A DNA stretch of 64,000 bases from positions 62,001-126,000 of the forward strand of contig JAFEMH010002448.1 in the NCBI GenBank assembly GCA_022495995.1, written 5' to 3'. Positions 1 to 64,000 of the stretch are shown piece by piece. Position numbers and translations under genes: made by a program. A model generated the notes under the pieces. That model was not told the DNA's origin. It saw only the letters and a program-made list of their open reading frames with translations, and did not search any database. How positions within the stretch are numbered: the first letter of the stretch is position 1; the number at the start of each line of letters is the position of its first letter. This stretch comes from Adenophora triphylla var. japonica (lineage: Eukaryota; Streptophyta; Magnoliopsida; Asterales; Campanulaceae).

Positions 1-210
1 CATAATTTTTGACCCGTTCAATTTTTTATGCATGTTTTATTTTATTTATTTTTGATCAACCTATTTGCTTATTTGCCGAAAATAACAAAGAAGGTAATCA
101 CTAAATAGATGTGCGAAATGCAGGTTCCGCCTCAAGGGCGCCTTTTTTCAAATACAGAAAGTCAAATTGTTCCGGACAATGCATTTTGTCTAAAAGCAAT
201 AAAGAAGGGA

Positions 211-3019
211 CTACTCCGAGTCCTGCTCGTTATCCGAGCACTCGACGCACTGCTCCGCAGCTGCCGGATCCGTCGAGAACAAGAAATCCCCGAATTCCTC
301 CAGGCGGGAATACGCGAAAGGCCTCCTCTGCGCCTGCGAACTCGAAGACTCTCCCCTCTCGTGCCCCGAGTGCGAAGGAGGATGAGCTCCAAACCCCGCC
401 GTTCTGCCCGCGAACTGGCCAAATCCCTGCGCAAAGTCCTCTCCACCAGCCGTGGGAGCAGACGAACCTCTCGGCCTAGACGGCCTCCGCTCACAAATAT
501 CCACGCTCCTCCGGGAACTGCACCTCAGGAACTCCACGAGCCTCCTGGCGTAGTTGGCCCACCCGTCCAACTGTCTCACCGCCTCGTTATACGTACGGCC
601 AGATACCTGCGAACCAGGAAAGTCAGCAGAAGACAAGCAGAAAGTACAGATGCAACATTTGCAGAATGCTACCATCAAATGCAGAAAATCAAGAGTGCTC
701 ACCGAGGTATTGGGGTCCACCCTATACCGTAATCTCGGCTCATCCGGGATTGGGATCACCAGCCGCCTGCGCGAACCATCCAGCCCCTCGTACGCCAACC
801 TAGCACGTGGGAGCGGGAGATCTCGGGGATGTCCAAGGCCCTCGCCCTCCCTATGCTGCACCTGTGGGCTCCTCAGCCTCATCCTCAAGAAAGTGTCGTA
901 GTCGGCTCCCGCTATGACGCACTCAGTATAGAACACACCCTGTCTATACCTCTCCAACTCCTCCATCGGCATCGACGAAGGATGCTGCATGTGCATAGGA
1001 GGATCCACCGGCACCATCGGGAAAGACCCCAGGCCATGTTGGCAGGTCACCCTCTCCCCCAGATACATAACATCGCAGTGAAGTCCCACCAGTAGCTTAA
1101 GTCGGCGCGTGACCTCACTAGCAACCTGAACAGTACCAGTTTGAATCGGACTCCACCAGGTCAGCTGGATCCGCTCGGAGAACTCCCGGCTCAGGGCCTG
1201 AGATGCCTCCTCATACGACAGTCGAGTGCCCTCTCTCGACGAAACCGCCTTCCTCGCCTTCTTCTGCCAAGTCAGCATGGCAGGGTACAAGGACCGGTAC
1301 GCCTCCTTAATCTCCCACCGCTGCGGGCTGAACACCTCATAGCAACAGACCTGCCGAGCAAATGGAAAGTTATATCAGCTACAGAGAAGATACATACGAG
1401 TACGTAAAAGAGACAAGGAAGAGAAAAAGACGTGAACTTACATCCAAAGCAAAGGAGAAACAGCTGAAGGAGTTCTCCTCTCCCCGCGAGAACCTGTCCA
1501 AGGAGTGGTAGAGCTCGGCCAGTCCAGCCTCCCCCCATGCAAAGCCCCTCACGGCATCCAGATCTGTCAGCGACCCAAGTAGAGGGAAGTGACAAGACGT
1601 GTCAGAAGTCGGGAACAGAGTCGCTGACAACGCGAACCATATGAACCCTCGAGCCAGACGCTCAGCAGTCATCCTAAGGGACCCCGCCCCATAATCGGCC
1701 ATGCCCATCTGCAGATGCCTCTCCATCGGCCTGTACCCCCAAGCCCCTGGCATCGGTAATATCAAAGCCCAGTAGCTCAAACAACTGCTCCGGGGTATAG
1801 CCATCCACCCACACCAGCGCGTTGCCATAGGTCGGCAACCCAGTGATAGCAGCGAAGTCAGTAGGAGTCACCGTCGCCTCCCCCCATCTAAAATGAAAAG
1901 TGTGGGTCGTATCCCACCAGTACTCGCTCAGAGATACGTACATGGACCTCGCCCTCTGCGTCACGGCTATCTCAGCCACCGCGCTAATAAATCCCGCCAA
2001 TCCGGAGTCGACCACAAGCTGCCGTGGACTCCTCTCTCCATCTCGAGCCTCGTCCGGGAATATCTCCCACAGCGCTCGCACTGCCTCAAAGGCCCCCCGG
2101 CTCTTCTGAGTGTGAACATCAACCATCCCTCGCCCCTGCAGGTGAACAAGGAAAGAATACGTTAAGTACAGAAGCGACATCAACAGAGTGCACGAACGCA
2201 TGTCAAAATGATGCAATGCAGATACAGTTCTCATTTCTTTCCTAAAAATATTTCCATCCCGTTTGGAGTATTGACGGTTCAAGATTCCAAACCCTTCGAA
2301 AACTCCGTCGAATTCGGAACTTTCGAAACCCTTCGAAAACTCCGTCGAATCCGGAACTTTCAAAGCATCTCGAAAACTCCGTCGAATCCGGAACTTTCAA
2401 AGCCCTTCGAAAACTCCGTCGAATCCGGAACTTTCAAAACCCTTCGAAAACTCCGTCGAATCCGGAACTTTCAAAGCATTTCGAAAACTCCGTCGAATCC
2501 GGAACTTTCAAAACCCTTCGAAAACTCCGTCGAATCCGGAACTTTCAAAGCATCTCGAAAACCCCGTCGAAGCCGGAACTTTCAAATCTTTTTCGAACAT
2601 TTCGAAAATTTACTCCGTCCCGAATTAAAGCTACTTTAATTTCGGAAAACACATCTAGGCATGGAATTTTGCAATCAAAATTTTTATGTCATCTACCCAT
2701 AGTGTCAATTGAACTACATCCTAGTCAATTTCGACAAAGGCTCATAGCAAAGTCAAAAGCCCCAATTCAAGCACCAAAATCCCTAGCTCATTCCTAGTCA
2801 AATTTCTAACATTTAAAGAATGCACATTCTTAAAATTAATGGAATTTGAAGGAAGCTTACTTGTCTCTCGATCCCTCCTTTGGATTTGTGGTTCTCCCTA
2901 GCCGGGTAGAACTCCGCCGGATTCAATGGAAGAGTTGTGGTTCGAATGGTCCGAACCAACCGCGTTCTTTCGTCATCGGTCCTTCCATGGCGAGCCATTG
3001 GTTCCAAATCACCCTCCAT
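211..3019 (-). pseudogene. Antisense PMD (plant mobile domain) gene of element D, four exons, one 5-nt deletion
   Basis: PMD proteins are plant proteins related to MAIN/MAIL1, found both as host genes and inside transposons; the role of retroelement-borne copies is not established. Exons on the minus strand by splice signals and comparison with G are 2861-3019, 1442-2135, 703-1350 and 606-211 (stop). Donors and acceptors are GT/AG, and all introns are phase 0 in G. Exon 2 carries the diagnostic motif FHFRWGEATVTPTDFAAITG. Exons 1, 3 and 4 have exactly the lengths seen in G (159, 648, 396 nt). Exon 2 is 694 instead of 699 nt, a 5-nt deletion near 1735 that shifts the frame. That is the only clear lesion. 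The last intron (607-702) is 96 nt and stop-free, so exons 3 and 4 look fused in a simple ORF reading. The C-terminus is Ser/Gln-rich and acidic. Confidence 0.75.
2292..2587. repeat. 37-bp minisatellite, eight copies, in intron 1 of the D PMD gene
   Basis: Eight head-to-tail copies of a 37-bp unit containing TCGAAAACTCCGTCGAATCC. Alternate copies differ at the unit start (CCCTTC versus CATCTC or CATTTC), so part of the array grew as dimers. The same intron in G (58.5-58.74 kb) has fewer, more diverged copies. Confidence 0.9.
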
Positions 3020-3169
3020 GTTGATCTTCCTTCACGAATTTGAGCAAACCTCACAATTTTGGAAGAGTTTTCTTCTCTCTTTTCTCTCCCTCTCGTCGAA
3101 ATAAATGGAAGAAATGGCCAGTTTCTCATCTGCCTCGGCGCTGGAATGAACCTGGTCAACTTCAGGTTC

Positions 3170-3183
3170 AGTCCGGCCGGACT
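3170..3183. promoter_or_regulatory. Palindrome AGTCCGGCCGGACT upstream of the D PMD gene
   Basis: Perfect 14-bp palindrome lying 150 bp before the PMD start codon on the minus strand (ATG at 3019). The same word stands in the D 3' LTR and in G at equivalent places. A role as transcription-factor site is inferred. Confidence 0.6.
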
Positions 3184-3321
3184 CTTTCTGCAGCAGAAAG
3201 ATTCCTTCCAATTTAGCCCCTCAACTATTCGCAGTTCCAATTTTACCCCTTTTGGCCCCCAAAAGTGTAAAATTTCCCCTAGTTAGACATTTCTAACAAC
3301 CCATCCCCCGCGGATCCATTT

Positions 3322-3945
3322 CCAGTTAGTTTTCACTAACGCCCGTCTCCAGACGTTAAATTCCCAGTTAGTTTTCACTAACGCCCGTCTTCAGACGTTA
3401 AATTCCCAGTTAGTATTCACTAACGCCCGTCTCCAGACGTTAAATTCCCAGTTAGTTTTCACTAACGCCCGTCTCCAGACGTTAAATTCCCAGTTAGTTT
3501 TCACTAACGCCCGTCTTCAGACGTTAAATTCCCAGTTAGTTTTCACTAACGCCCGTCTCCAGACGTTAAATTCCCAGTTAGTTTTCACTAACGCTCGTCT
3601 CAAGACGTTAAATTCCCAGTTATTTTTCACTAACGTTTATCTCCAGACGTTAAATTCCCATTTTCACTAACGCACGTCTCCAGACGTTAAATTCCCAGTT
3701 AGTTTTCACTAACGCCCGTCTCCAGACGTTAAATTCCCAGTTAGTTTTCACTAACGCCCGTCTCCAGACGTTAAATCCCCAGTTAGTTTTTCACTAACGC
3801 CCATCTCCAGACGTTAAATTCCCAGTTAGTTTTCACTAACGCCCGTCTCCAGAAGTTAAATTCCCAGTTAGTTTTCACTAACGCCTGTATCCAGACGTTA
3901 AATTCACAGTTAGTTTTTCACTAACGCCCGTCTCCAGATGTTAAA
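3322..3945. repeat. 42-bp minisatellite with two dyads per unit, about 15 copies
   Basis: Tandem 42-bp units, each holding GTTAGTTTTCACTAAC (a hairpin with TTTC loop) and CGTCTCCAGACG (a second short dyad). Copies are nearly uniform in the first half and diverge toward 3945. G has about six copies of the same unit in reverse complement at 57.56-57.83 kb. Confidence 0.9.
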
Positions 3946-4421
3946 TTCAATCCTCAGTTGACGTTTGACATTCAAACACTCAATCCCGTCTCCGGACATT
4001 CCAGTTACGACTCCGTCTCCCGACGTTAAAGTTTCTGGTGGTTTTCACCATCGTTCACTTCCCCGGCCGCCAGTCGTAAGCCCGATCGTCCCACCTCAGC
4101 GGCCATCAAGGTAAGCCCGCACTACAATCCCTATTCGGCCATCAAGGTAAGCCCGAACGTTCATCCCCAGCAGGATTCTAAAGAAGAAACGTCGATCCTT
4201 CCGAGTTGTTAATAACGCCAGTTTAACACAACCATTCCTATCATTGCCACCCTATCCCCAGCAGGATAAACCTGGCCGTCATCGTAAGTCCAGCACCCAA
4301 GGCACGAACGCCTTCGTCCCAGGATAAAGCAACTCCGGTTTGAGGCGCCACACGCCCTCGTATGATCAAGCAACTCCGGTCTGAGGCGCCACACTCCCTT
4401 GAAGGTTTCAGAAGTCCCAGG
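3946..4421. other. Spacer of element D between minisatellite and the A insertion
   Basis: No gene. It holds two copies of a roughly 41-bp motif with TTTGAGGCGCCACAC (about 4335-4395), matching the longer array in G at 56.8-57.06 kb. The stretch ends at CCAGG, the left target-site copy of element A. Confidence 0.6.
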
Positions 4422-4634
4422 TGTGATGATGTGTATCCGAAAATTTTCCCATTTTTATGTTTGAAAGAAAATCAACGAAAACGGAGTCGCCACGCCATTT
4501 TAATTTTGAAGGCCAAAACTTTGAAAAAAGCCCGAGGTCAGAGATTTAGGTTCGGAGGTCATGTTACGCGTCGGGAAGGACGTTAGTGTGCACCCGACGC
4601 ACCTCGTAAAACGAGTCTTCCAAGCTGAAAATCA

Positions 4635-4672
<38 letters not shown>

Positions 4673-6158
4673 GGCCAAAATAAGTTGAAACTCAGAAAAG
4701 TAAAAAATTGGGATATCTTTTAAGACTTTAAACTGATCCCATGATTTTTGGAAGATTTTTGGATTGAGATTTGGTACTCAAAAGACCTTTTGAAGTTGAG
4801 AGCCATTTCTGCCAGAATGAAAAAGGCAGTGGACCTTTGATTTTGAAAGGGATTCAAGGATCTTAAAACTTCATAATCTGGATAAACTCAGAGAATGAAA
4901 GTTGTTCTAGACACCTTAAATAAAGTTTGTGCGAAGGAATTTTCCATTTTGGAAAAGATTTGAGGGGTCAAAACCTTCTGGAAACCTCAGATATGAGATC
5001 TGGATTCCCAGAAGCTGATGAACTAGCCTCTGAAAGAAAATTTGAAAAGAGGAGTTTTACTCACCCAAAAAATAAGGTAAAAATATGTCTGGAAAGCTCT
5101 GGATGTTGGCTACAAAAAGTATTTTGTAGTCAACACCAAATTCCAAGTTCACCTGTGTCCAAAAATTAAGACCATGGACTGAGGTCTGAGAAAATTGCTA
5201 CTGGACAGCAACTTCTCAAGAAAGAAAATATGATTTTAAAGGGGGTTTTGCATCCATGCTTGTCCCCATTTCCCTAGGTTTTGGTTAGTGATCACTAGAC
5301 ATTTTAGTGGTGAATCAACTATACCAAACCATCCTTGGGGTACATTAGGACTAAGCATTTCATTTGCTTGGGAAGGGGATTTTTATCCTTTGAAAATGAG
5401 ATTTTATGCTTGAAAATGGTTTTTAGGGTTTTGAAAATGAATTTTCTTGGTAAGAAAGTAAGAAAACTTTGAAAATAATGTTGATCTTTGTAGAAGATCA
5501 TCCATGGAGATGGTCTTCCATGGTGATCTTCTTAGATCTAGAGCAAGAAGATGAAAGAACTACATTTTGTAGTTTGAAGATGCATGCATGGATGAGATTT
5601 AGGGTTAGGAAGAGGAGGGTTTACCAATCTTCCTTGTGTTCTTGAGTGTTTGGCTTGAGTGTATGAGTGTTTAGGGCTTTAATATGAGAGTGAGTGGATG
5701 AGTATGAGTTGGGAAAGATTGGAGAGAAAATGGTGACAATTCAAGTGAATTCTCACTGTTTTCTCTCTATATTTCGCCAGAGGTTCGGTGCAAAATGTGT
5801 TCTTCCTCCTTATTTTTGTGACTGGAGGGCTCAATTTATAGCCCTCCTGACTTTACAAAGTCATCCGCGCGGATTGGACTGCTTGGCGTGCACTGTTCAT
5901 TAAATGCAGCTCCAGCTTTGGACACAAGGAATAAAATTCAAAAATCTCAAAGAAAATGTTTTTCAACTTGTCAAGCTCGGGATTTTCTTAATTCTTTTGC
6001 TTTTTGAGATTCCTTGGAAGGTTTAACTCTAAATAGCAATGCCCATTTTACCCTTACTTTGTTAGAAAAGTTAGGATTGTTAGGAATGTTAGTAATTGTT
6101 ATGACTTTCGTTAATTTTCTAACGAAAATTCTAACAAGCTCAAATTGGAGCACTTACA
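4422..6158 (-). repeat. 3' LTR of element A
   Basis: 1737 bp, starting TGTGATGATG and ending CACTTACA on +. It differs from the right LTR at roughly twenty places by eye, several of them small indels including the (TG)n tract near 4640-4670. The LTR promoter is described separately. Confidence 0.95.
5824..5874 (-). promoter_or_regulatory. LTR promoter of A: TATA box inside a dyad, preceded by palindrome ATCCGCGCGGAT
   Basis: On minus, ATCCGCGCGGAT (5863-5874) stands 22 bp before TATAAAT (5834-5840). The TATA box is framed by inverted arms GGAGGGC and GCCCTCC (5841-5847 and 5824-5830). The same layout with the same 22-bp gap is in the other LTR (22440-22490). Promoter function is inferred from the TATA box and its place in the LTR. 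Confidence 0.65.
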
Positions 6159-6868
6159 GTAGCCCCTCGGCGACGGCGCTTTCGAAGGAAGCGGGGTCGT
6201 CGATAAGAGTAAGGCTCCATATTTGGCAAGTGTGATGATCGAGTGATCGGGTGGTGAACCTAGCGATAGGCTACCTACGTATCCCGAATGGGAATCAAGC
6301 CAGTCGTAGTTCGGGTCTTTGACCATGGAGATGATGGCGTTTTAGGTGCCTCGAACCTGATGAGCGAGTTCTACGATCGTTTCTTTGGAAAGAAACTCTG
6401 CTGAGGATAAGAGATGACCATTTTCGGTCGATGGCTATCCGCTCCGCTGGGGATAGGAGTGATCATTTTCGGTCTGATGGCTATCCGCTCTGCTGGGGAT
6501 TTTTGTGATTTATCGCTTTCCTAGTGATAGCGTCTTAGGTGCCTCAAACCTTGGAGATGGCGTTTTAGGTGCCTCGAACCTTGGAGATGGCGTTTTAGGT
6601 GCCTCGAACCTTGATAATGATGGCCTTTCGGTGGACTTCGTCTGCTGCCGAAGGAGAGGGTGACCGTTTTGGTCGAGGGGCTGGACCTAATGATAGGCTA
6701 CCTACGTATCCCTAGTGGGAATCAAGCCCTTTCGTAGTTAGAGTACTACTCGAGATTCCGTTGGCTTTTGGGATTCCGTTAACTTTGTTGGGGATTTCGT
6801 TAGCCTTTCTTTGGGAAAATCGACGTATTCGTCTGGGGAATTGGTCTTACGTTTGACTGCCGTTGGAT
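6159..6868. other. Purine tract (antisense view) and spacer of A with two CTACG hairpins
   Basis: Directly beside the LTR, + reads GTAGCCCCTC, the complement of a polypurine tract for plus-strand priming. Two hairpins follow (6275-6309 and 6702-6737) with outer stem CTACG/CGTAG and inner TCCC/GGGA. A roughly 30-bp repeat with TTTTAGGTGCCTCGAACC is present several times between 6330 and 6620. I see no gene. Confidence 0.6.
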
Positions 6869-7935
6869 GATTTTGATGGAAGATACGGGATCTCGTTATC
6901 TTTCTCGGGGCACTCGGTCTTACGTGACTGCCGGGGGTAATTTTGATGAAAGATACGGGATCTCGTTATCTTTCTCGGGGCACTCGGTCTTACGTTTCGA
7001 TCGCGGGGTAATTTTGATGAAAGATACGGGATCTCGTTATCTTTCTCGGGGCACTCGGTCTTACGTTTGGCTATCGGGGTAATTTTGATGAAGATACGGG
7101 ATCTCGTTATCTTTCTCGGGGCACTCGGTCTTACGCTTTGACCGCCGGGGGTAATTTTGATGAAAGATACGGGATCTCGTTATCTTTCTCGGGGCACTCG
7201 GTCTTACGTTTGACTGCTTAGGGTAATTTTGATGAAAGATACGGGATCTCGTTATCTTTCTCGGGGCACTCGGTCTTACGTTTGGCTTACGGGGGCAATT
7301 TTGATGAAAGATACGGGATCTCGTTATCTTTCTCGGGGCACTCTGGTCTTACGTTTGACCAGGGGTAATTTTGATGAAAGATACGGGATCTCGTTATCTT
7401 TCTCGGGGCACTCGGTCTTACGTTTGCCGTAGGGGCAATTTTGATGAAAGATACGGGATCTCGTTATCTTTCTCGGGGCACTCGGTCTTACGTTTACCGC
7501 CTGAGATGTAATTTTTGATGAAAGATACGGGATCTCGTTATCTTTCTCGGGGCACTCGGTCTTACGTTTGAGTCAGGGGTAATTTTGATGAAAGATACGG
7601 GATCTCGTTATCTTTCTCGGAGCACTCGGTCTTACGTTTGGCTTGCCGGGTAATTTTGATGAAAGATACGGGATCTCGTTATCTTTCTCGGGGCACTCGG
7701 TCTTACGTTTGACTGCCGGGGTAATTTTGATGAAAGATATACGGGATCTCGTTATCTTTCTCGGGCACTCGGTCTTACGCTTTTACGCCGGGGTAATTTT
7801 TGATGAAAGATACGGGATCTCGTTATCTTTCTCGGGGCACTCGGTCTTACGTTTGACCGCCGGGGTAATTTTGATGAAAGATACGGGATCTCGTTATCTT
7901 TCTCGGGGCACTCGGTCTTACGTTTGACCGCCTGG
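6869..7935. repeat. About 15 tandem units of roughly 71 bp in element A
   Basis: Each unit has a highly conserved core of about 55 bp (containing GATACGGGATCTCGTTATC and GGGCACTCGGTCTTACG) and a variable linker of about 12-18 bp. The core contains AAGATA...TATCTT as a small dyad. Position between 3' LTR and antisense gene is where Tat elements are known to carry minisatellites that can seed satellites. Open frames across it are repeat artefacts. Confidence 0.9.
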
Positions 7936-8057
7936 GGAAGATTTTCTTGACAAGGGGCCGACTTTGGTTAACTTTGGTTAACTTTGTCAAGTTCGGGACT
8001 CGAATTGCGTAGTCCCTGAATTTTAAGGGGCAAAAGGGTCATTTTGACCCTTGCAAT

Positions 8058-8075
8058 CCTATCCGCGCGGATAGG
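8058..8075. promoter_or_regulatory. Palindrome CCTATCCGCGCGGATAGG upstream of the A PMD gene
   Basis: Perfect 18-bp palindrome extending the LTR word ATCCGCGCGGAT (8061-8072). The 12-bp core ends 160 bp before the PMD start at 8233, and TATTAATT follows 18 bp after the core. A promoter site for the antisense gene is inferred from matching placement in D and G. Confidence 0.6.
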
Positions 8076-8232
8076 GTTTGAAAACCAGGGTATTAATTAG
8101 GGCCAACGCCCTTCCTCTTCCCCCATCAGTTTTTTTCAAAAATTCCGAGAGCAGGGAGAGAGAAATCGTAAATCCGCCATTGTTGGCCTTAGAAGCTTCA
8201 AAAATTCTCCGATTTCTTCGATTTTTTGAGCA

Positions 8233-10895
8233 ATGGAACACGGGGAAGGCGCTTTTCAAGGCCAAGGACGTGGCCCGGTAGCGGAGAGGCGATTGGAGCT
8301 CGTCCGGATGAGGAGGCATTACAATCTTTCGCAATCAGTTGCGGAGGAGCATTACCCCGATGCTTGGCAACATTGGGCTTCGGATTCGAATCTCCGAACG
8401 GTATACTTTGAAACCCTTTGATCCCTTTGTTGATTTCTTGTTTGAAATTTGAATTTTGGGTGATTTTTGAAAATTTTTTTTTTGAAAATTCGAATGATTG
8501 ATATTCTTGGCTTTGAATTTTGATTTTGATGCTTTGCATGTTGATGATGATTTTTTTTTTTTTTGAAATTGAATATTGATATGTTGATGATGATTTTTTT
8601 TTTTTTTTTGAAATTGAATATTGATGTTGATGAGTGATATGCATGTTATTTTATGAAAATGGGACGGAGTTTTTACTTCCGTAGGAATGCATCTTTTTTT
8701 TTTTTGAATGCATTGGGATTTGCTGAAAACTGTCTTTTCTGTGAGAAAAATGGGGCTATGCTCATTGTATGCTGTTATGCTGTCGAAATTTTTTTTTTTT
8801 TAAATGCATGTGTATGCTTTTCTTTTTTTTTGTAAATGCAAATGCAAATTTTTTTTTTTGACATTTTCTCTTTCTCTCTCTTTTTTTTTTTACAGGGCGG
8901 AAACCGTTTTGTAACGGAGCAGCTGAACAAAATGAAGACTCGAGGATCGGTGGAGTCCGTGATTGACTTGTGGGACCGGCTTCCGAATGCGGGCCGAGGA
9001 GCTTTGCCGAGTCCGAGACAGATCGTTGTTGAGACGGGGCTCTGGGAGTTTGTCGAGTGCTTGAGGGGACTGGTCAAGTTCCCTAAGAGCAAGGGCTTGA
9101 TGTTTGCTCTCGGCGCGCAAAGCATTGGTGGGACGCGAGCCACACCTTCCACTTCTTCTGGGGCGAGGCTACGGTTACGCCCTCCGACTATGCTTTGCGA
9201 TCACGGGCCCGTCCTTTAATGGACGCAGCATTGAGTGGCGAGATGGCTACGGCCGATGCCGATCCGCAGCTCTTCTCGGGATTTTCCCTATTCCCAAGAA
9301 GGGGATGGGGATGGAGTATGCCGTGGTCTACGGCAAGATCGTGGAGACCATAGCGAGTTATGAGGTCGGGAGGAGGAGAGGATAGGCGCCGTCGATTGCC
9401 GTGGCCTTCTTGTGGTTTGCTTTCTCGAGCACCCTCTTTGGGCATGCTTTGAGGGACGGCGTCTTTGCCTTGCCGAGGTCCTTGGAGGACATGGAGACGG
9501 CCGGAGATGTCTCGTGGGGAGAGGCCGAGTGGCGCGAGCTTTATTTTGCTCTTGATAGGTACAGGCGGAAGGCCGTGAGCTCTTTATCTTGCTTTGAGTT
9601 TGCCACAGGTATAAGCTCTCTTTTTGCTTTCCCTCCTCTTTTTTTTTTTTTGAGCACGCACTTTTCTTTTGCCTTTGGATTGATTGGATTTTTACCTTTC
9701 GCGGTATGGGCGTTGGAGTTTTTCCAAGTCACGGTGTGGCGACGGCCGGCGGAGTACGTCGGGCGTATCCGGCCATGCGGTCTTGGTCCAAGCATGCCCG
9801 GGAGAAGATAAGCTCCGAGGGCGTACGACTCTCGTGTACGCGGATTGCCTTCCTTTGACGGAGGCCGAGACGGATGAGGGGATGATATTCTTCCCCAGGA
9901 TCGCTTTGAGGTAGCGCGGTGAAGGGCGGCGAGATACGGGCAGTGCGGCGGAGGATTTTGAGGGTCGACTGCGATGCCTATTATGCAGGAGAGAGGGTGA
10001 CGCGCCAGCATGGCGTGAACTCGCCTTTGAGGACACCGGTGGAGCCTCCCGCCGATATGATGCACCCGAGCGATCGGTCCGTGACCTGGGATGATTACCG
10101 AGCCGGCCAGCACTTCTCGGATTTCGTGGCGATTGAGCCATACGCGACATTTGTCTTGAGGAGGCTGAGGATGCCTCAGGTCCTAGATAGGGAGGGGCTT
10201 GGGATCCCGCGGTACCCTCGGACGGATTTTTCCTATATCCCGGGATGGGGTCCGATTGAGGGTGCGATTCCCTCGGCCGAGCGACTTCCACGAGCTTTCC
10301 GGCCTCGTCCGGGTATGAAGGTATGGCTTCACCTTTTCCCCTTCTTTTCTTTCTTTTGTTTCATCATCTCTAGCATCACTTCTTTTTTTTTTGACGCTTT
10401 TGCTTTTGTGCAGTTTTCGGAGGTGGTCGTCGAGAAGCTGACGAAGCAAGTGATCGGGGCCAAGAGATTCATCAGGAGGATGGTCGCTTGCGGGGCTCCT
10501 CGAGCTAGAGCGAGGCGACCACGGCGGCGCACATCGGGCGGAGGCTTCCCCATTCGCTCGTAGACTTCTTCGAGAGACTCCTCTGTCTCCTCTCCTCGAT
10601 CCCCAGCGCGGTGCGCAGCCGGATCACGTCATTCTCGGGGATCCACACGGGCGGGGACACGTTTGGCGGCATGGCGGGTCGTCTTCGTACGTGCGGGAGT
10701 CCGACGCCTTCACCTTCGGATACGATTTTTCGCGAGATCTCGGCTTGCCCTATCGGGCGTGCCGGTTGGTCTGATGAGCCTCTTTGCGGAGACGAGGACG
10801 ATTCTGAGCCAGAGATTTTCAGGGCTCCTGAGGAGGCGGGCCCGAGTCGCAAGAGGGGCCGGGGGGAGACATCGGGTGCTGGAGACTCCGATTGA
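8233..10895 (+). pseudogene. Antisense PMD gene of element A, four exons, frameshifted
   Basis: Likely exons are 8233-8400 (donor GTATAC), 8896-9608 (after a long pyrimidine tract and ACAG), about 9703-10320 and 10414-10895 (after TTTTGTGCAG). The same four-exon plan is seen in D and G. Exon 2 encodes the PMD signature with TFHFFWGEATVTPSDYA, then loses frame shortly after. The acceptor before exon 3 reads TTTCGCG rather than AG, so that splice site looks lost. The C-terminal exon ends in an acidic GDSD tail, like the acidic tails of D and G. Sequence divergence from D/G is large, so A belongs to another subfamily that kept the same gene in the same place. Not functional as it stands. Confidence 0.65.
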
Positions 10896-11165
10896 TTTTT
10901 TTTTTGAGATTTGAGATTGAGATTTAGATTTGTACAACTTATGCACATTTTTTTTGGATGTAATAATTTAGGATTTTATTTATGTTTGCAATGCAATATG
11001 AATGCAGTGTTGCCTGAGCCTTGATTTTTTTTTTTTGCAAGGGTGTTTGGTATATGGACTGGTTTGAGGAGGTTTTTGCACAAGTTTCGAGCAACCGGGA
11101 CGGAATATTCCTCTTTTGGTGTAGCGGCTTGGGTACATTGCAAAGATTTTTTTTTTAGCAAATTC
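10896..11165. other. Spacer between the two antisense genes of A
   Basis: T-rich spacer with no ORF I can support. It would hold the 3' end of the PMD transcript and the upstream region of the DUF7745-type gene. Confidence 0.5.
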
Positions 11166-11177
11166 ATCCGCGCGGAT
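11166..11177. promoter_or_regulatory. Palindrome ATCCGCGCGGAT upstream of the A DUF7745-type gene
   Basis: Same 12-bp word as in the LTRs and before the PMD gene. It ends 125 bp before the ATG at 11303. TTTAATTT begins 23 bp downstream, and the equivalent site in G has TTTAAATT 21 bp downstream. Confidence 0.6.
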
Positions 11178-11302
11178 AGGACAGGAATCTGACACTGTCC
11201 TTTAATTTTGGTCCAGACCTGGTCTTGCTTTATTTTAAATTCAAATATCCTCTTCAACCTCCAGTCCAAACAGCCATTTTCGGGGAGAAAGAGAGAAAAA
11301 CC

Positions 11303-12796
11303 ATGGAAATGGCCAAAAATTCTCCAAAATTGTCCAAAGAAAGGCAAATGTTGTTCTTTGAAAAGTTCAAGGAGTGGTGTAGGGAGATTATGCACGGGAG
11401 AAGATCATTCTTTGAAGAAAGGTACAAGATACGATGCTTGTGGTCTCTCAAAGAATTGGTTCCGGATTATGACCTCTTAAGAGCTTCTTCTTCGTTTTGG
11501 GATACTAGAAGGCATGTCTTTTGCCTTTCCTTCAACGAGATTGTTCCGACTGTCGAAGAATTTCGGGCCTTGCTTGGAGGTCCGGAGGTGGAAGAGATAG
11601 CGGTTCCCTTGCCCGGAGGGGCTTCTTTTGCTGACAGATTGTGCGTCCTCCTTCATCTTTCCCCGGAGGAAGCGCAAGGTATGATCCGCGGTCCCGATCA
11701 TTTCGATATTTCCGGTCTTCCCGACAGATTTAGGGGCCTAGGTTTGGTAGATGATGCCTATTGGGATGCCTTTGCACTTTGCATGTTTGGCACCCTGTTC
11801 ATGGTCTATTCCTTTGGGATCTGTCATCGATCTCTGCTGGATGTTGTCGTTCACTGTCGCACAGGCGAGATGTCGTTCCTTTGATTCTTGGGGAGACTTT
11901 TCATGCTCTCGACGGATTAGCTACCGGACGGCGGTATATGCACGGGGGCGGCCCGTTCCTCTTGACCACATGGGCGATGGAGCGTTTGGGGTTCTTCGGG
12001 AAACCTACGATATGATCGAGCCTTGGACTTTTGCCGGAGAGGTGTTGATGTAGATTTTGATGATCGGGGCTCGTGGGAGCGTTGGATGGCGGGTCGCCGG
12101 CGAGAAGATATCAGATGGTCGGTGCCTCATTGGCGGGTGGAGACTCGCAGAGTGCTTCAGATGGGTCTCCCGTGGTCATGCTTCCGGGCTTTCTCGGTCC
12201 GGCTTCTATATTCCGGCTTTAGTTACGAGACAGTTCGGCTTGGAGCGAGGTTCCTTTGGAGGGCTTTGATGATGTAGCCACCAGGGTGGTGACTCCTGCT
12301 TCTATGGATGATCCCTCGGTGTTTCCATTTCTTTCCCGAGTATGGAGGTATGACGCCTTTCCTTCTCGGGTTATTCTCAGGCGTTCGAGACCGGTGTTCC
12401 TGACCACTTGGTACCTGGATTGGGATGAGAGGCATGCAGGAGAGACTCGGTGGCTATTTTGAGACGGCGTGAGGCCATTGTAGGTGCGGAGGACCGGGCA
12501 TTTCGAGAGGAGGAGGGCCGAGGCGGGCCAACCCTCATGGACCGGAGCGGGGACGCGTGGCCGACTATGAGGCTTACGTCAAGAGACAGGAGAGGAGGGC
12601 TCCTATGCTACCAGCTAGGCTACAGGAGATGAGGGATGACGCTAGGGCTACTAAGGCCCTGACAGAGGCTGGTTTGATAGACCCTGTTCCTATACCAGAG
12701 CTTGGTAGGAGGAGTACCGACATCTTTCCGGTTCAGAAGAGAAAGACTCGGAGGGGGAAGAAGAAGGGAGAGGCCAGTACGAGTGGCTTGGAGTGA
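11303..12796 (+). pseudogene. Antisense DUF7745-type gene of element A, frameshifted
   Basis: Homologue of the open 430-residue protein in G (61333-62625). The first 194 codons from ATG 11303 (a second in-frame ATG is at 11309) are open and align with G. Shared blocks include the LLRAxSxFWDxRR region, an ExxPTxEEF segment and FDISGLPDRF. A 1-nt loss near 11868 leads to TGA at 11882. Further indels follow, since matching peptide switches frame around 12000-12450. The last segment (12557-12796) is again in the starting frame and ends in a Lys/Arg-rich stretch followed by TSGLE. No intron is evident. The DUF7745 name is from memory of the family pattern; function is unknown. Confidence 0.65.
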
Positions 12797-13256
12797 CTCT
12801 GAGGTTTCCGAGTATCCCTTTCTTGTCATGGCAGACACATTAGTTAGATTATGTATCTTAGTTTTCCTTTAGCAGGTTGCTAGTTGTAGGAATGAATCGG
12901 GCTTAGACTCATCAAAGAGCTTTTAACTTGTAATGAATATTTGAATTGCTTTAGAGTTTTTCGAGACGCTTTCATGGTCTGATCAGTTGTATTGATGCCA
13001 AAGTATGGCTTTTATTTGTGCTTTAGACCGAACCGTTTCCATTTTGCCTACGTTCCCCTCATTTTGAGGAGCTCGGGTCTTCGTAGTTCAACTGGTGAAC
13101 TCTTTGTTTTTTGTTTTTTTTTTGTTTTTTTTTTTTTGTTTGTTTTTTTTTTTTGGTGCAACCCTGTTTTTTACCTAGGCTGCCCTTCTCGGGTTTCTAA
13201 CCTAGTTGGGTATTACTCTTTTAGCACTTTTTCTTCTTTCTTCTTTTTTTTTTGTT
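12797..13256. other. Spacer between DUF7745-type gene and pol end in A, with CTACG hairpin
   Basis: T-rich spacer where two convergent transcripts would end. It contains one hairpin (13048-13086), annotated separately, and no ORF. Confidence 0.5.
13048..13086 (+). other. Hairpin CTACG...CGTAG at the pol/antisense-gene boundary of A
   Basis: Outer stem CTACG (13048-13052) and CGTAG (13082-13086), with inner arms TTCCCCTCA and TGAGGAG. G has the same structure at the same place with different inner arms (63069-63115), and Athila has a relative at 28106-28163. Confidence 0.6.
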
Positions 13257-13990
13257 TTACGCGTAGTATCTGCGCAGCTTGTCACCATTCACTGGGTGTA
13301 CAAAGGGATTCCCGTCGAGGTCTGCAAGTTGCATGGCTCCTCCGGAGAAGATCTTCTGGACGACATACGGCCCGACCCATACGGGCTCCCATTTGCCGAG
13401 GGGTTGATACGGGTAGGGGCTTTTCTTTTAGAACGAGATCACCTTCTCGGATCTCCCGATGCTTTACTTTCTTGTCGAAGGCTCTAGCCATTCTTCCTTG
13501 GTAGGCTCGGATGTGTTCCATGGCCTTCGGTCGGCGTTCGTCTAGTAGGGCCGGTTCATCATGGCGACTCTGGAGCCATTCGACCTCGTTGATACGGCTT
13601 TCCAACGGTATACGGAGCGAGGGTATTTCCGGCTCGATTGGGAGTACGGCTTCCATTCCATATGTGAGGGCAAAAGGTGTTTCCCCGGTTGCCGTTCGGC
13701 GATGTTACGTAGCCCCGAGTGCCGGGTGTAACTTCTCGGGCCAATCTACGCCTTGGACTGACCATTTTCCGGATGATATTTTCCCGGAGTCTTGTTTCTT
13801 TGCTTCGACGGCTCCGTTGGTTTGGGGCCTGTAGGGAGATGACTTGTGACGGGTTATTCGGAATTACGCCGGCACTTTGTCACATTCCCCTTCGAAGTGG
13901 GATCCATTATACGAAATGATTTCGGCAGGCAACCCGTATCTGCACATGATGTTTTCTTTGATAAATAGGGCAACTTTCTTTGAATTGAGG
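13257..13990 (-). pseudogene. Integrase C-terminal half, element A
   Basis: The minus strand reads into a Ty3/gypsy integrase. An ENIMCRYGLPAEIIS-like segment near 13950 corresponds to the core region before the second catalytic Asp. It is followed by a block matching the G integrase (WLQSRHDEPALLDERRPKA) and the end KLRRYYA with TAA at 13257-13259. The frame is broken several times, so no active enzyme is possible. The N-terminal zinc-binding HHCC part and first catalytic Asp are not seen to the right of about 13990. Confidence 0.7.
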
Positions 13991-14980
13991 ATTTTGTAGG
14001 ACTTTGCAGAGCATCCTTTCCAATTCCTTCGAAGAAATGACCAATCTGCGTCTCTTTAGGCTCTTCCGCGGTTCCCAATTCACACTTGTCAAAATCTCTT
14101 CGGCGGCTTGGGCTCGATTTTCCTCTTTAGGACAACTGCTTTTTTTTTTGTTGTTTGATTTTTTTTTTTTTTGTTTAATGTGTACGCTTCTTTATCTAAT
14201 GAATTATTATTAAAATTTTTTATTAATTAATTCATCATTAGTTAAAGTGGCAATCAAGGGATACTCGAAAGGTTCGTCATTTCATTGAAAACGAAAGGGG
14301 ATACGGCGCTTGCTACGGACTCGTAGTCTTCGGGCGTAAGGCCGTCGGACGACCCTAGAGACTCGATCTTAACAAAGAGAGAGGCTGGGAGGACTTGTCC
14401 TAGATTGACACAAAGGGACGGGGGACCAATCCAAGCTTGGTGATCATTTCTTCCTTGGTCGCGGACGGGCACGAGAGGTTTTCCCAATTTCTTAGCGGCT
14501 TTCTTTGTTGGTGGCCTCATGACTCGGGAAGCTGTGTTGTTTTGTTTTCCTTTCTCAATTCTTTGCTATCATCTCTTGGACCGAGCCAAGATCAATCGGA
14601 GTCGGCACTGGACTTCTTCTTTGAACAATTGCTTTGCATAACGGACCATCCCAATCATCGAGGGAAATTCCGTGGCCTTAGCTTTTGGCACCGTCGGTTC
14701 GAACTCGGGTTTCGGATCTTCTGGGCGGTAGGAATAGTGGTTGTGAGCTTCTCGGCTTGTTCCACCGGGTCGAGCACGCCTCTGAAGGTATACTCGCTCT
14801 TCATGGTAGTGGTAGCCCCGGAGTATCTTGGGTAGGTCCGGGAACATTCTACGGACCGGGTTAGCCTTGGTTCCTCTAAACTTGTTGAGGCTATCCTGTA
14901 GTTTTAGCCATCCCCGCCGTAGGAGTGGGCTCTGTGATGTTTCTGGTTGTGTGGGACCCTTTACAAAGTAGTCGGCTAAA
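13991..14980 (-). pseudogene. Pre-RT linker and deletion scar of element A (RT/RNase H absent)
   Basis: About 1 kb separates the G-patch segment from integrase, too little for RT plus RNase H (normally about 1.8 kb), and I find no YxDD or FxDD box. The right part (14254-14850) codes in pieces for a charged linker. An A+T-rich stretch with two long T runs at 14140-14230 is the likely deletion scar. Confidence 0.55.
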
Positions 14981-15946
14981 TTAGGAGGAAGGGGAGAGAT
15001 TTAGGGTTGTCGGCCAGGGACCTTTCTGTGGCGGCTTCAAATCTTTTTCCCTTTGTAGTGTCACCGGGGAGGCCTCATATCCCGGGCCGTGGCGAGTATT
15101 CCGTCCTTTCACCTCGATGAGTTTGTGAGTTCCTTGTTGGTGCTTCCCAGGCCAGAGGCCACGTAGATAGCTCATTTTTCTCATCATTTTCAAGACAGGA
15201 GGGATTTTATCCCGAGTGACCGTCGGATCTATGTTGCACACTTGGGCCTTGGGAGGCTCGGCCGTGAAGCCCGTTAGCATGTGACCTTCCTCGTCATGTT
15301 TGATTTCCAGAATAGGTATTCCGCCCAGTATACGTGCCCTCTAAAGTGACTAAATCTCCGTAAATGGTCGTCGGATCCCCATTCGAGGCGAATTTCACAC
15401 CTTTGGTGGAGGCTTGAGGCGACCCCTTTGACTTGATGGAGCCAAGGTCTTCCCGGCGGGGCATTGAAAGTAATCGGGATGTCGATAACCTGGAATTCCA
15501 CAGTATCAATTTCGGTCCAAACCGAGAGGTCTAAAGTAGCAACTCAGGGGACTGCTCGGGATGTTGAGTCGTAAGCTTTGGCTGTGAGAGAAGAAGGCTT
15601 CAAGTACGTAGTCTTGATATCAAGCAAGCTCATGATCTTTGCGGAAGAATGTTCATTCCGGACCCATTGTCCACCGGGACCCGAGGGAGGCGTCGTTCAT
15701 CCAGTGGGCTGTGATGAAGAGAGGCTCATTATGATCGGCCCCAAATTGAGGGAGGTCGAGATCTGTGAAAGTGATTATGTTCCCGTAGTGGATGTTTCCA
15801 ATCAGTACCACATCATCGGGAGTAGCATCAATAGGCACGAGAGTGCGAGCCGAGGCTTTCTTCCGGCTTCGGCTTATGGGGATAAGGCGAAGTGAGTAGA
15901 GACCGAGGGAAATGTTGGCTGTGTTTGCTTCAATTTGGGTGAGCAC
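14981..15946 (-). pseudogene. Aspartic protease and G-patch region of element A pol
   Basis: Protease active site DNGSG is encoded at about 15657-15671, preceded by a block ending ...DLPQFGADHNEPLF and followed by FQVIDIPITFN and GRPWLHQ, as in Tat proteases. Then comes a G-patch-like segment (about 15065-15195; RKMSYLRGLWPGKHQQG and GPGYE). A G-patch after protease is a known trait of Tat/Ogre pol. The frame is interrupted several times. Confidence 0.65.
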
Positions 15947-17330
15947 GGGATCCTCTTTTTCGAGTGCAGAGTTTGTTTGTCTTAGCGTAGGGCGGCGATC
16001 TTCTTTTGGTGTTTGATCTCGTGGCCTTCTTATACGCCTTGGGATTTCCTTGGAAGATCTCGCCCGGAGCGGGTCAACAGATTAACTTCCTCATCGATCG
16101 TCTCTTGGTGGATTTCTTCAATGTTGCTAGGGTCAATGGGGAGCCCTTTTGGCTATTGGCCATTGGTTACGACGGAGTCTAGTGACGGTGAGGGGGCTGC
16201 TTGGCTCCTTCTGGCGGCCCTTATAAGCTGCTTCCCAAGTCACGAGGCTTTTGGGTTTGGGGTTGTGTTGTTGCCCCTTGGATGGCCTGAGCTAGGGCGT
16301 CCTCGATTCACTCTTATGGCCGGCCTTGCTCATTGTTATCATGCAACAAGAGTCGCTATTGTCGGGACTCGGCGGCTTTTCGATCTCATCCCGGTATAGT
16401 GCAGCCATTACGGTTCCTTTACGTAATATTCGAGTTGGAGATGATTATAGCACTTTGTGTTGGAGCGCATCCGGTATCATGCCGGTTTCTAGGACTTCTC
16501 TGAAAGGCGACATACATTCGGGGAAGGTGACCTCTTCTTGGGTAACCACGATAAGGATCGTTACCTTGCTTTCGGGCGGATTTGATCGACCGGGGGTTAT
16601 TCTCTCATTTGGGAGAATGGGAGTCGATCTCCCTCTTTCTAGCAAATCTTCAACTATCCGCTTGGATCGGATGTACGAGAATCCTTTCCCCCAAAGCATG
16701 GTAGGCGGTGTTGAATTCTATGACCTCCACATACTCGGCCCGGGAAATTTCATGGCTTTCATGTCCTCGGTCTCATATTCGTCTTCCGAAGTTTCTTCTT
16801 CGTAAACGCTTGCGATAACCGGCCATTGTGCACGGCTCCCATGGGCTCATTTACGGCATGATTGTTCCAAATTGTTTCCGGATGCGGGGCCTCGGTTGAC
16901 TCTTCACTCTCGTCATCATCATCATCATCGCTGTCATCGAGAATCTTCTTCCCATACTACGGGATTTCGGCGGAGAGGAACGCCGATCAAACCCGTTGGG
17001 GAATATGGGTGCGTGCGGCCGCAAAATTGTCATATGTTCCCATTCCGGAAGTGGCAATTGTGACTTAGCTTCTCCTCCCGAAATTGCGGGGGAAGAGTGA
17101 GAGGGTGGCACGTATTTGACACCGGGTAGGATATAGAAGGAATCCTCCTCTTCCGATTCTTCACTATTCTCGGGATCATATTCGGGCTCTCCCAAAGCCA
17201 ATTTGCGAAGTGCACTAACTCCGAGATGCTCTTCGGCCTCTTTCTTTGATAAGCCCCGTCTGAGCGCCCGCCGGAAGCTTTCTTGTTCGATTCTTCTCGA
17301 TTGTTCTAACCATCTTGTGTAAATGGTCCT
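15947..17330 (-). pseudogene. gag-protease linker of element A
   Basis: Minus-strand coding remnants in shifting frames. One segment (16851-17201) is strongly acidic with an ESEEEDSF run. No catalytic motif is seen. It is taken as the linker between gag and protease because of position. Confidence 0.45.
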
Positions 17331-19572
17331 CTCATGTTACGAGCGGAACGGCCCGGTTCTTCGGTATCGGCCTTCCCTTTATCCGAGAAATAGCGGGCCT
17401 CGTATTCTTGCAAGGAGTCTCGACATGAGACCAAGATGGGTTGATTCGTTCGATATCCTCGAGTGCGAGGGAATCCGAGTCGGGATCCTCGACGAGGTTG
17501 GCCACGGGTATTTGGGGACCTTCATCGGCATCTTCGTGGGCGTGTGAAGATTCTCCGCATTCAATCATATTCACACGATTATGGTTCCTTGGCGGCGATT
17601 TTTGGCGTGTTAGGCCCCTCGGGGCCTTCCAACTTTCCTTGCTCTATTAGCCTGGATTGCCTTTTTCGAGTGAAGCGGTATCGATCGAGATGTCCAGTGA
17701 GCTTGATGAAAGGCACAATACTTTGTAGTATCCACGGGAGCATTCGGATTTACGGGTTGGAAATTCTCCAAAGGCCGCGGCAAGCCTTCTTTCACCGAGT
17801 CCCTAAAGATGTCATTCGGGGGCATTCCAAAGTTTTCGAGATTTATGACCCGCGGTGCAGGCTCATTTGGTTTCTGGGAGCAAAAGGAGTCGTGTTATTA
17901 CATTCCTGTCCCGCATAGTTAATCGTCTCTTTGCCTTTAGCGGGAAGCGAGGCGGTGTTTGCGGGAGGAGCCCGATATACGTAGGCGAGTGCGGCGGCGG
18001 TTGCGATTGTAGGCCTTTTCAAACTTAGGCTGCAGAGTTAACCATGGCCCGTAAGTCGAGTATGGGAAGTGAGCGAGGGAGGCTCTCGAATGTGGTTTCA
18101 AGCATGAGTGGAAGATGTCCAGTTGTTCCTCTTCGGAAGGAGGGATGGCCATTTCACGAGTTTCGGATTCCACCGCTTGTAAAAGTCCCCAACATTCTCG
18201 TCGGGCCATATTTGTTGTTTGTAGGTCAACCCTATTTGTTTCCCATTCCAAGTTGGCCTTATATTTCTACGTGAAGGCATTGGTAATTTGGTCCCATGTG
18301 GCCACGGCTTCGGGTTTCAAACGGAAGAACCACTTTAAGGCACTTTGGACTTCAAGGATAGGCGAAATAGTCGGCCAGCTGGCGATTGGTACATCCTTTG
18401 GCTTTCATTGCCAAGGTATATGTGTCCAAATGGGTTTTCGGGCATGCGGTCCCATCAAAGAGATCCAGATTAGGCATCACGAATTTGTGGGGCGGAGGAA
18501 CAATGGAGTCCGGGTGCAGTAGGCCGGAAGGCGGCTTCTTGGCGATCGGTTCGGCGATACGTGCTTTCATTTCCTTGTGTTGTTCCATGAACCGGGCCGG
18601 ATGAGGGTCTTGTGGCGGAACCATGGCATTCAAGCTAGTGGGTGAGCTAGAGAGAGGAGCTACCACTGGAGCGGGCGGGTGGAGGGAACGGCCGATCCGG
18701 GGACGTAGGTGAAAACTGTCCTGGGGTGAGTTACCACAGGGAGCACGAGTAGGAGCACGAGCAAAAGGATAGAACCTTGCGGCTTCTTTGTTGATTTTCA
18801 AGCGGCAAAGTAGGTGGGGGCAGCCCCGATGTGGCCGGATAACTTGGATTTCAGTGGGGCCCGTAAGTAGGCTTGAGTGCGGGCTGCTTGTCCCGGATTG
18901 TTGAATTGCATGGTGCTGTGGTGAAGGTGTGTAACAGGAATGCTGCGGTCTGGTGATTCGGATGACACGGGATGGAGGCTTGGTAACCCATAGAAGTCCG
19001 AGTAGGGAATGGATTTGTGTGAGGAGCGGTGAACTAGTGCGTTACGAGGAGGGCTCTGGCGTGCCCCGAGAACCAAGTTGCGGCGGCATTCCAAAGCGTA
19101 GGCCATTCTTTGTGAGGGTCGGATTGATCGGTTCCGGGCGAGGCGGGATCCCGATTAGGCTGTGGCATTCCGAGATAGCCCCAACCATGAGAAGACATTC
19201 CGTGCGATTTTGCCCCATTTGATTTGTGCCGTCGGGCTGCATGGATCCGGTGGTGCGTGGTTGGGGAGGCGGTGACCCGAAAATCGAGGAGCATGGGTTA
19301 CGGTAGCGGCACCATAGGAGGTGGGTGGCGGCATCTGGTGTAGTCGGGCGGCGAGAGTGGGGTTGGCATCCTCGTCTTCTTCCACGGTGAAGGTGCCATC
19401 CGGATTGAGTGGCGGCCGGACCGTGACTCTTAATAGCCTCCATAAGGCTGTTTAGCTGTGCTTCTGTCGTAACCTCATACGTTACGCTAGCGGATTCCAC
19501 TTTGTTGCTCTGTACGAGGGGTCCGGGAGGCGGAGTGACGTTATCTCCATCATTACCGGCGATGCGAGACAT
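17331..19572 (-). pseudogene. gag of element A
   Basis: Likely start at 19572 (MSRIAGNDGDNVTPP). A capsid-like segment near 18352-18480 contains MPNLDLFDGTACPKTHLDTY, a typical Tat gag pattern. A cysteine/histidine segment YCAFHQAHW lies near 17700, where Tat gag has its zinc-finger-like YCxFHxxxGH box. At least five frame breaks separate open segments (19042-19572, 18352-18801, 17937-18251, 17610-17825), so no gag is made. Neighbours are the leader and PBS on the right. Confidence 0.65.
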
Positions 19573-21023
19573 TACGAAACCCGGAGTCGGAACAAACGGC
19601 GAAGGCGATGACGCGCTTGACTCTTCCCAGGCTGATCAAACGGTGACCGGTGCCCGAAACCAAGCTTTGTGCGGAGGCTGCGGGGGAAAGGACACGAAGG
19701 TTCGGATGTGCAGGAATGGAAGGAGGGTAGGTGTTTGGGCTTTAGGCTCATGCAACATGCGGTTTATTTGTTCACGTTTACTTAAAACATGTTTTATTAA
19801 CCTAATCGGTTGGAAAAGATTGCTCTTCTTTTCGCAAACTACTCGATTCTGGATCGGTGGGCCCCGTCACTACGTCTATAAGCCCCTCGTATTCCACCGT
19901 ATTTCGACCTCCCGGGGTGGACGGCCCGGGCGAGGGTCCTATAGGGCAAGCGGGTCCCACCGACCGAAAGAAAACGATCCTAAAAGTCGGCGGGTAATCG
20001 AGTCTTAATGAGCATTCGATGTAAATTACGGACAAGGCGACGTCGAAAGTCAAGATCATGTCCGAGGGCTCGACGAAAAGTCGGCATGATTTGGGTGATA
20101 AGCGTCCACGATTGATCTTGACTTGTCGTCGGTTAAGCCGTAATTAGGCATGGAATATTCATTAATCCTTGATGACTCGGTGTCAATCTTTGGGAGTCGG
20201 TGTATAATTTGTGCCGGTCGAGCCGAAGTCAAGGCGCCTGGTCAATATCTTGGTCAAAGTCCGCGGCGGAAAACCGGCAGAACTTCGACTGATTAGGGTC
20301 CCCGAAAGATATTGAGTCGGTATGCCGACAAAGGCTTGAAAGGAAAGGTCTATACACGGACAGGGCATGACACAGACCAGACTAAAAACCAACCGGGTCT
20401 CGGACAAAGTGTGTCACGGACAAGTGCATGGTCGACACGAGGCTCCATGGGATGTTTGGGTAGTCCTGTGCTCATCCGAGAGGCGTAATAAGACCAAACG
20501 GACCGCGACAAGGATTTCCCCGGGTTAAGGACGTAGTGTGCGGTGTACGGTCACGTGCGCGTAGTGTGCAAGCAGTCTATATTCTTTTTCTGAGTAAAAT
20601 AGAGATTTTTTTATGTATCTTAAAAATATGATGCATGATTTTTCTTTTTTTTTTTGAGAATTTTTTTCCTTCTTCTTTTTTTTTGAAAATCTTTTTTTTT
20701 TGATTTTTTTTTTTTTTATGAGCACATAAGCACGAAACTTCCGACAGTTAGGGACATTATTCCGATAGTCAAAATTTTGACTTTCTCCGAGGCGGCCAAA
20801 ACAACATGAAAACTGTGCAAAAATCAACACACACACAAAAATGATTTTCAAAGCCGGGACGGAAGCTTGACCCTCAAAAGCTTTTTTTTTTTGAAAACGG
20901 TGATACCGGTACGTGGGATTGTTAGACCACAATTTATCCCCGACTCGTGTTAGGAGGCGATAACGGGAAATTTAGTGGTTTCCACCAATATACCAAATAC
21001 CATTTTTTTTTAAAAAGCTTAGA
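19573..21023 (-). other. 5' leader of element A
   Basis: Long untranslated leader between PBS and gag start, with several T runs on + between 20640 and 20720. No ORF deserves a call. Confidence 0.5.
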
Positions 21024-21041
21024 TCCCCAGCGGAGTCGCCA
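21024..21041 (-). other. Primer-binding site of element A
   Basis: On minus it reads TGGCGACTCCGCTGGGGA, one base inside the 5' LTR. This type of site is shared by Tat/Ogre elements (tRNA-Arg primer as I recall). Confidence 0.8.
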
Positions 21042-21042
21042 C

Positions 21043-22777
21043 TGTGATGATGTGTATCCGAAAATTTTCCCATTTTTATGTTTGAAAGAAAATCAACGAA
21101 AACGGAGTTGCCACGCCATTTTAATTTTGAAGGCCAAAACTTTGAAAAAAGCCCGAGGTCAGAGATTTAGGTTCGGAGGTCATGTTACGCGTCGGGAAGG
21201 ACGTTAGTGTGCACCCGACGCGCCTCGTAAAACGAGTCTTCCAAGCTGAAAATCATTTGTGTGTGTGTGTGTGTGTGTGTGTGTTTTGGCCAAAATAAGT
21301 TGAAACTCAGAAAAGTAAAAATTGGGATATCTTTTTAAGACTTTAAACTGATCCCATGATTTTTTGGAAGATTTTTGGATTGAGATTTGGTACTCAAAAG
21401 ACCTTTTGAAGTTGAGAGCCATTTCTGCCAGAATGTAAAAGGCAGTGGACCTTTGATTTTGAAAGGGATTCAAGGATCTTAAAACTTCATAATCTGGATA
21501 AACTCAGAGAATGAAAGTTGTTCTAGACACCTTAAATAAAGTTTGTGCGAAGGAATTTTCCATTTTGGAAAAGATTTGAGGGGTCAAAACCTTCTGGAAA
21601 CCTCAGATATGAGATCTGGATTCCCAGAAGCTGATGAACTAGCCTCTGAAAGAAAATTTGAAAAGAGGAGTTTTACTCACCCAAAAAATAAGGTAAAAAT
21701 ATGTATGGAAAGCTCTGGATGTTGTCTACAAAAAGTATTTTGTAGTCAACACCAAATTCCAAGTTTATCTGTGTCCAAAAATTAAGACCATGGACTGAGG
21801 TCTGAGAAAATTGCTACTGGACAGCAACTTCTCAAGAAAGAAAATATGATTTTAAAGGGGGTTTTGCATCCATGCTTGTCCCCATTTCCCTAGGTTTTGG
21901 TTAGTGATCACTAGACATTTTAGTATTGAATCAACTATACCAAACCATCCTTGGGGTACATTAGGACTAAGCATTTCATTTGCTTGGGAAGGGGATTTTT
22001 ATCCTTTGAAAATGAGATTTTATGCTTGAAAATGGTTTTTAGGGTTTTGAAAATGAATTTTCTTGGTAAGAAAGTAAGAAAACTTTGAAAATAATGTTGA
22101 TCTTTGTAGAAGATCATCCATGGAGATGGTCTTCCATGGTGATCTTCTTAGATCTAGAGCAAGAAGATGAAAGAACTACATTTTGTAGTTTGAAGATGCA
22201 TGCATGGATGAGATTTAGGGTTAGGAAGAGGAGGGTTTACCAATCTTCCTTGTGTTCTTGAGTGTTTGGCTTGAGTGTATGAGTGTTTAGGGCTTTAATA
22301 TGAGAGTGAGTGGATGAGTATGAGTTGGGAAAGATTGGAGAGAAAAAGGTGACAATTCAAGTGAATTCTCACTGTTTTCTCTCTATATTTCGCCAGAGGT
22401 TCGGTGCAAAATGTGTTCTTCCTCCTTATTTTTGTGACTGGAGGGCTCAATTTATAGCCCTCCTGACTTTACAAAGTCATCCGCGCGGATTGGACTGCTT
22501 GGCGTGCACTGTTCATTAAATGCAGCTCCAGCTTTGGACACAAGGAATATTTCTTTTCAAAATTCAAATTAGAAAATGTTTTTCAACTTGCTGTTTCGGG
22601 ATTTTCTTAATTCTTTTGCTTTTTGAGATTCCTTGGAAGGTTTAACTCTAAATAGCAATGCCCATTTTACCCTTACTTTGTTAGAAAAGTTAGGATTGTT
22701 AGGAATGTTAGTAATTGTTATGACTTTCGTTAATTTTCTAACGAAAATTCTAACAAGCTCAAATTGGAGCACTTACA
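21043..22777 (-). repeat. 5' LTR of element A
   Basis: 1735 bp, partner of 4422-6158. The promoter is TATAAAT at 22450-22456 in a GGAGGGC/GCCCTCC dyad, with ATCCGCGCGGAT at 22479-22490, 22 bp upstream. It reads toward gag on minus. Confidence 0.95.
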
Positions 22778-23071
22778 GTAGGTTCAGACGCCTCACAATA
22801 GTCTCCATTCAGGTACAGGTACCTTGCAATGGTCTCATTCAGGTTTAGACACCTCCCAACAGTCTCGCTCAGGTCAAGGTCCCCAAGCGCGGTCCTTACA
22901 CCTTCGAACTACGATCGGCTTGATTCCCGCTCGGGATACGTAGGAATCCTTTCGCTAAGGGTCCAGCCAGCTGACACCCCAGGTCTTTCCAAGTAAGGCA
23001 TCCCGATTTGGATCCTTATCTTTTTTCAACGACCCCACCTCCTTCGGAGGAGACGTCGTTGAGGGGCTACC
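22778..23071 (+). mobile_element. Element D, end of internal region with CTACG hairpin and polypurine tract
   Basis: Reverse complement matches 56493-56780 of G. It contains three diverged copies of a roughly 30-bp motif (22787-22865), a hairpin on minus (22909-22943; CTACG/CGTAG with inner TCCCG/CGGGA) and the purine tract GAGGGGCTAC (23061-23070) directly before the LTR. Confidence 0.8.
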
Positions 23072-23140
23072 TGTAAGTACCCAAATCAGGATCGTCAAAA
23101 TCCGTCAGAAAATTAACCGAAATCCGTTAAATTGGCCCAC
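23072..23140 (+). repeat. 3' LTR of element D, left fragment
   Basis: Starts TGTAAGTACCC after the purine tract and is cut by the Athila insertion at the target site CCCAC (23136-23140). It continues at 35313. Confidence 0.85.
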
Positions 23141-24556
23141 TGACGAACGTCGAAACGTCAAAAATAAATTTCCAACTCAACTATCTACAAGTGATTTGTA
23201 AATAGGGTAAGTCGGGTCGAACCACAGAGACACGAATTTAAAGTGTAAGAATTATTGCTATAACAAAAAGTTTGTAAAGTGAAGGATTGGTTGATTTGTT
23301 TAAGACTAAGATGGTTGCAAAAATTACGGAAAAATGATTATAAACGAGTTTTATAATAAGGAGACAATTCCCGGAATTGGTTTCACAAATTATGCTCAAG
23401 TTTCACAATTCATCAATCAAAGTATACTTGGGGTTTTGTTCTTACAAAAATATGATTGGGACACTTTGGCGGGTGATTTGCAATCAAGTGTTCCCAATTA
23501 ATCTATTCCCTTGGCCCGTTCATAGATTAATTCGGAACCCAATTAGAACTTAAGAACAATACAAGAAAAACCACAATTCTTATGAATCTTTTGGCGGAGA
23601 TTCAATGAATTGTTACTATCAAGTCAAGTCTAATTTCAATTATGAATTTGGCGATTCACAATTGAAATTCCCAAGTAATTCAAGAACAATTATGTGATCA
23701 AGATAAGTATTCTAAAATTCAAGTAAAAGCAACTTGACAATCCCAAGTAATACAATGATAAAGATGAAAAATAAAACTTAAAACATAATTGTTACCTCCA
23801 ATTCCAAGAACAAAGAAGGTTAGCTATCCATGGAAAATAAAGAACACCCAAGAAATTCTAAGAAAATTCTGCATGAAGTTCTAAAGAAAAGATAAAGACT
23901 CTCTACTTATAGGTCTCTAAAAAAAACTGAAAAAATTAATAATAAAAAAATAAATAAACCATGTTCTCCAAAAACCACTGCTGCAATTAATCCTTCATTA
24001 ACACCATAAACAGTCACCATTAAAACAATCATCAATCCTCATTAATACCAGAGACACGCCTGGGCTTCTGCAAAACGCCTCGTGGGCGGTCGCCCACTTC
24101 ACCCCTGGGCGGTCGCCCAGTGCTCCAGAAACATTTGTCTTCACAACTCATACTTGTGAGCGGCCGCCCACCTGTCCTGCACGGTCGCCCACACCAACAG
24201 AAGGTTCAAAGCTTCACATTTTTCCTCCTGAGCGGCCGCCCACTAAGAACCTAAGCGACCGCCCACCTCGGCAGACTGGTAGGCCCATTTTCTTTTCTTC
24301 CTTCATTCTTGCATTGGCCCAGCTGCATTCTTCCACTACAATTGCCTTGGTTTTGTCCCACTTATAACTTGATTCAACCCATAATTGCTTCATCTCAATT
24401 TTCCACTTGATTTATTCACAATTGTTCCCAATTTCCAAACTTGAACCACTGAAACTAAAGACACTAAAAACATCCATTAAACCCACAAAACTCAAGGATT
24501 AAGCAAATAATAAGTTCAAAAAGTAGTCAATGGATGAGTGTAAAACTCACTCATCA
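23141..24556 (-). repeat. 3' LTR of the Athila element
   Basis: TGACGAACG...CTCATCA on +. On minus a TATAAGTA box lies at 23904-23911. Upstream of it (24082-24267) stands a cluster of about six GC-rich palindromes of the form GTGGGCGGTCGCCCAC, CTGGGCGGTCGCCCAG or GTGAGCGGCCGCCCAC. Confidence 0.95.
24082..24267. promoter_or_regulatory. Cluster of CG-NN-CG palindromes in the Athila LTR U3
   Basis: Sites at 24082-24097, 24105-24120 and 24156-24171, with partly decayed ones at about 24178, 24229 and 24252. All keep a CG-NN-CG centre and G/C-rich inverted arms. They lie 170-355 bp upstream of the LTR TATA box. The other LTR carries the same cluster (34833-35018). Confidence 0.6.
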
Positions 24557-24569
24557 AATACCCCCAAAC
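24557..24569 (-). other. Polypurine tract of the Athila element
   Basis: On minus GTTTGGGGGTATT directly precedes the 3' LTR, as needed to prime plus-strand DNA. Similar words recur at about 25768 and 28252. Confidence 0.8.
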
Positions 24570-25841
24570 TTAGACATTTGCTAGTCCTCGAGCAAACACT
24601 AAAACAAACTAAACACAAAACAACTAAACGAACAAAAATTAAAAGCAAACTACTCTAACAAATAATCAACTATGTCCTTCCATTCTTGCATGCTCCACAA
24701 TTGCATAAATCACAAAATACCATCAACCGCAGGATAATATTTTCCACAATGCAAGTATCAATATATTTTCCATTAATTGTAAAATATTACTTAAACATTA
24801 TAATTACACCATAAATCTCTTTATGCAAGAACATCTTTCTCTTTTCTCACAACCACGATTCATTTTTACAAAGCTTAGTACACCAATCATCTTTTATTTT
24901 ATTGACTCTATTTACCAAGCAACAACACTTTCTAGACACCAAGCATGAAGATTCCCATGAAATAATTACACCCCCCCCAACTTGATCATTTAAGCACACT
25001 TTAAAATCTACTACCGTTCAAGTAGGGAGCACTGTAGCAGCGAACTCCATGCCCCTAATACTAAGTAGAGATTTATTTAAAGGCTTTGAGAGTTAGCCAT
25101 TTCGGTATCGAGCTTGATACGGACCATCACGGCGGTAAAGCTCTTCCTCCATAACGCTACTGCATACCCAGAAATCTGGTTAAGCTAGAATAATCCCTAA
25201 CCAATTAATCTACGCGTCTGGAGGTTTCACCGAATATACATTGCATTGCCATTGCTCTCATTTTTATTTTTTTTTCTTTCTTTCTTTTGTTTTTCTTTTT
25301 TCTCACGATCACAAGGGGGGGTTCCAATCACAACCAAGGAATACTCATCACAAAACTTGCCTAATGTTGCTACATTGATAAACAAATTCATTAACTCAAA
25401 AGGTGATGGTGTACTCTAAACTTTATAAAAATAAATCAAAATTATCATCAAAGAGCATAAGTGCACAAAACTTACAACTAAGAGATTTATGACTCAATTA
25501 TAACTCTTAAGTAATATACCACAATTAACCAAAAAATATACCAACTTGCATATACATATTTACACCCAAATTATCCTTCCTAGCGGTCACAATCCATCAC
25601 ATGCAATTAAGGGAACACCAAGAATGTTAATGATTATATACAAAAAAGGACATAGCTAATTATTATTTTTTCTCATTTTTCAAATTTTTTTTTTTTTTTT
25701 TTTTCAAAACAGTAAATTCTAACTAACATGTGACTTAAGCATATACAAACAACCAAGTACCCCACACCCCCAAACTTAAAATATGCATTGTCCCTAATGC
25801 ACAAAATAAAAGAAAGGATAGGGGTACCTTCAACCACCAAA
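24570..25841 (-). other. 3' untranslated region of the Athila element
   Basis: No ORF of note. It has T-rich runs (25260-25310, 25680-25705) and a second CCCCCAAACTTA word at about 25768. Confidence 0.5.
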
Positions 25842-27145
25842 TTATCTCCAGAATTGGTCCCACGGACCCACCGAGCCACTTCCGCTCGAACCAGTGCCAT
25901 AGTGCTGCTGCTGTTGTTGTTGTTGCTGCTGCTCCCAAGAACCCCATCCTCTCATCTGCTCCGGAGTACGAAATTGTGGCGGGCTGGTATGGAATGTCTT
26001 TGAGGCGGTGGAGGAGGAGGAAGCCTGTGCCTCATCTCCTGGAACATCTACGATTGCGCATCCTCCATACGCGCCTCCACATACTAGCGGCATAAAACTC
26101 CTCGGTAGCCATAGGCTGTTTGTCTCGGCTCTCCTCCATACCCACCAACCGTTGATCCATCACATCATAATGCCCCGAGAGCACGATCTCCTCGGATAGA
26201 GCATCTACATGGCCTCCCACATAATAGGCCGCCTCCGTTGGAGTGAGCTCGTGTTCCTCCATCTCATCATCCTCCTCATTCCCTCTTTACTCCTCTCGAA
26301 GAACCTTCACCCTGCAACCGAGCATGCCCCTTAATAACCGGGGGACCTCTTACTAACCAGTGTCACTTGACACTATGTCCCTAACAATCCATGCAGAGGA
26401 AAACTCACCCTCCTCTCTATCATTCCGGATATCAACAATGGGAAACTGAAATTGCAACGCCCAATTGTTTTAATAGTGTTTACAATTTCCTTGGATATCG
26501 CCAACCCGGTGTTGAACCTTTGACCGGACAATACCACGGTCATCAACAGTGCCCTTCTCCAATGCACATCATTATAATGTGAAGTCGGCATAATACGCTC
26601 GCAAATGAATCTATGCAAAGCGCGCATCCTGAAGTCCATGTCCCTAGCCTTCTTCACATTCCCATTCCTCAATAGCGTCACATCAACATTGACGAAATAA
26701 GGCTCCAACATGTGAAGGTTCCCTGCCACATTCAATTCCATGATCTTCGCACTATTGTAATAGTCACAAGCACTATTTTGAACTCATTTTAACCCCAATG
26801 AACTTGGATTGGATGACATCCATTGATATCCTCACCATTGTAATACACATTTGTTCCCCTCACCCAACCACACTTCCTTGTTTGCCCTGCCTCAAACGCA
26901 TTTGCGTAAAATTCCCGAACCAACACTTTTGAACCTTTATTAGTCGGGCGGCTTGCTAAGTTACCCCAACCATATCTAGCAAAGATGTCATCCAATCCAA
27001 GTTCATTGGGGTTAAACTCATTTTCTACAGAAAATCCCTTATTTGCATATTTGTCAAAAAACGTCTTTGCTTTACCCCCAATAAACTTCGTTGCATCAAA
27101 CTCAACAACCGGTTCCGAAGCGGGAACATTTCTTTGTCTAGACAT
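25842..27145 (-). pseudogene. Extra ORF in envelope position of Athila, 'putative plant transposon protein' type, broken
   Basis: The first segment (26789-27145) begins MSRQRNVPASEPVVEFDATK and contains KVLVREFYANAFE, the pattern of the plant transposon-protein domain often found after integrase in Athila. A second segment in another frame (26373-26741) continues the domain. A third (26032-26262, 25842-26093) gives a low-complexity tail with a nine-Gln run. At least two frame breaks separate them. Athila elements often carry an extra ORF here; whether it ever acts as an envelope is unproven, and I see no clear signal peptide or transmembrane segment. Upstream lies the palindrome array at 27652-28005. 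Confidence 0.6.
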
Positions 27146-27651
27146 ATTTTATCAACTATACCCACAAAACTTCCCCAACGAAAGTATTAAAGAAGATTGA
27201 ATTTGAAAATCTTACTTCGCCGGAAATGTCACCGGAGTTCGCCGGAGTTTGACCGGAATCTCGCCGGAGTTGAAGAAGATGAACAGAAAAGAACAACCCT
27301 TCCTTGCACAATGAGTATCACACGAACCCCTTGCTTTCTAACTCCAAAATCGAGCCTTTTGCAACTTTCTTCACCACTTGCAATATTTCAAAAATCTCTT
27401 CACAATTCTTGGCAACAATGGTGGAAATTGGGTTCAAATCCTTGGTTTAAGAGGTTGGGTATGGTATGGAGAGACAAATTATGGAAGAAATTTGGGAGAT
27501 TTGAGTGTTTGGGGAGAGAAATCTTAGAGAGATGAAGAGAGAGGGGCGGTGCTTCTAGAAAGAGAAAGAGGGAGGCTTTTGAATTTTAAAATAAAGAAAG
27601 GAGAGTAACGGCGGAGGTCTTTTAGGGCAACAACTGTAACGCCCAAATCGC
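27146..27651 (-). other. Region between palindrome array and extra ORF of Athila
   Basis: Would be the 5' untranslated or promoter-proximal region of the extra ORF. No coding segment is supported. Confidence 0.4.
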
Positions 27652-28005
27652 CTTGTGGGCGGTCGCTCACCCCACCCTGGGCGGTCGCCCACCTGTCCAG
27701 AAGCATCAACCATTTAACATCTTCAATGTGGGCGGTCGCTCACTCCATCCTGGGCGGTCGCCCACCTGTCCAGCGGTGTATCCATATTTCAAAATTTGTA
27801 CGTGGGCGGTCGCTTATTGACCTGTGGGCGAGCGCCCACCAGCACAGCAAGTTCTTCCCTTTCCATTCAACCAGCATGGGCGGTCGCACACCCAACCCTG
27901 GGCGGTCGCCCACCTATCCAGAGACTCCAAATGCTTTCTCAAACCAGCCATGGGCGGTCGCCCTCAACACCATGGGCGGTCGCCCACATGTCCAGTGGGA
28001 TTTTC
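27652..28005. repeat. Five tandem units of about 75 bp, two CG-NN-CG palindromes each
   Basis: Each unit pairs a degenerate site (GTGGGCGGTCGCTCAC type) with a better one (CTGGGCGGTCGCCCAC), about 20 bp apart, then some 40 bp of unrelated sequence. The words are those of the LTR U3 cluster. On minus the array lies 507-860 bp before the ATG of the extra ORF. Apparent ORFs rich in GRSPT or WAVAH across it are artefacts. Confidence 0.8.
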
Positions 28006-28105
28006 CCTGGCCAGCTATCTGCACAACACCAAGCAAGCAAACACCAAGCATAATATCCATTGATACATTACAATTCGACCCATATTTTGACCGCACTTTC
28101 GCTGC

Positions 28106-28163
28106 CTACGTCCCCATTGATGTGGGCGGACTACCCAACAACAATAGGCTCAGGTCACCGTAG
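28106..28163 (+). other. Hairpin CTACG...CGTAG after Athila pol
   Basis: Outer stem CTACG (28106-28110) and CGTAG (28159-28163), inner CCCCA/TGGG. It lies between the end of integrase (28408) and the palindrome array, the same boundary as in the Tat elements. Confidence 0.5.
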
Positions 28164-28407
28164 TTCGACACGTTCCCGAAATACAAAAAAAAAACAAAGC
28201 TTTTTTTTTTTTTTCATAAAACAAACAATAAAATGAAAACTAAAAACTCTCCACCCCCAAACTTAATGATTACTTTGTCCTCAAAGTGATGAAACCAAAG
28301 AAAAAATTAAATTTAAGGGTACTACAATACACTACTTACCTTGGGTTGCCTCCCAAGCAGCGCTTTTGTTTAACGTCGTTAGCTCGACGGACTGACTCCC
28401 TCAATGC

Positions 28408-30090
28408 TTACGGATCCTTCAACTCGATCCTCTCAACATCCTTCGATCCCAAAACTCCATCCAAATAAGGCTTCACTCTTTGTCCATTGACCTTGAACCT
28501 ATTGTTCGTAACCGGATTCACCAATTCCACGGCTCCATGAGAATATACGTTCACTACTTCAAACGGACCACTCCAACGAGAACGTAACTTTCCCGGGAAA
28601 AGCTTCAATCTTGAATTGAACAACAACACCTTGCTTCCCGGAATAAGTTCCTTGTGCAAAATCTTTTTGTCATGGTACCTTTTTGTTCTTTCCTTGTACA
28701 ACCGGGAGTTCTCATATGCCTCCAACCGATGCTCTTCAAGCTCATTCAAATGAAGTAACCTTTGCTCACCGGCTAGTTGCAAATCCATATTCAACTCCTT
28801 GATTGCCCAAAATGCTTTATGCTCTATTTTCACCGGCAAATGACAAGCTTTCCCAAAGACTAGCCGGTAGGGACTCATTCCAATTGGCGTTTTGTAGGCG
28901 GTACGGTACGCCCACAATGCATCATTTAACCTCAAGGCCCAATCCTTCCTGTTTGGCTTCACCGTCTTTTCAAGAATGGCCTTTATTTGCTTGTTACTCA
29001 CTTCCACTTGCCCGGAAGTTTGGGGATGATACGCGGTTGCAACCTTGTGATTCACCCCATACTTCTTCATGAGTGCTCCAAAAATTTTGTTGCAAAAGTG
29101 AGAACCACCATCACTTATAATCGCCCTTGGAACGCCAAACCTACTAAAAATCACATCTTTGACAAACTTGACAACAATATTAGCATCGTTAGTCCGGGTA
29201 GGAATTGCTTCCACCCACTTTGACACATAATCCACCGTTACTAAAATGTATTCAAAACCACATGAAACAACAAAAGGACCTATAAAATCTATGCCCCATA
29301 CGTCAAACAAATCCACAACCAAGTTATTCGTGAGAGGCATTTCATCCCGCTTACCAATGTTACCGGTTCTTTGGCACCTGTCACAACTTTTACTAAAAAT
29401 GTATGCATCTTTAAAAAGACTTGGCCAAAAGAAACCCGATTGTAACACTTTTTGAGCGGTTTTCTTTCCACTAAAATGACCTCCACAATGCAATTCATGA
29501 CAAAAAGAAAGAACATTTTGTTGCTCATTTTCATGAATGCATCTACGAATAACCATATCGGGACCATGTTTAAACAAATATGGGTCATCCCAATAATATT
29601 GCTTAACCATTGACAAAAATCTTTTCCTTTCTTGACTTGAAAAATCTGGATTTAGAACCCCCGTAGCCAAAAAATTTACAATGTCGGCATACCAAGGTTC
29701 ACAATCCTTAACAACAAATAACTGCTCATCGGGAAAATTTTCATTCAAGGGAATTTCACTCACACACCCCTTTTCAAGTCTAGACAAGTGATCCGCCACA
29801 ACATTCTCACAACCCTTTTTGTCTTTGATGGAAATATCAAATTCTTGTAAAAGTAACATCCATCTTAACAATCGGGGTTTGGCATCTTGTTTGGAAAGCA
29901 AATAACGCAATGCAGCATGGTCCGAATAAACAATCACTTTAGATCCTAGCAAGTAAGAACGGAATTTTTCCAAAGCAAATACCACCACCAAGAATTCCTT
30001 CTCGGTTGTAGTATAATTCAATTGAGCATCATTTAACATTCTACTTGCATATTGGATCACATGTGACTTTTTATCAATTTTCTGACCCAA
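28408..30090 (-). pseudogene. RNase H and integrase segment of Athila pol
   Basis: Open frame of 560 residues. It starts within RNase H ([19 protein letters not shown], residues about 14-32; [12 protein letters not shown] about 54-65). The integrase zinc-binding HHCC segment follows ([10 protein letters not shown]...CDRCQRTG, about 197-240). Catalytic residues are visible as Asp in WGIDFIGPF, Asp in ISDGGSHF and Glu in GQVEVSNKQ. The C-terminal domain ends the frame. The integrase itself looks intact, but the frame is separated from RT by a frameshift at about 30080, so a normal polyprotein cannot form. Confidence 0.85.
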
Positions 30091-31093
30091 AGCGCACCCA
30101 CCGCAAAATCGGATGCATCACACATTATCTCAAAAGGTTGAGTCCAATCCGGACCCACAAGAATAGGGGCCGAAGTCAATTTCTCCTTCAACAAATTAAA
30201 AGAATTGAGACATTCTTGGTCAAACACAAATTCCGTCTCTTTAGCAAGCAAGTTTGTTAACGGCTTACAAATTTTAGAAAAATCTTTTATAAAACGCCGA
30301 TAAAAACCCGCATGACCAAGAAAGCTACGAATTCCTTTAACATTTGTTGGCGGAGGCAATTTAGATATTATCTCAATTTTTGCCTTGTCAACTTCAATCC
30401 CTTTTCTTGAGACCAAATGACCCAACACAATTCCATGCTTAACCATAAAATGACTCTTTTCCCAACTTAAAGTTAAATTGGTATCACAACATCTTTTAAG
30501 AACCAAAGTCAAATTATCTAAGCATGCATCAAATGAATTACCATACAACGAAAAATCATCCATAAATACCTCAACAAACCTACCAATCATCTCGGAAAAG
30601 ATTGACATCATGCACCTTTGGAATGTAGCAGGAGCATTGCATAAACCGAAGGGCATCCTCCGATATGCAAATGTTCCAAAAGGGCATGTAAATGTGGTCT
30701 TTTCTGATCTTCCTGAGCAATGGGAATCTGATTATAGCCTGAAAAACCATCTAAGAAACAATAATATTCTTGACCGGCCTGACCTCTCTAGAATTTGGTC
30801 AATAAATGGCAAAGGAAAGTGATCCTTTCTAGTCGCCGCATTAAGTTTTCGTAATCGATAACCATGCGTTGACCAGTGACCATTCTAGTAGGCAAAAGCT
30901 CATTATCCTCATTCTTAACAACCGTAATTCCGGATTTTTTAGCAACCACATGAACAGGACTTACCCACTTACTATCGGAAATAGGATAGATAATACCCGC
31001 ATCCAACAGTTTCAAGACTTCTTTTCTTACCGCTTCAAGCATGTGCGGATTCATCCTCCTTTGATTCTGCAGGGACCGGCTTGGCAGCATCAT
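30057..31093 (-). pseudogene. Reverse transcriptase of Athila pol, frameshifted
   Basis: The N-terminal part (30788-31093) has EVLKLLDAGIIYPISDSKW and KKSGITVVKNEDNEL. A second open part (30057-30656) starts MPFGLCNAPATFQRC and holds the catalytic FMDD box and the RNase H start [10 protein letters not shown]. Between them (30657-30787) the expected DGFSGYNQI segment is in other frames. Two or more frame breaks therefore lie inside RT, plus one before the next segment. Confidence 0.85.
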
Positions 31094-32555
31094 CCTCCAT
31101 ATGGATTTTGTGCATACACATGGTTGGGCTAATTCCTTTTATGTCCGTAATGCTCCAACCAAGTGCGGACTTATGTCGCTTCAACACATCCAACAACCTT
31201 CTTTCCTGCAATTCTGTTAAGTCCGAAGCAATAATAACAGGCAAAGAATCATTTGCACCAAGAAAAGCATACTTTAAGCTAGATGGAAGTTGTTTAAGAT
31301 CTAACTCGGGAGGAGAGACAATAGATGGCAAATGCTTAGGATTAAAATTACCTAAAGATTCTAAAGGAACCTTTTCAGTAATTTCCTCCATAACATCCAT
31401 CTCAGCAAGAATGGCCCTCGCCTCATTTTGATCAAAAACACCTTCCATAACTAACTCATCCACAAACTCAGAAACAAGAGAGCCCTCAACATCATGCTCA
31501 AATAACACGTAATTTTCAGCAACATCACAAAATAAACACTCATTAACCTCATATGGCTTTTTCATGGAATCAAAGATAGAGAAATTAACAATTTCATCCA
31601 TGACAGTTAAAGACAAACTTCCATCTTTCACATTAATCACCGCATCCGCGGTAGCCATAAAAGGTCTCCCCAACAAAATAGGGACATCATTCACATCTTT
31701 AGCATCTCTTTCCATATCAAGAACCACAAAATCAACCGGGATAATTAGTTTATCAACTTGAACTAAAACATCTTCTACTATTCCCTTTGGATATTTGACC
31801 GAACGGTCCGCAAGTTGCAAGGTCATAGTAGTAGGTTTTAGTTCACCCAACCCAAGCTCCACAAACAAAGAATAAGGCAACAAGTTAATGCTAGCTCCTA
31901 AATCTAACATTGCCCTCACTTTCTTAGAGTCCCCCAAAGAAATCGTCACATTAAAACTACCGGGGTCTTTAAGCTTAGGAGGCAAATTCTTTTCAAAAAC
32001 AGCACTAACTTGGTCCGAAACCACAATTTTTTCGTTCGGGGCATACTTTCTTTTATTTGTGCTCAATTCCTTGAAAAATTTAGCATAGGAAGGAATATTT
32101 TTAATTACATTGAGCAAAGGCAAATTTACATTCACCTTAGAAAACATGTCATACAACTCTTTAAATTGTGTTTCGACCTTATTCTTGACCAATCTACCGG
32201 GAAAAGGGACAGGAGGCACATAAGGCTTAAGAGGTGGAGTTGGAAGTTTCTCCTCGGGAGTCACTTCAACTCGTTCCTCAACCAACACTTCATTCTCATG
32301 CATATTGTTGCGATCTATAGGAGAAGGAGAAGAGTGTACCTCCTGAAGAGTCTTACCACTCCTCAGGGTGACGACCTTTGCTTGTTCCGGTTGACTCGGT
32401 AGTGTACCCGGATTGTGCTTTTGGAGTGCCTCGGAAATTTGACCCATCTGATTTTCGAGCTTTTTCAGGGAAGCTTCTTGGTTCCCCATTCGTTGGTCCA
32501 TGATCACCTGATTACGGTGAGCGGCTTGAATGAATTTCTGCAACGTTTCCTCCAC
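31035..32555 (-). pseudogene. Linker and aspartic protease segment of Athila pol
   Basis: The 506-residue open frame is in the same frame as gag, separated only by TAA at 32583-32585 and nine codons. The protease active site is DLGAS (within AMLDLGASINLLPYS), and ILLGRPFMATADAVI is the C-terminal protease block. The frame leaves the expected path at about 31060, where the sequence KPVP is followed by a shifted tail ending at 31035. Confidence 0.85.
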
Positions 32556-32582
32556 ACTTGGCCTTGCAGGCCCTTGTTCTTC

Positions 32583-33770
32583 TTATGTTGCATTTGTGGT
32601 TGGTATTGTTCTTTGAAATTGACCACGCCCTTGATTTCCTCCCCAAGAGAAATTGGGATGATTCCGCCAACCCGGATTGTAAGAGTTGGAAAACGGATCA
32701 TTCCTCACTCTTGGTTGAAAAGCGTTCATTGCATTTGCTTGCTCAAGAAATTCCGGGAATTGGTCTCTCAATGGGCATCCCATAATATCATGGGAGTTCA
32801 CATTACAAATTACACAACTTGTGCCCGAACTTCCCTCTCCTTGATTTCGCCCTTGGTTTTGACCTTGACTTTGAGCCGTCATCATTCCCATGAAATTCTT
32901 CATTTGCGTAGTCAATGCCGAAACTTGTTGCGCTAGAACATCATTAGACTCAACTTCATAAACACCTTTTCTTCCTCCTCTCACACTCTTCTGCTGCGAA
33001 TTCATGCCAAGTCTCTCATATAAGGCTCTTGTTTCATCCGCAGTTTTCTCACCCATAGCACCCCCGGCTGCATTATCCACTTGGGCTTGACCTTGTTGAG
33101 TCAACCCATCATAGAAGGCTTGATTTAAGAGGGCTAAAGGAAACCCATGATGAGGACATTGGACTAGCAACATCTTGAACCGATCCCAAGCTTCATGAAA
33201 AGCTTCACCCGGCTCTTGATTGAAAGACATTATCTTGGACCTCAAGTCGGATGTCTTTTGATGAGAGTAAAACTTTGCCATGAACTTGTTGTAGACTTCC
33301 GTCCAAGTGTTAAGAGAGGCCGGAGCAAGTGCCATAAACCATGTCTTGGCAGCATCCTTCAACGTATAGGCAAAGCACCTCATTCTCAACTGCTCTTCGG
33401 TTAGTTGGCCCAATGGAAAACCTTGCACGGTGCTATAGAACTCTCTCATGAAGGTAATTGGGTCTTCCGATGCCATCCCATGAAATGAAGGGAGCATGTT
33501 GAAATGGAGGTTCTTCAACTCATAACTCCTTGCTGCTTGTGGGAGTACAATGCATGATGGCGATGGTTCAATTACCGGACGTGCAAAATCACCCATCATT
33601 TGTGGTTCCGCCATTTTCACTTCTTCTTCAGAATCGGAAATCTCAGACTGTTGAGAGTAAACCGAATCACTTTCCGTATCACTTGGTTCCGGGTGCTTCC
33701 TCTTGTTGATGCGATGAATGTTGTGGTCAATTGGTAACAACTCGGGTTGTAGTGACCTACGACCAAACAT
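32583..33770 (-). CDS. gag: gag of the Athila element
   Basis: Open frame of 395 residues. A retrotransposon gag (capsid) domain lies at roughly residues 95-210 (FYSTVQGFPLGQLTEEQLRM, AAKTWFMAL, SDLRSKIMSFNQ). A CCHC zinc knuckle, CVICNVNSHDIMGC, fits C-x2-C-x4-H-x4-C near residue 327. It ends at TAA (32583-32585), after which pol continues in the same frame. The stop may be a C-to-T change of a CAA codon or, less likely, a readthrough stop. Gag packages element RNA in cytoplasmic particles. Confidence 0.85.
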   Translation of the reverse strand: MFGRRSLQPELLPIDHNIHRINKRKHPEPSDTESDSVYSQQSEISDSEEEVKMAEPQMMGDFARPVIEPSPSCIVLPQAARSYELKNLHFNMLPSFHGMASEDPITFMREFYSTVQGFPLGQLTEEQLRMRCFAYTLKDAAKTWFMALAPASLNTWTEVYNKFMAKFYSHQKTSDLRSKIMSFNQEPGEAFHEAWDRFKMLLVQCPHHGFPLALLNQAFYDGLTQQGQAQVDNAAGGAMGEKTADETRALYERLGMNSQQKSVRGGRKGVYEVESNDVLAQQVSALTTQMKNFMGMMTAQSQGQNQGRNQGEGSSGTSCVICNVNSHDIMGCPLRDQFPEFLEQANAMNAFQPRVRNDPFSNSYNPGWRNHPNFSWGGNQGRGQFQRTIPTTNAT

Positions 33771-33868
33771 TCAAATCTGCAACACCAAGTTAAAACAATA
33801 CAAAAAAAATATATACACAAAATACTATTCACAATAGCAAATAATTAAAACAACTTTAAAATTTCACG
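33771..33868 (-). other. Leader of the Athila element
   Basis: Short A-rich leader between primer-binding site and gag start. Nothing else is seen. Confidence 0.5.
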
Positions 33869-33886
33869 TCCCCGGCAACGGCGCCA
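33869..33886 (-). other. Primer-binding site of the Athila element
   Basis: On minus it reads TGGCGCCGTTGCCGGGGA, the classical Athila site (tRNA-Asp type as I recall), five bases from the 5' LTR. Confidence 0.9.
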
Positions 33887-33891
33887 AATTT

Positions 33892-35307
33892 TGACGAACG
33901 TCGAAACGTCAAAAATAAATTTCCAACTCAACTATCTACAAGTGATTTGTAAATAGGGTAAGTCGGGTCGAACCACAGAGACACGAATTTAAAGTGTAAG
34001 AATTATTGCTATAACAAAAAGTTTGTAAAGTGAAGGATTGGTTGATTTGTTTAAGACTAAGATGGTTGCAAAAATTACGGAAAAATGATTATAAACGAGT
34101 TTTATAATAAGGAGACAATTCCCGGAATTGGTTTCACAAATTATGCTCAAGTTTCACAATTCATCAATCAAAGTATACTTGGGGTTTTGTTCTTACAAAA
34201 ATATGATTGGGACACTTTGGCGGGTGATTTGCAATCAAGTGTTCCCAATTAATCTATTCCCTTGGCCCGTTCATAGATTAATTCGGAACCCAATTAGAAC
34301 TTAAGAACAATACAAGAAAAACCACAATTCTTATGAATCTTTTGGCGGAGATTCAATGAATTGTTACTATCAAGTCAAGTCTAATTTCAATTATGAATTT
34401 GGCGATTCACAATTGAAATTCCCAAGTAATTCAAGAACAATTATGTGATCAAGATAAGTATTCTAAAATTCAAGTAAAAGCAACTTGACAATCCCAAGTA
34501 ATACAATGATAAAGATGAAAAATAAAACTTAAAACATAATTGTTACCTCCAATTCCAAGAACAAAGAAGGTTAGCTATCCATGGAAAATAAAGAACACCC
34601 AAGAAATTCTAAGAAAATTCTGCATGAAGTTCTAAAGAAAAGATAAAGACTCTCTACTTATAGGTCTCTAAAAAAAACTGAAAAAATTAATAATAAAAAA
34701 ATAAATAAACCATGTTCTCCAAAAACCACTGCTGCAATTAATCCTTCATTAACACCATAAACAGTCACCATTAAAACAATCATCAATCCTCATTAATACC
34801 AGAGACACGCCTGGGCTTCTGCAAAACGCCTCGTGGGCGGTCGCCCACTTCACCCCTGGGCGGTCGCCCAGTGCTCCAGAAACATTTGTCTTCACAACTC
34901 ATACTTGTGAGCGGCCGCCCACCTGTCCTGCACGGTCGCCCACACCAACAGAAGGTTCAAAGCTTCACATTTTTCCTCCTGAGCGGCCGCCCACTAAGAA
35001 CCTAAGCGACCGCCCACCTCGGCAGACTGGTAGGCCCATTTTCTTTTCTTCCTTCATTCTTGCATTGGCCCAGCTGCATTCTTCCACTACAATTGCCTTG
35101 GTTTTGTCCCACTTATAACTTGATTCAACCCATAATTGCTTCATCTCAATTTTCCACTTGATTTATTCACAATTGTTCCCAATTTCCAAACTTGAACCAC
35201 TGAAAATAAAGACACTAAAAACATCCATTAATCCCACAAAACTCAAGGATTAAGCAAATAATAAGTTCAAAAAGTAGTCAATGGATGAGTGTAAAACTCA
35301 CTCATCA
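33892..35307 (-). repeat. 5' LTR of the Athila element
   Basis: 1416 bp, same length as its partner, two base differences seen by eye. It carries the same palindrome cluster (34833-35018) and TATA box. Confidence 0.95.
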
Positions 35308-35312
35308 CCCAC

Positions 35313-37377
35313 TCCAGGTTAAACGGAATCCGTTAAGCTCCCCGTTGCAAGCCAACGAGACGTCCCGGGACTGCCCCGTGCATCCCGACATCCAAGCGTA
35401 CTCAACACACGTCATCGCACGTAAAAGTACGGCTTTTCCTGAAAAATGCACTTTTCGACACTTTCCGGGGGCATTTCGGACATTTTCCGAACTGTTATTT
35501 TAAAAACGGACAAAACCGGGGCTCGGAAACGAACTCCCACAAATCCTGGTGAGTCATGGGACATGTGGCATGCATGCCACCTCCCTCTAGTCACCCTTCA
35601 ATAAGAAATCAAAGAGAAAAGACAAAAATACCCCTGGATTGCAGACTCAGTCCGGCCGGACTCATTTGCAAATTCTCAGAAATTGCCAACAAGTCCCTCC
35701 AATTGCCAAGATACCACAAAACCCCCTCAATTTTAGGTTAAGTCCGTCCGGACTCTTCATGAAATTACCCCTATAATTACAAGGCTGTCAAAGCCAGAAA
35801 GGAGAAGAAAATCACTCTCCATTTTCACCCTTGCCACGGTCCAAACCAGTTTTACCCCCTCCCGAGCTCCCGTTTCATCTCGATTCGCGTGAAACCTTCA
35901 AATTTCGATCAAATACGCCCCTCACCACCTTGAAACACCATCCCAAGTCACTTTCCGTATCCCGTATACACCCTCGAGCCAAAGGAGTCGACCCTATCAA
36001 TAGGTATAACTCCCTCTCTCTAATCTCTCGTTCCGTCTCGGTTTACGCGCCAGTCGCTACAACCATTTCGAACGAACATCGTTGAAATGTAGACGCCTCC
36101 GTCTAACGGGGTCCGATACGTTTTAGCCCTAGATCCTCTTCTCTTCCCGTAAGAGAAGTAATCTCGGGTTAAAACGGCGTTCCGACCCCGTTCTGTTTAC
36201 TTTTACGTCATTTATAATTCCGGATCGATCGATCCGTCGATCGTCATTTAAATTTCTGTCATTTACAATTCCGAACCATTTGATCCGTCGAACGTCATTT
36301 ACATTTCATGCAACTTTACAACTCCGAGCCGTTTGGCTCGTCGATCGTACTTTACAATTCCGGATCGTTTGATTCCGTCGATACCGCACTTTAAATAATG
36401 TCATTTACAAAGTCCGACCCGTTTGGATCGTGATAGTATTTACTTTTAAAAAGTCCGAGTCGCAACCCGATTCGTTGATTACATGTCATTTAATACGTTT
36501 TTCCCGTAAAATCTTTAACAATGTAATGCCCGGTTCAAAACCGGAGTTCGACCTTCAAACTCTCTTTCAAAATGCGCGAAATGACGTTTGGCATCCAAAC
36601 GCTCATCTTCAAACTTAAAAGCCGACTTTTAATATTCAAAATCATTTAATACGTTTTTCCGTAAAATCGTTAACAATGACAATCCCGGTTCAAAACCGGA
36701 GTTCGACCTTCGAACTCTCTTTCAAAATGCGCGAAATGACGTTTGACCTCCAAACGCTCATCTTCAAACTAAAAGCCGACTTTTGACACTCAAAATCATT
36801 TAATAAGTTTTTCCGTAAAATCGTTAACAATGACAATCCCGGTTCAAAATCGGAGTTCGACCTACGAACTCTCTTTCAAAACTCAAAATTCGACGTTTGT
36901 CATTCAAACACTCGTCTTTTCAAACAAATCACCTAATCAACGTTTGACATTCAAACCAAGATTAAGCTTGTCATTCAAGCCCCCATTTCAAAATGCAAAC
37001 ACACACCCAAACACACACGATTTTGAGAAAGGTAGAAAGACTCGTCATACGAGGCGTTTCGGGTGATCTCGTAATACTCTTCCCGAAACGTAACGTGACC
37101 TCCGAACCTAACAATCTCTAGCACTCAAAAAGCTTTTTACTCGTTTTTGCTACCAATAAAAATGACACCCCATTTTCAAAGTCTTTTCCTAAGTTTTTGC
37201 TACCAATAAAGATGACACCATTTTCACAAAAGCCGTTTTTCAACGTTTGGGCTCAAAATACAAAAATCGCGTGGCGACTCCTCTTCATTCCCGAAAGCGA
37301 GGTCTCAGACACCAACCCTCCGTGAAAGACAACCGCATCTTCGCCGCCGCGCGAAAATCCCGGGTAATTTCACACGC
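35313..37377 (+). repeat. 3' LTR of element D, right fragment
   Basis: Continuation of the LTR begun at 23072; E (53559 on) confirms that the two pieces join. The right end is uncertain: homology to E runs to about 37220, and the end is placed at a CA near 37377. It contains GTGGCGACTCC near 37270, a word also seen near the end of A's LTR. Confidence 0.65.
35649..35779 (+). promoter_or_regulatory. LTR promoter of D: two palindromes and TATA box
   Basis: AGTCCGGCCGGACT (35649-35662) and AGTCCGTCCGGACT (35741-35754) precede TATAATTA (35772-35779). The gap from the second site to TATA is 17 bp, as in E and F. Confidence 0.6.
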
Positions 37378-38132
37378 CAAGTCTCGCGCCGGACAAGGCC
37401 TTTTGTTTAGCTCCAGTTTTGACCGTAGCGTTGTATCGTTCGAGACAAGCCTCCTGTTTAGCTCCGATTTTGGCTAGGAAAAGGGTTCTTTTCCCTAAGG
37501 GTTAAGGATATTTATAATGTATAAATAGAAATCTTTTGTCTCAGCCTATATTGACGAAAATTAGAGTTTTAGAAACACTAATTGATTTATTTTGATTGAG
37601 AATCAAAGATCAAAACACCCATATCAATTCCATAATTCAGCCATTGATTGTTGAATATCTATTCAACAATCGGAGGATCATCTATCAAACCTACAAGAAT
37701 TGTTCTTGGTTCGTTCTCGTGTGACTTAACGATAGAGGGTGATTGCTTTATCACCATAAGATTGAAGACTTGCAATCGTTGATTCATCACAAGGATTAGA
37801 ACAAGGAAGAAGAAGATCAAAGGTTCGACATCAATTCAAATGTTGAATTTCAGATTCGATTTGAGATTCGTTATTGAGCAAACATAATCGCTACAAGATA
37901 TGTAAATCTATTTCATATGTTTTTAATTTGTTCATGCTAAACGAATTCAAAACTATAATTCTATTGATTTATAAAGTTCTTTTGCTTCATTTGTAACCTC
38001 TAAACCCAATAAAATGGAGGGCTAGTAAAAAAATATGCATTCCTCTAACGTGATATTGTGAAACAATGATGTCGTCAGATGGGTGATGAATTCTTCTAAC
38101 CATTATTATAATAGAAGAATTCTAGTATAATG
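37378..38132. other. Low-copy sequence left of the PR-1 island
   Basis: No gene recognised. TATAAATAG at about 37522, followed by A+T-rich sequence, resembles the 3' part of a decayed LTR or a promoter, but no partner or primer-binding site is visible. A hairpin with arms GAATTCTTCT/AGAAGAATTC lies at about 38090-38125. Confidence 0.4.
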
Positions 38133-38412
38133 TACTACTTTGTTCCAATAAGAGCTGCCCATTTTTTGGGCAGCGTGCAAATTAAGGAAATAGGGAGAAG
38201 TAAAAATGTTGTGAGTGTAATTTGAAAATATGAGAGAGAATGAGTGGAGAGAATAGTAAATTATAATGGTGTTGTGAGTATTAAAATAATGAAGAAGAGA
38301 GAATGAGTGGAGGGAATAGTGAAGATTCCTTTGCTAAAAAAGGAAAGTGAAAGCTATTAACGGGACACCCAAAATGGCAAAATGGGAAGCTGCTATTGAG
38401 ACGGAGGGAGTA
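38133..38412. mobile_element. Stowaway-like MITE (Tc1/mariner) upstream of PR-1
   Basis: Inverted ends: left ACTACTTTGTTCCAATAAGA and right (complement) ACTCCCTCCGTCTCAATAGC, both followed by (A)GCTxCCCATTTT. The right end carries the plant Stowaway hallmark CTCCCTCCGT. It is flanked by TA on both sides (included). About 280 bp, no coding capacity. Confidence 0.8.
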
Positions 38413-38420
38413 TTTTTTTA

Positions 38421-38660
38421 CCATCCCATGACATGTCATTCTAATTAGCCGCCTACATGAGACTTTTGGAGATATTGATGTTTCTTTTTTATAAAAAGTA
38501 TGTCTATTTTATTCTATCTTTTAATAAACTTTGTTTCCATTAATAATCACATTTCTCTTTTCACAAAAGTAAACATTTCTCTTTTCACAAAAGTAAACTG
38601 ATAAACAAAATAGACTCAAGGGCGGCTCCGGCTAATTAGAATACATTAAACATGTGATGG
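38421..38660. repeat. Foldback sequence between MITE and PR-1 promoter
   Basis: Arms 38421-38452 and 38629-38660 are inverted copies (CCATCCCATG and TTCTAATTAGCCG in both), with about 175 bp between. It may be a small foldback MITE; no clear duplication was found. The interior has a 24-bp direct duplication with CATTTCTCTTTTCACAAAAG (about 38550-38597). Confidence 0.5.
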
Positions 38661-38724
38661 ATAAGAGAAACTAAAAGACAAAGGTAATTTTAATAATGAG
38701 AGATCCAACGGTTCAAAGAAAGAC

Positions 38725-38807
38725 TACGTGGATCCGGCTAACGTATGGTACAGTTTAATATGATGAGGCTAAAACTTTTTTTTATCCAAATGATTTCCCT
38801 ATAAATA
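38725..38807 (+). promoter_or_regulatory. PR-1 core promoter
   Basis: TATAAATA at 38800-38807, 39 bp before the chosen ATG. TACGTGG at 38725-38731 matches the ACGT core of ABRE/G-box-like sites. Confidence 0.6.
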
Positions 38808-38846
38808 AGTATGTGTAATATCCATCATCTTCCAACACAAAACAAA

Positions 38847-39350
38847 ATGGGGTTCTCTAATATCACACAAACTATTCTCTGTCTAACAATTGTCCTAGCC
38901 ATGGTTCATGCTTCTGTAGCACAAAACTCGCCTCAAGACTACCTCGCCGCCCACAATTCAGCTCGTGCTCAGGTTGGCGTCGGACCATTGACTTGGGATA
39001 ACAATGTGGCAGCCTACGCTCAGAACTACGCTAATCAACGCATAGGTGATTGCAAAATGGTCCATTCTGGTGGTCGTTATGGTGAAAACTTAGCCGCGGC
39101 ATTCCCTGATATTACTGCCACGCAAGCTGTGAAGATGTGGGTTGACGAGAGGAAATTTTATGACTACAACTCTAATACGTGTGTTGGCGGGGTGTGCGGC
39201 CACTATACGCAGGTGGTTTGGCGCAGTTCTAGGAGACTTGGGTGTGCTAGGGTTCGGTGTAACAATGGTTGGTGGTTCGTTATTTGCAACTATGATCCTC
39301 CTGGTAACATTGTAGGAGACCGTCCTTACGGACAACTCACAAGTTTCTGA
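38847..39350 (+). CDS. PR1: Pathogenesis-related protein 1 (CAP domain), secreted
   Basis: 167 residues, single exon as usual for PR-1. The start at 38847 is preferred because the in-frame ATG at 38811 is only 3 bp past the TATA box and would add 12 residues before a clean signal peptide. Signal peptide is residues 1-25, cleavage after ...HASVA, so mature PR-1 starts QNSPQDYL as in known family members. The CAP domain shows [31 protein letters not shown] and GHYTQVVW. The His-Glu-Glu-His tetrad (in MVHS, YGEN, VDERK, GHYT) and all six conserved cysteines (GDC, NTC, GVC, LGC, VRC, VIC) are present. The CAPE peptide motif [11 protein letters not shown] follows CNYD but is not at the terminus, since six more residues (GQLTSF) follow. 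PR-1 proteins are apoplastic defence proteins that bind sterols. The gene looks intact. Confidence 0.95.
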
Positions 39351-39361
39351 TCCTCGGTTAT

Positions 39362-39447
39362 TACTCGTCTGTCTCAATAATAAGATAGTTTTATTTTGAC
39401 TATAAAAATTAAAATAAAATTATATTTTTGAGATGGAAGGAGTGTTA
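39362..39447. mobile_element. Small Stowaway-like MITE in the PR-1 3' region
   Basis: Begins TACTCGTCTGTCTCAATAAT and ends (complement) TAACACTCCTTCCATCTCAA, about 86 bp. It starts 12 bp after the PR-1 stop, so it probably forms part of the 3' UTR. Confidence 0.6.
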
Positions 39448-39923
39448 TATATATTGTATGGTACTGACATGTAAGTTAAATAAGAGTATGAATATGCTCA
39501 TGCTTTATGTGGTCAATAACTCAGTACCAAAGAGTTACAATGTTAATGTTTTGTTCATGGTTGTATCATATTTTTAATGTATTATTCCATAATTTTGTGT
39601 GCTATTTTTGGTGGTTATAATTTTTCCATTAAGTTTCTCCACTCAGAGTCTCAGACATAAGGGAATTGGAATTTTTCATTTCTACCTTGTTCCTACTGAG
39701 ACAGATTTTAAATTCGCTACCAAGCATATATAGCGAATTTGGAATGTGTTTTAACCTTATTTAATAATTAATTAATTTAAATTTGCTATTGGCGAACACG
39801 AAATTAAATTAGTTTTTTTTTTTCGAATGCAAAAATTATTTTCAAAATGTACCTAATAAAATTTAAAAAATTAGAATTCGCTATTGCTCGTGAATTTGAA
39901 ATGGACAAACCTAAATTCGCTAT
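39448..39923. other. A+T-rich sequence right of PR-1
   Basis: No gene. AATTCGCTA or its relatives recur several times between 39710 and 39920, including a dyad ATTCGCTA...TAGCGAAT at 39712-39738. Confidence 0.4.
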
Positions 39924-39932
39924 TAGTAAAAA

Positions 39933-41798
39933 GAGATAATAGCAAAATAAACCTTGAACAAGTTTAGTCATTGCAAATTGAACCTTCTACATATTATAAT
40001 TGCGTGAAAAACCTTGTACTGAAAATTTGGTTGCAATATAAACCTTCCATCCGTTAGTTGTCAGAAAATAAGTTAGAAAAGTGCACTTTCACCCCCTAAA
40101 ATTTATTTGATTTCTATCATTCCTCTAAAGGTTAATTTTATCATATTTTCTTATTTTTTATTATTTATAAACTTTATTTCACTCATATATATTAAAATAA
40201 GAAGTTCGTGACTCTTAACATTAAATGTCATTTTTTGACAAGTCATTTGCTTAAAAATATTATATTTTAGTTAATTGTACCTTCAAACTCAAATTTTATT
40301 ATTCAAGCATATATTAATAAGTAAAGTATTATTCTTAAAAATTACCTATCAAAAGAACCTTTTTTATATAAGGAGGAAGTAGTATTTTTGTTAAAAATAG
40401 TACTTTATACTTTACTTTACATTAAGAATAATTTTTTAGATTAAGAATAATTCTTATCGTATTTGTATTTTTATCAATTTACATAATAAATTTAGGCTGA
40501 TTTTAAAAAGATACAAATGGGCAAAATATTATCTATTAAAAAAATATATATTGTGTCAATAATAATATCTTTTTTGGTCCGGAGCTCTTACAAAATTATA
40601 GTGAAATTATTTTTATTTAGTTAGTCCATTAGGGGTCGTTTGGTAGCCATTCTTAGCATTCGATAGGATTATTAGTCCAATAAGCTTGATGTTTGGTAGA
40701 TTAAATGCAACTGTTGTAATAATCCTAACAACCTGGATAAGGCCTTTTATCACATCTTATTCCCTTCATATTTATCCCAAAAAAAGGATGATATAATTGA
40801 TCCCTGGAGTAATAGTCTTCTGACTATTTATACATCCTATCAGCGTTTGGTAGGCCGATAGGATTAGCCTGTATTAATAGTGAGGGGATTATTAATCAGA
40901 GGATTAATAATATCACCCTTTTTTTTGGATTAATAAGAAGGGGATATATAAGAGGGGATAAGAGGTTACTATCCAGGTTGTTAGAAATAATACATTGGTT
41001 GCATTTAATGTACCAAATATCAAAATTATTGGATTAATAATCCTATCCAGCCTAAGAAGGGCTACCAAACGGCCCCTTAATGTACAAATAGCCGATAAAC
41101 ATGTTAAGAGTCACTAGCCGATAAACATGTTAAGAGTCACGAATATTTTACTTTTTATATCTTTTTCTAATCTCTCTAAATTAATTATTTTAAATTGGTA
41201 TAAACAAGTGAAGGACCATTCTAATTCTAAGCAATATTACTTTTGGCATGAACAAATAAAACACTTTACTTTTAATATATTATTCTTGAATTAGAGTATT
41301 ACTCTTTTCATCTCAAAATGTATGTTCAAAAAATTCAAATTTACTTTTAATCAAGAGCAAATTTGATAATTTCAGAGTGAATTTCATAATTTATGGACAT
41401 TCAATTATTGTGTAAAGTAATACTTATTTCCCATTTAAAAAAAAAGGTTTTTTGACAAATAAATATTTCAAGATTAATATTATTTAGTTAGTTTGTTGGT
41501 GTAAGAATTAGTAAAATACACATTTTATACTAAAATTATGGGTACAATTTTTTTTAAATAACGAAAAATAAGAAAATATGATAAAATTAACATTTGGGAA
41601 AACAATAGAAATTTGATAAATTTTAGGGGGTGAAATTGTACTTTTCAAACTCATTTTCTAACGACTATCGAATGTATCGAATGGAAGGTTCATTTTGCAA
41701 CCAAATTCTTAGTATAAGGTTTTTTATGCAGTTATAATGCGTACAAAGTTCAATTTGCAATGATTAAACTTGTCCAAGGTTTATTTTGCATTTATCTC
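39933..41798. mobile_element. Mutator-like element (MULE), non-autonomous, long terminal inverted repeats
   Basis: Terminal inverted repeats of more than 200 bp start GAGATAATAGCAAAATAAAC on the left and GAGATAAATGCAAAATAAAC (complement) on the right. The element is flanked by a perfect 9-bp duplication TAGTAAAAA (39924-39932 and 41799-41807), the Mutator hallmark. The interior is A+T-rich without transposase. A Tourist-like MITE is nested within, and a 25-bp tandem duplication with CCGATAAACATGTTAAGAGT follows it (about 41090-41140). Confidence 0.85.
40632..41076. mobile_element. Tourist-like MITE (PIF/Harbinger) nested in the MULE
   Basis: 445 bp with ends GGGGTCGTTTGGTAGCC and GGCTACCAAACGGCCCC and inverted similarity extending inward over more than 100 bp, so it folds into a long hairpin. 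TTA duplications flank it (40629-40631, 41077-41079). Confidence 0.85.
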
Positions 41799-41807
41799 TA
41801 GTAAAAA

Positions 41808-42796
41808 ACTTGATTAGTTTGAGCAAAACTTTTTCAAGTATTTCATTCAGGAAAATAGTTATTTTTAAAAAATAATATTTTGAGAAAAAAATGGGTGATG
41901 AATATATGTATAACAAGTATATTGTTGATGCTGCAAAAAACGTTCGGATCGGCTCAAATTCGGCGGAAGGTTGTACTCCGGCAGTTGAATAGCCTGAAAC
42001 AGATAAACAAACACGTAAACTAAGCCGGGGCTTCTCCGGCGAAGGCCCTCCGGCGTGAGAGTAAGTATTGGCTTTGTGAGAGAGAGAAATCAATTGACAA
42101 GAGTTTAGGGTCCCCGCGATATGACAATCTAGATGGATTGAATACGCGGACTGGGATGATTCAACTTTGGAGAGACCGGAGACTAGGTTGTTACCGTCAT
42201 CCGTCCTTAGTGTGGGTCCCGGGTTAATCGGGATATGAAATGCAATGACAGATATAGCATGCGTGCGCGTGTGTGAGAGTCAATCTAGGTGATAGATAAA
42301 AGAGAGATTTTTTTTGAAAAGATAAAATAAAACAGATATTGGCCGCACCAAGTGGTTGCCTACGTTTCTCCCATATTCGAAAGACTCAGGCCGTCGTAGT
42401 TTCACTTAATGAGAGAGAGAGAAATAAATAATTTAATTACAACTCCCGATCCCCATTGGACCGGACTTTAATCTAAAAACCCAATCACACAGTTTATAAA
42501 TAATAATCAATTATTTAAACTAAATACGGATTCGAGTTCTACATCTTAAGGGAGGCCTTAAGATGAAAGAACTTTGCAGATAATTTAATCTGGAATCTCC
42601 CTTGCGTGTTAGACTCTTATCTCGGATCTTGAGATGAACAAGGAAAACCAAAAGACACACAGATTGCCGAAGCATTGTCTCGCGCGAAACAGGTTGTCTC
42701 GTGCGAGACTAGCTTGATCTGAATACAAAAAAAATGATTTTTTATTTGAAAACCTCTTTTTATTAACGCAAGTTTAAGCCACTTTAAATTTATTGA
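41808..42796 (-). mobile_element. Remnant of Tat element C, 5' internal side
   Basis: Lies inside the primer-binding site of LTR C. No coding segment is supported. It contains a CTACG/CGTAG hairpin (42360-42399) and two palindromes of family type, GTCTCGCGCGAAAC (42677-42690) and GTCTCGTGCGAGAC (42696-42709). The left border with the MULE flank is undefined. Confidence 0.5.
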
Positions 42797-42814
42797 TCCC
42801 CAGCGGAGTCGCCA
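42797..42814 (-). other. Primer-binding site of element C
   Basis: On minus TGGCGACTCCGCTGGGGA, identical in type to that of A, one base from the LTR. Confidence 0.8.
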
Positions 42815-42815
42815 C

Positions 42816-43785
42816 TGTAGTGATGGTGAATTTTTAACATCTTTGAGTCGCCACCTATATTTATTTAGTTGGAAATATAGAAAAAACCATTTGAAAAGAG
42901 ATTTTGGGTTCGGGGCTTAGGTTATGGAATGGGAAGGTCAAGGAGCACCCATTCCACCCAATCCGGAGATCGGTCTTGCTAAAAAGTGGTTTTCAAAGAA
43001 AAGATGTTTTAATTAAATAAGTAAAAGAATCCATTAAACGAGGTTAAACGGAATATAGGATTGATTTCTTCGAGACCGTCCCCATGATTTGGGGAGGCTC
43101 TAGGCCGATCCTAGGTTTGATGTATTATACCACTCTAACAATCAATTAGAAAGGGAGGAGGAAGATTACCTCGTGAAGAGATTTGGACAGAGCTTCGACT
43201 CAAGTTTAGAGTCGAACCTTGATGTGGACAGAGCTTCGCCTCGGTCCTTGATTCTTTCTTTGATGTTTGTTGATCAACAAGGTTGATAAACAAACTTTAG
43301 GTGATTTTTAGGGTGGTTTACAAGAATCTTTCAGGGAGAGAAACCAGTAAACGTAGGGGTTTTCACGGAAAAGTCAAGGATTCGAAATACTGAAAGTCTT
43401 CAAGTATTTATAGGTGTTGGAGAGGTGAAGGTGGAGAGGTAAAATACCCTGGGAAGGTTCCAGAACCCAAATTCTATTGGATGACCGGATTGATAAGGTT
43501 TTATCCAGAAAGAGGTTGAAATCGACGAGGAAACTGGCCTCTGCACGACTGCAAGGGCTTAGTATCGCGCGAGACACGTAACTTCCGCATGAGACAAGGC
43601 TGTCAGTGGACAATTCTGTCCTTCCCTCGTTATCTCATATGCAGTTTAGTCCAAACTAACGGTCGTTAGTCAAAACTTAACAAAACATGACGAAATGGTG
43701 GATTTCTACTCTTGAATCAAGGCGAGAGTTAGAGTGGTATTAATCTGCTCTGATGGGTTCATAATGGGGTGCCTACACGGGGACA
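42816..43785 (-). repeat. LTR of Tat element C
   Basis: Begins TGTAGTGATGG on +. The other end is either CCTACA (43777) or GGGGACA (43785), since both give a TG...CA form. On minus TATAAATA is at 43405-43412 and palindrome GTATCGCGCGAGAC at 43562-43575, upstream of it. No partner LTR lies in the window. Confidence 0.7.
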
Positions 43786-43829
43786 AAACGAATCCAAAGG
43801 AACTGTGGGACTTTTTTAAGGCGTTTATA

Positions 43830-44350
43830 CCTAAGGGGGACTATTTGAAGGATTCTATACCTAAGAGAGACTGTTTGAAGGCGTCTATACTTAAGAGATA
43901 TTGTTTGAAGGCGTCTACACCTGAGTGAGACTATTTGAAGTTGTCTAAACCTGAGTGAGACTATTTGAAGGTGTCTATACCTGATTGAGACTATTTGAAG
44001 GCGTCTATACCTGAGTGAGACTATTTGAAGGCGTCTAAACCCGAGTGAGACTATTTGAAGGCGTCTAAACCTGAGTGAGACTATTTGAAGGCGTCTAAAC
44101 TTGATTGAGACTATTTGAAGGCGTCTATACCTGAGAGAGACTATTTGAAGGCGTCTAAACCTGAGGGAGACTATTTGAAGGCATCTATACCTGAGGGAGA
44201 TTATTTGAAGACGTCTAAACCTGAGTGAGACTATTTGAAGGCGTCTAAACTTGAGAGAGACTATTTGAAGGTGTCTATACCTAAGAGAGACTATTTGAAG
44301 GCGTCTAAACATGAGGGAGACTATTTGAAGGCGTCTATACCTGAGGGAGA
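43830..44350. repeat. 30-bp minisatellite, about 17 copies
   Basis: Unit contains GACTATTTGAAGGCGTCTAA followed by ACCTGAGTGA. The same motif exists in about three diverged copies in D (22787-22865, complement) and G (56694-56780). A minus-strand ORF of ten-residue repeats across it is an artefact of the 30-bp period. Confidence 0.9.
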
Positions 44351-44424
44351 TGAACTCAAAGGAAATGAAATGACTTTTTCAACAAAGTAAACACAAAACA
44401 TGATGATTTGCAGTTGGATGAGAT

Positions 44425-45784
44425 TGTTGGGTTTTACGGGTCCATGCGCAGCGGAATTAAGCATTAAAAACATAAAACCCAAGAAGCCCTTGGATCCGTT
44501 CTATACAATTAATTTAAATTCCTATGAGATAGAATTATACCAACCTTGAACGCTTTCCGTTCTTGAGCTATCGAACGATTTGATTGTGTGATATTGAATC
44601 ACAAACTTCGTTCTTCAACTTGCTTGAACTCTAGGCCTTGATCGATGAACGAGCGAAGACCCTCTTTCGGTATCCACACCTTTGAATGAATTCAAGAACA
44701 ACTTCTTGATGATTGCTAGATCTAAACCTTGAAGAATATTGAGAGTATTTGATTGTGAATTTTGCTTGAAAATTTCGGCTAGAGAATTAGGTCTGACAGA
44801 CCTCCCATATTTATACTACAATAGTATGAATACGTCTCCTAATCGTATTAGGAGAACAGGCTGTCAAACCGCGTATGGGCTTGATATGTCGCGCGGTATA
44901 TTAAGTCAATGGCTTAGTATGTCGTGTGACATATGTAGCCAGTTACAGAGACTCTCAATCATTCTTCCTCCGGTTTAACCAATTCATTCTAGTTGTGTGT
45001 GACCCAATAGGATTACATTATGTTGGCAATGAGTTTGATCATATCGAACCTCATAAGACATAAGCGGACTCTAGCAAGCCATTATGTCTACCCAAATAAT
45101 GTAACGTAAGAGTTCACGTTTCCAATGGTGTACTTCCATTTCTCCCTTTGTCTCACGATGTTATATTGAACACAAGTCATGGTCCTTGTCAACTTGTCTT
45201 TGTTCAATGCTTTCTCGATTCTTTGAGTATAATGATAATTCCAATCATATTGGGGGTACAAAAAGCCATACACTTTCATCATTATCACTCATCGAGGGAC
45301 CCAAGCAAAACATCCCTCTTTCGAGGGACAAATTCCATCTTGATTTATCATCCTTCCCATCATGAATCCGATCATGCCAAAGATAGCCTTTATAGATATC
45401 GTGTTAAGATATCGTTTGACTAAAATCAAACATGACTTTTCATCATATGTAAGGTCATGATAATCTCAGGTCTAGGAACTAAATGAAGTAACCTTATGAG
45501 ATTTACTTATGACATTTGACCATGACATAAATCTCATACGGGTCAAGTCCAGTCACTTGTTCTCTAACAAGTACCCATAATTTCAATGTGCATCTCTATG
45601 CATATAATCATCATATGATTATCCATTGACAATTATACTAATTATTCTCTTAATAATTAGGGACGGAGATTATTACAATAAATATGCAAACTATATAATA
45701 ATCAAATAATAAACATAAACGATAAAGATGATACATAACGGTTTTCAGTTAAACATAACTAAAGCCTAGGGCATTACACCAACA
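44425..45784 (-). repeat. 3' LTR of the copia element
   Basis: 1360 bp. On minus TATAAATA is at 44808-44815. Upstream stand palindromes related to TATGTCGCGCGACATA (44885-44900 and 44918-44933), both partly mutated. About twenty differences from the other LTR by eye. Confidence 0.95.
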
Positions 45785-46241
45785 GTCTCCCACTTGCACT
45801 AGGCTCCATTTATGTATCGAATACTCATGGATTTAACATGACCATCATGCTTCTGCCTATGCGAGGGTTTTTGTTAGTGAATCCCTTATGTCATCATCGG
45901 TTAATATTTTGTATATCTTAACGTCTTCTCATTCTTTATGAATTCCTCGAAGAACGTCTAAGTGAGTGTTTGGATCACTGTTGTGACCTTGGTTCCATTG
46001 TTTGCACAAGTGGCACCACTATTGTCATAACAAAAGTTTCGCCGATTAGTGATACTTGGAAAAACATTTGGAGTGTTTCCAAAATACTAAATGAACTTTT
46101 GATCCAAACTGCCTCTTTCAGCTTCATCATATGTTGCTAAAATATGGCCTTAGTAGTAGAATCGGCTACAATTTCTGCTTGGAACTCTTCCAATCAAAAT
46201 TGCACCTCTAATAAACACAAACACAAATCCTAATTGCGATT

Positions 46242-46700
46242 TTAAAATAACTTTGTCAGTTTAGAAGCTAGCATCTTTGTAACCATTACAACAAGATTAA
46301 CTTCCAACCTTTCATATGTCAAGAACATATCCTTAGTTCTTCTTAAGTACTTAAGGATCATCTTGACTGCCATCCAATGGTTCTCAACAGGATCAAATTG
46401 GTATCGACTCGTCATGCTTAGAGCATACGAGACGTCGGGTCTAGTACAAATCATGGCATACATGACAGATCCAAATGCCGAAGCATATGAAACTTCATTC
46501 ATTTCCCTTTTGCTCATCACTTGTCATAAGACAATGACTATTACTAAGAGAAAATACCATGACCCATTGACAAGCCACTTTTCTTAGACTCTTCTAAGAA
46601 CCTTGTCAATGTAAGTATTTTGACTCAAACCAATTTATCCTTTTAGATTTATCTCTATAGATCTTGATGCCAAGGATGTAAGCGGATTTACCCATATCTT
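46242..46700 (-). pseudogene. copia RT/RNase H boundary fragment
   Basis: A 92-residue open segment with SYASAFGSVMYAMICTRPDV and HWMAVKMILKYLRRTKDMFL matches the conserved block just after copia RT. Surrounding frames are full of stops. Confidence 0.75.
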
Positions 46701-48912
46701 TCATTGAGAAAACTTTCCTTGACCAAGACTTGACAGTCTTAAGTGTCGGAACTTGTTTTTCTAATGAGTAAGATATCATTGTAATAAAATAATAGAAATA
46801 ATACTATGCTCCCACTGAATTTCATGCATACACAAGGTTCATCTTCGTACTTGATAAAGTCAAACTCTTTGACCAATTCATCAAAACGAAGATTCCAATT
46901 CCTTTAAGCTTGCTTCAACCCATCTCATGGATCTTTGCAACATGCATACTCTATTAGAGTTTCTTGGATCGTCAAACTATTCGGGTTGTGTACTATACAC
47001 ATCCTTAATAATCTTTCCATTTAAAGAAAGTCGTTTGACATCCATTTGTCATATCACATAGTCACAATATGTGATAATGGCAATTGAAAATCTAACAGAC
47101 TTCGACATTGTAACTGGCGAAAAAGGTTTCAACATAGTCAATACTATGAATTTGCCTAAATCCCTTTGTTACAATCCTTAGTCATGAAAGTACACACCTT
47201 CCCATCCATGTCGGTCTTGAAGACCTACTTGCACCCTTTAGTTTTTACACTTTTAGGTAGCTCAATCAAGTTCCAAACTTGATTGTCAAACATGGATTGT
47301 AATTCGGATTCCATGGTTCCTAACCATTTATCCAAATTAGGAGTGGACATCGCCTCAAAATAGGAAGTAGGATTGTCATTCTCAATGACTTCCACATTAT
47401 TACTTTTCGAAACGAAAAATCAATATTACTTGGGTTCGGATCGTAACCTATCCGATCTACGATTGACTTGTGCATCTTGAACCGGTTCCACAACTCCTTT
47501 GTGAACTTGGTTCCGTCTCTACTCTTGGATCCATATTATTTTCAGGTTCTTGAACTCTCTTCAAGATTAATTTTACTCCCACTAGATTCTTTATTGAAAA
47601 ACTATTTCTCAAAAAAAAATCAAATAGAGCAACAAACATTTTGTTCTCTTTGTGGTTGTAAAATCAATATCCGAAAATAACCTTGTCAGATTTGGTGCTA
47701 ACTTATAAGAGACAAGTCTCTTTACATAAGATTCGCAACCCCAAATCTTCATGAAAGACAAACTAAGTTTTCTTCCACGCCAAATCTCATGTGGGGTCTT
47801 AGGAACCGATTTTGTAAGGACTCAATTCAGTGTAACCGCATTATTTCTAATGCATATCCTCAAAAGGAATTAGGAAAGTCAACTTGACACATCATCGAAT
47901 GAACCATGTCCTACAAGGTTCACTTCCTCCTATAGACACACCATACAATGTGATGTTCCAGGTGGAGTCAACTTTGAAACGATTTCATAGTTTTGAGATG
48001 ATTGTCAAACTCTTGGCTCAAATATTCACCACCTCGATCTAATCGAAGTACTTAATAGTTTTACCAAGTTGTTTTGTATATCATCTTGAAATGTTCGAAA
48101 CATCTCAAACGATTCACCTTTGGACTTCATCAGATAGACATCGTCATATCTAGATAAGTCTTTAGTGAAATGTGATGAAATACCGAAGTCTTCCCCTAGC
48201 AATGCTACTTAACAGTCCACATACATCTCATGTATAATGACCAATAAGTCACTAGCCCTCCCACTACTCTTAGTGTAGGGTGGTCTGGTCGATAATCCCA
48301 ATAAATAAGATCCACATTCCTCAAATGATTTATGGTCATATGAGTCTAAAAGTCCATGTTAATGGAGTTTAGATATATGTTTCTTATTTATTTGACCAAG
48401 CCGGCAATACCATATGAACGCGTTGTTCATATTGTTTGGTTCAGAATTCCCATTTATATTTTAGATATCTTCAATATTATTTTGTATCTCATCTTCAAGG
48501 ATATGAAGACCATTCAATGACATATGCAATACAATAAGGCATATCATTAAATGAATATAAAACTTCTTATTGAAAATAAGAAAATTATATCCTTCATCAT
48601 CCATTTAAGAAACGAAAATAATACTCCTACTCAAATTCGGAACGTAGTCATACTTATTCAAAACAAGTACTACTTCACAAAGCAAAGTGACTTCATAAGT
48701 CCCTTATGGCTAATGTTGCAACTCTTGCTTCATTCCCATGCATAGGTTTAATTTACCTTATTTGAGTAGCTTTCTATTCTTTGTTCCTTGCACATTTAAA
48801 CAAATGTGGGATCCTATCCGGTATCATATACCCAAGAACAAGAAGTCGAAGGGAAAATATCTATCATATAGATACTTGAAGTAGTAGCAATCATATTGCC
48901 CTTCTTCACCAT
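46701..48912 (-). pseudogene. Decayed copia pol (RT and integrase part)
   Basis: Expected place of RT N-terminus and integrase on minus. Short matching peptides occur in all frames, but I see no open stretch above about 60 codons in sense. Domain limits cannot be drawn. Confidence 0.45.
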
Positions 48913-49194
48913 TTAGGCCTTCCTAATAAGCCTTGCAACTTTGCTTCCAATGACAATCTTATTGCAATGATAGCAAAATGCATCCTTTTGAGACACTTTG
49001 GGTTTGGCCTCTTCGGCTTTGACAACATTTGTCCTATGTTTAGCAACTTTTGCTTTACCTCCTTTTCCTTCCTTTATGAACCCTTTTATTGTGTCAACCA
49101 TTAACATAATTTGCGGATTGCTCCTTCTTTCATCATATGAATTGAGAGCCTTCACCACAACATATATCTTTTGCCTAGTTCGCATTTGGAACAT
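48913..49194 (-). pseudogene. copia gag zinc-knuckle fragment
   Basis: 93-residue open segment containing FCYHCNKIVIGSKVARLIR. This is where copia gag has C-x2-C-x4-H-x4-C; here the His and last Cys are lost. The preceding stretch rich in Lys fits the end of gag. Confidence 0.6.
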
Positions 49195-50778
49195 TTCCTT
49201 TATGCGGTGTGCTAGAACAAAAGAATAGTTATCATGTGCTCAAGGTTCTTCATAAGAGCCTTTAAACATGGTGGCAAATACAAGGCAAGCAATATTGTCA
49301 GAATCATCACTATGTTTCTAATGTTGCTTCCTTATTTGCCCTTTGCAACATTTGCAATGGGTTCAGTAGGAACGGATTCGTCAAGAACGTACACATTATG
49401 TATTGTTCCTTTCGAACTTTGTCCTTCATAAGGACGAATCGCAATTATCATTATGTAATGCTATTTCTACAACAAAATATACAAATTATATGAATACATA
49501 TCAATATCAACACATTTATCATTTAAGAGCAAATAATGTATTTTACAAATACTCCCACTAAATCATACACCTTCCAATGCAAATAAGCATAATATGCATT
49601 TAATGGGCTAAGATCCAACTTTAATTTAATCTCAAGTACGTTATGGCGCACCGCTCAAGATTAAACTAATTAGGTAGAAAACATCAATCATATCGTGTAT
49701 GACTCTTAGGATCTTTTATGAGATTTATTTAAGACATCATATGTCCAAGCATATTTTAATCTCATCTTATGCCTTGGGTCCAAAACCATTTCGATAACCC
49801 AATTAAGTTCATCCATTTTAAACGTATAGGAACCACCATTTACTCATCTTGCTCGCATTCGAATAGAATCAAAGCACCTTGCTATGGCAAGCCTACCCAA
49901 AACTATCCGAATGGTCTCAAGTATTTAATCATGAATTGGCATAAAGAACTTAAAAGTTAAATGAAGGTTCTTTAAAGGTAGATTATAAGCATATCAGAAA
50001 GATAGTCAAAATCATGCACCAGGTAAGTTCCCAGGAAGATAGGTGAGCCACAAGGACTTCTTAAGTACCAACTCTTCCTTAGACAGAACTCTCCTAGACA
50101 TGCATAATTAGAAATCAACTCTGATTAGGCAACATAATCCCTACCTTTTTCTAAACAATCAGTTTCCTTTTAAATTTCGCGTATTTATGACTTGTTTCCA
50201 TAAACAATCATGTTTCAACTAAACATCTAATTAAAAATTCTTAGCATGTAAGAACAAATAAAACATGCAACGTAATAATTATTAAAATCACATTTTAATC
50301 AATTAATCATGCATATCAATGAATCAATCTAGCATGGTCTTATAAACTCAATTTATAACATCCAGATTTTCATATGAACATATCAGATTGTAAACACAAT
50401 CACAAAATAGCAGAAAAATTTGAACAAACTGATTCTGCCCAGTTTTGGCTTATTATGTCGCGTGACAACATCAGGCCCGAGGCTTGATATGTCGCGCGAC
50501 CTAATAGCCGATAACTGAAATTCCACATGGCTCATCATGTCGCGCGACCTAAGCAAAAGACACAGGATTTTCAGATTCGAACCAATTCAGATCGCAACCA
50601 ATTAAATCACATAAAACAACCTTTTACAGATTTAATTCAGCATAATTCGAAAACGATTTTCACATTGTTTCACATAAACAATTAAAAAATTCTATCGCAT
50701 ACAAAACATGCAATAAGCATATAAACAATTTATATCTTAAATCTAGCATGTTAATTCAAACTTAATCATACGAACGGG
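49195..50778 (-). other. copia gag 5' part and leader, with palindromes
   Basis: No open gag remains. Three copies of the family palindrome (TATGTCGCGTGAC at about 50456, TATGTCGCGCGACC at about 50493, CATGTCGCGCGACC at about 50538) stand in the leader near the primer-binding site. Confidence 0.5.
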
Positions 50779-50790
50779 GCTCTGATACCA
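50779..50790 (-). other. Primer-binding site of the copia element
   Basis: On minus TGGTATCAGAGC, complementary to the 3' end of initiator tRNA-Met, one base from the LTR. Confidence 0.95.
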
Positions 50791-50791
50791 C

Positions 50792-52144
50792 TGTTGGGTT
50801 TTACGGGTCCATGCGCAATGAATTAAGCATTAAAAACATAAAACCCAAGAAGCCCTAGGATCCGTTCTATACAATTAATTTAAATTCCTATGAGATAGAA
50901 TTATACCAACCTTGAATGCTTTCCGTTCTTGAGCTATCGAACGATTTGATTGTGTGATATTGAATCACAAACTTCGTTCTTCAACTTGCTTGAACTCTAG
51001 GCCTTGATCAATGAACGAGCGAAGACCCTCTTTCGGTATCCACACCTTTGAATGAATTCAAGAACAACTTCTTGATGATTGCTAGATCTAAACCTTGAAG
51101 AATATTGAGAGTATTTGATTGTGAATTTTGCTTGAAAATTTCGGCTAGAGAATTAGGTCTGACAGACCTCCCATATTTATACTACAATAGTATGAATACG
51201 TCTCCTAATCGTATTAGGAGAACAGTCATCAAACCGCGTATGGGCTTGATATGTCGCGCGGTATATTAAGCCAATGGCTTAGTATGTCGCGTGACATATG
51301 TAGCCGATACTGTAGACTCTCAATCATTCTTCCTCCGGTTTAACCAATTCATTCTAGTTGTGTGTGACCCAATAGGATTACATTATGTTGGCAATGAGTT
51401 TGATCATATCGAACCTCATAAGACATAAGCGGACTCTAGCAAGCCATTATGTCTACCCAAATAATGTAACGTAAGAGTTCACGTTTCCAATGGTGTACTT
51501 CCATTTCTCCCTTTGTCTCACGATGTTATATTGAACACAAGTCATGGTCCTTGTCAACTTGTCTTTGTTCAATGCTTTCTCGATTCTTTGAGTATAATGA
51601 TAATTCCAATCATATTGGGGTACAGCCATACACTTTCATCATTATCACTCATCGAGGGGCCCAAGCAAAACATCTCTCTTTCGAGGGACAAATTCCATCT
51701 TGATTTATCATCCTTCCCATCATGAATCCGATCATGCCAAAGATAGCCTTTATAGATATCATGTTAAGATATCGTTTGACTAAAATCAAACATGACTTTT
51801 CATCATATGTAAGGTCATGATAATCTCAGGTCTAGGAACTAAATGAAGTAACCTTATGAGATTTACTTATGACATTTGACCATGACATAAATCTCATACG
51901 GGTCAAGTCCAGTCACTTGTTCTCTAACAAGTACCCATAATTTCAATGTGCATCTCTATGCATATAATCATCATATGATTATCCATTGACAATTATACTA
52001 ATTATTCTCTTAATAATTAGGGACGGAGATTATTACAATAAATATGCAAACTATATAATAATCAAATAATAAACATAAACGATAAAGATGATACATAACG
52101 GTTTTCAGTTAAACATAACTAAAGCCTAGGGCATTACACCAACA
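50792..52144 (-). repeat. 5' LTR of the copia element
   Basis: 1353 bp. TATA box complement at 51174-51181; palindromes near 51249 and at 51283-51298. Confidence 0.95.
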
Positions 52145-52149
52145 GAGAT

Positions 52150-53558
52150 ATGCTTTCATACCTGTACTGTGCTTACCTGCAAGGGTTGAGAACGAGAGGA
52201 TCGCTTAAGGTGATTGGCTGACTTTGGGAGCATTTGCTAGATAGAACACGAACTTTGCTGTTGAATTACCGTGCAAAATGGACTTTACTGACGATTTGCT
52301 GTGCAAAATGGACTTTGGCAAATCAGACTTTGCTGATGATTTGCCGTGCAAAATGGACTTTGCTGATGATTTGCCGTGCAAGATGGGTTTGCTGATGATT
52401 TCAGGCTGATGAGTTTAACGAGCATTGCTTGGAGACTGAGGCAGCTAAGGCTCTTTCAGACGATGCTGATAAGTCCGAAGAAGATGAGACTGATGAGGAT
52501 GATAAAGGCAGAATATGCCACCTGCAGGATTTGAATTCTTTGTCCAGATTTTGATTGAGGATCAGTCCTTGTGATCATTTGATTATTGTAACCTGTGGGG
52601 GAAAAATATAACACTCTAGGCACTTTGCATGAATTTGAATTCAATTACTGTTAATTTTATGCATTGTTAATCTTGTTTGCTTGAGTCCATAACAATCGAG
52701 GATGAAAATGAAGTGAGGATTTTGTAGATAGTGATATATGAGTTGATGATTGTATATGGGATGAATGTGTGTAGGTATGATGATGTATGGGTTGTGAACC
52801 CTCTCCCACGTATTTGAGAAGTGTATGAGTGGTGGATGATATGGTGCAGCCTAGGCAAGTCAGGGCATGCCCTGGGAGTACAAATTGCAGTAGGTGATTG
52901 CTGGCTGATAAGAACAAAGTGTGTCGCGCGCCCGAAACGGCAAGTAGCAGAGTGAATGGAGAGAATGACCCTGGCTTTGATACTGATATGGGAGAGCCAG
53001 AGAGAACAGCTTAGCAAAGCCCTAGCTTGAAGAGATCCAATGCAGCCCTATTGCAGACACAATCATCATGTGGCCAAGGAGGCACCCATCTTTCAAACTT
53101 TAGTCAATCAGTCATTGGAAAAGACTCGGGAATATATACATGCAGAGGCATATCTTTCGAAAAGTGGGAACGAAATCCTATTTTGTGTAACAAATTCGCT
53201 TTGAGTTGGACTCTTTTGAGAGAATATAAGCATAACAAGATGTGGAAAAGTGTATGGAAGCCCCTACTAACAGAAAGACAGTGTTTGGCTCTATTTTCTA
53301 TGATGTAGAAAAAGGAGACTTGTCGAGACATTTGAAAATTTATTTTATTCACGATAATCACAAGACTGCTTAAAACCCTTTATTGATGTTCGGGTTATTC
53401 AACCACTAATAATGATATGAACAAACATTTTTGAGTAATCGTGAGGAGAAAACCAACTGATATCAAGAATCAAATTTGGAAAGATGGAAAGAGGATTTGT
53501 GTATAAGAGAGGTCATTGATGAGACCGAATTTTCTAGGATTTGAAAGTGTTTGTTACC
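52150..53558. other. Sequence between copia and LTR E
   Basis: Resumes the flank of element C after the copia insertion. It holds three to four units of a roughly 30-bp tandem motif with TTTGCTGATGATTTGCCGTG (52255-52410). Around 52978-52990 the complement CAGTATCAAAGCC resembles a mutated copia primer-binding site, so a very decayed copia element may lie here. No gene is supported. Confidence 0.4.
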
Positions 53559-55535
53559 TGTAAGTACCCAAATCCGGATTGCCAAAATCCGTTAGAAGTT
53601 AACCGGAATCCGTTAACTGGCCCGCTCCAGGTTAACCGGAACCCGTTAAGCTCCCCGTTCCCCAGCCAACGAGATGTCCCGAGACTGCCACGAGCATCCC
53701 GACGTCAAAGTGTACTCAACACACGTCATCGCACGTAAAAGTACGACTTTCCCTGAAAAACGCACTTTCCGGCACTTTCCGGGGGCGTTTCAGACATTTT
53801 CTGGACTGTTATTTTAAAAAAACGGACAAAACCGGTAAATAATGGCACAAACTCCCATGGCCTGTGAGTCACAGGGACACGTGGCTCACATGCCACAGCT
53901 CCCCCATCACCTCTCAATCAAATTTAGAGTGAAAAGACAAAAATACCCCTGGTATACAGTCTCAGTCCAGCCGGACTCATTTGCAGACAATCCAGGAATT
54001 GCCATCAAGTCCCTCCAATATCCAAATTTCACAAAACCCCCCTGATTTCACCCTCAGTCCGTCCGGACTCATGCTGAAATTTTACCTATAAATACAGTGG
54101 CTGTCAAAGCCATTAATAACAACAAAAAATTACTCCCTTTCACCAAAACCCACGGCCTAAACTGGTTTCACCCCTTCCCGAGCCCCGGTTTTACCTCGTT
54201 TTGCATGAAAACTCCATATTTCAATCAAATACGACCCCCGCCACCTCGAAAAACCGTTCCAAACACACTTTCGTATCCCGTATACGTCCCCCGAGCCAAA
54301 GGAGCCGACCCTAGCCATAGGTAGCTCCCTCTCTCTTTAAAACTCTCGTTCCGTCTCAGTTTACGCGCTAGTCGCTACTACCGTTTCGAACGACATTGTT
54401 GAAATGTAGACGCCTCCATCTAACTGGGTCCGATACGTTTTAATCCGCGATCCTCTTCTCTTCCCGTAAGAGAAGTAATCTCGGGTTAAAATGGCATTCC
54501 GGCCCCATTTCGTTTACTTTTATGTCATTTACCAATTCCGGATCGTTTGATCCGTCGATCGTCATTTAAATTCCTGTCATTTACAAATTCCGGATTGTTT
54601 GATCCGTCGAACGTCCTTTACTTTCATGCAACTTTACAATTTCGAGCCGTTTGGCTCGTCGATCGTACTTTACAATTTCAGATCGTTTGATTCTGTTGAT
54701 ACCGCACTTTAAATACTGTCATTTACAAAGTTCGACCCATTTGGATCGTGATAGTATTTACTTTTCAAAGTCCGAGTCGCAACCCGATTCGTTGATCGCA
54801 TGTCATTTAATGCCTTTTTCCCGTAAAAATGCTAACAATGTAATGCCCGGTTCAAAACCGGAGTTCGACCTTCGAACTCTCTTTCAAAATGCGCGAAATG
54901 ACGTTTGGCATCCAAACGCTCATCTTCAAACTTAAAAGCCCCCTTTTGACATTCAAAATCAATTAATACGTTTTTCCCGTAAAATCGTTAACAATGACAC
55001 GCCCGGTTCAAAATCGGAGTTCGACCTTCGAACTCTCTTTCAAAACGCGCGAAATGACGTTTGGCATCCAAATGCTCATCTTCAAACTCAAAATCCGACG
55101 TTTGACATTCAAACGCTCTTTTCTTAAAAGTCAACATTTGACACTTAAGTTAAGCGGTCAAAATCAGCCCTCGTGCCACTTTTTCCTAAAACTTCCAAAA
55201 CCGACGTTTATCATTCAAACGCTCGCCTTTTCAAACAGAACCATAATCAACATTTGACATTCAAACCAAGATTAAGCTTGTCATTCAAGCCCCCATTTCA
55301 AAATGCAAACACACACACACACACGCACACAATTTCGAGAAAGGTAGAAAGACTCGTCATACGAGGCATTTCGGGTGATCTCAATTTACTCTTCCCGAAA
55401 CGTAACGTGACCTCCGAACCTAACAATCTCTGGTACTAAAAAAGCTTTTTACTCATTTTTGCTACCAATAAAAATGTCCCCCTGTTTTAAAAGCCTTTTC
55501 CTATGTTTTTGCTACCAATAAAAATGACACAATTT
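53559..55535 (+). repeat. LTR E, Tat D/G family, plus orientation, truncated at its 3' end
   Basis: Starts TGTAAGTACCC like D. On + it has AGTCCAGCCGGACT (53964-53977, one mismatch), AGTCCGTCCGGACT (54056-54069) and TATAAATA (54087-54094), 17 bp after the second palindrome. Sequence before 53559 is not a purine tract, so this may be a 5' LTR or a solo LTR. It stops abruptly where LTR F begins in inverse orientation. Confidence 0.8.
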
Positions 55536-56492
55536 TAAACGGAACGGGGTCGGAACGCCGTTTTAACCCGAGATTACTTCTCTTATGGGAATAGAAGAGG
55601 ATCTAGGGGCTAAAACGTATCGGACCCCGTTAGACGGAGGCGTCTAGATTTCAATAACGTTGTTCGAAACGGTTGTAGTGACTGGCGCGTAAATCGAGAC
55701 GAAATGAGAGATTAGAGAGAGGGAGTTATACCTACGGCTAGGGTCGACTCCTTTGGCTCGGGGGTGTATACGGGATACAGAAAGTGGTTTGGGACGATGA
55801 TTCGGAGTGGTGAGGGGCGTATTTGATCGAAATACGGAAGTTTCACGCGAATCGAGACGAAATGGGAGCTCGGGAAGGGGTGAAACTCAGTTGGGCCGTG
55901 GCTATGGTGAAAATGGAGAGTAATTTTGTTGTGTTTTCTGGCTTTGACAGCCCTTCTATTTATAGGTGAATTTTCAGTATGAGTCCGGCCGGACTTATCA
56001 TGAAATCCAGGGGGTTTTGTGGTATTTTGGAATTTTGAGGGACTTGTTGGCAATTTCTCAGAACCTGGAAATGAGTCCGGCCGGACTTGGTCTGCAATCC
56101 AGGGGTATTTTGGTCATTTGGCCTTGATTTCTGATTGAAAGGTGACTAGATGGAGGTGGCATGCTTGCCACGTGTCGCATGACTCACCATTTATGTGGGA
56201 GTTCGTTCCCGGGTCCCGATTTTGTCCATTTTTTAAAATAACAGTCCGGAAAATGTTCAAAACGCCCCTGGAAAGTGCCGGAAAGTGCGCTTTTCAGGGA
56301 AATCCGTACTTTTACGTGCGATGACGTGTGTTAAGTACGCTTCGACGTTGGGATGCTCGGGACAGTCCCGGGACGTCTCGTTGGCTTGGCAACGGGGAGC
56401 TTAACGGGTTCCGGTTAACCTGGAGCGGGCCAGTTAACGGATTTCGGTTAACTTTCTAACGGATTTTGACGATCCGAATTTGGGTACTTACA
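55536..56492 (-). repeat. LTR F, 3' LTR of element G, only its first half (U3)
   Basis: Ends ...TTACA at 56492 next to G's purine tract. On minus it has AGTCCGGCCGGACT at 56074-56087 and 55982-55995, then TATAAATA (55957-55964) 17 bp further. The rest of the LTR is missing at the junction with E (TTTTAAAC). Confidence 0.8.
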
Positions 56493-56622
56493 GTTAGCCC
56501 CTCAGCGACGTCACTTCCGAAGGAGGTGGGGTCGTTGAAAAAAGATAAGGATCCAAATCGGGATGCCTTACTTTGGAAGAGACCTGGGCGGTCAGCTGGC
56601 TGGACCCTTAGCAAAAGGATTC

Positions 56623-56657
56623 CTACGTATCCCGAGCGGGAATCAAGCCGATCGTAG
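56623..56657 (+). other. Hairpin CTACG...CGTAG near the 3' LTR of G
   Basis: Outer stem CTACG/CGTAG, inner TCCCG/CGGGA, then ATCAAGCC. Same in D (22909-22943, minus); A has two (6275, 6702). Confidence 0.65.
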
Positions 56658-56799
56658 TTCGTAGGTGCAAGGAGCCGCGCGTGGGGACCTTGACCTGAGC
56701 GAGACTATTGGGAGGCGTCTAAACCTGAATGAGACCATTGCGAGGTACCCGAACCTGAATGGAGACTATTGTGAGGCATCTGGACCTGGGATTCCTGAA

Positions 56800-57060
56800 A
56801 CTTTCGAGGGCGTGTGGCGCCTCAAACCGGGGTTACTGATACTTACGAGGGCGTGTGGCGCCTCAAACCAGAGTTGGTGAAGCATGCGAGGGCATGTGGC
56901 GCCTCAAATCGGAGTTGCTAGATCATACGAGGGCGTGTGGCACCTCAAACCGGAGCTGCTGAAACATACAAGGGCGTGTGGCGCCTCAAACCGGAGTTGG
57001 TTGTACTTACGAGGGCGTGTGGCGCCTCAAACCGGGGTTGGCGAGGATACGTTTATCCTG
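56800..57060. repeat. About six tandem 41-bp units in G
   Basis: Unit contains GAGGGCGTGTGGCGCCTCAA followed by ACCGGAGTTG. Two copies exist in D before the A insertion. Confidence 0.85.
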
Positions 57061-57555
57061 AGACGAAGGCGTTCGTGCCTTGGATGCTGGGCTTACGTTG
57101 ACTGCTAGGTTTATTCTGCTAGGGATACGGTGACAAATGATGGGAACGGTTGTGTTAAACTGGCGTTATTACCAACACGGAAGGATTGACGTTCTAACCA
57201 CGGGGTTAGGAACGGGATGTGGTCTCGGGAGAGACTGACACTTCGCTGGGGAAGAGTGTCCCGGGTTCTGACAGGGTCAGTTAGGAACTGAAGGGGTTGA
57301 TTGACGTTTCTTCCATAGATGGATGGTCTTAAGATCCTGCTGGGGAGGAGTGTTCGGGCTTACGGCTGGCCGAAGAGGGATTGTTGTGCGGGCTTACCTT
57401 GATGGCCGCTGAGGTGGGACGATCGGGCTTACGACTGGCGGCCGGGGAGAGTAAACATTGGTGAAAACCAATAAAATTTTTGACGTCGGGAGACGGAATT
57501 GTGATTGGAATGTCCGGGGACATGATTGAGCGTTTGAACGTCAAACGTCAACTGG
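57061..57555. other. Spacer in G between two minisatellites
   Basis: Counterpart of D 3946-4330. No gene seen. Confidence 0.5.
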
Positions 57556-57830
57556 GGATTTAACGTCTGGAGACAGACGCGAGCGTTTGAATGTCAAACG
57601 TCGACTGGGAATTTAACGTCTGGAGACGAGCGTTAGTGAAAACTAACTGGGAATTCAACGTCTGGAGACGAGCGTTAGTGAAAACTAACTGGGAATTTAA
57701 CGTCTGGAGACGAGCGTTAGTGAAAACTAACTGGGAATTTAACGTCTAGAGACGAGCGTTAGTGAAAAGTAACTGGGAATTTAACGTCTGGAGACGAGCG
57801 TTAGTGAAAACTAACTGGGAATTGATCCTC
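57556..57830. repeat. 42-bp minisatellite of G, about six copies
   Basis: Complement of the D unit at 3322-3945, with the same two dyads (CGTCTGGAGACG and GTTAGTGAAAACTAAC). Confidence 0.85.
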
Positions 57831-57958
57831 GGGGGATGGGGTGTTAGAAATGTCTAACTGGGGGAAATTTTACACTTTTTGGGGGCAAAAAGGGGTAAAA
57901 TTGGAACTGCCAAAAGTTGAGGGGCTGAATTGGAAGGAATCTTTTAAATTGCAGCAAG

Positions 57959-57972
57959 AGTCCGGCCGGACT
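57959..57972. promoter_or_regulatory. Palindrome AGTCCGGCCGGACT upstream of the G PMD gene
   Basis: Perfect; ends 152 bp before the PMD ATG at 58125 (150 bp in D). Confidence 0.6.
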
Positions 57973-58124
57973 TGGACTGAGTTTGACTAGATTCAAAATC
58001 AGCTCCAAGTTCGACGCAAACCCATTCCTTTTCCGCCATTAATTCCGACGAGAGAGGAGAGAAAGGAGAGAAAATTTTCACACCAAATTGCGAGATTTGC
58101 TCAGATTTGTGAAGATAAATTGCT

Positions 58125-60790
58125 ATGGAAGGTGATTTGGAAACAATGGCTCGCCATGGAAGGACCGATGACGAAAGAACCCGATTGGTTCGGACCATTC
58201 GAACTACAACCTTTCCATTGAATCCGGGGGAGTTCTACCCGGGTAGGGAGAACCACAAATCCAAAGGAGGGATCGAGAGACAGGTAAACTTCCTTCAAAT
58301 TCCATTAATTTAAAAATGTGCATTCTTTAAATGTTAGAAATTTGACTAGGAATGAGTTAGGGATTTTGGTGCGCGAATTGGGGCTTTTGACTTTGCTATG
58401 CGCCTTTGTCGAAATTGACTAGGATGTAGTTCAATTGACACCATGGGTAGATGACATAAAAATTTGGTTGCAAAATTCCATGTCTAGATGTGTTTTCCGA
58501 ATTTAAAGTATGTTTAAATCGGGACAGAATAATTTTTCGAAATGTTCGAAAGGATTCGAAAGTTTCGGATTCGACGGATTTTTCGAAGGATTTTGAAAGT
58601 TTCGGATTCGACGTAGTGTTCGAAATGCTTTGAAAGTTCCGGATTCGAAGGAGTTTTCGAAATGCTTTGAAAGTTTCGGATTCGACAGAGTTTTCGAAAT
58701 GCTTTGAAAGTTCCGGATTCGACGGAGTTTTCGAAGGGATGGAAATATATTTAGGAAATGAATGAGAACCGTATCTGCATTACATCCTTTTGACATGCGT
58801 TCGTGCACTTTGTTGATGTCGCTTTTGTGCTTAACGTATCCTTGCTTTGTTCACCTGCAGGGGCGAGGGATAGTTGACGTCCACAATCAGAAGAGTCGGG
58901 GAGCCTTTGAGGCAGTGCGAGCGCTGTGGGAGGTAATCCCGGACGAGGCTCCTGAGGGAGAGAGGAGTCCACGGCAGCTGGTGGTTGACTCTGGATTAGC
59001 TGGGTTTATCAGTGCGGTAGCTGCGATAGCTGCGACGCAGAGGGCCAGGTCCATGTATGTAGCTCTGAGCGAGTACTGGTGGGATACGACCCACACTTTT
59101 CATTTCAGATGGGGGGAGGCGACGGTGACTCCCACTGACTTTGCTGCTATCACCGGGTTGCCGACCTATGGCAACACGCTGGTGTGGGTGGATGGTTATA
59201 CCCCGGGGCAGTTGTCGGAGCTACTGGGTTTTGATATTACTGATGTCAGGGGCTTAGGCATTCGGTACATGTCGATGGAGAGGCATCAGCAGATGGTTAT
59301 TGAAGATTATTTGGCTGGATCTTTGAGGATGACCGCGGAGCGCCTGGCTCGAGGGTTCATTTGGTTCGCGTTGTCAGCGACTTTGTTCCCGACTTTTGAC
59401 ACATCCTGTCACTTCCCTCTGTTCGGGTCGCTAACAGACTTGGATGCCGTGAGGGGGCATGCATGGGGGGAGGCTGGACTGGCCGAGCTCTACCATTCCC
59501 TGGACAGGTTCTCGCAGGGAGAGAAGAACTCCCTGAGCTGTTTCTCGCTTGCTCTTGATGTAAGTTCACGTCTTTTTCTCTTCCTTGTCTCTTTTATGTA
59601 CTCGTATGTATCTGCTTTGTAGCTGACATAACTTTCCATTTGCTTGACAGGTCTGGTGCTATGAGGTGTTCAGTCCACAACAGTGGGACATTAGGGAGGC
59701 GTATCGACCCCTGTTCCCTGCCATGCTGGTTTGGTAGAAGAGGGCGAAGAACCCGGTCTCGTCGAGAGTGGGTACTCGACTGACATATGAGGAGTTCTCC
59801 CAAGCACTGAACCGGGAGTTCTCTGAGAGGATCCAGCTGACCTGGTGGAGTCGGTTCCACGCTGTCGCGGTTCAGGTTGCTAGTGAGGTTACGCGGCTGC
59901 GGAAGCTCCTGGTGGGACTTCATTGCGACGCTATGTATATGGGGGAGAGGGTGACCCATCAGCATGGCCCGGGGTCCCTTCCGATGGTGCCGGTGGATCC
60001 ACCTCTGCACATGCAGCATCCTCTGTCGATGCCGATGGAGGAGCTGGAGAGGTATAGACAGGGCGTGTTCTATACCGAGTACATCATAGCGGGGGCCGAC
60101 TATGAGACTTTCATAAGGATGAGGCTGAGGAGCCCACAGGTGCAGCACAGGGAGGGCGAGGGCCCTGGATATCCTCGAGATCTCCCGCTCCCACACGCTA
60201 GGCTGGCGTACGAGGGGCTGGATGGTTCACGCAGGCGACTTGTGATCCCGATCCTGGAGGAGCCGAGATCTCGGTATAGGGTGGACCCCAACACTTCGGC
60301 GAGTGCTTTTGATTTTCTGTATTTGACAGTAGCATTCTGCAAATGTTGCATCTGTACTTTCTGCTCGTCTTTTGATGACTTTCCTGGTTCGCAGGTGTCT
60401 GGCCGTACGTACAACGAGGCTATGAGACTGGTGGACGGGTGGGCCGCCTACACTAGGAGGCTCGTGGAGTTCCTGAGATGCAGTTCCCGGAGGAGCGTGG
60501 ATGTCCGTGAGCCGAGGCCGTCTAGGCCGAGAGGTTCGTCTGCTCCCACGGCTGGTGGAGCGGACTTTGCACAGGGATTTGGCCAGTTCGCGGGCGGAAC
60601 GGCTGGGTTTGGAGCTCATCCTCCTTCGCACTCGGGGCACGAGAGGGGAGAGTCCTCGAGTTCACAGGCGCAGAGGAGGCCTTTCGCGTATTCTCGCATG
60701 GAGGAATTCGGCGACTTCTTGTTTGCGACGGATCCGGCAGCTGCGGAGCAGTGCGTCGAGTGCTCGGATAACGAGCAGGACTCGGAGTAG
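58125..60790 (+). pseudogene. Antisense PMD gene of element G, four exons, one premature stop
   Basis: Exons 58125-58283, 58861-59559, 59651-60298 and 60395-60790 code for 53, 233, 216 and 131 residues (633 in all). All introns are phase 0. Acceptors are CTGCAG, TGACAG and TTCGCAG; donors are GTAAAC, GTAAGT and GCGAGT. The last is a GC donor where D has GTGAGC, so intron 3 is GC-AG or weakened. Exon 2 contains the PMD motif FHFRWGEATVTPTDFAAITG and the helical block RMTAERLARGFIWFALSA. The C-terminal exon is rich in Ser, Arg and Gly and ends acidic. The one coding lesion is TAG at 59735-59737 where D has CAG. It is antisense to pol; the known role of such genes in retroelements is open. Confidence 0.8.
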
Positions 60791-61195
60791 TCCTTCTTTA
60801 TTTTATTTTTTTAGACAAAATGTATGTATCGTCTGGAACGATTTGATTTGAACTGTATTTGAAAAAAGGCGCCCTTGGGGCGGAACCTGTACTTCGCGCA
60901 TCTATTTAGTGATTACCTTCTTTTTATTTTGGCAAATAAGCAAGTAGGTTGATCAAAAAATAAATAAAATGAAATATGCATAAAAAATTGAACTGGTAAA
61001 AAATTATGCCTATATGCACTGATATTTTAATTATTTGCACTGTTGCACGAGCCCGGGGCGGAAGAGGTATTGACATTGGTTAAATGAAACCAGGGGCAGC
61101 ACGCAGATTCATAAGGTATGAACAGGGCGTTATTTGGAATTGCTTCCAATTTAGGAGCAGCTGGCTGCAGAGTTGACCAGGTCAACTGCAAGGGG
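60791..61195. other. Spacer between the two antisense genes of G
   Basis: Matches 1-210 of D in complement for its left part. It contains GTTGACCAGGTCAAC (61173-61187), an extra palindrome just before the family palindrome. Confidence 0.5.
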
Positions 61196-61209
61196 AGTCC
61201 GGCCGGACT
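61196..61209. promoter_or_regulatory. Palindrome AGTCCGGCCGGACT upstream of the G DUF7745-type gene
   Basis: Perfect; ends 123 bp before ATG 61333 (125 bp in A). TTTAAATT follows 21 bp downstream as a possible TATA element. Confidence 0.6.
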
Positions 61210-61332
61210 GAGGGTGAGTTTTCAGAGTCTTTTAAATTGCAGTTTCAGCTTTGCAATTTGTTAAGAACTGCGCATTCACCTCTGATCAGTTAGCTGAATT
61301 CTCTCAAATTCCTAAGGTTTCCTTCATTTTTC

Positions 61333-62625
61333 ATGGCTCCCTTTCCTAAGCTATCGTCTCGGATGCAAGAGCGATATTTGGACAATTTCCAGTCGTGGGT
61401 ACGGAACCACACGAGGCAAAACAAGGGGTTTTTCGAAGGCTGTTACGGGATGAAATCTGTTTGGGCTTTGAAGGAGCTTATGCCAGATTGGGATCTTTTG
61501 AGAGCAGCGTCTCGTTTCTGGGATGTACGGAGGAATGTGTACAAGTTTTCGTACAACGAAATCACTCCTACGTTCGAAGATTTCTGGGCCATTCTGGGAG
61601 GACCTGAGATGGAACAGCTAGTTCTTCCGTATGCTGGTGGCATGGCCACTGTTGAGAAGCTAGTGTCTCTGCTTGGTATCTCGGCTGGAGAAGCATACGG
61701 GATGCTGATATTGAATACTGATTTTGTCGACATTTCGGGACTGCCCGATAGATTTGCCGGAGCTGAGGGGAGCATCTTTTCCTGGGACACGTTTGCTCTA
61801 TGCGCGATCGCTACTCTGTTCACGTTTACGTCCCTGGGTGTGTGCCATCACAGTGTACTGGACATTGTGCGGCAGTGCCGGAACGGAGGAGACATCGTGC
61901 CCTTGGTCTTGGGCGAGACATTCCTCAGCATAGGTCGGATGGCGACCGGCAGCCGATACATGTGGGGAGGGAGTCCCACTATGCTTACCATGTGGCTGAG
62001 AGAGAGACTGCAGATGATGCCCGAGGTGCCAATGTCTTGTGACGCTTGGTCCTTCTCTCGACGTCCTCTGGTGATTGAGGGCAATCAGGCTGAGCTGAAG
62101 CTCTGGATGGCCAGACTTCGCACGCATCACTTGCGATGGTGGGTTCCCCATTGGAAGTTACAGACTTGTCGGACCGATCATGAGGGTCTATTGGTTGTCA
62201 GAGTGCCGGGGCTGTCTCAGACGTCCTTCTACATTCCATCGTTGGTGCTGCGACAGTACGGGCTGGAGCAGGTGCCATTGACGGGTTTGAGTCATGCTGC
62301 TACCTTCGAGGTGGGATCTCTGCTGATAGAAGATCCTTCGACGCTATTGCTGCTCACACGGTGGTCGCAATACACGTCCTTTCTTTCCAGGGTTCTCTTT
62401 CACCGGAGAGGGGGCACTGTTCTGTCTATGCAGTATCTGAACTGGTATGAAGAGTGTATGGGGGAGACACAGATGTCTATTTTGTGGAGGCGGAGTGAGC
62501 TGTTGGGTGCTGATCACCTGGACAGCTCGACCTTGAGGAGGACCGAAGCAGGGGCCAATCCTCAGAATCGTACTGGGAACGACATGGCTGACTATGAGGC
62601 CAATGCTGATCGGGAGGCCAATTAA
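61333..62625 (+). CDS. DUF7745-type protein encoded antisense in element G
   Basis: Open single-exon frame of 430 residues, the longest undamaged accessory frame in the window. N-terminal blocks KSVWALKELMPDWDLLRAAS and FWDVRRNVYKFSYNEITPTF, then DISGLPDRF near residue 134, fit the plant DUF7745 family found in retroelements (identified from memory of its W-LL-A--FWD and PT-E-F pattern). The middle contains predicted helices with Trp-rich segments (RWWVPHWKL). No catalytic motif is recognised. The A copy has the same reading to a total of about 498 codons. In G the frame stops at TAA 62623-62625, but homology continues in frame for 69 codons to 62832. Either the stop is a recent truncation or a shorter protein is made. 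Upstream palindrome and TATA-like sequence suggest its own promoter. Confidence 0.7.
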   Translation: MAPFPKLSSRMQERYLDNFQSWVRNHTRQNKGFFEGCYGMKSVWALKELMPDWDLLRAASRFWDVRRNVYKFSYNEITPTFEDFWAILGGPEMEQLVLPYAGGMATVEKLVSLLGISAGEAYGMLILNTDFVDISGLPDRFAGAEGSIFSWDTFALCAIATLFTFTSLGVCHHSVLDIVRQCRNGGDIVPLVLGETFLSIGRMATGSRYMWGGSPTMLTMWLRERLQMMPEVPMSCDAWSFSRRPLVIEGNQAELKLWMARLRTHHLRWWVPHWKLQTCRTDHEGLLVVRVPGLSQTSFYIPSLVLRQYGLEQVPLTGLSHAATFEVGSLLIEDPSTLLLLTRWSQYTSFLSRVLFHRRGGTVLSMQYLNWYEECMGETQMSILWRRSELLGADHLDSSTLRRTEAGANPQNRTGNDMADYEANADREAN

Positions 62626-62634
62626 AGCACGGTC

Positions 62635-62832
62635 ATGATGGCTCGAAGTGAGGCAGCTCGAGACAGAGCTAGGGAAAGGGATGCATTGACAGCTACAGGT
62701 TTGACGGAGGCGTCGGGAAGGGTCCCTGAGCCAGGTAGAAGGACTACAGGAATATTCCCTGTGAAGGTGAAGAATACTCGCCGTGGAAAAGGGAAGGGGA
62801 AGAAGGATGAAGGACCAAGTACGGGAAACTAG
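62635..62832 (+). pseudogene. C-terminal tail of the G DUF7745-type gene beyond the TAA
   Basis: In frame with 61333-62625. It aligns with the A tail: LTEAGLIDPVPIPELGRRST in A versus LTEASGRVPEPGRRTT in G, both followed by a Lys/Arg-rich basic stretch and ending in Ser/Thr-Gly. Confidence 0.65.
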
Positions 62833-63281
62833 GTTGACCTTGCTGTCCAGAGTATCCACCCAGTGTCATTGCAAACACATTAACTGATTAATGTTTTATT
62901 GTAGTTTTGCTAGCGTGCAGCGAGTCAAGAGTTGACCGTGCTTGAACTCATCAAAGATTGTTTTGACCGTAATCAATTTGTAGGTTAAATGAAAAGAGTT
63001 TTTCGAAACACAAGCAATTGATGCTTATTGTATTTTTTTGTTTTTTAGACCGAACCAATGATGGCTGCCTACGTTCCCCTTTTACAATTGGACTAAGGGG
63101 CTCCGGTCACCGTAGTTCGACACTTTAGGTGAATTTGAGAAAAACAAAGACAAAAGAAGTGCGACCCCGTTTTTTACCTGGATCATTAGCGGGAATGTAT
63201 CCAGTTGGGTATTACTCTTTTGGCACTTTAATTTTACTGAGGGGTGGTGTATGGGGAAGGAGAGTTGACTCGTGCTCTTCC
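62833..63281. other. Convergent spacer between DUF7745-type gene and pol end in G
   Basis: T-rich spacer with the CTACG hairpin at 63069-63115. No gene. Confidence 0.5.
63069..63115 (+). other. Hairpin CTACG...CGTAG at the pol/antisense-gene boundary of G
   Basis: Outer stem CTACG (63069-63073)/CGTAG (63111-63115), inner CCCCTT/AAGGGG. The A counterpart (13048-13086) has CCCCTCA/TGAGGAG. Confidence 0.65.
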
Positions 63282-64000
63282 TCAAACGAAGTATCTGCGG
63301 AGCTTGCTTCCGTTCACGGGGTTAACGAAAAGGTTCCCGTCCAAGTCTGCTAACTTCATGGCTCCTCCGGAGAAGATTCTTTGTACCACGAATGGTCCTA
63401 TTCAGGTAGGGTCCCACTTTTCGAGGGGATTGGTCTGCGTAGGAGGCTTTTCCTTTAGCACCAAGTCGCCTTCTCTGATGTCTCGGATCTTGACTTTCTT
63501 ATCGAATGCTCGGGCCATTCTGCTTTGGTAGGCTCAAGTATGCTCCATGGCTTTCAACCTGCGCTCGTCGAGTAGAGCAAGTTCTTCGTGATGGCTCTGT
63601 AGCCATTCGACATCATTGATCCCGTTTTCCAAGAGGACTCGGAGGGATGGAATTTCCAATTCCACGGGTAACATTGCTTCCATTCTGTAGGTAAGTGCGA
63701 ATGGAGTCTCCCCTATAGCGGTTCTGACTGATGTTCGGTATCCCCAGATGGCTAAATGTAGCTTTTCGGGCCAGTCCCGATCTCTGGTAGTCATCTTTCT
63801 GATTATCATGGCGAGAGTCTTGTTGGCTGCCTCTACTGCACCATTGGTTTGTGGTCTGTAAGGAGAAGATTTGTGACGTGTGACTCTGAATTCGGTCAGA
63901 AGTTGGTCACAATCTCCTTCGAAGTGGGTCCCATTGTCGGATATGATCTCGTTGGGCACTCCGTATCGGCACATGATGTTCTCTCGGATGAACTCGACCA
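63282..64000 (-). pseudogene. Integrase C-terminal half of element G (enters from the right edge)
   Basis: Minus strand. MCRYGVPNEIISDNGTHFEG carries the second catalytic Asp (SDNG), and SPYRPQTNGAVEAANKTL carries the catalytic Glu. Then come the conserved ALTYRMEAMLPVE block and the C-terminal part ending KLRRYFV with TGA at 63282-63284. Two in-frame stops interrupt it: TGA at 63534-63536, where A has CGA, and TGA at 63402-63404, where A has TGG. The first catalytic Asp and zinc-binding part lie beyond 64000. Confidence 0.8.

Follow-up and report, generated by a model that had tools for sequence, protein, structure and literature searches.

CpG palindromes common to LTR and accessory-gene promoters in Tat and Athila retrotransposons of Adenophora triphylla var. 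japonica

Retrotransposon families and their palindromes

The window, the whole 64,000-nucleotide stretch of DNA analysed here, holds retrotransposons that a preliminary description had sorted into five families, each with its own GC-rich palindrome of the form arm-CG-NN-CG-arm. Three of the five bear out the shared-palindrome pattern, most strongly the two Tat-type Gypsy families, A and D. The 16-mer quoted for copia and the 14-mer quoted for C have no exact occurrence in the window (one mismatch at best for copia, three one-mismatch sites for C), and D, E, F and G are a single family, with LTR pieces at 35308-37224, 53621-55536 and 55519-56429 that align at ~82-87%. Among these words the constancy of the CG-NN-CG centre is genuine, but few independent words lie behind it, three at strict settings.

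The A word, ATCCGCGCGGAT, has exact copies at 5863, 8061, 11166 and 22479, all confined to the A element. The D word, AGTCCGGCCGGACT, has exact copies at 3170, 35649, 55982, 56074, 57959 and 61196, all confined to D-family pieces, with one-mismatch sites at 35741, 53964 and 54056. A TCCG-NN-CGGA core is common to both words. The word quoted for Athila, an element with a Gypsy-type gag (PF03732), is an imperfect palindrome with two mismatches against its own reverse complement, and occurs exactly at 24082 and 34833. A CGG-CCG signature lies within the D word, as CGGCCG, and likewise in the variant GCGGCCGC found in each Athila LTR (24156 and 34907); it is absent from the A, C and copia words. 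Copia and C sites have TCGCGCGA in common, and their elements are placed in different superfamilies, one Copia and the other Gypsy. The RNase H motif of the copia element presumably marks it as non-Sirevirus, and A and C share a PBS word, TGGCGACTCCGCTGGGGA, which we take to be Tat-type. A further string beside the palindrome, ATACTAAGCC, apparently common to the C and copia LTRs, was set aside because the masked alignment was not significant.

All ten visible LTRs (two each of A, Athila and copia, three of D, one of C) carry a site. Its expected position upstream of the TATA box was confirmed at 17-149 nt in the eight LTRs measured, by position in the 3' copia LTR (TATAAAT at 44809), and in the 3' Athila LTR through its 99.86% identity to the 5' copy, from which the TATA position was taken. 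In A and D, 17-22 nt separate the site from the TATA-like word; the distance is 34 nt in the 5' Athila LTR, 68 nt in the 5' copia LTR and 149 nt in C. The LTR sites are as follows.

22479..22490, minus strand: A 5' LTR palindrome ATCCGCGCGGAT, with GCAG at 22495-22498 and TATAAAT at 22450-22456
5863..5874, minus strand: A 3' LTR palindrome, duplicate of the 5' LTR site, with TATAAAT at 5834-5840
35649..35754, plus strand: D LTR, E piece; GCAG accompanies site 1 (35649-35662)
35741-35754, plus strand: D LTR, E piece, site 2; one mismatch, 17 nt 5' of TATAATT at 35772
53964..54069, plus strand: D LTR, F piece; two one-mismatch sites, 53964-53977 and 54056-54069, the latter 17 nt 5' of TATAAAT at 54087
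55982..56087, minus strand: D LTR, G piece; sites 56074-56087 (with GCAG) and 55982-55995, the latter 17 nt before TATAAAT at 55958-55964
24082..24241, minus strand: Athila 3' LTR cluster of four near-copies, matched in the 5' LTR at 34833-34992
51250..51298, minus strand: copia 5' LTR sites at 51250 (two mismatches) and 51283 (one mismatch), with TATAAAT at 51175-51181
44885 and 44918: copia 3' LTR sites
43562..43575, minus strand: C LTR site, 149 nt 5' of TATAAAT at 43406-43412

Within A and D, the word of the LTR recurs, identical or one mismatch apart, 5' of two antisense genes, one PMD-type and one DUF7745-like. With gene starts determined by reading ATGs, a palindrome precedes all five visible starts, as had been proposed for every Tat antisense gene. 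The array proposed upstream of the Athila extra ORF was likewise recovered. Internal sites and accessory genes are listed here.

8061..8072, plus strand: A palindrome 5' of the PMD-type gene (ATG 8233), with GCAA at 8053-8056 and TATTAAT at 8091-8097
11166..11177, plus strand: A palindrome 5' of the DUF7745-like gene (ATG 11303), with GCAA at 11158-11161 and TTTAATT at 11201-11207
3170..3183, minus strand: D left-copy palindrome 5' of the PMD gene (ATG 3019), with GCAG at 3188-3191
57959..57972, plus strand: D right-copy palindrome 5' of the PMD gene (ATG 58125), with GCAG at 57951-57954 and a poor TATA-like word (TCAAAAT)
61196..61209, plus strand: D palindrome 5' of the DUF7745-like gene (ATG 61333), with GCAA at 61188-61191 and TTTAAAT at 61231-61237
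58762..59622, plus strand: D PMD accessory protein piece (PF10536, E 7.8e-22)
61333..62625, plus strand: D DUF7745-like accessory protein (20.8 bits, E 2.3e-4, below the Pfam cut-off of 26)
27655..27987, minus strand: Athila internal array, nine palindrome near-copies 5' of the extra ORF
26376..27148, minus strand: extra ORF of Athila, split into two pieces (Transposase_32, PF20167), with the first ATG read at 27145
50454..50551, minus strand: copia leader sites at 50456, 50488 and 50536, past the PBS word at 50779-50790
42677..42709, minus strand: C leader sites at 42677 and 42696, lying ~106 and ~87 nt beyond the PBS word at 42797-42814

Against the PF10536 profile (curated cut-off 34.9 bits), the right and left D copies scored 78.3 and 42.9 bits, and neither of two A gene pieces searched had a PMD match. 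The A DUF7745-like piece (11303-11881) is 49% identical to its D counterpart over the aligned part. The two Athila ORF pieces scored 33 and 54.3 bits, on either side of the PF20167 cut-off of 45. Searches for protein relatives returned one for the DUF7745-like protein and eight for PMD. From palindrome start to ATG, the PMD genes show distances of 172 nt (A) and of 166 and 164 nt (D), and the DUF7745-like genes 137 nt in both families; we counted this likeness, found despite differing words, in favor of a shared promoter element. The internal sites of copia and C lie in the leader 3' of the PBS, with none 5' of an extra gene, and no accessory gene was seen among ORFs of at least 80 aa in the copia element, which is decayed.

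Recurrence and a composite promoter in A and D

An unbiased scan with repeat copies masked sought GC-rich near-palindromic 12-mers recurring at least three times. It returned three (Athila with eight occurrences, D with four, A with three), compared with none in 60 shuffles; the copia and C words fell below this bar. Three AT-rich recurring clusters were found as well, with shuffles yielding 1.45 clusters of any kind and a maximum of five. Perfect words centred on CGNNCG were also counted. The three distinct words are unremarkable in number (shuffles: mean 0.5 sites, maximum three), so the idea of over-representation was dropped and the signal placed in recurrence. As a rough background, the D word turned up in 30 different viral contigs, in one stretch per contig and at a single place within the sequence available. 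The Athila pol piece had no confirmed relative among the viral contigs searched, a set from which records near the window's genome were possibly left out.

New here is the setting of the A and D palindromes within a composite, which opens with a GCAR box (TTGCAR-like) 4 nt from the palindrome and, after a further 17-23 nt, closes with a TATA-like box. Exceptions are D LTR site 2, without GCAR, and the D PMD promoters, the right copy with a poor TATA-like word and the left with none within 10-30 nt of the palindrome. TTGCAG at −10, within two mismatches, accompanied all seven non-homologous A/D sites, compared with 0 of 1000 random sets (0-2 of 1000 under other word settings). In promoter orientation, GCAR stood 4-5 nt away at nine of ten exact A/D sites, among which LTR pairs and D copies are non-independent, and in the opposite orientation at one of ten; around the other 26 perfect palindromes, it did so in 1 of 52 orientations. 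For six chosen A/D promoters, with D LTR site 1 left out, TATA-like words at 15-25 nt gave a summed score of 33 of 42, against 0 of 5000 local shifts.

Athila, copia and C were left out of the TATA and constant-flank tests. All three lack both a GCAR 4-5 nt upstream and any good TATA word within 10-30 nt, placing the composite in two of the five families. When one bad pair was allowed, 16 of 882 near-palindrome orientations carried GCAR, five of them at places other than A/D palindrome sites; eight orientations had GCAR plus a TATA-like word, two of them away from such sites.

Competing explanations

The sequence shows directly which words occur, how often they recur, where they lie and how they are spaced and, for A and D, that LTR and internal flanks are not homologous beyond chance. 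Our best reading, held with moderate confidence, is that the palindromes are putative promoter elements, bound by a dimer, that co-ordinate transcription of genomic RNA and accessory genes. Each would be a promoter-proximal site for a dimeric DNA-binding factor, set by the element both within its LTR promoter and before its accessory transcription units. One factor could then switch on genomic RNA and accessory genes jointly, with CpG methylation within the site tuning its binding. In A and D, the Tat families, this site would act from within the stereotyped composite. The core of the preliminary description, that family-specific palindromes common to LTR and accessory-gene promoters occupy set places near TATA-like words, was upheld, with flanks in A and D that are no more alike than chance.

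The flank comparison, in which masked flanks of site pairs were set against 3000 random pairs, bears on whether the internal sites are functionless remnants, passed between LTR and interior by duplication, template switching or gene conversion, which we judge improbable. Duplication alone could explain Athila and copia: 5 and 68 random pairs were as good as the two Athila LTR-array pairs (74% identity over about 122 bp) and 6-7 as good as the four copia LTR-leader pairs, so LTR and internal sites there are not independent. Against it, flank homology beyond chance was found in none of the three A pairs (2517, 1394 and 1394 random pairs equally good), the four D LTR-internal pairs (897-1826) or the single C LTR-leader pair (365), and the 12-14-base A and D words nonetheless remain nearly or fully identical at promoters. 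The D PMD and DUF promoters have some flank in common (12 of 3000). Slightly less probable again is that the palindromes act as RNA, with hairpins in sense or antisense transcripts templating small RNAs or aiding dimerisation, a role discussed for LTR palindromes of maize Sireviruses. Passages in PMC10760457 and PMC5311732 describe palindromic motif clusters of maize Sireviruses that attract small RNAs, and folding surpasses that of shuffles in three of eight regions here (A-PMD, z −4.1; D-PMD, −3.6; A-LTR, −2.55). The other five are near chance (A-DUF, −0.64; D-DUF, −0.01; D LTR, −1.53; Athila LTR, −1.38; Athila array, −0.76), and site position tracks the promoter, whichever element strand it lies on.

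Who binds the promoter elements is a separate matter. A host factor, or several, is likelier than a protein of the element, since sites of this kind occur in copia, where no accessory gene came to light, weak as this argument is; a literature search for a host factor family gave no lead. We entertain as a tentative alternative that the palindrome of a family is bound by an accessory protein of that family (in Tat a PMD or DUF7745-like protein, in Athila Transposase_32), which would co-evolve with its site and either activate the element or relieve its silencing, in the manner of VANC in VANDAL elements. Between A and D the word changes, but within each it is constant at the LTR and both gene promoters, as expected if a single element-specific factor reads all sites, and the short motifs recognised by VANC proteins vary from one related element to another (PMC5735166). 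In Arabidopsis, PMD proteins have been connected with a promoter motif, CATGCAGTTT at MORC1, whose TGCAG is also present in the flank here, a likeness of five bases only (PMC9899485), and DNA binding is predicted for TRP28, a further antisense protein domain of Tat elements (PMC11963269). The core common to the A and D words and the string shared by copia and C across superfamilies speak against an element-encoded binder as a general rule. Structural modeling lent no support: the PMD model (pLDDT 63.8) had no PDB match at E ≤ 0.001 and 38 at E ≤ 10, and the DUF7745 model (pLDDT 33.8) was discarded as unusable. Being poor or without a PDB match, the models say little for or against an element-encoded binder. 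Marginally more doubtful is the fuller proposal that the PMD, DUF7745 or Transposase_32 proteins of Tat and Athila activate their elements or counter silencing by reading the family CpG palindrome in a site-specific, methylation-sensitive way, in Tat beside a constant GCAR at nearly every promoter, and so form an independent retrotransposon counterpart of VANC.

Comparison with known systems

With one family-specific word at its main promoter and its extra genes, each element resembles a tiny co-regulated gene network. The site common to LTR and gene promoters allows a direct test of whether the proteins of the Tat antisense accessory genes bind their own element's word. VANDALs, with which we compare this arrangement, are DNA transposons. 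They too have short non-coding motifs that differ between related elements (PMC5735166), and the VANC-like trait of a motif kept in step within an element and different between related families is seen here in two families, A and D. The VANC21 motif, YAGTATTAY, is non-palindromic and its binder is known, whereas the A/D binder is putative (PMC5735166). Passages of PMC7264820 describe Grande gene23, like the genes here, as an antisense gene between pol and the 3' LTR with its own promoter, and mention no LTR-shared palindrome. The PMD proteins MAIN and MAIL1 have been associated with a short motif in promoters, DOWN, that shares TGCAG with the flank here; unlike the present case, they are Arabidopsis host genes, the DOWN motif is not a CpG palindrome, and direct binding to it is putative (PMC7156037, PMC9899485).

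Among the titles and abstract openings listed from the open-access literature, none concerns such palindromes in Tat or Athila, which is no proof of absence. The closest precedent, not named in the preliminary description, is the repeated motif (RM) boxes of Sireviruses, CGG-CCG palindromes, with or without bases between the halves, that lie upstream of both the TATA box of the LTR and the env gene (Bousios 2010, PMC2829016), of which the present pattern is a variant in Tat and Athila. Both consist of element-specific repeated CpG palindromes upstream of the LTR TATA box and of an extra gene, with diverging flanks, and a regulatory role was proposed there (PMC2829016); copies 5' of an extra gene occur here in A, D and Athila but not in copia or C. 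The 12 CGG-CCG motifs of Sireviruses have 6-8 bases between CpGs, as counted from the printed table (PMC2829016), compared with two here. Sirevirus RM hosts are Copia, whereas ours are mostly Gypsy Tat and Athila, and unlike in Sireviruses, the Tat accessory genes are antisense and the A/D palindrome belongs to a composite that also has GCAR and fixes the distance to the TATA-like box. The RM pattern is thereby extended to a second superfamily, with an added composite grammar that is searchable in any plant genome.

Nested elements and antisense genes

Self-comparison of the window, which is plant DNA, revealed abundant nested LTR retrotransposons, whose types were assigned by Pfam searches, by their PBS words, and by reading the ORFs. 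The elements lettered D, E, F, and G in the preliminary description form a single family, D. Its left copy is apparently broken up at the 3′ end by A and Athila, resuming at 22782-23140 and 35308-37224.

Retrotransposon families of the window and starts of their antisense genes (ATGs by reading)
4422-6162 and 21043-22781, minus strand: LTRs of A, Tat-type Gypsy, about 18 kb
23141-24556 and 33892-35307, minus strand: LTRs of Athila, 99.86% alike
44425-45785 and 50792-52145, minus strand: LTRs of copia
1-4414: left copy of D, a second Tat-type family, in pieces
53621-55536: LTR of D
55519 onward: right copy of D
C, minus strand: 5′ LTR and leader
ATG 8233 (A), 58125 and 3019 (D): PMD gene starts
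ATG 11303 (A), 61333 (D): DUF7745-like gene starts

An 18-base PBS word, which we take to be of Tat type, is identical in C (42797) and A (21024). ORFs read by eye at 11900-18400 (minus strand) suggest gag, protease-like, and integrase-like pieces in A; because a clear reverse transcriptase ORF is absent among them, A may be non-autonomous. The accessory-gene regions of A and D contain or adjoin tandem arrays, of 70 bases in A (6843-7945) and of 37 and 42 bases in D (2285-2586 and 58545-58740, 3318-3948 and 57604-57823). Near the C and D LTRs are 30-base tandem repeats, alike by eye (43805-44350, 56693-56788, 22780-22874). A snoR71 match (Rfam RF00097; 48.2 bits, cut-off 40) runs antisense within the Athila gag ORF at 33142-33248 (plus strand). 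The short ORF at 38805-39350 (plus strand) presumably resembles a host PR-1/CAP-type secreted protein gene.

Each internal A and D palindrome is followed by the start codon of one of the two antisense genes. From palindrome start to ATG, the distance is 172 (A), 166, and 164 (D) for the PMD gene and 137 and 137 for the DUF7745-like gene. The PMD profile exceeds the Pfam cut-off in both D copies and is absent from the Pfam matches of the two A gene pieces searched; the A gene is putatively PMD-type, from its position and its product read against that of D. The DUF7745 profile scores under the Pfam cut-off in both A and D, whose DUF7745-like proteins share 49% identity across the aligned part.

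Recurrence of the palindromes

The exact A word occurs four times, always inside A: in the LTRs (5863 and 22479) and at 8061 and 11166. The exact D word occurs six times, all inside D pieces, with three further LTR sites at one mismatch. The Athila word, an imperfect palindrome, has four near-copies in each LTR and nine in an array (27655-27987) that precedes the first ATG of a two-piece Transposase_32 ORF by about 510-840 nt. The copia and C words, as originally quoted, have no exact occurrence in the window; their sites, each with one or two mismatches, occupy the LTRs and the part of the leader that follows the PBS. Beside the palindrome, ATACTAAGCC (minus strand) is present in both the C and copia LTRs (flanks of 43562-43575 and 51283-51298), a likeness that is not significant in masked alignment.

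Masking of repeat copies and tandem arrays left 49,304 bases, in which all near-palindromic 12-mers with at least three occurrences at ≤1 mismatch were retained. Six clusters survived, three of them AT-rich and the other three formed by the A, D, and Athila words. Shuffled sequence gave a mean of 1.45 clusters (maximum 5), with no GC-rich cluster in 60 shuffles. Perfect CGNNCG-centred palindromes numbered 11 against a shuffle mean of 0.5 (maximum 3, 200 shuffles), yet comprised only three distinct words; the signal is therefore one of recurrence, not variety. The copia and C words failed to reach the threshold in the masked scan of the window.

Flanks were compared with the palindrome masked, each pair against 3000 random pairs. 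Those of the three A pairs were no closer than random (2517, 1394, and 1394 random pairs as good), and four D LTR-internal pairs (897-1826) and the C LTR-leader pair (365) were likewise at chance. In A and D, therefore, LTR and gene promoters have the word in common but are not otherwise related. D PMD and D DUF7745-like flanks were closer (12), and one of 12 A versus D pairs scored high (A LTR versus D DUF7745-like, 12). Flanks were in common among Athila pairs (5, 68, and 7) and copia LTR-leader pairs (6-7), which argues for duplication of a larger module.

A probable composite promoter arrangement in A and D

In six of seven non-homologous A/D sites, a GCAR box (GCA followed by A or G) lies exactly 4 bases ahead of the palindrome in promoter orientation, the exception being the second D LTR site. 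This box was spotted by eye, then subjected to a maximum-statistic test that took in every word and every offset within 40-base flanks. With seven sites and 12-/14-base palindrome edges chosen by the analyst, 7/7 sites matched TTGCAG at -10 (≤2 mismatches), which none of 1000 random sets equalled; under other word settings, 0 to 2 of 1000 did. The window has 36 perfect palindromes in all; a GCAR word 4-5 nt away accompanied 9/10 exact A/D sites in promoter orientation, 1/10 in the opposite orientation, and 1/52 orientations of the remainder, counts that include non-independent LTR pairs and D copies. When one bad pair was allowed, GCAR appeared in 16/882 orientations, 11 of them A/D sites.

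A TATA-like word follows 17-23 nt past the palindrome at the A LTR, A PMD, A DUF7745-like, and D DUF7745-like promoters and at D LTR site 2; the right D PMD promoter has a poor one and the left none. Across six chosen promoters the summed TATA score was 33 of 42, unequalled in 5000 local shifts. The word and local-shift tests covered A and D sites; Athila, copia, and C have neither GCAR nor a TATA-like word at the A/D distances.

Each D LTR piece carries two palindromes whose starts are exactly 92 bases apart (3/3; 35649-35754, 53964-54069, 55982-56087). Of the three pieces, two (those at 35308-37224 and 55519-56429) have GCAR beside the first palindrome, and none has it beside the second.

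Interpretation and known systems

Given their symmetry, fixed position before TATA-like boxes on either promoter strand, and reuse at each element's visible promoters, the palindromes are most likely sites for a dimer that would coordinate LTR and accessory promoters, a reading drawn from one window in which two related families, A and D, bear most weight. That they act as promoter elements at all seems very probable. RNA folding differs between sites: of eight regions, three have z values below -2.5, and those of the remaining five lie between -1.6 and 0. As for what reads them, we lean slightly towards a host protein; an element-encoded binder, for which the VANC system of VANDAL elements (PMC5735166) is the model, appears less likely. 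Antisense accessory genes are suspected of regulatory roles (Vicient 2025, PMC11963269; review PMC7264820), and PMD is reported in 57% of Ogre elements (Neumann 2019, PMC6317226). Arabidopsis PMD proteins are tied to a motif in promoters (PMC7156037 and PMC9899485), which at MORC1 reads CATGCAGTTT; it has TGCAG in common with the flank described here, which is a lead only.

The closest known parallel is found in the Sireviruses. Bousios et al. 2010 (PMC2829016) described their repeated motifs as palindromic, CpG-rich, and element-specific, placed ahead of the TATA box in the LTR and again on the 5′ side of env. These motifs bear a CGG-CCG signature, and that study could name no binder. The signature is also found in D and in one variant Athila site, whereas the A, C, and copia words lack it. 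The arrangement here is of the same kind, yet occurs in Tat and Athila elements with closer CpG spacing, and A and D differ further by the composite grammar around the palindrome.
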